The position numbers were made by a program, and so were the translations under genes. The notes beneath the pieces were generated by a model that worked only from the letters and a program-made list of their open reading frames with translations, had not been told where the DNA came from and ran no database searches. 64,000 bases of DNA, taken from positions 1,240,001 to 1,304,000 of the forward strand of contig NC_083371.1 in NCBI RefSeq assembly GCF_029542785.1. Direction: 5' to 3'. The stretch's first letter is position 1. Each line of letters begins with the position of its first letter. Of this stretch, positions 1 through 64,000 are shown piece by piece. Source of the stretch: Malassezia japonica. Taxonomy: Eukaryota; Basidiomycota; Malasseziomycetes; Malasseziales; Malasseziaceae.

Positions 1-3000
1 GATGCGCGCCTCGAGCAGTACTTTTTCCAGCGCACCGCGTACTGGCAGTATGGCGCGGTGCACGGCGACGATAATCCGAATATCAACGGTCTTATCGCCT
101 TTGCCAACTCGCTCATTACCTTCCAGAACTTTGTCCCGATCTCACTGTACATCTCGTTCGAGGTCGTGCGCACTATTCAGGCTTTGTTTATTTTTGAGGA
201 CCACGACATGTTCTACGAGAAGGCGTCGCGCCGCACGACGGCCAAGTCCTGGAATCTGAGTGACGAACTCGGCCAGATCCAGTACATTCTCAGTGACAAG
301 ACGGGTGCCTTGACGCAGAACCTGATGATTTTCCGCGAATGCTCCATCGCCGGCACCGTCTACCACGGTGATGAGCCGCAGGATAAGGAGAAGGCGAGCA
401 CCCAGGAAGAGGAGCCGCCGGCCAACAACCGCATGCGTGTGCGCCCATCGCTCGAGGATGTGCCGCCTTACAAGGATGCGCGGCTCACCGGGCTCCTCAA
501 CAGCCCCTCAGAGAAGCAGTTTGGCGCGGCCGACGACTTCTTCCACTGTTTGTCGCTCTGTCACACGGTGCACATTGCCAAGACGGACGAGCGCAACGTG
601 ATCATGTACAAGGCCGAGTCGCCCGACGAACAGGCGCTAGTGCAGACGGCTGCCGACAATGGCTACGTCTACTGCGGCCGCCACGTGAACACGGTCGAGC
701 TCCAAGTACCGACCAAGGACAAGCGCGAGCGCTACGAGGTCCTGCATACGATCGAGTTCTCGTCCGCACGCAAGCGCATGAGCGTCATCTTGCGCCGCTA
801 CTCGGACAATGAGATCATCATGTATTCCAAGGGTGCTGATGCCATGATCTACTCGCGCATGGGCCCAGGCCAGGAGGACATGCAGAAGGCCACCGACGGC
901 AACCTCGAGGAGTTTGCCAGCAAGGGTCTGCGTACGCTCTGCCTTGCGCAGCGCACACTGGATGTCAACGTCTATAAGACCTGGGCGCACAAGTACCAAG
1001 AAGCCTCGGTGTCGACCACCGACCGTGAGGAGCGCATGGAGGAGCTCGCCAGCGAGCTCGAGCAGGACCTGCAGCTGATTGGTGCGACGGCCATCGAGGA
1101 TCGTCTGCAGGACGGCGTCCCCGAAACGATTGCAGACTTGAAGCGCGCCGGTATCAACATCTGGGTCGCGACCGGTGACAAGCTCGAGACGGCCGTGGCG
1201 ATCGGATACAGTACCATGCTTCTGTCGCAAGACATGAACCTGGTCATTATCCGCGGCGGTGCGTACGGCACGACCGGCTCTGCGTACGAGCAGCTGGAGC
1301 GCGCGATTGAGCGCTTCTTTGGTGGTCGTGAGGCGCTTACTGACGTCAAGCACGAGCCGCCGCCTGCGCCCGATACGCAAGGCGTGTCGCGCACGTCGCA
1401 CGGTAGCCAGTTGTCGCTCGTGGGCGAGCACAATGGCGAGCGTCCCGGTGGCTACGCGCTGGTGATTGACGGTCACGCGCTCGGCTATGCGCTCGACGAG
1501 CCGTACAGCCGCGAGCTTCTTTTGAAGGTCGCAGTGCACTGCCGTGCTGTCGTCTGTTGCCGTGTGTCGCCGCTCCAAAAGGCGCTCATTGTGCGCCTGG
1601 TGCGTGACGGCCTCAAAGGCATGACGCTTGCGATCGGCGATGGTGCAAACGATGTCTCGATGATCCAGGCTGCGCACGTCGGTGTGGGTGTGGCAGGTGA
1701 AGAGGGTCTTCAGGCTGTGAACTCGTCCGACTATGCCATCGGCCAGTTCCGCTTCCTGAAGCGTCTCTTGCTTGTGCACGGCCACTGGTCGTTCTACCGG
1801 AACAGCAAGATGATCAACCTGTTCTTTTACAAGCAAGTGGTGCACACCGGTACGCTTTTCTGGTTCCAGATCTACTGTGCGTGGAGTACGACGCAGGCGA
1901 TGGACTATGTCTACCTGCTGCTCTACAATGCGATCTGGACTGTGGCGCCAGTCGTGGGCGTGGGCCTCTTTGACCGCAACGTGTCCGACCGTGTTCTGAT
2001 GGAGGTGCCTGAGCTGTATACGCGCTCGCGTAAAGGCTCGTACTTTGGCATGGGTCGTTTCTATTGGTACATGCTTGATGGTCTGTACCAATCGGTGGTG
2101 CTCTTCTTCTTCTTCATGTACTTTTACGACACCACCACGCCCCGCAACGATGGCTATGACATCAACATTTACGAGCCGACCACCGGCATGGTGATGGCGA
2201 CCGTGCTCCTGGCGAATCTTTATTGTGCGCTCGACACGCTTGCGTGGACGTGGTGGATCGTATTTGCGGTTTCCATCGGACCCTTCCTCATCTTTGTCTT
2301 TGCTCCGATCTATGCGGCCTTCCCCCCGGCGCTTGCGTACACGTACTCATGGGGCAACAACTATGCGCTGTACCGCTCGGTGCAGTTCTGGTTCGCAGGC
2401 ATCTTTACCGTGTTCCTTGGAATTCTGCCGCGCCTCTTGTTCGAGTACTTCCGCATGCTCATTGCGCCGACCGACATCGACTTGCTGCGTATCGTCGACT
2501 CGCGCGACCCCGACCATGATTACATCCACGACCAGCGGATGCCGGGCATGCGTGCCGCACAAGCGTACGAGCCGGAAGTGGAGATGGAAGGCGACACGAC
2601 GATGCGCTCTTTCCACGGCGACAGCTACCCGTTAATGCCGACTGCCAGCCGCACGAGCAGCCGCCACTACGACATGAGCACGGGCCAAGAGTCCATCTAT
2701 CGTGGCTACTCGTACGCAGCTTCGGACACCCCCTCGCAACGCCCCCGCTCGACGCTGCGCCGCCTCGGCCGCAAGCTCAAGCCCAAGAACCTCCTCCGGA
2801 AACGCACACCGCACCAGCCAGAGGAGCCCGACGTTCATTACACACGCGCTCGCGAGAATGCAGAGCCGGCCGTTCCTTTGCGTCGCGACGCGAGTGTGTC
2901 GCAGTCGGAGGCCTACACAGGCAAGCGGGAGTCGATGGTCGACGAATCAGTGATGCAGGACTCGTCCGCTGAGGAGCCCGTGGCCGCGCCGCCGCTCTTC

Positions 3001-3165
3001 GGGCAGAATGAACCCCCGCTGTTTAACCAGGCGCCGTCGCACAGCGTTTCGGACACCTTCTTCTCGGTAATTGAGCCCGACTCGCCCTCCGGCCGCCAGG
3101 TCTCGGGTACGTACGAGACACCGGTACTCGAGAACCCGTTACGCTCGCCGGACCCGCAGGCATAG
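1..3165 (+). CDS. P4-type ATPase (phospholipid flippase), Dnf1/Dnf2-like, 5' partial
   Basis: The frame is open from base 1, so the N-terminus (first TM pair, actuator domain) lies outside the window; 1054 residues are visible. P4-ATPases of this type move phospholipids to the cytosolic leaflet of the plasma membrane and late secretory membranes, usually with a Cdc50-family subunit. Seen in order: the TM4 motif PISL (136-147), the phosphorylation loop SDKTGALTQN (292-321), the hinge TGDK (1171-1182), GDGANDVSMIQAA (from 1636), about six membrane segments, then a Ser/Arg-rich cytosolic tail of roughly 200 residues. Odd: the second Thr of the near-invariant DKTGT is Ala (GCC, 307-309). It is convergent with the next gene, stops 10 bp apart. 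Family assignment is firm; the exact Dnf paralogue is not. Confidence 0.93.
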   Translation, partial: DARLEQYFFQRTAYWQYGAVHGDDNPNINGLIAFANSLITFQNFVPISLYISFEVVRTIQALFIFEDHDMFYEKASRRTTAKSWNLSDELGQIQYILSDKTGALTQNLMIFRECSIAGTVYHGDEPQDKEKASTQEEEPPANNRMRVRPSLEDVPPYKDARLTGLLNSPSEKQFGAADDFFHCLSLCHTVHIAKTDERNVIMYKAESPDEQALVQTAADNGYVYCGRHVNTVELQVPTKDKRERYEVLHTIEFSSARKRMSVILRRYSDNEIIMYSKGADAMIYSRMGPGQEDMQKATDGNLEEFASKGLRTLCLAQRTLDVNVYKTWAHKYQEASVSTTDREERMEELASELEQDLQLIGATAIEDRLQDGVPETIADLKRAGINIWVATGDKLETAVAIGYSTMLLSQDMNLVIIRGGAYGTTGSAYEQLERAIERFFGGREALTDVKHEPPPAPDTQGVSRTSHGSQLSLVGEHNGERPGGYALVIDGHALGYALDEPYSRELLLKVAVHCRAVVCCRVSPLQKALIVRLVRDGLKGMTLAIGDGANDVSMIQAAHVGVGVAGEEGLQAVNSSDYAIGQFRFLKRLLLVHGHWSFYRNSKMINLFFYKQVVHTGTLFWFQIYCAWSTTQAMDYVYLLLYNAIWTVAPVVGVGLFDRNVSDRVLMEVPELYTRSRKGSYFGMGRFYWYMLDGLYQSVVLFFFFMYFYDTTTPRNDGYDINIYEPTTGMVMATVLLANLYCALDTLAWTWWIVFAVSIGPFLIFVFAPIYAAFPPALAYTYSWGNNYALYRSVQFWFAGIFTVFLGILPRLLFEYFRMLIAPTDIDLLRIVDSRDPDHDYIHDQRMPGMRAAQAYEPEVEMEGDTTMRSFHGDSYPLMPTASRTSSRHYDMSTGQESIYRGYSYAASDTPSQRPRSTLRRLGRKLKPKNLLRKRTPHQPEEPDVHYTRARENAEPAVPLRRDASVSQSEAYTGKRESMVDESVMQDSSAEEPVAAPPLFGQNEPPLFNQAPSHSVSDTFFSVIEPDSPSGRQVSGTYETPVLENPLRSPDPQA

Positions 3166-3175
3166 TGATATAGGA

Positions 3176-4597
3176 CTACGTTTCATGGATACGACGAAGG
3201 GCGCGGTAGCGACTCCAGAGCGAGTCGCCCTCGACATAGCATCCTTTCAGCCAGCGGCCAACCTCGCCGACAGGCTCGGAGGCGTCCCAGTCGAAACCTT
3301 TGCGCGAATGGAGGACACGCCGGTTGTCAAACAGGACGCACTCGCCTTCCTGGAGGGTGTGCTCAAAGAGCATATCCGGCGACAGCGTCAGGTCGGCAAA
3401 CCGCTTCAGCGCACGGTAAAACGCCTCGCGCTTTTCTACACTCGACAGCGAGGGGGTGTGCAGCGGCAACGGGGCCTGGAAGGGCGGCGAGTAGTTCACC
3501 GCAACAATCCGAGGCATCTGCGCGGCGCCGTGGGGGGCGCCCGCAAACGCCTCCGTGTCGTGCGCGAGCTCGATCGTGGGGTGCGTGTAATAGTAATGCT
3601 CGCCAGCGTTGTCATAGTGAAAGGCGACCGGTGTCGAAGCGAGAATCTCGAATGCCTCGCGGTCCTCGACCCAGAGGCGCTCGGCCGCCCGGAAGCTGTC
3701 GATAAACAGGCTCTGACCGCCTTGGACGCGCTTGCGCAGCATGTGAAGCAGCTGGAAACGGGGGGGATTTTGAAAGTACAACAGGTCCATGTGCAGACCG
3801 AGGTCCACATTTGTATAGGCAATGTTTTGCGACGACGCAATTGAGCGCACATCCCAGAGCGTGCCGTAGAACGTGTGCCGGATCACGCCTATGCGCTCGG
3901 CAAGCACGCGTAGATACGCGGAGTCGGGGCCGGGCGCACTGCCGGTCGGCTCAATAGGCACGTCGCGCACAAAAGCAAAGCCGTCGCGCAGCGTCGCATC
4001 TAGCAGTGCCAGGACGCCCGTGTCTGTGTCGCGCACGTCCGGCCATGCATGCATCTCGGGACGCCGCTGCTCGGCGAGCGAAGCAGCGTCCCAGTAGTCG
4101 CCGAGCGTGAGAATGTCGCGGTGGCCCTTGCGGTACGCTTCCGGCACAATATGCTGCAGCAGGAACGAGAGGGGGTAGCGCGACGTGTGGGGTGCGTCGG
4201 GCACAGTGACCGCGTCGGGCGACACGGTCTGCGTAAACTGGTTCACAACCGGGTGTTCTTTCGCAAACTGGACGACAAGTTCCTCGCCCTCCATCTCGAC
4301 GGGGCGCTCGCACGAGTGCAGGAGCGATGCGCCATCCCTTACCTGGGGAATATCGGTCGTGTGAAAGAGCTTTTGCTGCGATGCAGCCTGCACGCTGCTC
4401 GGCGCTTGGCACACGTCGCGAAGCCAGACATAGTCGAGCGTAAACGGCTTCGGCACGCCGCGCAATGGTGCCGATAATGTGATGCCATGCGCGCTCACAT
4501 CCACCTTTACGTCGCTGCTCGGCGAAGAGAGCGTGTAAGTATGCAACGCGCGGCGCACTCCGGCGCGCCCCACAAACGAACCGGTCCGGAGAAGCAT
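3176..4597 (-). CDS. Gamma-butyrobetaine/trimethyllysine dioxygenase-like enzyme (Fe(II)/2-oxoglutarate)
   Basis: 473 residues, single exon. The start is the ATG at 4597; further upstream in frame only a GTG is available. Residues 1-25 are basic and Ser/Thr-rich, as in a mitochondrial presequence. An N-terminal GBBH-like domain (around WLRDVCQAP) is followed by a TauD-type catalytic domain with iron ligands in GLHMDLLYF (His, Asp) and the distal His in RRVLHSRKGF. Enzymes of this family carry out the hydroxylations of carnitine biosynthesis, which would serve acyl transport into mitochondria; an acyl-CoA dehydrogenase gene lies 2 kb away. Of the Cys triad that holds zinc in animal GBBH only the first Cys is kept. 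Gamma-butyrobetaine versus trimethyllysine as substrate cannot be settled here. Confidence 0.85.
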   Translation of the reverse strand: MLLRTGSFVGRAGVRRALHTYTLSSPSSDVKVDVSAHGITLSAPLRGVPKPFTLDYVWLRDVCQAPSSVQAASQQKLFHTTDIPQVRDGASLLHSCERPVEMEGEELVVQFAKEHPVVNQFTQTVSPDAVTVPDAPHTSRYPLSFLLQHIVPEAYRKGHRDILTLGDYWDAASLAEQRRPEMHAWPDVRDTDTGVLALLDATLRDGFAFVRDVPIEPTGSAPGPDSAYLRVLAERIGVIRHTFYGTLWDVRSIASSQNIAYTNVDLGLHMDLLYFQNPPRFQLLHMLRKRVQGGQSLFIDSFRAAERLWVEDREAFEILASTPVAFHYDNAGEHYYYTHPTIELAHDTEAFAGAPHGAAQMPRIVAVNYSPPFQAPLPLHTPSLSSVEKREAFYRALKRFADLTLSPDMLFEHTLQEGECVLFDNRRVLHSRKGFDWDASEPVGEVGRWLKGCYVEGDSLWSRYRALRRIHET

Positions 4598-4608
4598 GAG
4601 GTAAAGTG

Positions 4609-4616
4609 CCACGTGG
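4609..4616. promoter_or_regulatory. CCACGTGG E-box in 39-bp divergent promoter
   Basis: Palindromic CCACGTGG 12 bp upstream of the dioxygenase start and 20 bp upstream of the start on the plus strand. One of 14 intergenic CACGTG sites; a bHLH-type factor is the usual binder (inference). Confidence 0.5.
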
Positions 4617-4636
4617 CTTGCGCACAGGGCACCAGC

Positions 4637-5446
4637 ATGCTGAGCATCGCCGGCTGGCTGCGGGGTTTGTTGCTAGGCAACGATGCTGCGCGTGAGCAAC
4701 GTGATAATGACACACACACACAATTTCCGTTTCTATTCGAGGATGTGCCGCCGCCGGAAAACAGGGGCACGGGCGGCACCGCATACGTTTGGGATCGCGA
4801 TCCCCACATGGCGCTGCAAGTCGAGCGCCATCGCGCGCTGCAAGAGATCCTGTCGCACAAAGGCCTTCCTCCGGAGCTCGTGTGCTATATTTTAATGCTT
4901 TCCGACGATGCGCGTATGCTAAGCGTGACGCGCGCAGAGGACCAGGTGTACACGAACGACGCCAACGTATGCCACCTGCAGACGCCACCGCTGCCATCCA
5001 AGTTGGTGCGCCACTTTTTGGCGCGCGTTGTCGTGGATACCGATAGTCACGATCAGGGATGGAGCAGTGATCCGATGCGCGAGTGGATCGGGACCTACCA
5101 AGGGAGCTATACGTGGTGGGAGCTATCGCTGCACCGCAAAGACCCCGAGGCACCGGACGCCGATACGCGCGAGGCCGAAGCGCCAGGGCCCGACGATACG
5201 TCCGAGGCCGACGAGGCGAACCCAATGCCGGGCTACACCGAGGTCCACCGGACACACCTTACGCACAATATCCACGGTTCGCGCGACTACCGGCGACATA
5301 CCATCACCCTCGAGCGCGACCATCCTATTCTTGAGGATGCGCGCCCAGGCGACGTGCTCTGCCTCTGGGCACGCACGCAGTTTATGGCGTGGGCCAACTT
5401 TGTGCGGTACGCGCGCATCAGTGTGTGGCTCGACTGGGACGCTTAG
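4637..5446 (+). CDS. Conserved fungal hypothetical protein, F-box-like N-terminus
   Basis: 269 residues from the ATG at 4637 (MLSIAGWLRG); the frame is open further upstream but would run into the divergent dioxygenase. Residues about 70-90 (LPPELVCYILMLSDDARML) look like a short F-box-type helix pair. The C-terminal half (TYQGSYTWWELSLH, later RPGDVLCLWARTQFMAWANF) resembles a beta-rich module found in uncharacterised fungal proteins. An acidic, Pro-rich linker sits between. No catalytic motif, signal peptide or membrane segment is seen. No function can be assigned; the F-box idea is weak because no substrate-binding repeat follows. Confidence 0.75.
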   Translation: MLSIAGWLRGLLLGNDAAREQRDNDTHTQFPFLFEDVPPPENRGTGGTAYVWDRDPHMALQVERHRALQEILSHKGLPPELVCYILMLSDDARMLSVTRAEDQVYTNDANVCHLQTPPLPSKLVRHFLARVVVDTDSHDQGWSSDPMREWIGTYQGSYTWWELSLHRKDPEAPDADTREAEAPGPDDTSEADEANPMPGYTEVHRTHLTHNIHGSRDYRRHTITLERDHPILEDARPGDVLCLWARTQFMAWANFVRYARISVWLDWDA

Positions 5447-5482
5447 GGCGGCGCACGGATCACCATCGGAATAAAAGCTGGA

Positions 5483-6386
5483 TCAGAAGCGCCGCGTACC
5501 TCCGACTGGCAGGGGAAGCATGACGTGGCCTGTAATCTCAAAGATGCGCTGCATCACTCCGCCGTGGCACGTAATGCTAATGACTGGGTGAGCCACAAAC
5601 CGTACCTCGCGCATCGTGCCCGGCACCCTGCCAAATCGAGTCCATGACCGTGCGGACGCGGTCGCGCATAGCATCGTCCGACTCGCGCTCCGGCTGCGTG
5701 AGGCACAAAACCTACCGTCCACAACAGGTCATCGTCTGCGAATCCAGGCTCGAACACGAGGTGCGGCGCGGCGAGCTCGCGCTCGACAATGCGAACCAAC
5801 TCCGCCTTGGTACTGCGCTTGTCGCAAGTGTGCTGGCCGCAGACTTCGCGTAGGTTCTCGTATATACAGAAGGTCGGCGCACAGACCCCCTCCCAGGACA
5901 GGTCGGCCGTGTGCAGACTGCGGTAGAACGGACTGGAGCAAAAGAGCTGCGGAAGGGGCGGCGCGTCGTTGCTTTGGCGTGCCGCCTTCCACGCCGCGTT
6001 TACTGCGCCTGCCTGTGCCTTGCCCAGCGGCGTGAGGCGCGGGTCGGGGCCCCACGTAATGTCGCCGTCGCCGCAGAGGCGCGCCCACTTGGCGTTCCAC
6101 GCTGGGCTGCCGTACTGGATGAGTTCCGCGCCGTACCTTTTCCTCGGCAAAGTCTGGTTAGCACACGGACATACTATGGTATCCCTGGCCATGGCGCGCA
6201 AGGTACACAAGCTTGTGCGGCACGCCCTCCCTTGCTTCGCGCGCTGCGTCAGTCGCGCGACGCACCTTGGAGCTCGTTGAGGAGCGCGCTCCACGACGTT
6301 CCTTCGAGGCCAAAGTTTGGCAGGATCGCCGCCCATTCGCCCGCGCGGTCGTACGCAAAGTACGGCAGCGCTTCGTACGCGCCCAT
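5483..6386 (-). CDS. Histidine phosphatase / phosphoglycerate mutase-like protein with five 21-22 nt introns
   Basis: 264 residues in six exons. Introns at 6244-6265, 6154-6174, 6115-6136, 5694-5715 and 5584-5605; exon 3 is only 17 nt (6137-6153). The splice choices are forced by continuity: exon 2 carries the catalytic LARHGQGYH, exon 3 encodes NFAEEK, exon 4 starts YGSPAWNAKW, and the last exons give ITCHGGVMQRIFEIT with the second catalytic His. This is the fold of fungal PMU1-type phosphatases; the true substrate is unknown. Without splicing the protein breaks in every frame. Start is the ATG at 6386 (MGAYEALPYF), 51 bp downstream of the stop of the acyl-CoA dehydrogenase gene ahead of it on the same strand. 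Confidence 0.88.
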
Positions 6387-6437
6387 GACCGTGTGGAGTA
6401 CTGGCTAAGCCATTGCGGATCTATGTGCTATGCGCGG

Positions 6438-7846
6438 TTAGAAACCCTTCTCCTTGGCGGTGAGGTTGAAGATGGTGTTCAGCTGGATGTTGCTGGTACC
6501 CTCGTAGATGGCACCAATCTTGCTGTCACGCCAGTACTTCTCGATACCCTGCTCGCGGGTGAAGCCCTGGCCACCGGCCCACTCGATGGCGGAACCCGCA
6601 GCACGCTGGGCCACCTGGCTCGAGAAGAGCTTGGCCATAGCGGCCTCCTTGGTGAACGGCAGGCCGGCTTCCTTGCGGCGGGCGGCGTTGTACACCATAA
6701 GGCGGGCAGCCTCGATCTCGGTAGCGATCTGGGCCATCTGGAACTGCATGCCCTGGAACTTGGCGATGGGCTTGCCGAACTGCTCGCGCTCAAAGGTGTA
6801 CGCAAGGCCGCGGTCAAAGGCACCCTGGGCAAGACCGACCATTTGCGCGCCGATACCGACACGGCCCTCGTTGAGGATCTCGATGGCGATCTTGTAGCCC
6901 TTGCCCTCCTCGCCGATCAGGTTCTCGATCGGGACCTTGACCTCGTCAAAGTTGACGGTGCAGGTGCTGCTGGCGCGGATACCGAGCTTGCGCTCCTTCT
7001 TGGCGATCTCGACGCCCATGTCCTTCTCCACGGCAAAGGCCGAGATACCCTTGTAGCCCTTCGAGGCGTCGCCCTGGGCGAAGACAATGAAGAACTCGGC
7101 CTCGGCACTGTTGGTGATCCACATCTTGGAGCCGTTGATGATCCAGTGCTTGCCGTCGTCCGACTTCTTCACGGTGGTCTTCATCGCGAAGGCGTCCGAA
7201 CCCGAGGCAGGCTCCGAGAGACAGAACGAGCCGAGCTTCTCGGACGAGAGGATGGGCATGTACTTGTCACGGAGCTCCTGGTTGGCGTACTTGCGGAGCA
7301 CAGTGTTGACGAGGGTCTGCGTTAGCAATAATACGTACGTTGTGCACGTCACACAGCACCGACACCGAGGGGTCGACCTTGGCGAGCTCTGCGGTGAGTT
7401 ACGGAAACGTACCCTCAATGACAATGATGGCAGCCATGAAGCTGCTGCCCGCACCACCGAGCTCGGGGTCGGTCTCGATGGCCATCAGGCCCTGCTCGAA
7501 GAGACCCTTGATGATCGCGGGGTCCATCTTCTCGTTCTCGTCCATCTCCTCGACACGGGGCTTGACCTCGTTCTCGGCAAAGCGGCGGACTGGATTAGCA
7601 GGGATACGTACCAGCATCACGAAGCATCTCCTCCTCCTCGGTAAACTTGTCGAGGGAGTTGATGCCCCACGGGCTCTCGTGCTCCTCGGCACGCTGGGCC
7701 GAAGTGTTGAAGCAGCGGGCCGACGCACGGGCAGGCGCACTGGTCGTAGGAGCACGCATGGCCGCAGGCACGGCCGTGAGCGAGCGCGTGCTGCGCACGG
7801 CAGCGCGAACAGCAGAAGTCTGACGAAGAAGCGAACGCATCGACAT
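6438..7846 (-). CDS. Mitochondrial acyl-CoA dehydrogenase
   Basis: 446 residues in four exons; introns at 7590-7611, 7389-7412 (24 nt) and 7317-7338. The start MSMRSLLRQTSAVRAAVRST opens an Arg/Ser/Ala-rich presequence for mitochondrial import. Exons then give the acyl-CoA dehydrogenase N-terminal, middle (FCLSEPASGSDA, KMWITNSAEA) and C-terminal domains, ending with the FAD and catalytic region GAIYEGTSNIQ, whose Glu is the catalytic base in this family. It oxidises acyl-CoA to enoyl-CoA and passes electrons to ETF. Sequence style is closest to short-chain or short/branched-chain enzymes; chain-length preference is an inference. The short third exon (50 nt) encodes ELAKVDPSVSVLCDVHN. Confidence 0.93.
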
Positions 7847-7948
7847 GGCGGATAAAGAATCGTAACCCCGGCCAGACCTTCCTGCCAGACCCGGTCTGAC
7901 CCTTGGCTCCACACACCGCATTGTGTGATTGGCTACAAACGTACATGA

Positions 7949-7954
7949 CACGTG
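7949..7954. promoter_or_regulatory. CACGTG E-box upstream of the acyl-CoA dehydrogenase gene
   Basis: CACGTG core in the 138-bp gap between the INCENP stop and the acyl-CoA dehydrogenase start, part of the recurring intergenic set. Confidence 0.4.
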
Positions 7955-7984
7955 CAGCTCGGCTGTGGGGAACTACGTACAACA

Positions 7985-10975
7985 CTACGCTCGGCGGGTG
8001 TCGATGCCCATTCGCTCGTTGTAGCGGTCAATCTCCCACTGCGCCAGGCCATCGGGACCGCTCCAGTTCGCAGAGCTCGTGCGCTTGCGATAGGTGCGGG
8101 CCTCGCCGTTTTTTGTCGTCGGCAACATCGTCTCGAGCGGCACCGGACCGACTTGGCACCCAAAGATCTCGTCAGGGTCGATCGTCGACTGCTGCAGCAG
8201 GATATCCTCGAGCTCGCGGCCACGCGTCCAGGACGGCTCGAGCTTGCGCTTCTTGATCGAATCCTCGTCGTCCGAGTCCGAGTATTCGCTCTGCACGTCG
8301 GGCAGCTCTTCCATGCTCACGTCAGCCACCGCCGAGTGCTGCTGGAAGACGTTGGCCGTGCTCAGCGCCGAGGAACGGCTGGACGCGGGGGGTTTGGTCC
8401 ACGTACGCGTAGCATTCGTAGGGGGACGTACACTGGGAGGGCGCGCCGTCGTATGCCCGACTTTGGACAGACGCACGGCTCCGGTGCCGGCGCTCGTCGT
8501 GAGCTTGCTCTTGAGCGCTGACTCGGTCGAGACACGGTCGTCCTGGTTGGTCGACTCGTGCAGCGGCTGCTGCGACAGCTTCCGCCGCTTGGCCTCTGCA
8601 TCATACGCATAGGACTGCGCCGCAGATACTCGGGAAGACATCGGCGAGGGGCGCACATTTTGGGATTGGCGCGACGGCGCAGGCACACGGGGGATGGGAC
8701 GCACGGCCGCAGAGGACAGCGACGTGCCCAGCACACCTTTGGACTTGGACGCCGAGGGACGCGCAGGTAGCACGACTTTGCGCACGGGCGCCTCAGCCTT
8801 GGGCGGCGCGTCAAAGGCGCCGGGCAAACCACCGGGCGCTAGCAGATCCTCTTCGTCCTCGTCGTGGATGCCGAGCGCCGTATGCACGGCACGCGCAGGC
8901 GACTCGGGCGACGCGGGGCGGTGCACGCCAGCAGGCGACGCCACGGCTAGCGCACTTGCAGGGCGCTGGGGGGACGCGGGGCGTGCTCCTTTGGCGTTGC
9001 TCGTCTGGAGGCCAAGCAGCCCTTTGACACGCGCACCAAAGCCAGAGGGGGCCGCCGCCCGCTCGCCGGGACTCGCCTGCATCGTCAGCTTGGGCGATGC
9101 AGGGCGTGCGGGGTGGACTGAGCGCGCGGTCGGGATGCGGTTCAGCACCTTGGCCGTGGAACGGGGAGGGCTCGCCGGGGCCTTGGACGCACTCGGCGCC
9201 TCTTTTCCGATACGGAAAGGAGAGAGAAGGTCGTCACGCAGGCGGCCAGGCGAGCGTGTCGCATCGCGGCTCGGCACAGGGCGCTGCGGCGTATGGCTCG
9301 GCGATTCGGTCGAGCGCATAAACGACGGCGCAGTAGGCTTCGTCTCCGCCCTACGCCACGGTGACGCAGGAGGCGCCTGCGCGCGCGCGGGCGAGCGCGG
9401 CACGGTCCGTGCAGCAAGACGCGGTACACCAGGGCGATCGAGCTCGGCACGCGACATGCTCCGGTCAAGTCCGGTACGCGACGGCGAGCGGTCCAGCGCC
9501 GTGCGCGACGGCGAGCGATCGAGGCCAGTGCGCGACGGCGACCGCAGCATACCGATGCGCGACTCCGGCCGCTCCCCGTCCACCCGCGGCGCCTCTTTCC
9601 GCGCGAGATCGAGACGCGACCCCGGGCGCTCGAGGCGTGACGGCGTCGCATCGAGGCGCGATCCAGGGCGCTCGAGACGCGACGGCGAGCGCAGTGCTGT
9701 CGGAATACGGCTCGGTGAAGCGTGCACGCGGCTGGGCGACGGCACCGGCAGATGCGACGGCGCCTTTTTGCTGTCTGCCGTGCGCGTCGGCGTCGTCGAC
9801 TTGCCCAGTTCCGGCGTCTGTTCCTGGTTGGGCTCTGGCGTCGCAGGGCGCGCGCGATCCTCGCTCAATGCGGGCCGAGCGGCGCTCAGGCGCACTGCGG
9901 GCCGGCCGACGTGCGCCTCGGGGATCGTCGGCACGGTATGCGTGTGTGTCGTGGTGCTGGTACGCCGCGCGGTCTCGAGGCGTGTGCGCAGTGCATCCAG
10001 CTGGCCCGAAGGGTCCCGGGGCGGGGATGTGGGGTGGGTGGTATCCATGGTATCTTTGTGTTCCGACTCCTTCCCGGGCTCCTGGTCGGCAGGGCGCGCA
10101 TGATCGTGGCTATCATCAAATGGACTTGGCTCGAGACTGTCGTCGCCTGCAGCACCTCCGCTACCAGCAATGCGCTCCTCGATGGCCTTGTGCAGGCTCT
10201 TGTTGAGGAAGCTCGAGCGGAACCGCTGTGTTGGCGCCTTGGACGACGGCGCAGGCGCGGGCGTCGGCGCGGGCGCCTCGGCTGGCTTCTTTGTGCTCCG
10301 GAGCGTGGCCTTGCTCAGCGTGCGCTTCGGGCGTAGACCTGTGCCCGGTGTCGTGGACGGCAGCGGGACCTTGCGGTCGGCCGGCGCCTCGGTCGGTGCA
10401 GCGGGTGCCTCGGCGCGCTGCTCCGGCTGCGGCTCATGGATATCGCCGGCACTCGGAGGCAAGAGGCGGTCAGCATCACGAGGGCCGTCGCTTTGGCGTG
10501 CACTCGACAGGAGCATTTCGTCGTCCGAGTGCGAGAGGTCGGCCGTGTTTGCCTGTGGCGCGGTCGTTTCAAGTGCGCGCTTCGTCAGTGGCGACGCAGA
10601 CAGGCGCGGCGCGGCCTTTTGCGGACTGGCCTTGCCACGCTTGCGAGGCGACTTGAACAGGTCGGCCACGATCTGGGCCGTGCTGACCGGCTTGCCGGAC
10701 AGGAACTCGTCGCGGGACTGGTACGAGTTCTTTGCGAGCTCTTTCCAGAACTCGCCCAAGTTCTCGTCCCAGCCATCCTCCCACGCCGTGACGTCGGTGT
10801 CGTACTCCATCTGCTTGGCGAGCTGGAGGAGCTGCGACTGAGCGATAATATAGGCATTGCGCATTACTTGCTGGTGCCTTTTCATATGATCCATACTGTC
10901 CCTTTGCTCAGCAGCAAAGGGCGCTGGACGCCGCGCAGCTTCTGCGCGCGCCGTTGCCTTCCTGCGTGGGGGCAT
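7985..10975 (-). CDS. SLI15: Inner centromere protein (INCENP/Sli15-like), Aurora kinase activator
   Basis: 996 residues, single exon. The start MPPRRKATARAE at 10975 is preferred; an in-frame ATG lies at 11038 but would nearly fill the 77-bp divergent promoter. The N-terminus is helical and fits the part that binds the survivin/borealin-type partners. The long middle is disordered, rich in Pro/Ser/Arg. The C-terminus carries the IN-box: PSWTRGRELEDILLQQ, DPDEIFG, and then the KRTSSANW motif, the TSS site that Aurora B phosphorylates in known INCENPs. Role: scaffold and activator of Aurora (Ipl1/Ark1) in the chromosomal passenger complex at centromeres and spindle midzone. A block of short SPSR-type repeats lies at 9420-9700. 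Confidence 0.88.
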   Translation of the reverse strand: MPPRRKATARAEAARRPAPFAAEQRDSMDHMKRHQQVMRNAYIIAQSQLLQLAKQMEYDTDVTAWEDGWDENLGEFWKELAKNSYQSRDEFLSGKPVSTAQIVADLFKSPRKRGKASPQKAAPRLSASPLTKRALETTAPQANTADLSHSDDEMLLSSARQSDGPRDADRLLPPSAGDIHEPQPEQRAEAPAAPTEAPADRKVPLPSTTPGTGLRPKRTLSKATLRSTKKPAEAPAPTPAPAPSSKAPTQRFRSSFLNKSLHKAIEERIAGSGGAAGDDSLEPSPFDDSHDHARPADQEPGKESEHKDTMDTTHPTSPPRDPSGQLDALRTRLETARRTSTTTHTHTVPTIPEAHVGRPAVRLSAARPALSEDRARPATPEPNQEQTPELGKSTTPTRTADSKKAPSHLPVPSPSRVHASPSRIPTALRSPSRLERPGSRLDATPSRLERPGSRLDLARKEAPRVDGERPESRIGMLRSPSRTGLDRSPSRTALDRSPSRTGLDRSMSRAELDRPGVPRLAARTVPRSPARAQAPPASPWRRAETKPTAPSFMRSTESPSHTPQRPVPSRDATRSPGRLRDDLLSPFRIGKEAPSASKAPASPPRSTAKVLNRIPTARSVHPARPASPKLTMQASPGERAAAPSGFGARVKGLLGLQTSNAKGARPASPQRPASALAVASPAGVHRPASPESPARAVHTALGIHDEDEEDLLAPGGLPGAFDAPPKAEAPVRKVVLPARPSASKSKGVLGTSLSSAAVRPIPRVPAPSRQSQNVRPSPMSSRVSAAQSYAYDAEAKRRKLSQQPLHESTNQDDRVSTESALKSKLTTSAGTGAVRLSKVGHTTARPPSVRPPTNATRTWTKPPASSRSSALSTANVFQQHSAVADVSMEELPDVQSEYSDSDDEDSIKKRKLEPSWTRGRELEDILLQQSTIDPDEIFGCQVGPVPLETMLPTTKNGEARTYRKRTSSANWSGPDGLAQWEIDRYNERMGIDTRRA
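9420..9700 (-). repeat. SPSRTGLDR / SRLERPGSRLD tandem coding repeats in INCENP
   Basis: Two short peptide repeats: about four copies of a nine-residue SPSR(T/A)xLDR unit and two copies of a 13-residue PSRLERPGSRLD(A/L) unit. All keep the Ser-Arg pairs, giving a basic, phosphorylatable segment in the disordered middle of the protein. Confidence 0.7.
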
Positions 10976-11033
10976 CGTCGCTGGCGCAACCCTCCACCTG
11001 CCCGTGTGTGTGTTTTCGAGCGCGTCGTGTTGC

Positions 11034-11043
11034 ATCACGTGAT
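11034..11043. promoter_or_regulatory. ATCACGTGAT palindrome in divergent promoter
   Basis: Perfect 10-bp palindrome in the 77-bp region between the INCENP and VAM7 starts, 10 bp before the VAM7 ATG. The same 10-mer recurs at 30150 and 55871. Confidence 0.6.
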
Positions 11044-11052
11044 ACCTCCGCC

Positions 11053-11838
11053 ATGGCGGCGCCGCGGATCCAGCGAGTGGCGATCCCGTCGGTCGATCGG
11101 CGTAAAGAGCCGACGCCGCACGTTGTATACGCGGTGTTTATCCAGCTTCCGGACAGGTCATGGACTGTATATAGACGCTACTCGGAATTTGCGGCGCTGC
11201 ACGCAAAACTTGCGCCGCCGCCGCCGCCGGCACCGCTCCCTCCCAAGCAGATTGCCACGCGCTCGCTGCGGATGCTGACCGGCCTGGGCGGGCTCATCCC
11301 CCCCTCGGATGCTCAGATCCGTGCTGACGAAGAGGCGACCGACGAGCGCCGCGAAGGGCTTGAGCTGTACCTCCGTGCGATCCTCTCGGCGCGCGACGAC
11401 CGCTGGCGTACGAACCCCGCTTTCCTTACCTTTTTGCAAGTCGAAGAGGCGCCTGCATCCCAGGAAGACGTGCGCAACGAGCCGCGCACGGACCGAAAAG
11501 CGTCCCCAGGAGCCCCCCCCACGGCGCTGCGCCCCCTGCCGCCCTCCACGTCCCTGCGCCCGTGGAGCCGGTCGCGGGCGCCGGTGACCGAGACGGACGC
11601 AACGCGCCCGCTATCGGACGAGGAACTGCTTCACCACCAGAACGATACCCAGATGCAGGCCCAGGACCAGCAGGCGGATCAGCTTGCGAAAATTCTGCAG
11701 CGGCAGCGGCAGCTCGGACTGGCTATTCACGGCGAGCTCAATGAGCACGCGGAACTACTGACGCATCTCGATTCGGCTGTGCAGCAGACGCGAACGCGAA
11801 TGGACGCCGCCGATGCCCAGATTAGGCACCTGAAATAG
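11053..11838 (+). CDS. VAM7: Vam7-like PX-SNARE (vacuolar Qc-SNARE)
   Basis: 261 residues from the ATG at 11053 (MAAPRIQRVAIP). Residues about 1-135 form a PX domain (VVYAVFIQLPDRSWTVYRRYSEF), which binds phosphatidylinositol 3-phosphate on vacuole and endosome membranes. The C-terminal about 75 residues are a SNARE coiled coil (LAIHGELNEHAELLTHLDSA) without a membrane anchor. This order and size match Vam7, which joins Vam3, Vti1 and Nyv1 in homotypic vacuole fusion with the HOPS tether. A Pro-rich linker separates the two domains. Some SNX-type PX proteins share the first domain, but the terminal SNARE motif decides. Confidence 0.88.
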   Translation: MAAPRIQRVAIPSVDRRKEPTPHVVYAVFIQLPDRSWTVYRRYSEFAALHAKLAPPPPPAPLPPKQIATRSLRMLTGLGGLIPPSDAQIRADEEATDERREGLELYLRAILSARDDRWRTNPAFLTFLQVEEAPASQEDVRNEPRTDRKASPGAPPTALRPLPPSTSLRPWSRSRAPVTETDATRPLSDEELLHHQNDTQMQAQDQQADQLAKILQRQRQLGLAIHGELNEHAELLTHLDSAVQQTRTRMDAADAQIRHLK

Positions 11839-12156
11839 TCGGCCGGAAGTCCGGGTGCTTATAGCCACGTGGGTCGCCCGATCGTGTCGCGCAAGGGCTG
11901 CATAGAGTGCATGCATTCCAGTGCGCGCTTGGGGCCCGAGTTTTTTCGATGCAGGCACCTAAAATTCGGACCAATCACTGAATTTTCGCGGACCCGCCGG
12001 AAATAATGAAGCTTCGGTTACCGCTGCGCCGCAGCTCGAATGTGGGGAAGCGACGGAAGGTCGGAGTGCTAACGACGTACACGTGACTGTTACAAACGGA
12101 CGATCTAGGTCCTTACGTCGGTCTGCCGAACGCCATCTTCCACGGGTATCCTGGTT
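11839..12156. promoter_or_regulatory. Intergenic region upstream of TUP1 with two E-boxes and a CCAAT box
   Basis: 318 bp without a gene. It holds CCACGTGG (11865-11872), a CCAAT box (11971-11975), a GTGCATGCAT stretch near 11908 and CACGTG (12080-12085). No tRNA boxes or conserved ORF seen. One of only two gene-free stretches above 300 bp; the length may reflect complex control of the TUP1 corepressor. Confidence 0.55.
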
Positions 12157-14122
12157 ATGGCATCTGTGAACCCGCTCGCGGGTGTTCCCCCTGGAAGTAC
12201 TGCTGCTATGGGTCCTCCGGGATCAATTGCTGCATCGCAGCCATTACCTCCCCCCCATGGCCCGCCGCATCCCGCCTCGCCGCCGCCCGGCGCCCACCCG
12301 CTGGCCGCGGGGGCGGTAGCCCCGGGCGGGGGTCAGTCGATCTGGTCGACCCGCCTTCTTGATCTGCTCAACCTCGTGCGCCATGAGTTCGATGTAATCG
12401 GCAACGACGCTGTGCATTTCAAGTCCCAACGCGATGAGATGGAGCACCGAGGTAGGTCCAGAGATCGCTTACCCGACAGTTGCGCAGCAATTCAACGAAG
12501 TGGGCCTCATGCAGGACCATGTGTACGAACTAGAGAAACGCCACTTTGAGATCGTCGCGCAGTACGAGGATGAGATTAAACGCCTTCGCGCCCTGCTCGA
12601 CGCGCGCGGTATCGCCGGCGCGCAGGACGCCCCGGGCGCTCTTTCTGCGCCGCCGAGTATGCCGCCGCGTCCGGCGGGCAGCTCGTCGCGTGGATCATCG
12701 CCGAACCGCGGCTACCCTCGACACGATCGCGGTGCGCACCCCGATGCGCTTGCGCCGCTGCCGCCCCGCGCATCGCAGGCGCCCGAAGGCGGCCCTTGGC
12801 CCCCCTCGAAGCGCGCAAAAACCAATGGAGCGTACGCGACTCCGCCGAGCGGTGATCTGCGCTCGCGCTTTAAGCGTGAAGAGCGCGAAGGAAAGCGACC
12901 AGGTACGTTGACTGGCTAACCTAGCGGGCGCACCCGAGTGGCAGGACGACGAGGAGCCGCATTCCGCGGCCGACGCCGACGCCCCGCCGAAGTCTACGTC
13001 AGCTGCGGCCTCCGAAGAGGCCGCATCTGGCGCCGATGCGAGTACTGAGGAGAGCGCCGAAAACGTCCAGCAGCTCAAGAAGGAGGGAAGCGACTGGGTG
13101 GCCCTGTACAATCCCAAGGTGCAGCCTTCCCTGGACGTAAACCTTGTGCATACGCTGATCCATGACAGTGTCGTGTGCTGCGTACGTTTTTCGCCCGATG
13201 GAAAGTACCTCGCGACGGGATGCAACCGTGCGGCGCAAATTTACGATGCCAAGACCGGAGCCAAGACTTGTGTGCTGCAGGAGGGCTCGTCGGACAACCA
13301 AGGCGACCTTTATATCCGCAGTGTGTGCTTCAGCCCCGATGGCAAGTACCTTGCCACCGGAGCCGAGGACAAGCAGATCCGCATCTGGGACATTGCGGAG
13401 AAGAAGGTCAAGTCCACGCTCACTGGCCATAAGCAGGAGATTTATTCGCTGGAGTACTCTAAAGATGGCCGGATCCTTGCCAGCGGTTCGGGAGATAAGA
13501 CGGTGCGCATTTGGGATATGGAAAAAGGCGGCGCGCTGCTCTATGTTCTCTACACCAGCCCTGGCCTGAACTACGGGCCGGGTGTGACGACGATCACACT
13601 CAGCCCCGATGGCCGCTTGGTGGCCGTGGGCGCTCTCGACACGTTTGTGCGCCTGTGGGACACCAAGACAGGCAAGCTGCGCTGCCGCCTCAAGGGCCAC
13701 AAGGACAGCATCTACAGTGTTGCTTTTATGCCGGACGGCCAGACGCTGGTCAGCGGTAGTCTCGACAAGACGCTCAAACTCTGGGATCTGTCGAGCATCA
13801 TCAAGGCCCTGGACTCGCTCGACGACGAGATCTCCAACTCGTCCATGTGCATTGCGACGTTCACCGGTCACAAGGACTATGTCCTGTCGGTATCGTGCGC
13901 GCCCCAGGGCAACTGGATCGCGTCGGGGTCCAAGGACCGCAGCGTCCAGTTCTGGGACCCCAAGACGGGGCAGTCTCAGCTCGTGCTTCAGGGACACAAG
14001 AACTCGGTCATTGCGATCAACCTAAGCCAGAGCGGAAATTTGCTTGCGACCGGCAGTGGCGACTTCAAGTACGTGGAATTGACTAACCCAGTGCACGAAT
14101 TTGGTCGTACGAAAGCACTTGA
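12157..14122 (+). CDS. TUP1: Tup1-like WD40 transcriptional corepressor
   Basis: 630 residues in four exons; introns at 12452-12479 (28 nt, the longest in the window), 12903-12924 and 14069-14091. The N-terminal helix (TRLLDLLNLVRHEFDVIG, then LMQDHVYELEKRHFEIVAQ) is the Tup1 tetramerisation and Ssn6-binding coiled coil; the first intron splits it. A Gly/Pro/Ser-rich and acidic middle follows. From about residue 320 there are seven WD40 repeats (FSPDGKYLATG; GSGDKTVRIWD; GSLDKTLKLWD; GSKDRSVQFWD), closed by GSGDFNARIWSYEST, whose last ten residues lie on the far side of intron 3. Tup1-Ssn6 represses gene sets through histones and Mediator; a CDK8-type Mediator kinase is encoded at 51.0-52.3 kb. 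Confidence 0.93.
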
Positions 14123-14164
14123 GTACAGCAGCGTAGATGACGTGGAAGCATTTAGAGATTGTGG

Positions 14165-15049
14165 CTATGCGTATGGGTTGCGCCGCTCGGGCGTCGGGTC
14201 GGGGCTCGTCGACCGGCGGCCATCGTAGCGGCTCGAGGGCCCATCGTAGCGGCTCGAGCGCTCATCGTAGCGGCTCGAGCGCTCATCGTCGTATCGTTCG
14301 CGGCGATACCGCTCGCGGTCCGAGCGCTCGTCGTCATAACGGTCGCGGCGGTACCGCTCGTCGTTCCTCGGCCGCCGCTCGTCTGTGTCGCTTCGGCGGT
14401 CATCTCTCCGGTCCTCGGCATCCGTGCGCGCGCGCGGCCCCCACCCCGCGTCGCGCTCGCGGCGAGTAACATTTCCGCGCTTGTCGACAAATTCATCGGG
14501 CTGGCGGCGGCGGTACGACCCCCGGCTCTCGGCCTCGACCGGCGGCCGTCCGTGGTCAAAGCGGCTTGGCAGCCGCCCCTCGTGCCGCCCTGGCGCATGT
14601 GGCGCATTCCGCCGCCGGACCTCTTCCATCATCCCATCAGTCTCTGACCGTTTTTGTTGCATCTCGCGCTTCTTCTCCTCGACAAACGCCCGCGGAATAC
14701 CGCCCACCGAGTCCTGCGCCGAGAGCAGCAAGGACCATAGCTCGGCCATGAACGGCCTAGCCTTTTTCTCGAGGAACCCCGTGATGGCGATCTGCATCTG
14801 GCGGGGATCCGGAAAGGTCTCGTTCTCGAGGAGCCCCGAGATGAACTCGACCAGCACGTCGTCTTCAAAGCCGAGCAGGAGCTCGACGCGCTCTGCGATC
14901 CACGGGCGCATCACCTCCATGCTCACTTTCGACGTGTCGACCTTTTGGTCAAAGTTTTCGGGAAATTTGGTCGACTTGAGCAGCGCGCTCTCCTTGTTCT
15001 TGAAGCGCACGTCCTCCGCGACCGACACCCCCCGGAAGCCATCGACCAT
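14165..15049 (-). CDS. SRRM1/SRm160-like PWI-domain splicing factor
   Basis: 294 residues; the ATG at 15049 (MVDGFRGVSVAEDVRF) is preferred because it lines up with the N-terminus of SRRM1. Residues about 10-125 are the PWI domain, with the hallmark RPWIAERVELLLGFEDDV and later FMAELWSLLLSAQDSVGGIP. PWI domains bind RNA. The C-terminal half is a charged Arg/Asp/Glu/Ser tail with short RYDDER and SSRYD repeats (14210-14380), shorter than the RS tail of animal SRm160. Expected role: coactivator in splicing and 3'-end processing. It is convergent with TUP1, 42 bp apart. Confidence 0.87.
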   Translation of the reverse strand: MVDGFRGVSVAEDVRFKNKESALLKSTKFPENFDQKVDTSKVSMEVMRPWIAERVELLLGFEDDVLVEFISGLLENETFPDPRQMQIAITGFLEKKARPFMAELWSLLLSAQDSVGGIPRAFVEEKKREMQQKRSETDGMMEEVRRRNAPHAPGRHEGRLPSRFDHGRPPVEAESRGSYRRRQPDEFVDKRGNVTRRERDAGWGPRARTDAEDRRDDRRSDTDERRPRNDERYRRDRYDDERSDRERYRRERYDDERSSRYDERSSRYDGPSSRYDGRRSTSPDPTPERRNPYA

Positions 15050-15069
15050 GATGTGGAGGGAGTCAAAGA

Positions 15070-15077
15070 CCACGTGG
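15070..15077. promoter_or_regulatory. CCACGTGG E-box in 71-bp divergent promoter
   Basis: Palindrome between the SRRM1-like and PRPP synthetase starts; part of the recurring CACGTG set. Confidence 0.5.
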
Positions 15078-15120
15078 AGGGCCCGGCTTTTGTTCGCTTG
15101 CACGCACCACTTTTTACGGC

Positions 15121-16372
15121 ATGCCTGGGGTGAACTCGATCAAGCTACTGACTGGCAACAGCCACCCCGAGCTCGCGCACCTTGTGTCTGCGCGGTATGT
15201 ATGTCTATGCTAATTCAGACTCGGCGTTCCGGTCACCGAGTGCGTTTGTCGCAAGTTTGCGGACCAGTCGATCGACGTCCGCATCGGCTCCTCGGTCCGT
15301 GACCAGGATGTCTTTGTGATTCAGTCGGGTTACTCGCCGTTCGTGGATGTGAATGACAGCCTGATGGAGCTGCTGATTATCTTGTCGGCATGCAAGACGG
15401 CATCGGCGCGCCGCATCACGGCCGTCATTCCGTCCTTCCCTTACTCGCGCCAGAACAAAAAGGACAAGAGCCGCGCGCCGATCACTGCCAAAATGGTCGC
15501 AAACATGATCACAGCCGCGGGTGCGGAGCACGTCATCACAGTCGACCTGCACGCGAGTCAGATTCAGGGGTTCTTTGACATCCCGGTCGACAACCTCACC
15601 TGCGAGCCGTCCATCGCTCGCTGGATCCGGAGTAACGTCGACGACTGGCGCGACGCCATTATCGTGTCGCCCGATGCGGGCGGTGCAAAGCGGTGCGTTT
15701 CTTGTCTTACCCAGTGCCACGTCGCTTGCGGATGTGCTCGGCATCGACTTTGCGCTCATCAACCGCAACCGCCGCCGCGAGCAGGCCCGGCGGCAACGCG
15801 CCGCCTCGCTCGAGCAGGGCAACGCTGACCTCTCAGCGTCGCAGCTGAGCAACTTCTCGGAAGTGGCGAACGGCGTGCACTCGCTGAGCGAGAGCGGCGA
15901 ATGGTTCATTACCGAAGAGAGTGGCCGCCGGCTGCGCAGCGGCGGCCACCGCCGCACGAACACTGGCGTGGATAGCGACGCGGGCGTGTCGGAGGACGAG
16001 AACGACTCCAAGATGGAGGTGCTGGTCGGCGAGGTCGCCGGCCGGACGGCGATCCTCATTGACGACATGATCGATACCGGCCGCACGCTCGCGCTTGCCT
16101 CCAAGACGCTCGAGGCAGCGGGCGTGAAGCGCGTCTATGCCGTGATCTCGCACGGCCTGCTGTCCGGCCGCGCGATGGACCTGATCAAGCGGTTGAACCT
16201 CGAGAGGCTGATTGTCACCAACACGATCAGCAACCAGGACAAGGCACGCAACAGCAACGACAAGCTGCAGATCCTCGACATGTCGGCCGTTATCGCCGAG
16301 ACGATCCGCCGCTCGCACCACGGCGAGAGCATTTCTACCATGTTCCGCCAGGATGCTGAGATGATGTTTTAG
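15121..16372 (+). CDS. Ribose-phosphate pyrophosphokinase (PRPP synthetase) with fungal insertion
   Basis: 401 residues in three exons; introns at 15195-15218 (24 nt) and 15693-15714. It makes PRPP from ribose 5-phosphate and ATP for purine, pyrimidine, NAD, His and Trp synthesis. Seen: [15 protein letters not shown] start, [18 protein letters not shown] catalytic region, [19 protein letters not shown], and the PRPP-binding loop [14 protein letters not shown]. Between NRNRRRE and [11 protein letters not shown] there is an extra stretch of about 70 residues, rich in Ser/Asn/Arg, absent from bacterial and human enzymes; its place resembles the non-homologous region of yeast Prs1. It is convergent with SPB4 with only 7 bp between stops. 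Confidence 0.93.
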
Positions 16373-16379
16373 ACATAGA

Positions 16380-18410
16380 CTACAGTGCGTCGAAGAACTC
16401 TGCATCGAATTCCTCCTGGGGCAGCTTGCCTTGCTTGAGCTTCTTGGCAGCACGCTCCTCGGCGCCCCAGTCGTCCTCGCTCTCGGGCTCGGCAGGGGCG
16501 GCCTCGGCCTCGGCCTGCTCGTGCAGCCAGCGGCGCTTGCGCTCCTTCTTTTCGCGACGCACGTCGCGGTTCTCGCGCCGCCGCTTTTGCTCGCTCCAGG
16601 CCTCGGCCTTGGGAGCTTTCGGCGCCGCTTTTGGCGCGGGCTCGGCGTCCTGGCGCTCGAGAGCGGCGAGACGCTGCGTCTCGCGCTGCTTGTCGGCATA
16701 CGCAAAAGTGCGGAGCTGGGTCAGCGGCAATACGTACATCCGGCAGTTCGTCTGCAAAAAGCGACTTTTTGCCCTCGTTGTGCTGCCGCCAGCGCGAAAT
16801 CTCGGGCATTCGCGGCAGGTTCAGCAGCGCAAATTCGCAGCCCATGTGGTCGAGCGGGAGGTCGCTCAGACGGAAGATGTAGTTCACCTCGTGCTTCGAG
16901 TAGGCCTTGACCCAGCTGACAAATGCACGCATTCCGAGCTCGTACAACGCACGGTCCTGGCGCACGGTCGCACGCAGCGCCGACTCGAGCTCGCGTGCGT
17001 CCTCATCGAGCTCCGGCTCGGGGCCGGGCGATGGCACGTCGCCGGCGAGCAGGTAGGGGTATGGACGCAGCGGAAGCTGCTTCACGTGCAGGTATTCTGG
17101 GTGAGCCTCGCGACGTACCAATGTAGCCTTCTTCGCGCCCCTCGTGCAGCATCACGATCGCACGTCCGCTGCGACCCGCGCGCGCCGTACGTCCGCAGCG
17201 GTGCGAAAAGACCTTGGGATCGCTCGGTGGGTCGTACTGGACGACGACGTCCACGTCCGGCAGATCCAGTCCACGCGCCGCAACGTCCGTGCAGAGCAGC
17301 ACACTGAGGCGTGCGTCGGTCGCGCCGGCGACGTCGCCGCCGCCCTGGCTGTTCGCGTGCGTAAATGCTTGAAAGGTCGCCGTGCGCCGCTTAGTTGTCT
17401 GCTTGCCATGCAGTGAAAAGAACTGCATGCCGGCCGTCCAGCGGTCCTTCTGCTTGCTCTGGCGCGCGAGAAGCGAGAAGAAATAGTTGACTTGCGCGCA
17501 GGTAGCAAAGTACACGATGCACTTGTGTGCGCCCCGCTCCGCCTCGTAGTGCAGCAGGCGCAGGAGCTGTGCAAATTTGTTTTCCGGGCGCGAGATGTGC
17601 GAAAAGCTCTGGAGCGTCGCCGGCATGCGAATGTCCTTGGTCGACCCCTTTTGCTTTGCCTCGACCTTGACCACTACACGCACAGGGTTGCGCAGCCCCA
17701 CACGCACGAGCTCGGTGAGCGCCTCGGTCATGGTCGCGCTGAACAGGCCGGTGCGGCGCTGCTTCGGAAGGTAGTTGAGTAGGGCACGGATGGGCTGCGT
17801 AAAGCCGAGATCGAGCAAGCGGTCCGCCTCGTCCATCACGAGCACGTCGAGCTCGCTGGTGCGCACACCCGGCTTTTTCAGCAGCTCTTCCATGCGCCCC
17901 GGCGTGCCGACAAGAATGTCGGGTCCCTCTTCGCGGAAGCGGCGGTAGTCTTCAGCCGGCACGACACTCGTGCCGCCGATGCACAACTGCACACCGCCCA
18001 CGCGCTTTGTCCGCGGTGCCTCGTCCTCCTCGCCGCGCACCTCGGCGTCCGGCTGGGCGTCCAGAAACGTCTGAAAGACGCTCGCGATCTGCTCGGCGAG
18101 CTCGCGTGTGGGGCACACGACGACCGCACCGAGCTCGTGCTTTCGCAGCACACTTTCTCTCCGCTGCAGAATCTCGAGAATGGGTATAACAAACGCGAGC
18201 GTCTTGCCCGAGCCCGTCACGGCCTCCGCGACGACGTCCTTGTGCGTAAGAAACAGCGGAATCGACGCGGCCTGCACCGGCGTCATCTGGCGAAAGTCCA
18301 TTTCTTTCAGCATGTCCAGTCTGTGTGAGCTGCTTCACATACATCCACGGGCTCAGGGCCGGGCGCACCGAGGCCCACGGCCCCGCCGCCATTGCCACGC
18401 TGCTCGCCAT
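16380..18410 (-). CDS. SPB4: Spb4-like DEAD-box RNA helicase (60S ribosome biogenesis)
   Basis: 654 residues in four exons; introns at 18321-18342, 17097-17118 and 16716-16737. Start [12 protein letters not shown] at 18410. Motifs in order: Q motif [40 protein letters not shown] (GLFSATMTE), [11 protein letters not shown] and [10 protein letters not shown]. The C-terminal extension ([38 protein letters not shown], then a Lys/Arg/Glu-rich tail) is the Spb4/DDX55 signature, not that of other DEAD-box proteins. Role: nucleolar remodelling of pre-60S particles. Introns 2 and 3 sit inside conserved blocks, which makes them certain. Confidence 0.93.
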
Positions 18411-18488
18411 GGTAGACTTTTTTGCCTCCACAGAGAAAATTGCAATATTCTTGGGCCGTGACCTGCGCATGGGCCCGCTGTTCGACGT

Positions 18489-21146
18489 ATGCCTCCGTTT
18501 GCAAACTCCCCGCTGAAGCGTAGCGAAAGCATGAAGCAGCCGCAGACGCCGAGTGGCAAGCAGAAACTAAATCGACACGAGATAGCGCGCCTAGCGTCGA
18601 TCCAGGACGACGGCACGCCGCTCTCGGATACCGAAGGTTTGGCGAACGGAGATGGCGTGGCAAACCCCGCACAGGACGCGGAGCAGACCCGCGGGCGCCG
18701 CCGCGCCGTGTCGGGTCCCCAAGGCATGCTGCGCTCCAGCTCGACCACCATTACACCGTTAGAGGTGCCAAAGGGCAAAATGGAGCCGCCGCGGACCGGC
18801 GACACGGAGAATAAGCCGAGCATGGAGCTGGCGCGCGTGCCGAGTGCAACGCAGGACGGTCAGACGCGTCCTGCGCCCGCGCTTACGAACCTAAATGCAC
18901 TCCCTACGTCCCTTGGCTCGACGGATCCGTCATCTGTGCGCCGTTCGTCGACCATTGCCACCGATGTGCCCCGGCTGAATACGACGCAGCTCGATGGTCC
19001 GCCCGGCGAGGACGCCCACGACGAGGCAGAGACGATCACGAGCAACCCCGCGACCGGCGCGTACCGCGACCTGACGACGGGTGCCGTGGTCGAGACGGAC
19101 AATGACGGCAACCAGGCCGAACCGACGACGCATCCCAATATTCGCTCGACCGACGGAAACCCCGGGAGCACCGCGACGAGCCCCATGATCGGCGGCTCAT
19201 CCGAACTGGAAATGCCCGGGCTCGAGGCCGCGGCCGAGTTTCTGTCGCACGACCGCAAGCTGACGCGTGTCGCGACGGTCGACGGCACGGAGCACGCGCC
19301 CGGGCACGAGCGCGGCCAGTTCCTTCCCGGCGGCCCCCACGACGAGGACGGGGCCGGGGACGGGTGGCAGGATAATCCCCCAGTGACGGGTTTTGCGGTC
19401 GCGAGCTCGAAGCGCAACGCCGACTTCCACGCGCTTTTCCCGAGCGTGCCTGAGGACGACTTTTTAATTGAGAACTACGGTTGTGCGATTTCGCGCGACC
19501 TGCTCATCCAAGGACGCATGTACGTCAGTGAGGCGCACGTCTGCTTCTACTCGAGCATTTTTGGGTGGGTCACGTCGATTGTCGTGCCCTTTTCCGAAAT
19601 TATCTCGATCGAGAAGCGGAACACGGCGTACCTGATCCCGAATGCGATCCAGCTCAAGACGCTGCAGAACAAGTACCTGTTCAGCTCGCTCGTTACGCGC
19701 GACCTGACGTACAGCATGCTCGTCAACATCTGGCGCCTCTCGCAGCCGAGCGCCACGACGCAAGAGCACGCCGTCGCGACCGACGCTGCGAGCGAGGCGC
19801 AGAGCGACGAGGAGCAGGAAAAGAGCAAGGACAGTATATGCACCTCCAAGGCGCTGTCGAAACGTGAGCGCCTGCGCAAGCGCCTCGCCGTCGCGCGCCA
19901 CCAAGCCAAGAAAGGCGACAATAGCAGCGTGGATGGCCACGACGGTGCAAGCGGCACGGCCGCCTCCGCCTCGATGGATGCAGACCAGGACGCGGACACG
20001 GAGAGCAGCAGCGAGGACGAGGGCGAGGGCGCCACCGACAAGGTGCACGAGCCCACGCAGTGTAACTGCGACAAGGACAAGCTGCATCTGGGCAACATTG
20101 TGCTGGACGAGGCCTTCCCTGCGACCGTGCGCCAGTTGTTTGACCTGCTCTTTACCACGGACTTTATCGCGACGTTCCTCACGGACAACCAGCATCTGAA
20201 CGAGCTGCAGATTGGCGAGTGGGAAGACGAGAACCTGAGCAGCAAAGAGGTGACGGCGGCGCGCAAAGTGTCGTATATCAAGCCGCTCAACGGCCCGATC
20301 GGCCCGAAGCAGACCAGGTGTGACATTGTCGAGGAGCAACTGCACATTGACTTTGACGACTACTGCACGACCATGACCACTACGCGCACGCCCGACGTCC
20401 CGAACGGCTCGAGCTTCGCGGTAAAGACGCGCACCTGCTTTACATGGGCCGAGAACAACCAGACCAAGCTCTACGTCACCTGCGCGGTCGAGTGGACGGG
20501 CCGCTCCATGATCCGCGGCATTATTGACAAGGCCTCGATCGAGGGCCAGAAGCAGTACTACCAGGACCTCTCAACGGCGCTGCGCAAGCACATCGAGGAG
20601 CACCCGGATCAGTATGCGCGCACGCTGCCCAAGCCGAACCAGAGCAGCACGCCACGCCAGTCCGTGGCGTCGGTCATGTCGGCCGCCAAGCAGGTGCCGG
20701 TGAGCCCGACATCCTCGCTGCGCTCGCCTCAGGTCGCGGAGGAGAAGCCGAGCGAGCCGGCAAGCCTCTGGGATACGGTGTACGACACGACCATGTCGTT
20801 CTCCGAGGCGCTCAACACGCGCCCGACTGTGCTCCTGCTCGGTACGCTGATCGTGCTCCTGCTCCTCTCGCACGTCGTGCTCTTCTTCCGGGGCTCGCCA
20901 GGCGTGTCCAGAGACCCCAGCTACCCCCACCACCTCTTGTCACCCCTCGCCGCGAAGCAACAGCAGCCGTTTACGCTGCGGCACGCGTCGGTGATGATCG
21001 AAGACGAGGTGCAGCAGGCGCTCGACGCGCTCGCACACTCGCGGCGCCTTACCGAGGCGCTCGAGCAGGAAATCCAGGTGCTCCGCGAGACGATCCAGGC
21101 ACAGACGCGCCAGCACCGCGACAAAATTGACGGGTCCCCACCGTAG
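18489..21146 (+). CDS. GRAM-VASt sterol-transfer protein (LAM/Ysp family) with one TM segment
   Basis: 885 residues, single exon. A disordered first third is followed by a GRAM domain (about 310-420: NADFHALFPSVPEDDFLI, then FYSSIFGWVTSIVVPF), a Lys/Arg plus acidic linker, a VASt domain (about 530-705: LDEAFPATVRQLFDLLFTTD, then YIKPLNGPIGPKQTRC), and one hydrophobic anchor (TVLLLGTLIVLLLLSHVVLF) near residue 780, with a short C-terminal coiled coil. This is the plan of yeast Lam proteins, which shuttle ergosterol between plasma membrane or other membranes and the ER at contact sites. I see a single VASt and no BAR domain. Which LAM subgroup is uncertain. Confidence 0.9.
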   Translation: MPPFANSPLKRSESMKQPQTPSGKQKLNRHEIARLASIQDDGTPLSDTEGLANGDGVANPAQDAEQTRGRRRAVSGPQGMLRSSSTTITPLEVPKGKMEPPRTGDTENKPSMELARVPSATQDGQTRPAPALTNLNALPTSLGSTDPSSVRRSSTIATDVPRLNTTQLDGPPGEDAHDEAETITSNPATGAYRDLTTGAVVETDNDGNQAEPTTHPNIRSTDGNPGSTATSPMIGGSSELEMPGLEAAAEFLSHDRKLTRVATVDGTEHAPGHERGQFLPGGPHDEDGAGDGWQDNPPVTGFAVASSKRNADFHALFPSVPEDDFLIENYGCAISRDLLIQGRMYVSEAHVCFYSSIFGWVTSIVVPFSEIISIEKRNTAYLIPNAIQLKTLQNKYLFSSLVTRDLTYSMLVNIWRLSQPSATTQEHAVATDAASEAQSDEEQEKSKDSICTSKALSKRERLRKRLAVARHQAKKGDNSSVDGHDGASGTAASASMDADQDADTESSSEDEGEGATDKVHEPTQCNCDKDKLHLGNIVLDEAFPATVRQLFDLLFTTDFIATFLTDNQHLNELQIGEWEDENLSSKEVTAARKVSYIKPLNGPIGPKQTRCDIVEEQLHIDFDDYCTTMTTTRTPDVPNGSSFAVKTRTCFTWAENNQTKLYVTCAVEWTGRSMIRGIIDKASIEGQKQYYQDLSTALRKHIEEHPDQYARTLPKPNQSSTPRQSVASVMSAAKQVPVSPTSSLRSPQVAEEKPSEPASLWDTVYDTTMSFSEALNTRPTVLLLGTLIVLLLLSHVVLFFRGSPGVSRDPSYPHHLLSPLAAKQQQPFTLRHASVMIEDEVQQALDALAHSRRLTEALEQEIQVLRETIQAQTRQHRDKIDGSPP

Positions 21147-21152
21147 TATATA

Positions 21153-21581
21153 TCAAGGACGCTTAGGAAAGTGCTTGGCGAGTACCGCTTGGGCGCGCGC
21201 ACGGCGCGCCTCGGCGGCTGCGGCGCGCTTCGCGCCTTCGGTGAGCGGCGCAGGCGCCGTGCAGCCGTGCGCCACCGCCGAGCGGTGGCTGGGGCAAAAC
21301 AGGCCGTGGCAGCGCTCGCACCGCGGCGCATTGTGCGTCACGGCATGCGCGCCGGCGACGGCCAGCGTCGGCTTCTGGCACTGCGCTTTTTGGCACACGA
21401 CGCGCGTCTCGTGCGAGGCGTCGGCGCGCTCGCGCTTTTCGTGGGAAGCGGTGCACGCATGCGCAGACGGCTGAGCGTGCGCCTCGCAGAACGGCGCCTG
21501 GCACCCCGGGCACGCTAGCGGCAAAAAGGTCAGCTGGCGGCACGCCGGCCAGGTGCAGTGCACGCCGTCCACCAGCGACAT
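21153..21581 (-). CDS. AN1-type zinc finger protein
   Basis: 142 residues, single exon. Two Cys/His clusters: residues about 8-46 (CTWPACRQLTFLPLACPGCQ, FCEAHAQPSAHAC) and about 62-105 (VCQKAQCQKPTL, CERCHGLFCPSHRS, AHGC). The spacing fits the AN1 finger, as in ZFAND2 or Cuz1, proteins linked to the proteasome and Cdc48. The C-terminal 35 residues are an Ala/Arg-rich helix. No ubiquitin-like domain follows, unlike yeast Cuz1, so the closer comparison is a short ZFAND-type protein. Divergent from LCL2 with 38 bp between starts and convergent with the sterol-transfer gene, 6 bp apart. Confidence 0.85.
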   Translation of the reverse strand: MSLVDGVHCTWPACRQLTFLPLACPGCQAPFCEAHAQPSAHACTASHEKRERADASHETRVVCQKAQCQKPTLAVAGAHAVTHNAPRCERCHGLFCPSHRSAVAHGCTAPAPLTEGAKRAAAAEARRARAQAVLAKHFPKRP

Positions 21582-21619
21582 GGTGGAGGAATTCGCCCAA
21601 TTTCCCCATCTCCACCACG

Positions 21620-21974
21620 ATGTGGATCGCTCGGGCGGCGGTGATGGCGGGTGCGCTGAGCGCGCTCCCCGTCTCGGCGCAGTTCTTCCAGCAGATGTTT
21701 ACCCAAGGCAACGCCTTCCAGAGTCACGAGCAAGAGGCGCATAGCGTCGGCGATGCGTCCTGGTTCCACGAGCGGGTGCGACAAGGTAGGTGCGGCGACT
21801 GACGCAGCGCGGTGTACCGAGCACCTCTGCAGCGACACGCTCGCGTGCGTTTCCGAGCCGAACGAGTGCCCGTGTCCCTTTGCGGAGCAGACACGGTGCG
21901 TCCTCGGCGACGGCTACGTCTGCACACAGACCGCGGACTGTGCAGTGGTCGAGAATTTGTACCGGCACCCCTAG
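21620..21974 (+). CDS. LCL2: Lcl2-like small secreted/ER Cys-rich protein
   Basis: 110 residues in two exons; intron 21786-21807. Signal peptide MWIARAAVMAGALSALPVSA, then QFFQQMFTQGNAF, typical of the Lcl2 family. After splicing comes a Cys-rich domain (CTEHLCSDTLACVSEPNECP, then CPFAEQTRCVLGDGYVC) that keeps the family's cysteines, eight to ten in all. Yeast LCL2 was named for long chronological lifespan and is connected with ER-associated degradation; the molecular role is unknown. Without removal of the intron the Cys-rich part is out of frame with the signal peptide. Confidence 0.88.
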
Positions 21975-22003
21975 CGCTATGCGCGTGCCACTACGGTATA
22001 TAG

Positions 22004-23195
22004 CTACACCAGTGCGTCCATGCGCACAAATACATTGAGAACACCAGCGATGACCTCGAATGCCGACTCGCTGCTGCTCTGCTCCAGCTCGCGGCGCATG
22101 GCCAGGACGAGGTCCGCGTCGCCCGCGCCGATCTTGTGCTTGGTCTTTTTCTTGGGCGCACTTGCGCTGGAGAAAGATGTGGCGGTGCCGCGCCCCGGCA
22201 GGCCGCCGCCCGGCGTGTCTGGCGCCATGGGCCACTGGCCAAACGACACGAGGAGCGACACGACGCGCTGGAATGCCTCCTCGTGTGTTTCGGAAGGGAG
22301 ATGAGCGAGGGTGTTGTCGAGCACATTGCCGCAGTACGCACAGCATACCATACACAGCGTGCGTGTAATGCGCAGTGCAATCTGGCCTTTTTCTTCCTTG
22401 TAGTACTCGTCGGGGTGCACGCTCTGCGACTTGGAGGTGATCATGGCGTACAGGCGTCGCAGTACCGCATCCTTCAAAGAGGGGTCCGCGACGGGGTGCG
22501 TCGGCATGTCAAACAGCAAAAAGTTGCGCTTCTCGGTGCGCAGCACCCCCTTATCGACGAGCCCTTTTGCGAGGCGCTCACGTACTTGCTTCAGTTGCAA
22601 GTTGAGCTTCATTACGTTCCATGTTTCCCCTGCGTCAGAAACGTCACGTACCGCTCAGTAGGTCCATCCACTCGGCAATCCCTGCGGGGGGGCTGCTCTT
22701 GATCATGCGCAGCGTCTCGTCGAGCAGCGGCTCGCCGGTATTTTTTGCGTCGCGCACTTCTACAAGCCGGTCTGCCACCTCGAAGCGCTTCTGCTCGCCG
22801 TTGCGTGCGACTGCAATACGGCCACGCAGCGCGAGCTCCATCAGAATCGCGCCGCGCAACGTGTACGAGATATTATCGTTCCAGAACGAGAGGTAGCCCT
22901 GGCGGTCTTTGAGGCCAAGCAGCAGCACCTCCTCCATCAGCGTCAGGCGGGGGTGCGACAGCATCTCGCGCTCGTCGCCCACGTCCCGGGGGTCGTATGC
23001 GTAGCGCTGCCCCGAGCGTGTGTCGATCGCAGCAATCGAGCCGCTGCCGGCGCTCCGCTCGACAATGCCGTCCTTGACGCGCTGCGCGCTGCGCCCACGC
23101 ACCACGTCATCCTCGTCATCCGAAGCATACGGCGTCCCTGTCCGCGCTTCACCACCCGGCGCCCGGCGCCGCTGCAGTCCCGACGCGGCGGACAT
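22004..23195 (-). CDS. VPS74: Vps74/GOLPH3 phosphatidylinositol 4-phosphate effector of the Golgi
   Basis: 389 residues in two exons; intron 22630-22651, placed inside the conserved LLSGETWNVMKL. Start taken at 23195 (MSAASGLQRR); an ATG at 23246 would sit 8 bp from the divergent gene. Seen: LTLMEEVLLLGLKDRQGYLS, YTLRGAILMELALRGRI, RERLAKGLVDKG, and the beta-hairpin TEKRNFLLFDMPTHP used for oligomerisation. GOLPH3 proteins bind PI4P and retain glycosyltransferases in the Golgi by recognising cytosolic tails. An extra Gly/Ser/Lys-rich loop of about 45 residues (PDTPGGGLPGRG to KKKTKHK) interrupts the C-terminal part. Confidence 0.93.
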
Positions 23196-23218
23196 GGCTC
23201 GAGAGGATCCGCGCAATC

Positions 23219-23226
23219 CCACGTGG
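23219..23226. promoter_or_regulatory. CCACGTGG E-box in 59-bp divergent promoter
   Basis: Palindrome midway between the VPS74 and four-TM protein starts. Confidence 0.5.
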
Positions 23227-23254
23227 GTCTCCACATGGCCAGGCATTGACCACC

Positions 23255-23796
23255 ATGACAGTGCAGCCGATCCAAGCGCCCCTCTCGCCGTTCAACGTCT
23301 TTTGGCTTTTGCATGTGGTGATAGAGATGCCGCTCGGCATCCTGGCCTTCCTTGCGCCGCAGGAGCTTCCTCTGTACGAGATCACGCCGACGGTCGTGTA
23401 CCTCGCTCGCGTACGTAACCCGTCTCACCCAGTCACTGGGCGCACTGCTCATTGCGTCGAGCGTCAGCTCGCTGCTCGTGTTTGCGCTCCCGGATTTCCT
23501 GCCGGGAAAGCGTGCATTCGCCGTACAGCTCCTGCTCTTCCACGCGGTGATCTCGGCGGTGGCCTTCCAGCTCGATCCCCGCGTGGTGCGCGTGTCGCTG
23601 CCGGCGTTCGTCACGGACAATTTGCCGGTGGACGAGATTCTGGAAAAGGTGCCAGTGACTTATATTATCGGCACGATCCACGGCCTGCTGTCGTTGCTGA
23701 TCACGGTCTGGTACGTCCCGCGGCTAACACAGGTGGCAAGCCACCATCCCCTTGGTCAAGGGCGCCGCCCAAATGGCGCACGCCAAGTCGGCGTGA
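23255..23796 (+). CDS. Small four-TM membrane protein, unknown function
   Basis: 165 residues in three exons; introns 23411-23432 and 23711-23732. The second intron is supported because removing it turns a TM segment into LLITVWWQATIPLVKG and gives a clean C-terminus at TGA 23794-23796. Four hydrophobic segments: FNVFWLLHVVIEMPLGILAF, SLGALLIASSVSSLLVFALP, the stretch around LLLFHAVISAVAF, and YIIGTIHGLLSLLITVW. The layout is loosely like EXPERA/TMEM97 proteins but the diagnostic residues of that family are not evident, so I leave it unnamed. No signal peptide beyond the first membrane helix. Confidence 0.75.
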
Positions 23797-23798
23797 GC

Positions 23799-23808
23799 AT
23801 CACGTGAG
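23799..23808. promoter_or_regulatory. ATCACGTGAG E-box upstream of the PI31-like gene
   Basis: Lies in the 31-bp gap between the four-TM gene stop and the PI31-like start, 20 bp before the ATG. Confidence 0.5.
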
Positions 23809-23827
23809 TGGCCCCTGCGCCGCCACC

Positions 23828-24698
23828 ATGACGCTCGCGGAGCGCCTCGAGGTCTCGTTTGCGCGGGAAGTTGATAGTTTATTGGATGCAGTTGCGTTGG
23901 TTCTGGATGGGATTGCATTAGAACGTGGCTGGGAGAAGGAATCGGAAAAGGGCCTGGAGGATACGTGCTGGAAGCGTGGCTACACCGCGTCCGAGAAGCG
24001 CATTGACACCGCCGTCGTGCGCCAGGAGGGGCACGCCGTAGTCCTCGGCACGGCGAAGGAGGTACGTGTCTTTTCTAATGCAGAACAATGTGCAGCGCGA
24101 CATGTGCGCGTACTGGGAAGTCCCGCTGGACACTTGCTTTGGGGACACCGCCGCGTTGCCACTCACCTCGGGCGCCGTGCAGCGCTGGCTCAAGTCCGAG
24201 CCCCGGCTCGTGCAGGGCCTCTCGGATCTCTTGGACGAGATCACCGCCGAGGTGCACGAGGAAAAAGAGGCAAAGGATGTGCAGACGGCGCGTGCGCCGC
24301 GCGCGAGTCCGCGCATGACACACGATACGGATGCGCCGCCGCACCCGCCGCCCACGTCGAATCCGCTGCAGATTGGCGACGCGGACCGCGACCCCCTCGC
24401 TGCGAGCGGCCACCGCCCGTTTATGGGCGGCTTTGCACCCCCGCCCGTCTTTGGCCCCCGCGGCGACGGGATGCTGGTCGGCCCCGGCCACCCCATGTTT
24501 CATGCGCCGCCGCGGCCGCCGCCGCGCGGCCCGTGGGGCGGCGACGGCTTCCTGCCGCCGGGCGCTGTGCCGCCCGGCGCGCGCTTCGACCCGGTGGGGC
24601 CGTTTGGCCGCCCGCCGCCTCCGCCGGGCGCCTTCCGTGGCAACCCCGACTGGGACGATCTCCCCCCGCCTGGTGGCCCCGGGTCGATGTACCTGTGA
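23828..24698 (+). CDS. PI31-like proteasome regulator
   Basis: 282 residues in two exons; intron 24062-24083 restores TAKENNVQRDMCAYWEV. The N-terminal about 150 residues match the globular FP domain of PI31. The C-terminal half is a Pro/Gly-rich tail: HPPPTSNPLQIGDADRDPLA, then repeated PPG and RPPP stretches to DDLPPPGGPGSMYL. In known PI31 proteins this tail contacts the 20S proteasome and can inhibit it or act as adaptor for proteasome transport and assembly. Convergent with UTP22, 17 bp apart. Confidence 0.85.
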
Positions 24699-24715
24699 TC
24701 ATACATGCTACGTAG

Positions 24716-27700
24716 CTAGTGCTTGTTGACCTGGATGCGATCGACGAGGCCGTAGCCCAGCCGCGCGACCTCGGCAAGGACCGCATCAGAGTTCAGCACG
24801 ACCTCCTTGTCGACCGGCGTCGAGGAGTACCCGAGCATCACCTTGAACGGATGCGGCGCGAGCGGCGCCTTTTCCCAAATACCGCCGATCGCCGTGCCGC
24901 CGTGCTGGTCGTAAAACAGGCGGAAGACGCTGGGGTAGAGCGTATGCAGCAGCGCGACGTATGCCTGCACCGGGTCCCAGTCCGGGCGCATCTCGCTGCC
25001 GTACACCGACGGCCGCAGCGAGCTGAGGTTCTTGTACGCGCGCTTGCCTTCCGCGAGCCACGCGTCTGCATTAGGCCGCAGCGCCTCGGCGTAGCGCGTG
25101 TGCACGGAGGGATGGAGGTGCACAACAAAGTCGTAGGTATGGAGCGACGGCGTAAAGAGGACCATGGCCGACTCTTTTTGCACGATCGGCGTCTCGAGCA
25201 TCGCCACCGCGCGGCCCGCGAGCTGGCGCACGGCGTCGGCGATCGTCGCGCTCGGCGACTCGTGCGTCCAGACGCTCCCGCTCGCATCGAGGTCCGACGC
25301 AATGCACCACGCCGCGTGGTGAATCGCAGGATCGCGCGCACGCTGCGCACGGAACGCCTGCTCCGCCGCGACGCGCTCTTGCGACGTGACGGCAATCGCC
25401 GGCGCAAACGCGGTCGTGTGGCGCAGGTCGGCCGGCGTCGTGCCCGGCGCCTGGCGCTCCTCGTCGGCACGCGCCGCGCGGTGCTCGTGCGCACGCCGCG
25501 ACGCCGCCTCGAGCGGCACAAGGAGCAGCACCTCGCGCGCGTCCCAGTCGCGCAAGAGGCGCAGGACACGCACAAAGCCGGCGACGGCCGTCGCGGGCGG
25601 TGCGTGCACACTCGACGTAAAGACGGCGGCGACGAGCAACTCGAGCGCTTCCGGCGCGACGTGCGTCGAGAGCATCTGCGCGGCGAACCAGCGCTCGACA
25701 AGGCGCACGGTCGGGCCGAGCGCGGGGTGCTGGTCCTGCAGCGCCTGCAGCGCGGCGTGGTGCGCCGGCGCGTGCACGTACCGGTGCTCGTACCGGCGGA
25801 GGACCTGCTGCGCGCGGCGCTTGTGGGCACCGGACGCGCCCCGCACGAGGCGCTGCAGCAGCAGGTGGTCGCGGTCGTGGTGGACACGCAGCTTGAACGC
25901 AAAGCCGGCCGGCAGAGCGATCACGAGCGACGTCTGGTCCTGGATTGTCTCGCCGGTCTGGGCGTCGTCATCGTACACGACACGCAGCGACGCGCCGGGC
26001 ATCTTGTTTTGGAGGACGGCGGCGATGCGCTCGTACAGCGCCGTCTTCATTTCCTGGATCGCGGCGAGGTCGTCGGGCCACTGCGCCGAGCTCTCCATGG
26101 TGATCAGCACATCGTGCACCGCAAGGTACGACGCACAGTCCGGCACGCCGCTCCCGAGCTCGGCGACATTCAACGCGCCGGGCGCAAAGGTGCTCATGGA
26201 CCGCAGCGCGCGGCCGACGGGGCGGATGCCAATCACCGAGAGCGGCAGCTCGTCCATTGCACGCAGCTCCTTGGACAGGTTCTCAAACGCGGCCTGAACG
26301 GGCTGGAAGCCCAGCTCCGACGGGCGCTTGAGGTATGCACGCTGCGCGAGGTCCGCAGGCACGTCGAGAAGCCCTTGGAATGCATCGTTGACAAACTGCA
26401 GCTTGTTGGCCTTTGCCACACACCCATGCCGCAACAGCGCATGGCGCAGGACGCGGCGGGGCAACGCCGCACGCTCCTCGAGGCTCGTGATCGGCCAGAC
26501 GACACTCTCGAGGACGCGGCCATCGCGGAAGCGACGCAGCTCGGCAATCTCGCCCCAAAACGCACGGAAGGCCGCACAGGCCACCGAGTCGTCCGGCACG
26601 GGGCCGTGCTCGACCTGGCGCCAGGCGTGCTCGGCGTTGAGCCGGACGCCCAGCGCGACGCGGCGCGATGGCACAGGCGCCGACTCGCCGAGCGGCCACT
26701 GCGCAGCCTCGGCGCCGTACGTCACTGCAACGCCCCACGCACGTGTGCCGAGCGCCTTGGCGCTCACCGCGAGCAGGTGCTCGATCCCGTACGCACGCGC
26801 GCTGCCTGCATCCATGCGGCGCACCGCATCGTCCGACTTGGTCTGGAGCGTGGCGATGGCCGCCTCGTCGAGGCGCGCGACAGGCGATGTGCACGGCGTG
26901 AGAAAGAGCGCTGCAAAGCAGTCGGACTCGGCGTCGTTCAGCATGTGCAGCGTCTGTGCCGCCTCTTGCTGCAGCAGGTCGACCGACGCCGCGGGCCACG
27001 AAGCCAAGAGGTTGATGCAGCCGCTGGGGTCGACAAATGCCCGCGGGCTCGCCGAGAAGCTCGTCGTGGGAATGTGCTCGGTGCGCACGAGTCCCGCGCG
27101 GGGCTGCGCACGCATAAACACAGGCGACGTCGCGAGGGGGTGCTTCGCGAGAAAGTCGAGCACGCCGCGCATCAGCTGGTAGCTGCTGTAGCCCATCGAG
27201 AGCTTCGGGCGCTGCGTGTGCAGCGTACGTCCCCGCAATCCGGTGCTCGGCTCTTCGCCGTGCAAGAGGTGGGCAAGGACCATGGTCAGGAGGAAGCGCG
27301 CGTTCTCGGAGCCCGCCACCATCTGGCGGCCGGCGTACCGCTCGCTCTTGGCGCCGAGCAGGAGCGTGCCAAAACCGCGCTGCGTCGCCCATGTCTTGAG
27401 CAGCTGGACGGCCTCGGCAAAGCCCGCACACGCCTCCGACGTGCCGTGCAAAAATAAGAGATGCGACATGCGCATCGAGTCGCTCAGCACACTCGCATTG
27501 TATTGTGGCGTGGGCGCAAGTGCCGCGCCCTGCTCGGCATCGGCCGCGGCGCCACGCAGCGAGTTGCGGTTCGGCGCGAGGCGGTTCACGGGGAACGTGC
27601 CGAATTCGTGTGCGGCGTGGACGCGAATGACTGCCTTGAGCTTGCGGAACTCTTTCGCGCTCGCCTGACGGGGGCGCAGCACGAGGCAGGTACTGCGTCC

Positions 27701-28309
27701 GCTGTGCGACGCGTCCATAAACGACACGTCCATGCCGAGTTTATCGTCGTTTTGCAGCGCAGCAGCGAGCACCGCGAGGTAGTATGCACGCTTGTGAAAG
27801 TAGCGCGCATTAAAGGTATCCTTCTCTTGGAAGAGCTGGGCAGGCATGCACACTTCCACGTCCACGTCGAGCTCGCCGGGCCGGCGGGCGGCCGTGCGCA
27901 GCGGCCATGAGCCGACAAGGTGCAGCTGGCTCGGCTTCTCAAAGCCAAACTTGTACGCAGCGTCCGGGCGCGGCACAGGCTCGGCAAACGGCGGCGCGAT
28001 GCCCGGCGCGACGCGCTCGAGCGCGGCGAGCGCCTCGGTGAGGGGCAGTGGCGCGATCGTCGGCATCTGGTCAAAGATCTTTTGCATGCGGCGCAGCGCG
28101 CCTTCTAGCGCCTGGGCATGCGCAAAGTCGGGGCGCACCTGGCGCATCATTTCGTCGAGCTGCAGCTTGAACACATTGTTCATGTAGAGCTCGCTCGTCT
28201 CTTTTAAACCATGGATCTCGTCCAAGGACGGCACAGCGAAGCGGGAGTCGTGCGAGGGCACAGATGGCGCGGCTCTCTCTTGCTCGTCGACCTCTTCGTC
28301 CTCGTTCTT

Positions 28310-28340
<31 letters not shown>

Positions 28341-28528
28341 ACGAGGTCCGCCACGTCGTCGTCGTCCTCGACGTCTTCGAACCCGCCTTCCATGTCCTCG
28401 TCCGAGTTCATGTCGACATCGGCTTCCGGCTCCGGCATGGCGGCGGGCGCCTCTTCCGCCTCCGCGCCCGTCCTAGCACTCTTCTTCGCGCCTTGCAGCT
28501 GCGCGAGCTTCCTCTTCGCGCTCGGCAT
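24716..28528 (-). CDS. UTP22: Utp22/Nrap (NOL6) subunit of the SSU processome
   Basis: 1270 residues, single exon; start MPSAKRKLAQLQ at 28528. After an acidic N-terminal tail the protein shows the tandem nucleotidyltransferase-like/PAP-OAS1 layout of Nrap: FGFEKPSQLHLVGSWPLRTA, DVEVCMPAQLFQEKDTFNAR, YFHKRAYYLAVLAAAL, later VRLVERWFAAQMLSTHVAPE and LFYDQHGGTAIGGIW near the C-terminus. Utp22 is a structural part of the UTP-C complex with Rrp7 and casein kinase 2 in 18S pre-rRNA processing; the polymerase-like sites are thought inactive in the family. The acidic segment is a hexanucleotide repeat (28298-28340). Confidence 0.93.
28298..28340 (-). repeat. CTCGTC hexanucleotide repeat coding acidic Asp/Glu run
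   Basis: About six near-perfect CTCGTC units on the plus strand encode (D/E)n in the N-terminal tail of the UTP22 protein. Likely length-variable between strains (inference). Confidence 0.75.
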
Positions 28529-28592
28529 CGCGGACGGAACGACAAAAAATTCGCTAGGCTGACTAAGCACCCCGCGGCGGTTCCCACGCGCC

Positions 28593-29153
28593 ATGGCGGA
28601 CGAGCGGACGACGGCGGACAAGCTGCTGATTGACGCGGCGCGCACCGACAATGTCGAGCTGCTGAACTCGGTGATTGCTGCTGAACCTCCAGTGAGCTAC
28701 GATATCAATTATGCGGATGGTGTAGGCAACACGGCGCTGCACTATGCCGTCGAAAACATCGCGACGAGCGTCCTGGACCTGATCCTCGACGAGGAGGTGG
28801 ACGTCGACGCCCGCAACCGGCTGGATGGCGACACGCCGCTGCATGTTGCCTGTCGCATCCAGAACGAGGAGGCCCGCAACTGGATTGGTACGTGCCCCTT
28901 CTGACGCAGTGGGCGAGCTGCTAGAGGCAGGTGCCCCGACCGATACCAAGAACCATGCCGGGCTGCGCCCGGTTGACACGGTCGTCGGTGCGCGTGCCGA
29001 GACGGAGCTTGGCAAGAAGCTCATCGACATGCTGACCATGAGCCAGGCCGAGGCGCAGCTCAGCGTGGGCGACATCGCCTACGGTACGTGCTCTTGACTA
29101 ACCCAGACGACGACGACATTGCCGACGACGGCGAGTCGGATGTGGAAGCGTAG
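28593..29153 (+). CDS. Small ankyrin-repeat protein (Yar1-like?)
   Basis: 171 residues in three exons; introns 28888-28909 and 29084-29106. Ankyrin repeats: LLIDAARTDNVELLNSVIA, then GNTALHYAVENIATSVLDLI, DGDTPLHVACRIQNEEARNW, and VGELLEAGAPTDTKNHAGLR across the first splice site. The C-terminus is acidic (DDDDIADDGESDVEA), and comes from the last exon. Size, repeat number and acidic end recall yeast Yar1, the chaperone of ribosomal protein Rps3, but ankyrin repeats are too generic for a firm name. Divergent from UTP22 with 64 bp between starts. Confidence 0.82.
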
Positions 29154-29164
29154 TACATGTACAT

Positions 29165-29629
29165 CTATAGCAGCGGGATATCTTGTTGCTCATTGGCCTT
29201 TTCCTTCCGGAAACGGTATTCGTGCTTGTTGTCCGTCTCGAGCTTTTCGTAGCCCTCGCGCTCGGCAGGGCGCTGGTAGAGAATATCGAGCATGCGCTGC
29301 ATTGTCGCCATGTCCAGCTCGCCGTCCTCCTCGAACTGGACCGGGAGCGTGCCGCTCTCAGTACCCGGCGTATCCTTGACGGTGTCGCGAGCGAGGTACG
29401 CATCGACGGCCGATTTGGCCTCGGTGGCGCTGCGCGAGAGCGCGGCAGGGAGCGGCGTCGCCTGTTGGTACAGGCGCCACACCTGGTGTGTGCCGACGAT
29501 GAGCGTCGTCACGACAAGCACAAGGAGCAGCGTGCGCAGACGCCCACTCCCAGACGGAGCCTGCGCGGCTCCTGGCACTGCGTTCTTGCTCGGTGCGACG
29601 CGGCGGTGACGGAGCGAGGCTTGGGCCAT
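29165..29629 (-). CDS. Single-pass membrane protein, unknown
   Basis: 154 residues from the ATG at 29629 (MAQASLRHRRVAPSK). A basic N-terminal stretch, then one hydrophobic segment (LRTLLLVLVVTTLIVGTHQV) at residues about 32-51, then a hydrophilic, charged C-terminal region ending QQDIPLL. Probably a signal-anchored protein of ER, Golgi or mitochondrion. No family recognised. It is convergent with the ankyrin gene (11 bp), and its ATG overlaps an ATG on the other strand. Confidence 0.65.
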   Translation of the reverse strand: MAQASLRHRRVAPSKNAVPGAAQAPSGSGRLRTLLLVLVVTTLIVGTHQVWRLYQQATPLPAALSRSATEAKSAVDAYLARDTVKDTPGTESGTLPVQFEEDGELDMATMQRMLDILYQRPAEREGYEKLETDNKHEYRFRKEKANEQQDIPLL

Positions 29630-29738
29630 GGCGGTCAGTGCCACGCTGGAGGTGGTGATGTGGAGGTGTCTGTCGTCGCCGCTCGTTTCGTCCGGCCATC
29701 ACGACGCAACGAGCAAGATCGGTGCAGCGGTACGCAAG

Positions 29739-30072
29739 ATGACGACAGCGAAGCGCACACCAGCCCAGACCGAGGTCATTCAGCAATGGGCGGATATGGA
29801 TTCGGAAGGTGCCACGTTTGAGCGCGGCCGCATGGAGGCGAACGTGCAGGCGATCTGCATCCAAGACCCTGCCGGTGTCCCCGACTCGCTGAAGGAGGCC
29901 GCGAAGGGCGTCAAGGTCAAGCCGAGCGACGTGTCCTACTTGGTACGCATCGAGACTAACGCAGACGCAAGAGTTCCTTCTGCCCACACACGCCGCCGAG
30001 GCGGCACTCGTCGCGAGCGGCGGCGATGTACAGGCTGCCGTCTCACGTCTTCTCCGTAGCGCGAGCGCATAG
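29739..30072 (+). CDS. HYPK-like UBA-domain protein
   Basis: 103 residues in two exons; intron 29943-29964. Start MTTAKRTPAQTEV at 29739; an in-frame ATG at 29628 also exists but would overlap the start of the opposite gene. The C-terminal 45 residues after splicing read VKPSDVSYLTQEFLLPTHAA, then EAALVASGGDVQAAVSRLL, which fits the UBA domain of HYPK, a partner of the NatA N-terminal acetyltransferase at the ribosome. The N-terminal half is less conserved and helical. Similar UBA domains occur in NAC-alpha, but the NAC domain is absent here. Confidence 0.68.
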
Positions 30073-30149
30073 GCGGCGCACTGCCCTCCCTCCCCTCCCC
30101 ACACGTTGCTCGGCGGCCCGCAGCGAGCCGCTCGAAGGGCGTAGTTCTC

Positions 30150-30159
30150 ATCACGTGAT
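30150..30159. promoter_or_regulatory. ATCACGTGAT palindrome upstream of ILV2
   Basis: Second copy of the 10-bp palindrome, 55 bp before the ILV2 ATG in a 142-bp gap. Confidence 0.6.
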
Positions 30160-30214
30160 ACGATCTTCTCGAGTCATTTTTAGCTGCGCTTCTTTCCAGT
30201 GTCCTCCGCTCACT

Positions 30215-32284
30215 ATGGTTGCCAGTATGCGACTGTACGCGAACCGCGTGAGCGCGATGCGGTCTACCGCACAAGCTAGCATGCGCGCGCGGGCTATGCC
30301 TTCGACCCTGCGTACTCTCCACGCATCGCGTGCCACGACGCACGCGCAGGCCGTCCGCCCCGAGCCTGCGCCCTCGTTCCAGTCGGCTCGCGCACCGTCT
30401 GCCAAGTCGCTTGGCTATGACGAGAGCGAGCTCGACGACTCGTTTGTCGGCATGACCGGTGGCCAGGTTTTCCACGAGATGATGCTGCGCCACGGCGTCG
30501 AGACCGTGTTTGGCTACCCCGGCGGTGCGATTCTGCCCGTTTTCGACGCGATCTACCAGTCTAAGCACTTTGACTTTGTGCTCCCCCGCCGCGAGGACGG
30601 TGCAGGCCACATGGCCGAGGGTTACGCGCGTGCGAGCGGCAAGCCCGGTGTCGTGCTTGTGACCAGTGGCCCCGGTGCGACGAACGTCATCACCCCCCTG
30701 CAGGACGCCATGAGCGACGGTGTGCCTTTGATTGTTTTCTGTGGTCAGGTGGCTACCTCGGCCATTGGCTCGGACTCGTTCCAGGAGGCGGATATCGTCG
30801 GTATCAGCCGCAGCTGCACCAAGTGGAACGTCATGGTGAAGGACGTTGCCGAGCTGCCTCGCCGCATCAACGAGGCCTTCAAGATCGCGATGAGCGGCCG
30901 CCGCGGCCCTGTTTTGGTGGATCTGCCCAAGGACATGACTGCGTCTGTGCTCAAGCAGGCCATCCCCCGCTCGAGCACCGAGCCGGACCGCTCGCTGATG
31001 CCCAGCCGTGAGACGGCGCTGCAGCAGCGCCGCGGTGCGTGGACCAAGGTCGAGACGTTCCTCGCCGACACCGAGGTGCAGCCCGAGATCGAGGCGGCGG
31101 CGCGTCTGATTGACGTGGCCCAGCGCCCGGTGATCTACGCCGGCCACGGCCTGCTGTCGAACCCCCAAGGCAGCCGCCTGCTGCGTGAGCTTTCGGAGAA
31201 GCACAACATCCCGGTCACTACCACGCTGCACGGCCTCGGTGCGTTTGACGAGGAGAGCCCCTTGTCGCTGCACATGCTCGGTATGCACGGCTCGGCCTAC
31301 GCGAACCTTGCGATGCAGAACGCGGACCTGATCATTGCCCTCGGTGCGCGTTTCGACGACCGTGTGACTGGCCGTGTCGACCGTTTCGCCCCCGAGGCGC
31401 ACGCTGCTGCCCAGGAGGGCCGCGGTGGTATCATCCACTTTGAGGTGATGCCCAAGAACATCAACAAGGTCGTCCAGGCGACGGTCGCCGTCGAGGGCGA
31501 CGTCTCGTCGAACCTTGAAAAGCTCCTGCCCGCCATTGCCCAGACGCCCGACCGCGCCCAGTGGCTCGCGGAGCTGCAGGAGTGGAAGGAGCGCTTCCCC
31601 TTCACGTACGACGCCTCGAAGCCCGAGCTGGGCGAGCTGATGAAGCCGCAGGAGGTCGTCGAGGCCCTCGACGAGGCTGTCACGAACTACAAGGAGAACG
31701 TCGTGATCACGGCCGGTGTCGGCCAGCACCAGATGTGGGCCGCGCAGCACTACCGCTGGCGCCACCCCCGCTCGTGGATCTCCTCGGGTGGTCTTGGCAC
31801 GATGGGCTTTGGTCTGCCGTCGGCGATCGGTGCCAAGGTCGCGATGCCAAACAAGATGGTCGTCGACATTGACGGCGATGCTTCCTTTAGCATGACGGCT
31901 ATGGAGCTGGCGACCGCCGCGCAGTACAACATTGGTGTCAAGGTGCTGCTGCTCAACAACGAGTTCCAGGGTATGGTGCTGCAGTGGCAGGACCTCTTCT
32001 ACGAACGTCGCTACTCGCACACCGAGATGCACAACCCCGACTTTTGCAAGCTCGCCGAGAGCATGGGCGTCAAGGCGATCCGCTGCGACTCGCTCGACGA
32101 CCTGCCTGCGAAGATGAAGGAGTTTATCGAGTACGACAACAACAAGCCCATCCTCTTCGAGGCGCGCGTCGTCAAGTCCGAGCACGTCTTCCCCATGGTG
32201 GCCGCGGGCAAGGCTCTCGATGAGCAGCTCGTCCACCCGTCGCTGAACGCGCCGAACTCCGCCCCGCGGTTCACCCCGCTGTAG
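30215..32284 (+). CDS. ILV2: Acetolactate synthase catalytic subunit (mitochondrial)
   Basis: 689 residues, single exon; the start at 30215 (MVASMRLYANRVSAMRST) opens an Arg/Ser/Ala-rich mitochondrial presequence. It condenses two pyruvates to acetolactate, or pyruvate and 2-ketobutyrate to acetohydroxybutyrate, the first common step to Val, Leu and Ile, with TPP, FAD and a regulatory subunit. Seen: FGYPGGAILPVFDAIY, TSGPGATNVITP, FQEADIVGISRSCTKWNVMV, PVLVDLPKDMTA, and the C-terminal TPP/Mg motif region VVDIDGDASFSMT, with NNEFQGMVLQWQDLFYE. The TPP-activating Glu is residue 127, but in the setting PRREDGAGHM instead of the usual HEQGAGHM. Residue 180 is Ala (CGQVATSAIG) where most family members have the Pro of the sulfonylurea site. 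Confidence 0.95.
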   Translation: MVASMRLYANRVSAMRSTAQASMRARAMPSTLRTLHASRATTHAQAVRPEPAPSFQSARAPSAKSLGYDESELDDSFVGMTGGQVFHEMMLRHGVETVFGYPGGAILPVFDAIYQSKHFDFVLPRREDGAGHMAEGYARASGKPGVVLVTSGPGATNVITPLQDAMSDGVPLIVFCGQVATSAIGSDSFQEADIVGISRSCTKWNVMVKDVAELPRRINEAFKIAMSGRRGPVLVDLPKDMTASVLKQAIPRSSTEPDRSLMPSRETALQQRRGAWTKVETFLADTEVQPEIEAAARLIDVAQRPVIYAGHGLLSNPQGSRLLRELSEKHNIPVTTTLHGLGAFDEESPLSLHMLGMHGSAYANLAMQNADLIIALGARFDDRVTGRVDRFAPEAHAAAQEGRGGIIHFEVMPKNINKVVQATVAVEGDVSSNLEKLLPAIAQTPDRAQWLAELQEWKERFPFTYDASKPELGELMKPQEVVEALDEAVTNYKENVVITAGVGQHQMWAAQHYRWRHPRSWISSGGLGTMGFGLPSAIGAKVAMPNKMVVDIDGDASFSMTAMELATAAQYNIGVKVLLLNNEFQGMVLQWQDLFYERRYSHTEMHNPDFCKLAESMGVKAIRCDSLDDLPAKMKEFIEYDNNKPILFEARVVKSEHVFPMVAAGKALDEQLVHPSLNAPNSAPRFTPL

Positions 32285-32331
32285 ATTTGTAGCCTACGCC
32301 ACGGACGCATAACTCCCCAAAACCACCACCG

Positions 32332-33402
32332 ATGGCGAACGCCGCGGCGACGCTGCCGCAGGTGGAAACGCAATGGCTCTTCCAGAAGGAGGACCTGGCG
32401 CAGACGCCGAGCGTGACGGGCGTGAGTGATGGGTCGCGCCGCGCCGCATCGCCGCACAAGGTGCCGACGCTCACACCGACGCAGGAGCGCGTCCTGCGCG
32501 GAAAGGGCGTGCACCTCATCTTCAAGATGGGCGAGTTTTTGCAGCTGGGCCAGCATGTCATGACGACCGCGGTGACGTACTTCCACCGCTTCTTTATGCG
32601 GCGCGCGCTGCAGGTCTCGCGCTCGGGACAGGGCTGGTCGCACTATGAAATTGCCGCCGCGTGCGTCTTTCTCGCATGCAAGGTGGAAGAGGCGCTGCGC
32701 AAGCTCCCGGCCGTCGTCGATGCGGCTATGTCCTCGCTGGACAAGTCGCACGAGGGGCAGATGCGCTGGGCTGACCGCTCCTACCGCGCGAATCCGACGT
32801 CGCACGAGTGCCAGAAATGGCGCGACTGCATCCTCCTGCACGAAGAGGCGCTCCTGACGACACTGTGCTTTGACCTCGTCGTCCCGCAGCCCCACGAAGT
32901 TCTGGTGCGGGCCACACAGAGCCTCGAGGTCGAGCGCCCGGTCGCGCGCCTCGCGTGGTGCATCTTAAACGACTGCTTGCGCGACCCGACGTTTGTCCTG
33001 TTTGACGCGCCGGTCGTTGCGGCAGGCGCGTTCAAAAAGGCGTGCGCGCTGCGCAGCATCGACCCGGCCATGTACTATGCCGCGCGCCCACGCGACGCGC
33101 CCCCGGTCACGCCGGAGGAAAACTACCTCGACTGGCTCGATGTGTTTGACGTCGACGAGGACGAGGCCCAGGCGGCGATGACGGCGATCGACCAGGACGT
33201 GTACGACTTTCATATGCCTTTGCAGCACCAGCGTGCACACAAGGGCGAAAAGAGCGACAAGGAGCTCAAGGCACGAGGCGGCGCACTGGACGTGGCGACG
33301 CCCGAGCGGTCGGCGGAGCCGCCCGAGCGGCCGGCGGAGCCTGCGCCCCGGAAACGCTCCGGATCGCAGTCGTCCCGCGAGTCTGGCGAGATATCTAGTT
33401 AG
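32332..33402 (+). CDS. Transcription-type cyclin (cyclin T/K/Ctk2-like)
   Basis: 356 residues, single exon, 47 bp after ILV2. The cyclin box is clear: LIFKMGEFLQLGQHVMTTAV, TYFHRFFMRRALQ, then IAAACVFLACKVEEALRKLP, with a second cyclin fold about residues 175-260 (LHEEALLTTLCFDLVVPQPH). The C-terminus is charged and Pro/Glu-rich. These features fit partners of CDK9/CDK12-type kinases (P-TEFb or CTDK-I) that phosphorylate the RNA polymerase II tail. Cyclin C, the partner of the CDK8 encoded at 51-52 kb, has a different N-terminus, so I do not assign it to that kinase. Paralogue identity open. Confidence 0.82.
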   Translation: MANAAATLPQVETQWLFQKEDLAQTPSVTGVSDGSRRAASPHKVPTLTPTQERVLRGKGVHLIFKMGEFLQLGQHVMTTAVTYFHRFFMRRALQVSRSGQGWSHYEIAAACVFLACKVEEALRKLPAVVDAAMSSLDKSHEGQMRWADRSYRANPTSHECQKWRDCILLHEEALLTTLCFDLVVPQPHEVLVRATQSLEVERPVARLAWCILNDCLRDPTFVLFDAPVVAAGAFKKACALRSIDPAMYYAARPRDAPPVTPEENYLDWLDVFDVDEDEAQAAMTAIDQDVYDFHMPLQHQRAHKGEKSDKELKARGGALDVATPERSAEPPERPAEPAPRKRSGSQSSRESGEISS

Positions 33403-33429
33403 GGTATAGGCTACAGCGGTATAGCGCAG

Positions 33430-35766
33430 CTAGCTCGCTGCAGCGCGGTCGAGCAGCGCGGTGAGGCTCACCGGCACGTATTCGTCGCGCTCTGCGACAA
33501 AGAGCACGTCGTCGTCAATGTAGAACGACACGCCGTGTTTGCCGTCGATGTTCGCGGCGGCACGCAGGAGCGCAAGGCCGGTGCGCGGCTCGAGCTTGTT
33601 CTGCGGCAGGATAAACAGGTCGCGCTGCCGCGCGTGCTCGTCGACGAGCGTGCGGAAGGCGACGTCCTCGAGCGTCGGCGGAGGGGCCTGCGGCGCCTTG
33701 CGTGCCTCTTTGACTTCGGCGCGGGGGATCGGCGTCGTGTCGGGCATCGGGAGGCGCGTGCGCTCCGCGCCAAGGTCCACGGCCTGGTTCATGAGGCGCA
33801 GCGCACGCATGAGCACCGTCGCCATCCCGGGCAGCGCCACAATCTCGGACGGGAGCCACGAGCGCCAGAAGGCGTACCACGCGGCGACCTCGTCGAGGCG
33901 CACGTCGGGCTGCGTGAGCCACTGGTGCAGCGTGCGGAGGAACGGCGTGCCGAACTCGACCTCGAGCAGGCGGCTCATGACGCTCTCGCGCAGCACGGCG
34001 TGCCACGGCAGGACCTTTTCGAGGACCGACATATCCTGGCTCGCGGGGTTCACGACAAACTGCGTGCGCAGCGCTTTGGAGAGCGCAGGCACAACCTTGT
34101 CGAGCAGCAGCGCCTCCCAGTCTTTGGACGGAAAGACGGGCTTCCAGTACACGAGCTCGGCGGGAATGCCGTCGGCGACGCGCCACGCGGTCAGCGCGCT
34201 GCGCCACTGCTGCCGCGCCTCGGCAAGCACCGTATCCAGGCGCCGCTCGCACAGCGGGAGCCACGGCAGGAGGAGCACATGCAGCCCCACACGGCTCCGG
34301 CGGGGCGTCCACTCGCGCACAGCGCGCTGCAGCTTGGGAATCACGAGCTGCTCCAGGATGTTTTCCAGCAAAAAGAGGGGGAGGATATCCTTCCACGCCT
34401 CGACCAGCGCAATCGCAGGCGCGGGGTCTGCAGCGTCCCACTCGGCGGTAAAGGCGTACCGGATCTTGGGCATCCACACATTCCACAACACGCTCTCGAA
34501 CGGCGTCATGACACCGGGCTTGGGCGCCGTGAGGATCGGGAGCCACTGCGCGATGCGCGCCGCACACTGGTGGGGCGCGGCCAAGGGGTCCCAGTCGGCC
34601 AGCTCGCGACGCAGCGCCGGGACCATGGCCCCGGCCACGGCCTCGTCGAGCCCAAGCGCGGCCATCGCCGGCGTCTGCGCAGCGAGGAGCCGGTCGACGT
34701 ACGGCGCGAGGTCGTCGAGCGCCGCGGCCGTCTGCGCCGCCTTGCTCAGCTGCGTCACGGCGTCGAGAATGGATACAAGGACGCCCTTTTCTTCGGCAAG
34801 GCGCTCGACGCGGCGGCTCGCTTCCTCTGCGTCACGCTGCAGCCACCGCGCGCGGTCGAGGTGCGCGGCGCCGTCGCGCGCGAGTTTCTGGAGCGAGTCG
34901 CGGCTGCTGTCGCACAAGAGGCGCAGGTTATGACGGAGCTCAGGGAGCTGCGCGCTCTCGCTTGTCGGCACGGCGTGCTGCGCAAGTGCCGCCGAGACCG
35001 ACTCAAACTCGCGGCCGCTCGCGTCGAGCACCGGCCCTGTTGCGCCGTGCGCCGCGGCGTCGGCGACAATCTCCTCATAGGTACGGTACACCACCGAGGG
35101 TTTCTTTTGCTTGGCCTTTTTCTTCCACGCCGACGACTTGACATGCGCCGGCTCGTCCTGCGCCTCGTCGTCGCTCGAGGCGGGCGCGCCGGTGCGGCGG
35201 CGCTCTTCGGTGCGCTCCTGCTTGGTCATTTCGCGGCGGCCGCCGAATGCGACACCCGCGCGGTTCGGGCGCAGCTGCACCTCGATGGGGTTCACCATAC
35301 CCTCGCCCCCTTTTCCGAGGCCACCGCCCGTCCATCCCATCTGGCGCAGGTACGCCGACGGGTCGAATCCGCCCGAGCCCGACGTGCGCGAGAGCGGCAC
35401 GGCGGGGTCGGTTGGTGTTGGCGCCGCGGCTTTTTGCTCGCGTTCACGCGTGGCGGCGAGCTTGGCGCCGAGGCCCGCACCGAGCGAGCGGCGTGCAAAC
35501 GAGACCGGCGCATCGTCGTCGCTCGCGCCGTCGTGCGCCTCGCCATCGCTCGCGCCGTCGTGCGCCTCGTCGCTGTCCTTGTTCGGCGCCTGGCCTGCGC
35601 TCACAAACGACGGCGCCTTTTTGGAAGCGGGTACAAATCCCGCCGCCTCCTTCGATGCAGGCACAAATCCCGGCGCACGCCGGGGCTGGCGCTCGTCACC
35701 GCTCGACGGCACGTCGTCGCCCGAGTCGGACCCCTCGTCGAGGAACCCCGATGTGCGACGCGCCAT
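33430..35766 (-). CDS. TFIP11/Ntr1-like G-patch protein (spliceosome disassembly)
   Basis: 778 residues, single exon. The N-terminus is acidic and Ser-rich with repeated FVPASK and DGASD units. The G-patch lies at about residues 130-170: SAYLRQMGWTGGGLGKGGEG, the classic hydrophobic-Gly pattern. From about 260 onward is the GCFC domain of TFIP11 (PEWDAADPAP-type stretch TAEWDAADPAPAIALVEAWK, then FLLENILEQLVIPKLQRAVR). In yeast, Ntr1/Spp382 with Ntr2 recruits and activates Prp43 to take apart the spent intron-lariat spliceosome. Convergent with the cyclin gene, 27 bp apart. Confidence 0.9.
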   Translation of the reverse strand: MARRTSGFLDEGSDSGDDVPSSGDERQPRRAPGFVPASKEAAGFVPASKKAPSFVSAGQAPNKDSDEAHDGASDGEAHDGASDDDAPVSFARRSLGAGLGAKLAATREREQKAAAPTPTDPAVPLSRTSGSGGFDPSAYLRQMGWTGGGLGKGGEGMVNPIEVQLRPNRAGVAFGGRREMTKQERTEERRRTGAPASSDDEAQDEPAHVKSSAWKKKAKQKKPSVVYRTYEEIVADAAAHGATGPVLDASGREFESVSAALAQHAVPTSESAQLPELRHNLRLLCDSSRDSLQKLARDGAAHLDRARWLQRDAEEASRRVERLAEEKGVLVSILDAVTQLSKAAQTAAALDDLAPYVDRLLAAQTPAMAALGLDEAVAGAMVPALRRELADWDPLAAPHQCAARIAQWLPILTAPKPGVMTPFESVLWNVWMPKIRYAFTAEWDAADPAPAIALVEAWKDILPLFLLENILEQLVIPKLQRAVREWTPRRSRVGLHVLLLPWLPLCERRLDTVLAEARQQWRSALTAWRVADGIPAELVYWKPVFPSKDWEALLLDKVVPALSKALRTQFVVNPASQDMSVLEKVLPWHAVLRESVMSRLLEVEFGTPFLRTLHQWLTQPDVRLDEVAAWYAFWRSWLPSEIVALPGMATVLMRALRLMNQAVDLGAERTRLPMPDTTPIPRAEVKEARKAPQAPPPTLEDVAFRTLVDEHARQRDLFILPQNKLEPRTGLALLRAAANIDGKHGVSFYIDDDVLFVAERDEYVPVSLTALLDRAAAS
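35511..35670 (-). repeat. Short coding repeats in the TFIP11-like N-terminus
   Basis: DNA repeats encoding EAHDGASD (two and a half copies) and (G/S)FVPASK (three copies) in the disordered N-terminal tail. Confidence 0.6.
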
Positions 35767-35800
35767 GGTTGGCTGACTAAACGATGGGACGGCCTATATC

Positions 35801-38203
35801 CTAAGAAACGGGTTCGTGGCTCGGGGGAACTGGAGCGCTCTCCGCGCTGGGCTCGGCGCTGAGTTCGGGGTGGGTGTCCGACTTGGCTTCGGGCTTGGTA
35901 CTCGCCTCGCCCTTGTCCTTGTCGTCGTCGTCGGGCTTCGGCCATGTCTTGAAACCGATGCCGTACGACCCGCTCGCCTTGCGGTCGTGCGCAATGGGGT
36001 GCGGCAGCTGCGGCCGCGTCGCGTCGCCCTGCAAGACGAATCGCTGCAGCTCAGAGGTGCGTGGGGGCGGCGCCTGCATGCGCGGCACCCACGCCTCGGA
36101 GCGCACGTTCGGGTCCGAGTCGCGGCGCACCGGCGGCGGCGGCCCCTCGGGCTCGGCAGGCGCGTCGCCGACCGACTCGAGCGACGTGCCGAGCGCGCCT
36201 GCGTCCGGGGTCGGGGCGAGCATCGGCTGGAACTCCTGGCTCGGGGGCACGGGGTACTGCATCGCGCGGCGCGTCGTCGGCTCTTTGCGCGGCGTCAGCA
36301 GACGGAGGTCGCGGGCGCTCGGCATCGACTTGAAGCCGGCGTAGGTGCCCGCCTCAAAGAGCGTGCCCCACGCGGCGTCCATGCGGCGGCGAGGCGGCGC
36401 TGGGAGCGCCTTGCCGTTCAGCGCGCCCTTGGAGCGGCTGGTCGAGAGCTTCATCCGCCCGTCCGTCTCGCTCGACGCGCGGTTTCCGGCCGAGGTCTGT
36501 GCGTTGAGGGCGCGATAGTGCGCGGGGCCGCTGCCGTCCATATTCGCCTGCGCGACGCGGTCCAGGTCGCGCTTGTGGGGCGGAAAGAAGGGCGTGTTGC
36601 GGTTGATGCTTGCGGCCGCGCGCTCGCTGCCGTTCATCGACTCGTTCACTTTTTCGTCGAGCGCCTCAAAGACGCTCGGCGTCGAACGCTGCTCGTCCGG
36701 CGGCGCGTACGACACGTTGCCTTCTTCCTGCTGCTCACGTAACCACGCAGGCAAAATGCCGTGCTCGCGGCCGACGTACGATGGCTTCGGCGCGATCGTG
36801 TTGCTGTGCACACTGAAGTCGGACGCATTGTCGTTCACGTCGATGCCGGTCTGCCGCGCCTCTTGGGCCAGGAAGGACGACATCTTGTTGATCGAGTGCG
36901 TCCGCCGCTTGGAGTTCGACAAGGGCTGCGCCTGGGGCGGCGCCTCTTGGCCGGTCAGCAGACGCGGTTTGTCGCGCTCGACCTGGCCGCTCGAGGAGGA
37001 GAGGACCGTAAAGGTTTTGGGGCGCGACGCCTGGCGCGACGCCTTCTTCATCTCGCTGCGCGCATTGAGCGACGCCTGGATGAGCGGGCTCACTTGCTGG
37101 GGCAGCAGCGGCGCAGAGGGGCGGTCGAACGAGGGGCGCATCAGGCCCATGCTCGGCGAATCGGGTGCTTTGAGCGACGACCGCGACGGCTGGCGCGCCG
37201 TCGCAATCTCCTCGCCCGGAAGCGGGGGGAGTGTGCTGCCGGGCCGCGCCTCGTCGGGGTGCGGCGCACGCGCGACGACCGGCTTGGGGCGCACGACGCG
37301 CGGGCTCGACGGACTCGCCGAGAGGTCGTCGAGGCCTTCTGGCTCTTCGACAAGGTCGCCTTCGAGTGCATCGCGGTTCGAGGGCTGCACGTCGTCGTCC
37401 GGCACTTGGCGTGGGGGGGCTTTCGGGACATCCATCATCATCGGCTGGGGGAGCAGCATCGGGGAACGGCGCACACTGCGCGCCGTCCGGTCCGTCGCCG
37501 CGCTGCCGTTGCGTGTCGGCGGCTGGCGGCGCCGGCGGGGCTCGGGCGGCGAGGTCTGTACAAAAACAAGCTCTTTTGTGATCGAAAAGCCTTGCTGCGC
37601 CCAGGAGGCAAGGCGCAGCATCGCATAAAAGTGGCCGTGGGTAAGGCCAAGGGGGAGGCGCTCAAAGAGCGACATGATCTTTACTTCTTGGTCGACACTG
37701 ATTCCAAACTCGTTGCGTAGGAACTTGACCGCGGCGTGCTCATCCAGCAGCCCGCGGCGCCGCGAGTGCGCGGGCTTGATGCGCTCGACCCACTGCCCAA
37801 ACGCGGCGTACTCATGGGGGCTCAGCGCAGAGATGTGCAGATGACTCGGCCGCTCAGCCTGGGGCGTAAACGAAGAGACGGGGGGGTTCGACGGAGACAT
37901 CGTCGCGAGCTGCTGCGGGGTCGTCGCGCCGGTCAGCGCACTCTCGGTCGTCTTCCACGACGTAAAAGAGTTGGAGGGGGTGCGCGAGTGCGCAGACGCA
38001 CTCGGCGCTTCGTAGACGTGTACAGAAGGTTTTCGCGACACGTCGAGTGTGTGCAGGGGGTCGTTCCAGTAGTACGAGCGCGGCCTGGTGGCAGCCTTTG
38101 AGCTACGCGCATGGGTCTCGCGCGCAGCTTGCAGGTCCAGCGAGGCTTTCGCCTCTAACGCAGGTACCGCGTCGACGCTCGGTCGCGCAGCCCCGTTCGA
38201 CAT
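35801..38203 (-). CDS. Large disordered protein with an N-terminal EH-like domain, unknown
   Basis: 800 residues, single exon; start MSNGAARPSVDAVPAL at 38203. Residues about 125-215 form the only folded-looking part: LSPHEYAAFGQWVERIKPA, LLDEHAAVKFLRNEFGISVD, IMSLFERLPLGLTHGHFYAM, which resembles an EH/EF-hand-like pair with no obvious calcium loop. The remaining 580 residues are Pro/Ser/Arg-rich and low in hydrophobics, with many PPxP and SPxR stretches. This suggests an adaptor in endocytosis or cell polarity, but that is only a guess from the EH-like fold. No catalytic motif or membrane segment. Confidence 0.7.
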   Translation of the reverse strand: MSNGAARPSVDAVPALEAKASLDLQAARETHARSSKAATRPRSYYWNDPLHTLDVSRKPSVHVYEAPSASAHSRTPSNSFTSWKTTESALTGATTPQQLATMSPSNPPVSSFTPQAERPSHLHISALSPHEYAAFGQWVERIKPAHSRRRGLLDEHAAVKFLRNEFGISVDQEVKIMSLFERLPLGLTHGHFYAMLRLASWAQQGFSITKELVFVQTSPPEPRRRRQPPTRNGSAATDRTARSVRRSPMLLPQPMMMDVPKAPPRQVPDDDVQPSNRDALEGDLVEEPEGLDDLSASPSSPRVVRPKPVVARAPHPDEARPGSTLPPLPGEEIATARQPSRSSLKAPDSPSMGLMRPSFDRPSAPLLPQQVSPLIQASLNARSEMKKASRQASRPKTFTVLSSSSGQVERDKPRLLTGQEAPPQAQPLSNSKRRTHSINKMSSFLAQEARQTGIDVNDNASDFSVHSNTIAPKPSYVGREHGILPAWLREQQEEGNVSYAPPDEQRSTPSVFEALDEKVNESMNGSERAAASINRNTPFFPPHKRDLDRVAQANMDGSGPAHYRALNAQTSAGNRASSETDGRMKLSTSRSKGALNGKALPAPPRRRMDAAWGTLFEAGTYAGFKSMPSARDLRLLTPRKEPTTRRAMQYPVPPSQEFQPMLAPTPDAGALGTSLESVGDAPAEPEGPPPPVRRDSDPNVRSEAWVPRMQAPPPRTSELQRFVLQGDATRPQLPHPIAHDRKASGSYGIGFKTWPKPDDDDKDKGEASTKPEAKSDTHPELSAEPSAESAPVPPSHEPVS

Positions 38204-38640
38204 TGGTAGAATAAAGGCTGCCTATAAAGGCAGATGCCAAGAGAAACAAGGCGACTGCAAGCAGACGCTATCAGTGCGCGGACAGAACAATGCCTGGTAA
38301 GCTGCCCGTCGCCGTCGCCACAATCGGACGCACGGCTCGAGTCACGTGTTTGTCGACCGGATCCAGTCAAGCGCCAGGGTCTTATGAAATCGGGGGAGTG
38401 GGCGCAATTCGGATCCACCCAGGGTCTTGCCTCTTGCATCGCGCGGGAGGCAATGCGGAACGGAGCGCAACGGAACGTAGCATAACATAAACTTGTGTGG
38501 GCTCTGCGGACCTATAACGAAAAAGTAGAGCTCGTAGCGCTCCGCCAAAGACGGGCCACGATCGCCGCGACCCTGCTCTAGGGTGCCTGCGACGCTCTTC
38601 TGTCACGTGAGGTACAGCGCGTTTCCAACACGATCGCGAA
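38204..38640. promoter_or_regulatory. Longest intergenic region (437 bp), upstream of separase, with two E-boxes
   Basis: No conserved ORF, tRNA box or splice-linked exon seen. It holds TCACGTGT (38342-38349) and TCACGTGA (38603-38610, 30 bp before the separase ATG), and CAGGGTCTT twice (near 38366 and 38421). The size stands out in a window where divergent promoters are usually under 100 bp; cell-cycle control of separase is a possible reason. Confidence 0.55.
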
Positions 38641-41600
38641 ATGCGCACGGCAGCGCGTCGGCCTGTGCGGGGCGCCGCCGAGGGAAGCAAGGCCAAGGCG
38701 CTTCCTCTCGACCAAGTCTTGCAGCACATCCAGCGCGCGGACGGTCTTGACCGCGCAGTCGTTGCGGCCCTTATATCCCACTTGCACGCATCCGACCTGG
38801 CACGCTCCATCTCGCTCTACACCAGTACCAATACCAAAGAGAGCGAGGCGGGGCTCGCATGGGCAGCTAGGGACGACAACCGATACCCAATAGAGGCTGG
38901 AATCGTGCGCGTCGCCAAGCAGGCGGCAAACGCCGTCCTTACTACCTTGCAGTCTTTGTTGGACGCGCCGCAAGGCGCGTTGCGCGACGAACTTGCGCTC
39001 TTTATTCTTCTGGACTGCTTCCGTGTCGCAATGGCGACACTGACCAAGGCGCAGGGGTCCGTCGAGCAGCTCGGCGCGGTGGGGCTGTCGGTCGCTCGCA
39101 AATTGATTGCACTGGCAAAGGTAAGTGGATTGGCTCACACAGTACTCAGAAGCGCTCACGGAACTTGTTGCCGTTGCGGCCTGTGTCGCAGGGAGCGACG
39201 TTGGAAGTGGGACGGTGCGGACACCGCCGCCCCCCGTCGTCCGCATGCATACAATCTTTGCCGTTCCGATGGGCGGCCCAGGCGAAGCGCACGTCCGCTC
39301 TGTGCTCGACATACAAGCGCTCGCTGTCCACGCAGCGCTGGCTCAAGCGGGTGAGCGCGATATCGATGCGATCCACACCATATACCGCCTCGAACATGGG
39401 CCAGGCGCGTGGCAGGCACATGCGCGCAACATCGGCCTCGACTCTGCAGCGGACCGTGCGGCGTATGCGATGGAACGCGCCATTTTTCAGCACCTCTCTC
39501 GATGCAAAGCATCGGGACCGGCTGCATATATGCTTCGCATGGATACACTGCGCCATCTCGCTCCTGTTGCACAGCTCGACGTCGATGCGTACTGGGACAG
39601 GGTCGAGCGAGTATGTGCAAGCTATGCACGACGCGGCTCATTTGACGAGATTCATGCACAGCTCGTGTCCCTTGTTGATACGGCGCCAGAGATTCGCCAC
39701 GGCGGACCATTTGGTCATCTATGCGAATGGTGGACCACGCATGCACGACAGGTACGTTGCTCGGCTCACACAGGCGGGACACAGCGGCGCTTTGACAGTC
39801 ATTGCAGCATTCCAGTCCGGCGAGACGCAGAGCGATGTGCAGGTGAACTCTCCGTCCACACCGACACGGCATGCCGAGTCAGAGCAGAATGGCGAGACGA
39901 ATCCGCCCAGCAGCGCATTTTCTTCCTTGCACTTGTCAAGCATGAGCGCCTCGTCGGTCCTCTCGCATTTGGACGGCGCAAAAGATGCACTGGAGGATCC
40001 AAGCACAGTCGCTATGCCTAGCATACAAAGCGTCATTGGTGCTTTGCAATGCGTCTCTTCTTCGCACCTTGCAGAAAGGGCCGAGCTTGCTCCCGCGCTC
40101 GGCACGACGCTAGCCGCAGCGCTGCGGTACGCTCAGGCGCCAGGCGCTCTTGGTGCTGCCGAGCTCCTGGACGCTTGCCTCGGCGCGGTAGAGCGTACTC
40201 TGGAAAAAGCGCTCTTGGCAGACGCGATGCACGCCGCGCGCATCCTGTGTGGCCTTCAGTTTGCAGATGGCGTGCCGTCCACTTACAATGCATGTGCCAC
40301 GTACCTGCAACGTGCCGCAGGGCTGGCTGGACACGGTGGCCCATCCAAGCAGCATTATGTCTCTGAAGTCGCATTCCACTACGGCAGTCGCCTGTATGCA
40401 TCTGGGCAACATGGTCACGCCGTACCTTTTTTGCGCATTGCCTGCGACACCGAGGGGCTGGATGACGAGGGCACGCGAGCCAAGTACGTGCGCAAGTGCC
40501 AGGTCCTGGCGGGCGCGTACCAGCACATTTCCGATTACCACAACGCGTACGACACGTACTGTCGTGGCCTCGCACAGGATCATGCACTGGATGGAGCTGC
40601 CGAGGCGGCCGGCCATGCTTTGCTACCCGCCGCACTCGAGACAGAGCCGCTTGCACTGAGTGCTGCGATGGTCAAGGGCGTCCTACAATTATCCGTCTAT
40701 TGCCTGCTCTACCCCCAGGACCTCTCCCACGAGAAAAGTCTTGCACACCAGCTCAAGCGCCTCGACCTCTCGCCTGCCTCGCGCGGTGCGTGGCTCGAGT
40801 ATGCTGCGCACTCCATGGAGTCTATGCTCCTCCGCGACGAGACGCCAAAAGCGCTGCAGGACGTTTTGCATGCAGCCATACCGTGCTATTCCCCCACCGA
40901 ATACCCCCTGCGCCGCGCCCGCGTGCTTCTCAAATTGCACCTATATGATACCCTCCGCGACACGCCGAACGACGACAAGGCGATTGCCGCATGCCTCGAC
41001 AGGCCGCTCGTCAAGGACGCAGGGCTCGAGGCATGGCACGAAGAGCTGCGATGCACAATGTACCTGCAGAATGTGATTGCCACCGTTTGCTTGCACGCTT
41101 CCAACGGCCCCAAGCTCGAAGAAGCAGCCAAACTGCTGCAAGAGGCATGTGCACGGCTCATCAAAAGCACCCAGCGTCCGAGCGAGGAGCGCGACAAGGA
41201 ACCTATTGCACGGACGCGCTCTGGGCGCTCGCGCGGACCAACACCGGTTTCTACGCGGGTGACGCGGTCGCGTGCGGCGACGCCCTCGGAAAAGTCGCGG
41301 CCTTCGACGCCGGCACGGTCGGCCAGCACGCTATCGTCTTCGACCCCTCCTCGCAAGGGAAGTGGCGAAGGAGCCGCGCCAAACACTACGCCTATCTTCC
41401 CGGTTGCAAAGCTGCTTAGTGCTGCGTGTGATGCCATGGCATACGTCGGCATGGACTATGCCTACTTTGACGCCCTCCGTGCACTACAGCGCCTGACAAA
41501 GCAAAAGCTACCGGCGATGCATGCAGAGGCCACCGCCCGCATTGTTGTGCACCTGGTCTCGCTGCGAGCTGGTGCCGATGCTTGTTCTACAGCAAAGTCG

Positions 41601-44277
41601 TGTGAGAAAGAGACGGCGCCGATGCTCTTTGCTGATATGATGGGCAAGGTCCAGGCGGGAGAGACGAGCGACATTGTCGCGCAGTACGAGCGCGGAGTGC
41701 AGCTCGCCCAATCGTCCCTCCCGGGAGCGACGTCGTCCTGGGAGCGCGTGTCGTCCAAGTGCACCGAGTACGATCTGCAAGCGCAGGCCGCCTTGGCTTA
41801 TGCCAGTTACTGCGCCCCTCAAGGCCAGTACACAGAGGCCCTGAGCGCGACTCTCCAGGCACTGCGCACATACCTGCGCAGTGCCATGGTCCTAGCCAAG
41901 GCAGCCGCGCCGGACCCGGACGTCTTTGCCACCAAAGAGGCCCCCGGCAAGCGCTCGATCCCGCGCTACGCCATGCTCGAGCTCCGCGCATTGCATTGGC
42001 GCGTCGCCAAGGTACGTATTTTTGCTGACCCAGTCCTTGTCGTGCACCTATCTTGCGCTGAGCCGCATGTACGCCGAGCGCGGCGCCGTACGCGATGCGA
42101 ATGCATTTGCCCAGGAAGCCATCGACTTTAGCGAGCAGCACCGCGCGCCGCTCCTCCGTGCTGCGGCCTTGCTGTGGCGTGCTGAACTTTATGGCTCTCA
42201 GCGTGATATGGATGCGGCCCGCGTCGCATGGGCAAATGGCATGGGGCTGCTCGGCACAATCCCCAGTGCCCAGGCGGTCCACGCCAAGGTGCTCGCGGCC
42301 GAGTGGAGCGGAGAATATGGGAATGCATGGGCCGAGGCAGGCGAGGCGTGGTCGGCACTGCAGCAGCTGTTTGGTGCAGACCTTCTGCGCGACCTGTACG
42401 TGCGCATTGCCTGTGCAACGCTCGATGACGACGAGCTGAGGGACACAGTCGCCCATGAGCTTGCGTCGGTCACGCTTGCCGAGCGCTCTCTCGCCTATGC
42501 CGAGAGCGAGATGCGTGCAGACGCCGTGTGGGCGATCCTCCCGGAAGCAGCGCGCGCTCTTCCCGGAGCAGCTCCTCGTCCCACGACGCGGGGCCAGGCG
42601 TCGCTCGCCAAGAACGTCAAGGCATGGCTCGACGATGCCGAGGACCTGCTTGCCCCACTTCACATTAACGATGCGCGCCTTGCCCGCCGCGCGCTGCGTG
42701 CGCAGTGCTCCCTCTCCCTGCTTCGCGCGCCGTTCTGTGCCAGCGAAGGTGCAGCAAAGATGGCCACCGAGGCGGCCGTGTCGCTCAATGCGTCCGTCTC
42801 GGTGAGTGTACGCCGTGCGTATGTCGATACGGCTGCGCGGCGGCAGCAGCCGGCCAAGGTTGACTGGTTTGCGATCCGGCCACCCCCCCGGCCCGTCTCG
42901 CCCTTTTCGCAGAGCGTCGCAGGGGTGTACGACGCACCTCTGCAGCCTCCGTCCAACAGTGCCGTGCTGACGCTTGCGCTCTCGAGCGATCGGTGCGAGC
43001 TGCTCCTGTCGCGCCTCGGCGGCCATGCACCGACCGTCTATACACTCCCCATCGACCGCCAGAGCCGGCGCGAAGGCGAGGAAGAGCCACTTACTGCTGA
43101 TGCAGTGCTCACCGAGCTGCGTGCGATCCTTGCGGCGTCCAATGCCGGTGTCCAAGGCGCGAAAGACGTGCATGCGCTCGAGGCGCGCAAGGCGTGGTGG
43201 ACCGAGCGCCGTGCGCTCGACGAGCGCCTGCGCGAGCTGCTGCAGAGCATCCAAGACACATGGCTCGGCGCGTTCCAGGGCCTGTTTGTACCGTGGCCCG
43301 ACGTCCCGCTGAGCGGTCTACGCGACCAGGTCGTGCGTGCGTTTGACCACGCGCTGTCGGGACGCATGGCACACAAGCACAGAGTGCTGCTGCCCGATAC
43401 GGCCCTTGCGTGCCTTGCTGCGCTGCCGACTGACTGCACGGCCGAAGTGCTCGAGGACTGGGCGCACTTTGTGATGGATGCGACGCAGCTTGCCGGCGTC
43501 TCGATCGCGCAAGACGAGGTGGACCTCGACGAGCTGTGCAGCGACCTGCGCAGTGCGCTGGACGAGCACCAGGCAAAGCGGCGCAAGGACCCCGAGCGCG
43601 ACGAGCACCTCTACCTCGTACTCGACCGCGAGCTGTGCGAGATCCCGTGGGAGTCGATGCCGATCCTGCGCGAGCGCTCTGTGAGCCGCGTGCCCTCCTG
43701 GGAGTTTCTCGCCGCGCTCACGCCCGCTGTCCGCACGCTCGACCGGCAGAGCACCGCGTACCTGCTCAACCCCGGCGGCGACCTTGTGCGCAGCGAGGCG
43801 CGGTTCGCCGGTCTGCTCCAAGCGCAGCCAAGGTGGCAAGGCACGATTGGGCGTACACCCGTTATTGACGAGGTCGCGCGTGCGCTGGCGACCAAAGACA
43901 CGTTCCTCTACTTTGGCCACGCGGGCGGCGAGATGTACGTGCAGCCGATGCAGCTGCGCTCGCTCGGCCAGTGCGCGACGTCGATGCTGTGGGGCTGCTC
44001 GAGCGGCGTGCTGCGCGACCACGGCGAGTACGATCCCAGCGGCACGCCGTACGACTACCTCGTCGCGCAGTGCCCCGCGATGCTCGCCAACCTCTGGGAC
44101 ACGACCGACAAGGAGCTCGACGGGGTGTGTGAGACGGTGCTGCGTGGCGTAGGCCTGTTTTCGCCGGCTGCCGCCCCGCTCTCGCGTGCCGTTGCCGCCG
44201 CACGCAGCGCGTGCAAGCTTCCCTACCTAACCGGTGCGGCGTGCGTTGTGTACGGTGTGCCGGTGCAGTGGCAATAG
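38641..44277 (+). CDS. ESP1: Separase (Esp1/Cut1), cysteine protease of clan CD
   Basis: 1856 residues in four exons; introns 39121-39142, 39752-39773 and 42012-42033, all phase 0. The long N-terminal part is helical (TPR/ARM-like) with a basic, Ser/Pro/Thr-rich linker (about 41200-41370). The C-terminal peptidase C50 domain holds LYLVLDRELCEIPWESMPIL, the catalytic His in FLYFGHAGGEMY (His1738, codon 43918-43920) and the catalytic Cys in LWGCSSGVLRDHGEYDPSG (Cys1764, codon 43996-43998). The 26-residue spacing matches known separases. It cuts the Scc1/Rad21 cohesin subunit at anaphase once securin is destroyed. The residues after the His are AGG instead of the common GSG. Confidence 0.94.
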
Positions 44278-44287
44278 ATACCCTATA

Positions 44288-44806
44288 CTACTTTTTTGCA
44301 GCCTCGACGAGGCTGCTGATCTGTTTCTGTTTCGTGCGCAGTGTCCGCATGGATGCGCGCTGCTCGCGCTGGTATGTCTGCGCCTCGTCCTCGAGCGCCT
44401 TGGCCTGCTGCTCGAGCTTGCGGCGCGCCTCGAGCTCGTCCTGGAGGCGGGCGAGCATCACGTGGTGGGGATCGTCGCCCTCGACGCCGCTCTCTTCCTG
44501 TGGCCGCAGCGGCACCTGTTCATAGACTGTATCGAGGTGTGCACACGCGGCAATCTGTGCCTCGAGCTGCTTGCGCTCATAGACCAGTTCTTCGAGCGCG
44601 ATCGCCGCATCGTCGACGCGCCGTTGGGCGGCTCGGACGTCGCCGCGGCGCTCGGCGAGTGCCGCGTACGCGCCGCGGTTCGCCGCCTTGAGCTCGGCCA
44701 TGACCGGCACGGCGCTGGAAAGCATCCCGAGGCGCGCCGCAGCGTCGCTCGGCGGCTGCTCCGACAGCGCGGTGAGCGCCTGCGCCCCCGCCGCAAGATC
44801 GCACAT
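44288..44806 (-). CDS. Short THOC5-like coiled-coil protein
   Basis: 172 residues from the ATG at 44806 (MCDLAAGAQALT), single exon. Two coiled coils flank a segment resembling the N-terminal half of THOC5/Fms-interacting protein: LEELVYERKQLEAQIAACAH, LDTVYEQVPLRPQEESG, then LARLQDELEARRKLEQQAKA. THOC5 belongs to the THO complex that couples transcription to mRNA export. Full-length animal THOC5 is several times longer; this protein ends where the second half would begin. Either the fungal version is this short or the likeness is only to a coiled coil. Convergent with separase (10 bp). Confidence 0.65.
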   Translation of the reverse strand: MCDLAAGAQALTALSEQPPSDAAARLGMLSSAVPVMAELKAANRGAYAALAERRGDVRAAQRRVDDAAIALEELVYERKQLEAQIAACAHLDTVYEQVPLRPQEESGVEGDDPHHVMLARLQDELEARRKLEQQAKALEDEAQTYQREQRASMRTLRTKQKQISSLVEAAKK

Positions 44807-44823
44807 GGTGGAGGGTATTTGGA

Positions 44824-46276
44824 TTACGCAAGCACGTCTACGAGCATGGCGCGCCACAGGCGCACGACGAGGGCATGCGCGTCGTCCTCGAGCACCGGCT
44901 CCAAGACTTCGATAATCTCGTGTGCCGGTGCGTGTTCGCGCAGTTTCTCGAGCGCGGCGTCGCGCAGATCGTCGACAGCCTCGCCCAGGCTGTCCTCGAT
45001 GCCGGCATCGAGGAGGGGCTGATAGGTTTCCTGTGTGAGTAGAATGACGTACCGCCTGGATGTGCTGCCAGTCTGGGGGTACCGCAAACAAGTCGGACGG
45101 ATCGGTGGGCAGGACCTTTTCCACCGCGTCGCGGCTCGGGTGCGGCCCGAGGTGGTGCACAAGGGCGAGGCGCTTGCGGCGTGCCTCGTCCTCTTTTGCG
45201 CGATGCACCTGGAGTTTGAGGGGCTGGCCGTCGTGCATGAGCAGGCCCGACTGCCGCTGCTTTTCCGCGAGAGCCGCCATCTCGCGTGCCTGCTCCTCGA
45301 GAAAGGCCTCGGCGTCCTGGCGTGCCTTTTCCTCTTCGGCCGCCTGCGCCTCGCGGTCGGCCTGGTCTGCGTCCTGCTCGCGCCGGCGGTGGGGCGCGCG
45401 CTCGGCGAGCCAGCGCCGGCGGTCGGTCCAAAAGAGCTCGGACGCCAGCTCGCGGTCCTCGCGGAGGCCGTCGAGCGGCGGCGGGGGCCGGTCGCGCGGC
45501 ATGTGCTGTGTCCAGTACTGGATGCGCGCGTGCTCCTTTTCATTGTACGCCGCCTCTGCATCGCGCCCCTCGCGCTCGCGGCGCTCGGCGACAGCGCGCT
45601 TGCGGCGCTGCTCCGCGGCCTCGTCTGCGCCTTCTGGATCCGTCTCCTCGGTCGGCTCGGGCGTGGGCTCGGCGTGCCGGTGTGTGCGCTCCTGCGCGAG
45701 CAACGCACGCCGCCGCTCGAGCTCGAGCACGCGCTTGCGCTCGGCGGCGTCGCGTGCGACGGCCGACAGGCGGAACTTTTCAATCTCCGAGAGGACGTGC
45801 TCGCGCTTCGGGCCGTGCAGCTCTTCCTGCGGCAGGTCCTTGAGGTGTGCGGGAATCTCGTACACGCTCACGTCGACCTCGCCCTTGTCCGACGCGCGCT
45901 TGCGCATGACGCCGACGAGGTGGTCGACGCGCCGCCGCGCCTCGCGCTCTTTTTGCCGGTCGACGTCGGTCTGGACGAGGGTCTTTTCAAACTCGCCGAG
46001 AAAGATGTTAGTCTTCTCGTCCGCCTTGACCACGAGCTTCTTTGGCGGCGCGCCGTATTCCGCGCCCATGCTGGGCAGCTCCACGCCGTTCAGGACGGAG
46101 CGCACGCGCAGCACGTCCGGCGCGCTCTGAAAGTCGGCGAATCCAAATGCCTTGCTCACGCGCTTCAGATTCCGGAATCCACCACACGCCTCGAGCAGCT
46201 GGTGCAGCCAGCGGTCCGGCACGCCAGGGCTAATGCTCCCCACGAACACCGTCGACGCCGCCTCCGGACCGGTCAT
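44824..46276 (-). CDS. RBM25-like splicing factor (RRM + charged region + PWI)
   Basis: 476 residues in two exons; intron 45031-45052. Start MTGPEAASTVFVG at 46276. Residues about 8-85 are an RRM (TVFVGSISPGVPDRWLHQLL, then KAFGFADFQS as the RNP region). The middle is a long Arg/Glu/Ala-rich helix, as in RBM25. The end is a PWI domain (LFAVPPDWQHIQ joined after splicing to AETYQPLLDAGIEDSLGEAV and then LVVRLWRAMLVDVLA). RBM25/Snu71-type proteins associate with U1 snRNP and affect 5' splice-site choice. This is the second PWI protein in the window. Confidence 0.88.
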
Positions 46277-46280
46277 CGTG

Positions 46281-46289
46281 GCACGTGAT
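46281..46289. promoter_or_regulatory. GCACGTGAT E-box in 61-bp divergent promoter
   Basis: Lies 5 bp upstream of the RBM25-like start, in the region shared with SEC24. Confidence 0.5.
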
Positions 46290-46337
46290 GGAGGTGTGTA
46301 TCTTGCCAGCAAACGTGACCGGGCTTCTACGGACACC

Positions 46338-49300
46338 ATGGCGACGCAGGCCCCTCCGCGGCTCCCGCCGGGCTGGACGACCCAGTGGTGCGTGGCACAA
46401 CTAATGCAGGGACGCCGCAGCAAATAGACAGGTGTATGTCGAGACCGCGACGGGACGCACGTCGTGGAATCCGCCGATGCCGGTGCGCCCAGCGCCCGGG
46501 CCGCGTGCTGCCCACCCCAACGCACAGGCACGCATGTCGATGCCGGTGAACCCCCGGCCGGGGGCGGTGCGGCCTGCGCACCGTCCACTGGGGCGCGCAC
46601 CGAGCATGAGCGGCATCGGGCACGCGGCGCGCGGCAGCATCGCGCCCGGCGCCGGCGCACCGATCCGGCCGCACCAGCGCTCGGTTTCGAGCGGGCGGCC
46701 AGTACGCCCGGTGCCAGGACAGGCGCCGCCAGTGCCTACCGTTCCCGGAGCGCCGGCCGCACCCCTCCCGGCGACGGCCGCGCGCCCGCCACCCGCCCCG
46801 GCTGCGCGCGCACCGCCGGCGGCCGGCGCAGCGACCTCGCCGACGCCCGTGCGTACGGTGCCCGCGACCTCGCCGCGGGGCCGCACCGCATCGTCGGCGG
46901 CCGCACGCCGCCGCGCGTACCCCACGGCTCACTTGGTGGCGAACAGTGTCTCGTATCCCGCCCAGACGCCGTCCACGCCGGGCGGCGACGGCGAAGTATT
47001 TACACCTGCGGCGATGGGCCATGCGCCGATGCGCAGCGTGAGCGGCCAGCTGCAAGGCAACCAGACGCCTTCCGTTGCGCCGCGCTCCATGTCGATCGCG
47101 GGCCCCCAGGCGACGGGCGCCGTGCCGACGATCCCCCCGGTGCCCGAGGCGCCGAGTGCGCCCGAGGCCGTGCCTGCGGTTGCCGCGCAGATGCAAAACA
47201 TGAGCGTGGGTGCGCAGCCCACCGCTTCTGGGCGCCAAGCGAACCAGCTCTTCAATGCAGTGGTCGGTGCGCAGCCGGCCAACATGGCGGATGTGGACGT
47301 GCCGCCGCCTGCGATCCAGCTGCCGCCTGGCTCGATTCTGTCGCCGAGTGCGTCGAATGCTGACCCGTCGTACCAGCGGTGCACGCTGAACGCAGTGCCG
47401 ACCACGTCGTCGATGCTGAGCAAGAGCAAGCTGCCGCTTGCGGTGGTGCTGAGCCCGATGCGCAGCGTGCGCGAGACCGAGGGCGACGCGCCGGTGCCAG
47501 TCGTGAGCGACTCGGTGATTGCGCGGTGCCGGCGGTGCCGCACGTATATCAATCCGTTTGTGACGTTTGTCGAAGGCGGCCACCGCTGGCGCTGCTGCAT
47601 GTGCAACATCACCAACGAGGTCCCGCAGCTCTTTGACTGGGACCAGGAGACGAACCAGCCGACGGACCGCTGGAAGCGCCCCGAGCTCTCCTCGTCCGTG
47701 GTCGAGTTTATCGCGCCGCGCGAGTACATGGTGCGCCCGCCGCAGCCCCCCGTTTATGTCTTTTTGCTGGACGTGAGCCACGCAGCGGTGACCAGCGGCA
47801 TGGTCGCGACGGCCGCAGCGGCGATCCTCCAGTCGCTCGACCGCATCCCGAACCAGGACAGCCGCACGCGCATTGCGCTCATCGGCTTTGACGCGCAGCT
47901 GCACTTTTTCCGGATCGCGCCGGGGAGCGAGGAGGCGTCGCTGCTGGTCGTCAGCGACCTCGACGACGTGTTCCTTCCGCAGCCCAACGACCTGCTCGTG
48001 AACCTCGCCGAGAGCCGCGCCGGGCTCGAGTCGCTCCTGCGCAACCTCGGCTCGATGTACGAGCACGCGACGTCGCCGGGCAGCGCGCTTGGCGCCGCGC
48101 TCCAGGCGGCGTACAAGCTGATCTCCTCGTCGGGCGGCAAGATCGAGGTGCTCACGGCCTCGCTCCCGACGCTCGGCCCGGGCGCGCTCAAGATGCGCGA
48201 CGATCCCAAGCTCTACGGCAGCCCGCGTGAGTCGTCGCTCCTCGCGGCCGGCTCGCCCTTCTACAAGACCTTCCCGATCGAGTGCTCGCGCTCGCAGGTG
48301 TCGGTCGACATGTGGCTCTTCTCAGGCGCGTATACCGATCTCTCGACGCTGGCGTGCTTGCCGCGCTATACCGGTGGCCAGACCTTTTTCTACCCCAAGT
48401 TTGACGCCAAGCGGCCGCAGGATGCGGAGCGCTTCACGAAAGAGCTCTGTGCGGTGCTCGAGAGCCCGGTGAGCTTCGAGGCGGTGCTGCGTCTGCGTGC
48501 GACGCGCGGCATCCGGCCCACGTCGTTCTACGGCAACTTTTTCGTGCGCTCCTCGGACCTGCTCGCACTGCCGAGTGTCGCGCCGGACCAGAGCTACGTG
48601 ATCGAGTGCGAGATCGAGGAGACGGTGCAGCAGCCGATCGTCGTCTTCCAGAGCGTCGTGCTGCACAGCACCTCGACCGGCGAGCGCCGCATCCGCGTCG
48701 TGACCCTCGCGCTGCCCACCACCAGCTCGCTGTCCGAGGTGTACTCGAGCGCGGACCCGGTCGCGATCGCCGCGCTCCTCGCGAACAAGGCCGTGGAAAA
48801 GAGCCTGCACTCGCGCCTCGACGACGCGCGCGGCTACCTGCGCACGCGCCTCTGCGAGATTCTGCACAGCTACCGCGTGACGATGACCAACGCGCGGGGC
48901 GGCAACGCACAGCAGCTCACCATCGCCGCGAACCTCGTGATGCTGCCGCTGTTGGTGCTCGGCCTGCTGCGCACGCCCGGCCTGCGCCTCTCGTCGCAGC
49001 TCTCGCCGGATATGCGTGCGTACAGCCACACGCTGCTCAGCGCGCTGCCGATGCAGCGCCTCGTGCCTTATCTCTTGCCCGGCTTTTACTCGCTGCACAA
49101 CATGCCGCCCGCGGCCGGGCTGGTGGATCCTACGACGCAGCTCCTTACGCTGCCTCCCCGCCTGAACCTCACGAGCGAGCGCCTGGAGCGCCACGGCCTG
49201 TATCTCATCGACAACGGTCTCGACCTGATTCTGTGGCTCGGCCGCGCGGCGGTGCCCAACTTGACGATGGACGTGTTCAACGCGCCAGACTATGCGTCGC

Positions 49301-49548
49301 TTGCGTCGGGCAAGATTACGCTCCCCGAGCTCGACAATGCCATGTCGAAGCGCGTGAACGCCGTCTTGTCGCACCTCGCGACGTCGCGCCGCGGTGCCAA
49401 CGCGCCGACCGTCTACCTGGTCAAGGAAGACGGCGACGCGGCGATGCGCGTCTGGGCGCTCTCGCACCTCGTCGAGGACCGCTTCGAGCAGACGAGCGGC
49501 TACCAGCAGTTCCTGGGCCAGATTCGCGACAAGGTCGGGGGGAACTAG
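46338..49548 (+). CDS. SEC24: Sec24 COPII cargo adaptor with an N-terminal WW domain
   Basis: 1062 residues in two exons; intron 46388-46409 splits a Trp codon. Spliced, residues about 8-38 read [20 protein letters not shown] then [11 protein letters not shown], a WW domain with both signature tryptophans. A Pro/Ala-rich region follows. Then the Sec24 core: zinc finger ([24 protein letters not shown]), trunk ([20 protein letters not shown]), beta-sandwich, helical and gelsolin domains, ending [16 protein letters not shown]. Sec24 with Sec23 forms the inner COPII coat at ER exit sites and selects cargo. A WW domain is not part of yeast or human Sec24 as I know them. The stop codon overlaps that of the opposite gene. 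Confidence 0.95.
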
Positions 49549-50500
49549 CTATGAAGAGCGCGCACTGCGCCACGCGCCAGCAGGGCATGCACACGCGCCG
49601 TAGGATGGTACAGATCAAAGAAAAAGTAGCGATCCGCGTCCGCACACAGGTGGCGCTTGACGCCCTTCTCGAGCTTTTGCGTGCCAACGAGGCACGCGCC
49701 GGTGACGTTCGTCAGGCCGTACTTGTGGGGGTGCGCCTGGATCGTTGACTCAAGCGCGTCCGCGTCAAAGAGCGTCGCGTTCGCGCTGCGCACCGTCGGT
49801 ACCCACGCGCGCAGCGCACGGTTCACCGCCGAGGTAAAGAGGATCGTGTTGTTCTTCGTCTCGGCGTCCGCATAGGTGCGTGCCCAGGGCGAGGTCTGCA
49901 TCTCGCTCAGCGTGGGGATGAGCAGATGGCGCGCGCCGTGGTGCACCAGGCGCTCGCTCTCGGCACGCAGCGTGTGCACCGCGTCGTGCGCGAGCGCGGT
50001 TGCGTTACGGCCCGGCGTCAGGCCGAAAAAGGCGTCGTTCGAGCCGCCCGAGACAATGTACAGCGCATTGGGGTCCGCGCCGTGCGCCTTCTTCAGGTAG
50101 TGCGACACCTGCGTGCGCACATCCGGCACCGGGAGTGTCGAGTTGTAACCAGAGTAGCCCTTGGCGACGCTGTTGTTCGTCGTCGCGCTGCCGTGCGCGA
50201 GGTCGTCGACGTGCGAGATGTTCAAGAGGTCCGCGAGCTGCTCGGGCCACGTCGGGCCATTGCTGAAGCGGCCGCTGGGTCAGCGAAGCGACCTACTCAA
50301 AGTACGCAGGATCCGCGGGCCACGTCTTGTTCGACAAGAGGTAGGTGCCGTTGCCCTGCGTCAGTCGCGCGACGTACGTTATCCACAAGCGAATCGCCAA
50401 ACACGACGACCGCCGAGTAGCTCGCCGCGCCAAGCGCCGCGACAAACGGCGCGCCGAGCGCGCAGCCGGCCCACAGCCAAAAGAGGAGCGCGACGTACAT
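49545..50500 (-). CDS. Secreted GDSL (SGNH) esterase/lipase
   Basis: 303 residues in three exons; introns 50356-50377 and 50275-50296. Start at the ATG 50500; upstream only a TTG is in frame. Signal peptide [17 protein letters not shown]. Block I is FGDSLVDN with the catalytic Ser, continued over the first splice as [13 protein letters not shown], and over the second as [20 protein letters not shown]. Block III has [10 protein letters not shown] and the C-terminal block the [12 protein letters not shown]sp-x-x-His. Several N-glycosylation sequons are present. The closest look is CE16-type acetyl esterases and related fungal GDSL lipases. For a skin or lipid-dependent yeast an extracellular esterase would be useful; substrate is not known. 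Confidence 0.9.
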
Positions 50501-50547
50501 CCGGCCGAATGGTCGCAAGAGATGCGCTGCTAGCTATACAAAATTCC

Positions 50548-51009
50548 CTATACGGCGGAACGGCGTACGCCCGCAAGGCGGTCCATCACCGAGCCCACGA
50601 CCGGCATCGAGAGTACCTGGCCCACGCCCGGCACCTGCCGCAAAAAGTTGAGGATCACCGGGAAGAAGTCGCTGCGTGAGAAAAACAACCTACCCAAACA
50701 AGTTCAAAAAGCCGACCGTCTCGATGAGCATGCCCAGCAAGGTCAGGCGGCAGAACACGAGTGCCATGCCCGCAAAGAAGCACACCGTGCCCCGGATCTT
50801 TTGTTTCCGCGCAAAGAACGTGAGCGTGCGCTGCGGGCCGATCAGCATCGCAATGCCGGCCACAAACAGGATATTCCCGAGCGCAAGGAGCGTCGCATCA
50901 AAGAAGAGCAGCACGCCCACAAACAGGAAAAAGACACCGCCGGACACCAGGCCCACGCCAATCTCTGCGGTCAGCACAGCTACGCACTCTGTTGGTCACT
51001 GAGCCACAT
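50548..51009 (-). CDS. GOT1: Got1 Golgi transport membrane protein
   Basis: 138 residues in three exons; introns 50965-50987 (23 nt) and 50672-50693. The first exon is only 22 nt and encodes MWLSDQQ plus one base; splicing gives MWLSDQQKIGVGLVSGG, the Got1 N-terminus. Four membrane segments include FFLFVGVLLFFDATLLALGN and LIGPQRTLTFFARKQKIRGT with GMALVFCRLTLLGMLIETVG. The end is FPVILNFLRQVPGVGQVL, then MDRLAGVRRSAV. Got1 is needed with Sft2 for ER-Golgi vesicle fusion and COPII traffic. All three parts are conserved, so the micro-introns here are certain. Confidence 0.94.
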
Positions 51010-51042
51010 CGCCGTCCAACGAAAAGGCCCACGCTTATTTCC

Positions 51043-52290
51043 TCAGCCAGGTGCGCGCCGCGCGCGCGAAACAATCGGGTGCGTGTCGCTAAGGACGACC
51101 TTGCCGGGGGGGTAGGGCGACGTGCCGTTCGGCAGAAAAGCGAATGCGCTGGGTTAGTTAGGGACCTACTTTGCCGTCGGCAGCGGTTCCTCGGAGAACC
51201 AGGGGTGGCGGAGCGCCTCGGCGGCCGTGACGCGCCGCGCAGGATCGTATTGCAGGAGCCGATCGAGCAGGTCAAAGCCCGCCGAGGTGCCCGCACGGTT
51301 CGTGTACCACTGGTAGAGTGTGCGCGGGAGGCTGCGTTAGCAGAGGTACATACGCGTCGCCACGGCGCAGCGCGCTCCAAGCGCCATAGTCGGGCAGGGA
51401 GTCCATCGTCGGCCACCGCTCCTTGGTCGGCGTGCCGAGGATGTCGACAATCTTTCCGAGCTGGTTCCTGTCTTAGTCGAGGAAAGGACGTACGTCTGTA
51501 GCGGCACCGTCTTGACCTTGGGGCCCATGCGAATCTCTTCGCCTTTAAACATGGGCCGCAGTGCGATGAGCTCGCCCCAGATGCACCCGACAGCCCATAG
51601 ATCGACCGCCGGCGTATAGTGCCGTGCGCCGAGCAGCAGCTCGGGCGCTCGGTACCAGATCGTGACGACCACCATGTCGCTCGCGTACAGCGACACCATC
51701 GGGTCAGCGTACACGCGCGCAAGGCCCAGGTCGCCGATCTTGACAACGCCGCGCGCGGTAATCAGGATGTTGGCCGGCTTCAGATCACGGTGCATGATCC
51801 AATTCTCGTGCAGATACTGCACGCCATTGAGCACCTGCCACAGAAGCGACTTGATCATTGCGCCGCTCACCGGCGTGCGCAGCACTGTGAGGTGGTGGTG
51901 AATGATCTGCAGAAAGTCGTGCTCGACAAACTCGTACACCAAAAAGATGGCATTCTCCTCGAGCATCACCTCGCGCAGCCACACGACATTCTCGTGGCGC
52001 AGCTCACGATTCAGCGCAATCTCGCGCACGGCACTCTGGCTGATCCCGGTGAAGGTCGTCGTGCTCCCTTCGCGGTCGGGCTTGAACTTTTTGATCGCAT
52101 ACACGCCCGGCTCGCGTGCAAAGGCGCCGGGGGGCAGGATCTCTTGCGCTTTGTACACCCGGCCGTACGTCCCGGAATTCAAGAATCCAATCACCCGGTA
52201 GCGCGACAAGACCGGCCGCCGCTGCGCGTCGCGCGCCTGCCGGTAGGCGCGCATGACCTCGGCGGCGGACACCGCGCCTCGCTCCGCCAT
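51043..52290 (-). CDS. SSN3: CDK8/Ssn3-like Mediator cyclin-dependent kinase
   Basis: 392 residues in four exons; introns 51468-51493 (26 nt), 51332-51353 and 51149-51169 (21 nt). Start [18 protein letters not shown] at 52290. Kinase motifs: [14 protein letters not shown] (Gly loop), YAIKKFKPD (Lys), [20 protein letters not shown] (C-helix Glu in a CDK8-type SxSAxRE), [11 protein letters not shown], and the activation segment [13 protein letters not shown] with [20 protein letters not shown]. The last is diagnostic for CDK8, which has no phosphorylated T-loop Thr. CDK8 with cyclin C, Med12 and Med13 forms the Mediator kinase module. After the kinase fold, exons 3-4 add [13 protein letters not shown] and a short basic tail. 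Confidence 0.93.
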
Positions 52291-52320
52291 CAGCGCACAG
52301 ACAGACCTCCACCCACGACG

Positions 52321-53368
52321 ATGCCCGAGCCGTTCTCGATTGTGGACGCGTTCCACAGCGCCTTGCGCGACGACGAAGATCTCCCGCAGCCCATTGCGGC
52401 GATCTTTGCGCTGTCCGAGATGATTGCCTCGTCGAACGCCGCGACTACGTCCGAGCTTATGGAGAGTATCAAGACCGCTTCCGAAGAACTCAAGCAGAGC
52501 CTCTCAAATCCGATTCCTGCGTCGGCAGGCCTCGAGCTGTTCATGCGTTTTGTCACGACAAAGAACTGGGCTGGCGGCGTACGTATCTCGACTTATGCAG
52601 GACTTTCAAGCTCACAAGCACAGTCTCATTACGACCGCGCTCGAGTTTGCACACAATACGGTGCCGAGCTGCCGCGAGCGCATCACGACGCTCCTTCTCC
52701 CGTTCATCAAGGACGATACGGTAGGTTTCTACGCTGACGCAGGTCATCCTCACGCACGGATACTCACGCGTGGTGATGCAGGTGCTCCTCGCCGCCGCCA
52801 AGACGCAAAAGAAGCGCATCAGCGTCTATGTCTCGGAGAGCCGTCCGTCGGGGCAGGGGCTGCGTACTTACAACCGCCTCATGGCCGAGGGTATCCCATG
52901 CACCGTCGTGCTCGATTCGGCCGTTGCCTACATTGTGCACAAGGCCGACATGTGCCTGATCGGCGCGGAAGGCGTCGTGGAGTCGGGCGGCCTCTTTAAC
53001 GCAGTCGGCTCTTACCAGATGGGCATCGTTGCCAAGGCGGCGCACAAGCCGGTCTTTGCGGTGGCCGAGAGGTACGTCGACCGACTAATCCAGCTTCAAG
53101 TTCCTCCGCATGTTTCCCCTCTCCCAGTACGACCTGCCGAACGCGTCGAAAGTGCTGCCGTTCCCCAGCGCCGGCGAGGCGGAGAACGTCGACGGGGCGA
53201 CGCACATGACGCCGGCGATGGAGGCACTTAATCCCTTGGTACGTCGACGCGCTCACCTAGATCGACTATACCCTCCCCGAGCTCGTCACGTTCATCGTGA
53301 GCGACATTGGCATTCTGACGCCGTCGGGTGTCTCGGATGCGCTCTTGGCTGTGTACGGTGGCGACTAA
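52321..53368 (+). CDS. GCN3: eIF2B alpha subunit (Gcn3)
   Basis: 319 residues in five exons; introns 52579-52600, 52721-52742, 53072-53093 and 53239-53260, all 22 nt. Start MPEPFSIVDAFHSALRDDED. Seen: helical N-terminal domain, VILTHGYSRVVMQVLLAAAK, ISVYVSESRPSGQGLRTYNR, CTVVLDSAVAYIVHKADMCL, IGAEGVVESGGLFNAVGSYQ, and the end SDALLAVYGGD. eIF2B is the guanine nucleotide exchange factor for eIF2; the alpha subunit senses phosphorylated eIF2 and is central to general amino acid control. Divergent from CDK8 (30 bp). Its TAA stop directly abuts the stop of DRS1. Confidence 0.95.
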
Positions 53369-55835
53369 CTACCGGCGCCCGCGCCCGCGCGGCGCCTTGC
53401 CGGGTGCCTTGCCTTTGGGTGAAGGCTTGGGCTTGGATGGCTTGGACCGACTCGCACTCATGTCGCGCCCAAACGCACCGCCCTTGTCGCTGGACGTGAG
53501 CTCTTTCGAGATCTTGCGCTTCTTGGACTTGGGCGGCTTGGGGTTGTACTTGGGTGCACTCGAGCCGAGCTCGGTGGGGCGCTGCGCGCGCTTCGCAGCA
53601 CGGATACTCGCGTCGATGTCGCGCTGCGTTAGTGAATAGACGTACCGAAAAGTTCTCCTTCGCATCCTCCTCCTTCATCAGACGCACACGCTTCTGCCGG
53701 CGTGACAGGCCCGCAAAGCGGTCCTTGCCTTTACGCTTCTCGGCCGCCGCAGCCGCGTCCATCTTCTTGACGTACTCTTCGCGCGAGGCGCCTTTCGCCT
53801 CCGCCTTATCCTTTTCGCTCTGGAACCAGGTGCGCGCGGGACGCGAGTAGATCTCGTCCTGGTGCGCCAGCATATTCTCGCTCTTTTGCAGCTGCATCTC
53901 AGCCTGGCGCAGCGCACGCTCCTCCTTCTCCTCTGCAAGCACCTGCTCGATCTCGGGCTTGAGCGAATCAATCGCATCGCTGACCTTTTGGATGACGTCG
54001 GCGGACAAGAGGCGGTGCTTCACCTGCTCGGGCGGCGTGCGCTTCAGCACGGCCTTGAGCAGGCGGCGGTCGGCCTCGCCGACAAGCGTCACGGAGCGAC
54101 CGTGGCGTCCGGCACGCGCCGTACGACCGACACGGTGCAAATACGGCTCGAGTTGAGCGGGCATATCATAGTTGATGACGGTCTGCACGCCACGGATATC
54201 AATACCACGACTCGCGAGGTCGGTCGCGAGCAAAAAGTCGACTTTGCGGTCGCGGAAGTTCATGAGTGACTGCAGACGCTGCTCCTGGCTCAAATCACCG
54301 TGCAGCTCGGCCGCGGAGAGGCCCAGCAAACCAAAAATGATCTTGAGCTGGTGCGCGAGCTTCTTGCTGCGCACAAAAATGATGACCTGGTCGCGGAAGG
54401 TACGCATGCACAGAGAGAGGAGCAGCGACGCACGCTGGCCATCCTCGGCGTTCTTGCGCTCGGCCGCAGACAGGTTCGCCGGCACACGCACACGCACAAA
54501 CTCTTGGATGAGCTTGGCGGCAGTCGAGCGCTTGGGGTCGACAAACAAACGCACCGGGCGCTCGAGCGAGAGACGCACCAGCTGGTCGACGTCGTCCGTC
54601 ATTGTCGCGGAAAAGAGCATCGTCTGGCGCTGAGTGGGGCACGAGCGCACGATCTCGTTGAGCTGCGCCTCAAATCCGTCCTCGAGCATACGATCGGCCT
54701 CGTCCATAACGAGAATCTCAATGTCCTCGATACCGAACGACGAGCTGTTTTGCATATGATCAATAAGACGGCCGGGCGTCGCAATAATGATATCAGGGCG
54801 CATCTTGAGCTCGGCCTCTTGCGACTTGACCGACAGACCACCGACACACAGGCAAAAACGCACGTCCATAAACTTGGCAAGCGCCACACCGACACTGTGG
54901 CACTGGATTGCGAGCTCGCGCGTGGGGCACAGAATCACAACACGCGACCGTGCATCCTCGACACCTTTCTGGCGGTACGAGAGACGCTCGAGAATGGGGA
55001 TAAGGAAAGCGGCCGTTTTACCACTGCCGGTCACCGCGCCGGCCACAATGTCCTTGCCAGCGAGTGCAATGGGGATGGTACGCGCCTGGATCGGCGTCGG
55101 TTTGTGGAAGTTCATCGCGTCGAGGGCACGCAGGAGCGCGCGGTTCAGACGGAGCGCAGAGAACGACAGGACTTCAGGCTTGGTCTCTTTGTCTTCTGTC
55201 GCAAAGTACTGTGTCTTGCGTTCGTCATCGGCATCGTCCTCATCCTCGTCCTCGTCCTCATCGATTTCCTCGTGTTCCTCTTCCTCATCTTCCTCCTCGT
55301 CCTCGTCCTCGTCTTCCCCTTCATCCAGAGGGTCCTCCTCCTCTTCCTCCTCTTCCTCCTCTTCGCCGTCTTCCACTGCTCGTGCGCCGCTGCCGAATCC
55401 TTCGCCATCGCTCTCTTCACTTTCGTACGCACCCTCCTCGTCCTCGCCCATGACCTCGGCAAGTACAGGCTTGGACTGCGCGGCGCGACGCCGCTCAATG
55501 ATGTCGTCGACCGTCAGGCGCGAGGCTTCGGCGCTATTCGCGCCTTTCGCGCGGTCCACGTGAAAGTTCCAGTCATGCACGTTTCCTGTAGCACCGGAAT
55601 CCATGCCATCGTCAAACTCAAACTCGTCCATCTCGAGCGTCTCATTGGCATCAGGCGCACGCTTCGCACGCTTGCCATCGTCGACAATCTTTTCGCGCGC
55701 GTTGATGCTCGCCTTCTGGCCCTTGCGCGGCAGCTCCGGCTCAGTCTCCTTCACATCGACGTCTACCTCGTCATCTGAATCCAGCGTCATGACAAAGTCG
55801 TCGCGCAGAGCGCGCCCCCCTTTGCTCGACACCAT
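53369..55835 (-). CDS. DRS1: Drs1-like DEAD-box RNA helicase (60S biogenesis)
   Basis: 814 residues in two exons; intron 53624-53645. Start MVSSKGGRALRDD at 55835. A long acidic N-terminal region (Glu/Asp runs, 55227-55380) precedes the helicase core: HKPTPIQARTIPIALAGKDI (Q motif), [79 protein letters not shown]. The C-terminal basic region reads EEYVKKMDAAAAAEKRKGKD and after splicing RDIDASIRAAKRAQRPTELG. The acidic front and this tail fit Drs1/DDX27, which acts in 27S pre-rRNA processing. Confidence 0.93.
55227..55380 (-). repeat. Trinucleotide-rich (TCC/CTC) tract coding Glu/Asp runs in DRS1
   Basis: A pyrimidine-rich tract of TCCTC and CTCGTC units on the plus strand encodes long acidic runs ahead of the helicase core. 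Strong strand asymmetry; likely prone to length change. Confidence 0.75.
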
Positions 55836-55870
55836 GACGGAGGGATCAATGCGTACCAAAAAAAATTGGA

Positions 55871-55880
55871 ATCACGTGAT
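55871..55880. promoter_or_regulatory. ATCACGTGAT palindrome in 95-bp divergent promoter
   Basis: Third copy of the exact 10-bp palindrome, between the DRS1 and DMA1 starts. Confidence 0.6.
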
Positions 55881-55930
55881 AATCGGGCGATGCTTCCCCA
55901 CGGGCTTCGCACGATCGGTACGTCACTTGG

Positions 55931-57496
55931 ATGGAGAACGGGACAAGCCCTACGAACGGGTCGGTTCTTCCTGGAACGGGATCCGGCCCATCGCGCAGGA
56001 TTGGAAACATGCTTCGGAGGTATAGCGTTGGACAGCAGAGCGGTGCGCCCGTTTCGACGACGCCGCCGACTGATGCCCCGGTGAGTAGTGTTTCTCCCCC
56101 CGCATCGCCGACGTGGTCGCGCCTGCGGCGTTCGTCCGAAGGCCAAAACTCCTCGTCGTCCGTCAGCCGAGCGGTGCGTCTTACGCCGCTGCGGAATGCG
56201 GCTGCCTCTGTGTTTCAGACTACACGCAGTGCGCTCGTGGCCGACTCTGGCTCGACACCGCCACGGGATTCGGCGTCGCCCGTGCCTTCAGCAATCATGC
56301 AAGAGAGCGGCGATGAGACGCTTGGTGGTGTGACTGCGCCACCCGGCCCACCACACCGCCTGCGTCTCGTGCCGTTCCTGGACATGACGCGCTCGCTCCT
56401 CTTTGTCCCGACCGAGCTAGAGCTACGGGAGAATGGGCATGCTGTACAGATTGGGCGCTTCTCGGAGCGCCGTAGGACGGATGGCGAGTCAGGCGAGGCA
56501 AGTGATGCGGCAGCGACACCCGCTGTTGAGATCACGACCGAGACACAGCCCGTGCCACAGGCCCTGGCTGACGATCAGGCCCAGATCGCGGCGCGGACGT
56601 CTGCGGCGACGGTGAATCGGCAGCAGACGCGCGTGACCTTCAAGAGCAAGGTGGTGAGTCGACTGCATGCTGAGATTTGGTGCGAAGCGGGAGGAACGAT
56701 CTATATCCGCGACACCAAGTCGAGTAGCGGCACCTTTTTGAACCACCTGCGCCTGGCACCGGCCGGTGCGCTGAGCCGCCCCTTTGCACTGAAGGATGGC
56801 GACGTGCTGCAGTTTGGCATCGACTATCAAGGCGGTGTCCAGGAGCTGTATCGCTGCATCAAGCTTCGGGTCGAGATCGACCGTGAAACGCGCCTGCAGC
56901 CGACGGCCTACGGCTCCAATATGCTGCGCCAGCTGCAGACGGCGCAGCCCGAGGCACAGCCTGCAGCCTCTAGCGCGACACCGAGCCGTGCGAGCGGGGC
57001 AGAGCTGACGGAGTGCTGTATCTGTCTCTTCAAAATCAAGGTGTGTCAGGCCCTGTTCATTGCACCCTGCTCGCACATCTTTCATTACAAGTGTATCCGG
57101 CCCCTGCTCACATTACACCACCCAGGCTTCTCATGCCCGCTGTGCCGTACGTTTGTAAACCTCGACGAGGACGTCGAGGTTGACGACGGCGACGACGAAG
57201 ACGACAACTTACCGCTTGCTGAAATGCGGAACCCCAACGCAGCCACGTCGCCAGACGCGGATATGGACACGTCCGGCTCGCTGGGCGAAATGCACTCAGC
57301 GCCCAACTCGCCACTCCAGGTGCAAGAGGCGCTCCCAGCGCAGAACACACACACGCAGCTCGACGCAATCGTCGAGCAAGATAGCCCCGCACTCGCACCG
57401 TCGGCTGGGCAGGCGGTGCCGAGCATCGGCAATGATGCTATGGAGAGCGTACAGACACCCTTTGGAATTGTACAGCGCCCGCGCCCTGTAGCATAG
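55931..57496 (+). CDS. DMA1: Dma1/Dma2-like FHA-RING ubiquitin ligase
   Basis: 521 residues, single exon. A disordered Ser/Thr-rich front is followed by an FHA domain (about 150-310) with RVTFKSKVVSRLHAEIWCEA and IRDTKSSSGTFLNHLRLAPA, holding the phosphothreonine-binding SRxH, and an insertion of about 55 residues between its first strands. A RING finger (about 360-400) follows: CCICLFKIKVCQALFIAPCS, then HIFHYKCIRPLL and CPLC. FHA before RING is the Dma1/CHFR order. These ligases delay septation or mitotic exit when the spindle is faulty, acting on the SIN/MEN pathway and septins. The acidic tail follows the RING directly. Confidence 0.93.
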   Translation: MENGTSPTNGSVLPGTGSGPSRRIGNMLRRYSVGQQSGAPVSTTPPTDAPVSSVSPPASPTWSRLRRSSEGQNSSSSVSRAVRLTPLRNAAASVFQTTRSALVADSGSTPPRDSASPVPSAIMQESGDETLGGVTAPPGPPHRLRLVPFLDMTRSLLFVPTELELRENGHAVQIGRFSERRRTDGESGEASDAAATPAVEITTETQPVPQALADDQAQIAARTSAATVNRQQTRVTFKSKVVSRLHAEIWCEAGGTIYIRDTKSSSGTFLNHLRLAPAGALSRPFALKDGDVLQFGIDYQGGVQELYRCIKLRVEIDRETRLQPTAYGSNMLRQLQTAQPEAQPAASSATPSRASGAELTECCICLFKIKVCQALFIAPCSHIFHYKCIRPLLTLHHPGFSCPLCRTFVNLDEDVEVDDGDDEDDNLPLAEMRNPNAATSPDADMDTSGSLGEMHSAPNSPLQVQEALPAQNTHTQLDAIVEQDSPALAPSAGQAVPSIGNDAMESVQTPFGIVQRPRPVA

Positions 57497-57516
57497 TATA
57501 GTGATGATGCATGACT

Positions 57517-58621
<1,105 letters not shown>

Positions 58622-58679
58622 GGTTGCCAACGCCACGCAAAAAATCGCTTACGTTAGCGTGCAGCGTCCATGCGCAAGG

Positions 58680-61600
58680 ATGGCCATGCCGGAGTGCCTC
58701 GAGGGGATTCCTATCGGCGTGGTGCTCGTGCAAGTGCGCCCTGCGTCGCCTGTTGAGAGCCAGGGAGGGGGCGTGCTCAAGGAGGAAGAGATACAGCGTC
58801 TCGCAGCGTGCACAGAGACCGCATCGGTCCTCCACGACCTCGCCGCCCTCCAAAGCCTCCACGCGCTCGAGGCCGAGGTCGAGCGCGATGCGTGGAACCT
58901 ATGGTGCGCAGGGATGTATGCAGGCACGATGCGCATACGCATCTATGCGGCGGCTTCCGAGCGGCACAGGACACCACGCAAATCCAAGCGGCCGCCCCCA
59001 CCGCGGCCCGCCGCCACGCTCTGGGAACGCGTTCTGCCGCACGTCTTGGTCGGCACGCTGGAGTGGCACGCACTGAGCCGCGAGTCCGATGCGACGCCAA
59101 GCGACGCCAAGCATTTCTGGCGCGAGGGACTCGTACGTACTGTTACTCACCCAGTCGCAATGGTCGCTCGCCGAACTATACCGCCGCCTGCCTAGTCCAC
59201 CGGACGCGCAGCTGGATCTGGATATTCCGCTCAAGTGCACGCTCTATTCGTACCAATGCAACTCTCTCGCAAAGTTGTTGCAGCGCGAGCTCGAGCCAGA
59301 GAGCTACTGCGACCCATATTTTTTGCAGCGGACATGCCCTGTGCCGATGCGCAGTGGCGAGCGCTCCTATGCCATGGATCCTGCGACGTACGAATTCTTT
59401 CCGTGCTCTGCGGTGAGTGTCTACCCCGACTTGAAAGGAGGAATCTTGTGCGACGAGATGGGCGTCGGCAAAACGATCATCTGCATCGCGCTTATTCTAA
59501 GCACCCTTTCGCACGTCTCGCAGCCGGACCAGGAGCCCATGGCGAGCGCGACAACAAGTCTTATGGCACTCCAGTTTCCGCAGCACGAGTACCAAGGTGC
59601 AGATCCCGCGCGAGGACTTGCGCTTGACCTCGTCACGGCACCGTTTGGCGCACCGAGTCCGGGCGAGCGCATCTCGCGCGTACGCCCGCCTAAAGCAACA
59701 CAGGCTGAGACGCCGCCGCCGAAAGAGCATATCGAAGGACGTGTATCGTTGGCCGAGATTGCTGCGCATCGCCTGCGTACGACCAACATGTGTCCTCCGT
59801 CGGTGCTTGCGACTTTGCCGCCCCAGCTGCAAGACCTGCTCGGCCTTGCTTCTGCACCGTTCATCCATCTATGGCCGCCGCCGCCCACGCGTATGTCACG
59901 TATTAGCCAGAGCCGTACACCGCTGCGTGTCTACCTGACATCGGCGACGCTCGTCCTTGTCCCACTCACGCTCCTTGTCCAGTGGCTCGAAGAGATCGAG
60001 AAGCACTGTGAGCCCGGCGCACTGCGTGTGCTGGCGGTTCCTGATATACATACACCCCTGCCGGATGCGTTGCACCTCGCGCAGGGCTATGACATTGTGC
60101 TCATGTCCCACTCGCGTTTCGGCAAGGAAGCTGGCGACGATCAGCAAGGCATGCGCTCGGACCTCGACGCGTCGCCCATCATGCAAGTCTACTGGAAGCG
60201 CGTGATCATTGACGAAGGTAACATGCTCGCAGGCGACTCGCTCGTCGTCCGTCTGTGCTCCTATCTCCGTGTCGAACGCCGCTGGATCGTCACAGGCACA
60301 CCGACCGAGGCGCTGGTCGGCTCGAGTCTCAAAGCGTCGGGCGCCGCGCTCACGTCCCCGTCCAAGGCACGCCCGACATCGTGGACCCCTGCGGAACGCA
60401 AGAGTCTCGACCGCTTGAAATTGCTCCTGGTGCGTTTCCTTCGACTCGCACCGTTTGTCGGGGCGTCCGCGAGCATGGCCTCAGCCGCAAAGGCGTCTGG
60501 TCTTCCATCGGGCAAGGAGCGCGACTGGAATGCTCTGATGGCCGCACCGCCAGACAACAGCGGTGAGTGGACGGCCAAGTGCCGTCTGTATGATGTCTTG
60601 GCCCGCGTCATGGTACGTAACCGCGTCGAAGACGTCGAGCGCGAATGCCCCTTGCCGCCGCTTGAGCACCGCGTGGTATCGCTGGCCCTTTCTGACTTGG
60701 AGCGCAAGACTTACAATGTCCTGCAGTCGCTCATTGTCTTGAATGCGGCGCTATCCGAAGAGTCTGACAAGGACTATTTCTTCCACCCAAGTAACCGCAA
60801 AGCGCTAGCCGCTGTCATGGAAAACTTGGCGCTTGCCTGCTTTCACTTTGCCGGTCAGGGCTTCTTGGAGCAGACCAAAAGCGCACGCGACCTGATCGAG
60901 ACACAGTATGCTTCGCTCAAGGAGCCCTACAAAGAGCGCGTCCATGAGGCGATGTGCCAGCTTGACGCGGCGCTCGAAGATGAAACATGGAAGGAGCATT
61001 TGGCCCGTGGAGACGTCTTGTACACGACGCAAGGCGCATCCGGCGAGCTTGTGCAAGCGTGGACCAGCCGCTCAGCGACGCACATGACCTCGGAGGAGCT
61101 CGTCTCGATGCGCCGAGCCTGCGCCGAAGCGTTGCGAGAGAGCAGCCTAGATGCAGACGACCTCTATGACGAGCTCATTACAAAAGGGATGCAGTACGCC
61201 CAGCGTAAGCAGGGGAAGTCGCCGGGACGCACGCCGGATGCGCCAAAGACGGTTGTGACCCTCGCCTCGGACCACGCGACCGCCTCGGCGAATTTGCAGC
61301 GTGCACGTCATTCGATTCAGCCACGGGGCCGCGCGCGTGCGCCTTGGGAAGAGGAGATTACGCTCCCTGAAGGAATGGACGACATTCGCGTCACCAAAAC
61401 GTCGTCGACGAAGCTGGACGCAATGTTGGTTGAGATCCTCACGTCGATCGAGTCGGAAAAGGTGCTCGTCTTTTCTATGCTGGACAATGTGCTCTTTGAG
61501 CTTGCCGCAGCACTCGATGTCGTACAAGTGCCTTATTTGTGCTATGTTGCAGGTATGCCGCAAAAGCTCCGAAATGAGTACGCAAGCAGTTTCGCTCACT

Positions 61601-62025
61601 CGTCGACCTACCGCTGCCTGCTCATGTCGACAACGGTGGGTGGCCGTGGGCTCGATTTGCACTGTGCCAGCCGCGTTCTATTTGCTGAGCCTGTCTGGCA
61701 GCTGGATCTGGAGAGCCAAGCGATTAAGCGTGCGTGGCGCATGGGGCAGACACGACCGGTCGTCGTATCGACCTACGTCATGCAGCACACGTTCGAGGAT
61801 CGGCTAGTGGTGCGTAAAAAGGCGCGCATCGCCGAGCTCCACGAGACCAGTACGATCGACGATGCCAAGACACTCACAGAGGACCCCGGCATGCGCGATT
61901 TTGTCGCCCACCCGCGGTTTGTGCAGCCCGCTCCTGCAGAGGAGACACGGTTGTCCTGTTCTGCCTTTCAAATGACACCGACCAAGGACGAGGGGCCGAA
62001 GAAGCGCGCAAAACATGTACATTAG
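58680..62025 (+). CDS. SNF2-family helicase-like ATPase, Rad5/Rad16 group without RING
   Basis: 1107 residues from the ATG at 58680 (MAMPECLEGIPIG) in two exons, or 1127 from the in-frame ATG at 58620; intron 59133-59154 joins HFWREGL to SQWSLAELYRRL. Helicase motifs: GGILCDEMGVGKTIICIALI (Walker A, from 59440), VIIDEGNMLAGDSLVV (Walker B as DEGN, 60211-60222), RWIVTGTPTEAL, and in lobe 2 VLVFSMLDNVLFEL, MSTTVGGRGLDLHCASRVLF, QAIKRAWRMGQTRPV. The order and long spacing between lobes recall Rad5/Rad16/Irc20 ATPases but no RING Cys/His cluster is visible between them. Function: DNA translocation on chromatin is expected; the pathway is not known. Confidence 0.85.
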
Positions 62026-62029
62026 GGTA

Positions 62030-63108
62030 TTAGGGAACAGAATACGTAGGCACGCTGTGCCACAAATGCTCGACCACCCACTCCAGCGAGGAGTAAGAGA
62101 GATTCAGCGACGCGCATACAGGGCGAAAAGGCAAACCAATATTGGGGAGCTGGTCGTGTTGATGCATCGCGAGGGCAACGTACGACAGATACGAATGCAG
62201 CACGTCTGGTGACTCGCCTGGAACCTTGGCAATGCCACCCCGCTTGGACTGGGCAGATAGGAGGTAGGAAGCGTCGGATGCCGCATCGATCGCCGCATGG
62301 CATCCGAGGATCTTGGCCGTTGCGCCGCACCAAAACGAATAGCAGGTATCTTGCTCTTTTTCCACGCGGCCCTGAAATCCAGAGAGGGGCACTTGTCGAG
62401 AGAGCACCCACTGCTCGAGCTTGTCGCGGTTGGGGATGCAGTCAAGCCGCTGCGCCAGCGCCAACGCCGCAACAACACAGTAGGTCGATCCTCCGTGTGA
62501 CTCTAAATCAGGTTCCTGAGCAAATGCGCCTTCATAGTGCTGGCATCGTAGAACATTTTCCTGAGCGAGATCCACGTCTACCATGCTCCAGTCGTTCAGT
62601 AGGTAAGCAATCGCAAATGCGCAGTACGTAAATCGCACATCCTGTTCCGCCGAGTCTGCAGTACATAAAAAGCTGTATTAGACAAGGATCGTACCTTCCA
62701 TCCTTCTGTTGCATTTTCTGTACGTGGGTCTTGATCCCTTCGCGATCCAGCCGCTGAAAGTCGTCCCGGAGAATGGCAAGCGTTAGAAGGGCAGTGTACG
62801 TCATGGTAAGATGGCCTTGTTCCGCGGCCGGGGACCCCCGAAATCCGCCACCATGCGCCGTATATAGTTGCTGTGCATATACCCAGTCGATATAGGCACG
62901 ACGCTGCCCCGCCGACACCACCGCGTCGAGCTTCTGCAGGAGATCCAAACCCCCCAAGCAAAAGTAACCCAACGTCATCCTGCGTTATTCAGGCCACGCA
63001 CCGCTGGTGATCTGCCGATATGTATGGCTGGGGAAGTCCTGACAAATGAAGCTGCCAGAACTTGGCGTGTAGCTTTTCGTTCAAGACCGGCGCTTCCTCC
63101 ATTGTCAT
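62030..63108 (-). CDS. CDC43: Geranylgeranyltransferase type I beta subunit (Cdc43)
   Basis: 344 residues in three exons; introns 62980-63001 and 62673-62694. Start at ATG 63108, with a second ATG two codons on. Spliced motifs: MTLGYFCLGGLDLLQKLD, GGGFRGSPAAEQGHLTMTYT, FLCTADSAEQDVRFTYCAFA, SHGGSTYCVVAALALAQRLD, the zinc-site QDTCYSFWCGATAKIL (Cys in KEQDTCYSFW), and SYLSYVALAMH with the last His ligand upstream in DVLHSYLSY. It attaches geranylgeranyl to CaaL proteins such as Rho1 and Cdc42, together with the shared alpha subunit Ram2. The second intron sits inside a stretch that would read through without a stop, so homology is needed to see it. Confidence 0.92.
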
Positions 63109-63370
63109 GCTACTCCACAACCAACACCGCAGCGGCGAGCCTCCACATTGTAGGAGAGCCTCCCACGTGATGGCCACGTTGTTACAGTGCAGAGGGGCGC
63201 CCCAAGAGGGGACGTGCCCACCCCGGCCCCTACAAGGCGGTGTGCATGCATTCAGGGTGCCTGCCCTGGGGCGCGCATGCATGCGCGGGGTCCATGCCGG
63301 CGTACATAGGTAAAAAATGTGATCATGGCCATTCCCCTGAATAGATAGAAAGTGCTATCTATACGCTAAA
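63109..63370. promoter_or_regulatory. Intergenic region upstream of CDC43 and downstream of RLI1, with E-box and CATGCATG palindromes
   Basis: 262 bp. It holds CCACGTGA (63163-63170), TGCATGCA (63242-63249) and a perfect 16-bp palindrome (63272-63287). No ORF of note. Confidence 0.5.
63272..63287. repeat. 16-bp perfect palindrome CGCGCATGCATGCGCG
   Basis: Self-complementary 16-mer between CDC43 and RLI1; could be a dimeric factor site or a cruciform-prone element. Confidence 0.6.
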
Positions 63371-64000
63371 TTAGTCCTCAAGGAAGAAGTACTGGCCGCT
63401 GGACTTTTGCTCCTTGTCCTTGATACTGTTGTGCTTGTTGATACGCGGACGGAGGTTGGTCGGGTCACGACGCATACTGACGTCCAGCGTCTTCAGGAAC
63501 GAGTTCATACCCGTCAGCAGCGACTCAGGGCTGCGTGCATGCGCCTTGATGGAGGGAGTGCCCTCGTAGACAATCACGCGGTCCGCGAGGTAAGTAGCCA
63601 TAATAATATCGTGCTCAATGATCATCGCGGTCTTCTTTGAGTGAAGGATGAAGCGCTTGATGACCTTGGAGGCTTGGATACGCTGCTCAGAGTCCAGATA
63701 CGCACTCGGCTCATCGATCAGGTAGATATCGGCGGGCTTACCAAGGGCCAGCACCAGGGCCACACGCTGCAGCTCACCACCCGAGAGGGTCTGCACGTCG
63801 TTGTCAATAATCGCCTCAATGCTCATCGGCTTCACAACGTCCGTCTGGAACTGGGGGTGCATAAAGGCGGCCTTGATCTGCTTCAGGAGAAGCATGCGCA
63901 CGGTGCCCTGGAACTTGGGCGTAATGGTTTGCGGCTTAAGCGACACGTTCAGTTGCGGGAGGCCGTCAACGCCTGTGTCAGGCGCCAGCTTGCCAGCAAG
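63371..64000 (-). CDS. RLI1: Rli1/ABCE1 ribosome-recycling ATPase, 5' partial (C-terminal NBD2)
   Basis: The last 209 residues are visible; the gene runs off the window at base 64000. Seen: ABC signature [16 protein letters not shown], Walker [17 protein letters not shown], the H-loop [20 protein letters not shown], and the family-specific end [20 protein letters not shown] with [24 protein letters not shown]1 splits ribosomes after termination and helps 40S and 60S export; the missing N-terminus would carry two Fe-S clusters. One of the most conserved proteins of eukaryotes, so the call is certain. Confidence 0.97.

What the first reader, a model, noticed from the sequence alone, without database searches (positions are those of the whole stretch)
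5483..63001. A uniform class of 22-nt spliceosomal introns; no intron longer than 28 nt in 64 kb
Restoring the continuity of conserved proteins forced 45 introns in 22 genes. Lengths: 21 nt (2), 22 nt (36), 23 nt (3), 24 nt (2), 26 nt (1), 28 nt (1). Eighty percent have exactly one length. Typical fungal minimum introns are clearly longer; comparable sizes are known to me only from some ciliates and nucleomorphs. Such a sharp peak implies the spliceosome measures or tolerates one geometry. Many gene predictors would miss these or call frameshifts.
Basis: partly seen in the sequence, partly recalled or inferred. Interest (0 to 1): 0.85.

Follow-up and report, generated by a model that had tools for sequence, protein, structure and literature searches.

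The report
Uniform 22-nucleotide introns in Malassezia japonica
In this stretch of a skin yeast's chromosome, 36 of 45 introns (pieces cut out of the messenger RNA) are exactly 22 letters long, close to the shortest known in nature, which gives a fungal system for asking how small an intron the splicing machine can handle.

Summary
A gene finder without length preference put 34 of 48 calls at 22 nt; ten decoy dinucleotide pairs gave 0-3. Pairing splice motifs without coding information gave 31 pairs at 22 nt against 0.1 expected and none at 25-49 nt. Planted introns of 20-200 nt were recovered in 494 of 540 cases, so longer ones should have been seen. The species is Malassezia japonica: its deposited eIF2B-alpha equals my four-intron splice over 319 residues. 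In all 36 the branch A is at position 17 with a 5-nt tail. Relatives carry introns of about 25-39 nt at homologous sites, so the genus is not locked to 22; M. japonica seems to sit at a floor (inference). Short Malassezia introns are in print; the passages I read describe no 22-nt mode. RNA evidence and the whole-genome histogram are missing: the genome server did not complete. A strong fungal member of the known ultra-short, length-uniform kind.

The parts
5584..5605 (-). 22-nt intron, phosphoglycerate mutase-like gene (5471-6386; name by eye)
5694..5715 (-). 22-nt intron, mutase-like gene
6115..6136 (-). 22-nt intron, mutase-like gene; relative P0121 fits 22 nt (or 29) here with a different spacer
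6154..6174 (-). 21-nt intron (tail 4), mutase-like gene; 17-nt exon between it and the next; relative P0121 also 21 nt
6244..6265 (-). 22-nt intron, mutase-like gene
7317..7338 (-). 22-nt intron, acyl-CoA dehydrogenase (6438-7846)
   Evidence: PDB alignment contiguous
7389..7412 (-). 24-nt intron, acyl-CoA dehydrogenase
7590..7611 (-). 22-nt intron, acyl-CoA dehydrogenase
12452..12479 (+). 28-nt intron, Tup1 (12157-14122)
   Evidence: contiguous with the 6 of 12 aligned relatives that span it
12903..12924 (+). 22-nt intron, Tup1 (variable linker)
14069..14091 (+). 23-nt intron, Tup1 last WD repeat; about 23-27 nt in relatives
15195..15218 (+). 24-nt intron, ribose-phosphate pyrophosphokinase (15121-16372)
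15693..15714 (+). 22-nt intron, ribose-phosphate pyrophosphokinase
16716..16737 (-). 22-nt intron, DEAD-box helicase, Spb4-like by eye (16380-18410)
17097..17118 (-). 22-nt intron, Spb4-like helicase
18321..18342 (-). 22-nt intron, Spb4-like helicase
21786..21807 (+). 22-nt intron, small gene 21620-21974
22630..22651 (-). 22-nt intron, Vps74/GOLPH3 (22004-23195)
23411..23432 (+). 22-nt intron, gene 23255-23796
23711..23732 (+). 22-nt intron, gene 23255-23796
24062..24083 (+). 22-nt intron, gene 23828-24698
28888..28909 (+). 22-nt intron, ankyrin-like gene by eye (28593-29153)
29084..29106 (+). 23-nt intron, ankyrin-like gene
29943..29964 (+). 22-nt intron, gene 29658-30072
39121..39142 (+). 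22-nt intron, separase-like gene by eye (38641-44277)
39752..39773 (+). 22-nt intron, separase-like gene (inside the finder's 163-nt call)
42012..42033 (+). 22-nt intron, separase-like gene
45031..45052 (-). 22-nt intron, RRM protein (44824-46276)
46388..46409 (+). 22-nt intron, Sec24-like gene by eye (46338-49548)
50275..50296 (-). 22-nt intron, GDSL-type hydrolase-like gene by eye (near 49549-50500)
50356..50377 (-). 22-nt intron, GDSL-type hydrolase-like gene
50672..50693 (-). 22-nt intron, Got1-like gene by eye (50548-51009)
50965..50987 (-). 23-nt intron (tail 6), Got1-like gene
51149..51169 (-). 21-nt intron (loop 16), CDK8/Ssn3 (51043-52290)
   Evidence: 1-residue gap at the junction
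51332..51353 (-). 22-nt intron, CDK8/Ssn3
   Evidence: 3-residue gap beside the junction
51468..51493 (-). 26-nt intron (loop 21, CTAAG box), CDK8/Ssn3
52579..52600 (+). 22-nt intron, eIF2B-alpha (52321-53368); relative P0013 fits 33 nt (or 35, 38) here
   Evidence: (M. japonica entry identical)
52721..52742 (+). 22-nt intron, eIF2B-alpha
53072..53093 (+). 22-nt intron, eIF2B-alpha; relatives P0010 39 nt, P0013 33 nt (or 31)
53239..53260 (+). 22-nt intron, eIF2B-alpha
53624..53645 (-). 22-nt intron, DEAD-box helicase, Drs1-like by eye (53369-55835)
58539..58560 (-). 22-nt intron, Krr1-like gene by eye (57517-58621)
59133..59154 (+). 22-nt intron, SNF2-like gene by eye (58680-62025)
62673..62694 (-). 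22-nt intron, geranylgeranyltransferase I beta (62030-63108)
62980..63001 (-). 22-nt intron (ATAAC box), geranylgeranyltransferase I beta

Best explanation
These are ordinary GT-AG (U2-type) spliceosomal introns of Malassezia japonica, compressed to nearly the bare recognition signals: a 5' splice site (GTNNGT, mostly GTACGT), a spacer of about 7 nt, a CTNAY branch box, one free base and YAG. Splicing would make a lariat loop of 17 nt with a 5-nt tail, and the 3' site is the first AG after the branch A, so there is no room for a polypyrimidine tract. Shown from sequence: the segments, their architecture, restored reading frames and protein homology. Inferred: the branch A itself (from the motif), excision by the major spliceosome, and the cause of the sharp length. 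I think deletion pressure in a compact genome pushed spacers down to the shortest loop this lineage's spliceosome handles well (about 17 nt, tail 5 nt). Shorter ones splice badly and are lost; longer ones erode. A length of 3n+1 also makes retained introns shift the frame.
For: Length and frame. Architecture: branch A at position 17 and tail 5 in 36 of 36 22-mers; loop 17 in 38 of 45, tail 5 in 41 of 45; no loop under 16, no tail under 4; 3' AG is the first AG after the branch A in 45 of 45. Splice correctness: NCBI M. japonica eIF2B-alpha identical over 319 of 319 residues to the four-intron splice; 13 of 15 junctions free of gaps within three residues against PDB homologues. Shrinkage: inserts in other Malassezia-like proteins fit introns of 25, 25, 26 (or 24), 27, 33 (or 35, 38), 33 (or 31) and 39 nt at homologous sites, with a possible branch box; close relatives fit 21, 22 (or 29) and 23 nt with changed spacers. 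Frame: lengths mod 3 are 37 (3n+1), 4 (3n), 4 (3n+2); all four 3n introns carry an in-frame stop, the pattern reported for Paramecium (PMC5014332, passages).
Against: No transcript data were available, so excision is inferred. The relatives' lengths come from back-translated read-through peptides, which show only some introns, and 4 of the 10 cases allow other lengths. Two of 15 PDB-checked junctions lie beside alignment gaps. Stentor splices 10-nt loops (PMC9505925), so 17 nt is no universal limit, and a floor in this lineage is an inference. Deletion bias was not measured. snRNAs and splicing factors were not examined.
Confidence: 0.85

Rival explanations
1. The M. japonica spliceosome is locked to one geometry: it measures a 17-nt loop and 5-nt tail and cannot splice clearly longer introns (a ruler, not a floor).
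For: 36 of 36 22-mers share branch position and tail; motif pairs at 25-49 nt number 0 against 2.6 expected.
Against: Introns of 24, 26 and 28 nt with loops of 18-21 and tails up to 8 exist in the same window; inserts in other Malassezia proteins fit 25-39 nt introns at homologous sites.
Confidence: 0.12
2. Length is set mainly by quality control: 22 nt is 3n+1, so any retained intron frameshifts and the transcript is destroyed, and selection keeps that class.
For: 37 of 45 are 3n+1 and the four 3n introns all hold an in-frame stop; the same pattern is reported in Paramecium (PMC5014332, passages).
Against: 23 (3n+2) would shift the frame as well, yet only 3 of 45 have it, and 25 nt is absent; four 3n introns are too few for a test.
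Confidence: 0.15
3. The segments are copies of one mobile or self-copying intron element (introner), which explains the single length.
For: One pair shares an identical 7-nt spacer.
Against: All 36 22-mers differ; spacer identity is 0.31 against 0.26 for random sequence of the same composition, an excess that column preferences could give; exon flanks are at 0.25-0.27 identity; several intron sites are shared with other Malassezia proteins.
Confidence: 0.02
4. The segments are sequencing errors, frameshifts or pseudogene damage rather than introns.
For: Each interrupts an open frame.
Against: Motif pairs at 22 nt are 31 against 0.10 expected; decoy dinucleotides do not reproduce the peak; conserved proteins are restored.
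Confidence: 0.01

Closest known systems
Stentor coeruleus (heterotrich ciliate) 15-16 nt introns
   Same: GU-AG introns with one dominant length, branch A at a fixed position and a 5-nt tail (PMC9505925, section 4 part 1 and section 10 read)
   Different: Loop of 10-11 nt against 17; AU content 75.6% against 54% GC in the introns here; no strong branch consensus there, a clear CTNAY box here
Mikrocytid 16-17 nt introns
   Same: Very narrow size range with conserved ends (PMC10245619, passages)
   Different: Parasite with a reduced spliceosome, 224 introns in 179 genes; here a fungus with 0.75 introns per kb of coding sequence in the window
Paramecium introns (mode 25 nt)
   Same: Ultra-short; 3n introns rich in in-frame stops (PMC5014332, passages)
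   Different: Mode at 25 nt; a share of 80% at one length is seen here, that share was not looked up for Paramecium
Chlorarachniophyte nucleomorph introns (18-21 nt)
   Same: Short and narrow (as stated in PMC10245619, passages)
   Different: Relict endosymbiont nucleus, not a fungal nuclear genome
Malassezia restricta introns
   Same: Same genus; short; annotated with intron minimum 15-20 nt (PMC6473144, passages)
   Different: Median 30 and mean 37.2 nt (PMC9241646, table passage), against a median of 22 in this window
Trichomonas vaginalis type B introns
   Same: Down to 23 nt, branch box fused to the 3' site (PMC12316389, passages)
   Different: Intron-poor genome; type A introns of 56-196 nt exist beside them
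Microsporidian introns (recalled; paper not held)
   Same: Fungus-related lineage with some introns in the low twenties of nt
   Different: Few introns per genome; could not be compared here

Membership tests
U2-type (GT-AG) spliceosomal introns | GT...AG boundaries with a 5' site complementary to U1/U6 | tested here: met
   45 of 45 GT-AG (required by the finder); 41 of 45 match GT[AG]NGT. GTAAGT is rare (1 of 45), GTACGT common (24 of 45). Pairing to this species' own U1/U6 not tested
U2-type (GT-AG) spliceosomal introns | Branch box with A upstream of the 3' AG | tested here: met
   CTNAY in 43 of 45, one CTAAG, one ATAAC
U2-type (GT-AG) spliceosomal introns | Removal restores conserved proteins | tested here: met
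   (7 of the 22 intron-bearing genes compared with homologues)
U2-type (GT-AG) spliceosomal introns | Spliced in RNA; U1, U2, U4, U5, U6 snRNAs in the genome | not tested
   No RNA data; genome search unanswered 27 times; no Rfam match at gathering threshold in the window itself
Length-uniform ultra-short introns (as in Stentor, mikrocytids) | Most introns at one length under 30 nt | tested here: met
   36 of 45 at 22 nt, all at 28 nt or less, in this window only
Length-uniform ultra-short introns (as in Stentor, mikrocytids) | Uniformity holds across the genome | not tested
   Genome server did not answer; window is 64 kb
Introners | Sequence similarity between copies | tested here: not met
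   36 distinct 22-mers, spacers near random
U12-type introns | RTATCCTTT-like 5' site (recalled) | tested here: not met
   Donor hexamers are GTACGT, GTAGGT, GTGCGT, GTATGT, GTACGG, GTACGC, GTAAGT, GTACGA; AT-AC as a decoy gave no length peak

The most novel reading that the evidence does not exclude
M. japonica has, genome-wide, a Dikarya spliceosome that has adapted to one 22-nt geometry (17-nt loop, 5-nt tail): longer introns have essentially gone from the genome, 3' site choice no longer uses a polypyrimidine tract, and snRNAs or branching factors have changed to fit, for example a U1 change matching the +4 C of GTACGT. To my knowledge this would be the narrowest intron length in Dikarya and a genetically approachable counterpart to Stentor.
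Probability: 0.25. Interest if true: 0.8.

Novelty: new member of a known kind. Interest (0 to 1): 0.62.

Why it matters
A 2025 paper calls a 23-nt Trichomonas intron one of the shortest known (PMC12316389, abstract passage), and another says Cryptococcus, mean 56 nt, has the highest share of short introns among the fungi it studied (PMC11913375, passages). A yeast with 80% of the introns in a 64-kb window at exactly 22 nt sets a far lower reference for Dikarya, as far as I saw. Homologous introns of graded length in congeners make shrinkage visible inside one genus. It also bears on intron-loss studies: Malassezia is described as having few intron-bearing genes (PMC3744415, passage) and M. 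sympodialis is used as an intron-poor species (PMC8476143, passages), yet 22 of 39 genes here carry introns (0.75 per kb). If annotation pipelines drop tiny introns, some 'loss' is missed detection; I did not test M. sympodialis.

Tried and rejected
Whole-genome work was the main gap. DNA of relatives was sought with eIF2B-alpha, as possible contamination, in viral contigs and bacterial and archaeal genomes: 0 relatives found (the tool says that records very near the window may be left out). An Rfam scan of the window gave 0 matches at gathering threshold.

Rejected: introners, sequencing error, U12-type introns, and the gene finder's long introns. An earlier count gave 38 nt for P0126 and P0131; that hand reading was wrong, the script gives 25 nt.

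I opened 12 papers, all as passages or sections, none whole (PMC7426719, PMC4634964, PMC9241646, PMC6473144, PMC5654937, PMC9505925, PMC10245619, PMC8476143, PMC12316389, PMC3744415, PMC5014332, PMC11913375); no passage that I saw describes a 22-nt mode in Malassezia. The M. sympodialis proteogenomics paper (10.1093/nar/gkx006) is not held, nor is PMC6349667 on microsporidian introns, and subscription papers are mostly missing from the library, so prior description cannot be excluded. Searches failed because a search term was too short.

Gene names without a search behind them (mutase-like, Spb4, Drs1, Krr1, Sec24, Got1, separase, SNF2, ankyrin, GDSL hydrolase) were read by eye from the translations.

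Full report
What was claimed. The finding says that 45 introns in 22 genes of this 64-kb window have lengths of 21-28 nt, 36 of them exactly 22 nt, and that none is longer. I rebuilt the gene models without using those counts as input to the finder.

Unbiased gene finding. A dynamic-programming gene finder was trained on the long open frames of the window, with a uniform intron length prior from 12 to 250 nt and only GT and AG required at first; splice motifs were then learned. It called 48 introns, 34 of exactly 22 nt. With ten other dinucleotide pairs in place of GT-AG, 22 nt was called 0 to 3 times, against 22 (no motif model) and 34 (motif model) for GT-AG. The decoys produced 46-62 calls in all, so such a finder invents introns freely; the evidence is the pile-up at one length and the higher score, not the number of calls. 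I read each of the seven calls of 45 nt or more in sequence. The 45- and 86-nt calls fuse neighbouring genes. The 163- and 82-nt calls contain a 22-nt intron each. The 47-, 87- and 105-nt calls lie in open frame and are not needed. The 86-nt call hid a 23-nt intron at the start of a Got1-like gene. A 28-nt intron in Tup1 at 12452 had been missed because the finder began the gene too late. The curated set has 45 introns with the same length counts as the finding, in 22 of 39 gene models, 0.75 per kb of coding sequence; 37 of the 39 models read as one open frame with a final stop, two have imprecise 3' ends in my table. A run allowing 1000 nt ended with calls of 47, 163 and 413 nt over 30 nt, the last a fusion of two genes.

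Test without coding information. Pairing every GT[AG]NGT with every downstream CTNAYNYAG on both strands gives 31 pairs at a total length of 22 against 0.10 expected. There are none at 25-49 nt (2.6 expected), and counts at longer lengths are near chance; 39 of the 52 3' modules in the window end a curated intron. Power was checked by planting introns of 20-200 nt with the same end modules: 494 of 540 were recovered exactly, 87-96% per length bin, with 74 of 568 calls false. With 0 of 45 above 28 nt the upper 95% bound on that share is 6.4%. Introns with quite different signals, or in UTRs, would escape these tests.

Architecture. In all 36 introns of 22 nt the branch A (assigned by motif) is at position 17 and the tail is 5 nt; over all 45 the loop is 17 nt in 38 and the tail 5 nt in 41; no loop is under 16 and no tail under 4. 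Forty-three of 45 have CTNAY; the exceptions are CTAAG (26-nt intron) and ATAAC (intron at 62980). The 3' AG is the first AG after the branch A in 45 of 45. The consensus is GTACGT-N7-CTNAY-N-CAG; GTACGT is the donor in 24 of 45 and GTAAGT in 1. The 36 22-mers are all different, spacers are close to random (one pair identical) and exon flanks are unrelated, so this is not a family of copies. Phases are 17, 14 and 14.

Species and protein evidence. The database protein of Malassezia japonica eIF2B-alpha is identical over 319 of 319 residues to my splice with four 22-nt introns, so at least these four are already annotated. Six spliced proteins were compared with PDB sequences and all six matched: of 15 junctions, 13 have no gap within three residues and 2, both in CDK8, lie beside gaps of 3 and 1 residues. 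For Tup1, 12 of 16 hits were aligned. The 28-nt junction is contiguous with all six that span it; the 22-nt junction lies in a variable linker and says nothing; at the 23-nt junction seven of the 12 agree with my splice and five read into the intron. Homology was thus checked for 7 of the 22 intron-bearing genes; the rest stand on frame and motif.

Relatives. Ten read-through peptides were back-translated and tested for motifs and for exon resumption at the homologous position. Close relatives fit the same length: P0128 23 nt, P0121 21 nt and 22 nt (29 also possible), with changed spacers. Others fit longer introns: 25 nt (P0126, P0131), 26 or 24 nt (P0130), 27 nt (M. yamatoensis, P0123), 33 nt (P0013 site 1; 35 or 38 also possible), 33 nt (P0013 site 3; 31 also possible) and 39 nt (P0010), at sites where M. 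japonica has 22 or 23. So 4 of the 10 allow other lengths. These are only introns that happen to be readable as protein, so they show that longer introns exist, not how common they are. M. restricta has a median of 30 nt (PMC9241646, table passage) and was annotated with minimum lengths of 15-20 nt (PMC6473144, passages); M. globosa annotations average 76-79 nt (PMC4634964, table passage).

Annotation damage. M. furfur and M. equina eIF2B-alpha entries lack 7 residues directly after intron 1, M. equina also 13 after intron 2, and the M. yamatoensis entry lacks 3 after intron 1, as if predictors had extended a too-short intron (inference); the M. yamatoensis Tup1 entry appears to retain 27 nt. 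The mutase-like gene with five introns gave one hit at E<=1e-60, a partial unspliced reading of an unnamed relative; none of the 16 Tup1 hits at E<=1e-200 is named M. japonica, from a capped candidate list. The five-intron gene has a 17-nt exon between a 21- and a 22-nt intron.

How it most likely works. The ends look like standard U2-type signals, so the major spliceosome is the likely machine (inference; no RNA data, and snRNAs could not be searched). With the branch A 5 nt from the 3' end there is no room for a polypyrimidine tract, so 3' choice is probably the first AG after the branch. The length peak is best read as a floor reached by shrinkage: neighbours in the genus can be longer with similar modules, the window has a few longer introns, and only 2 of 45 are shorter. 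Stentor splices loops of 10 nt (PMC9505925, section 4 part 1 and section 10 read), so the floor would be lineage-specific. Frame quality control may contribute: 37 of 45 are 3n+1, and the four 3n introns all carry an in-frame stop, as in Paramecium (PMC5014332, passages); but the rarity of 23 and absence of 25 nt argue that it is not the main cause.

Against known systems. It works like the length-uniform ultra-short introns of heterotrichs, mikrocytids and nucleomorphs and meets the window-level features of that kind. Genome-wide uniformity and RNA evidence were not testable. 'Malassezia has very short introns' is in print (PMC7426719, passage). No passage I saw in the 12 papers opened after ten searches describes a sharp 22-nt class, but the M. 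sympodialis proteogenomics paper was not available.

Noticed in passing
window 6137-6153 (-): A 17-nt exon between a 21-nt and a 22-nt intron in the mutase-like gene.
   Followed up: partly
window 14165-15049 (-), 33430-35766 (-), 44288-44806 (-), 44824-46276 (-): Several RNA-processing genes lie in one window: PWI-domain (SRRM1-like by eye), GCFC plus G-patch (TFIP11/Ntr1-like by eye), Thoc5, and an RRM protein. Three of the four have no intron.
   Followed up: partly
donors of the 45 introns: The +4 position is mostly C (GTACGT 24 of 45, GTAAGT 1 of 45), a mismatch to the usual U1 5' end (recalled). A matching U1 or U6 change would be worth looking for.
   Followed up: no
P0003, P0006, P0012, P0123 (database proteins): Malassezia eIF2B-alpha and Tup1 entries appear misannotated at tiny introns: 7, 13 or 3 residues lost next to intron sites, or 27 nt retained.
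   Followed up: yes
P0013 (eIF2B-alpha), peptide YVQQRDTLTHER: A further insert that looks like an unspliced intron of about 36 nt at a site where M. japonica has none, suggesting intron gain or loss within the genus. Read by hand only.
   Followed up: no
window, positions 9, 11 and 13 of the 22-nt introns: Weak column preferences in the spacer (C at 9, pyrimidine at 11, purine at 13), perhaps an extended branch-box pairing.
   Followed up: no
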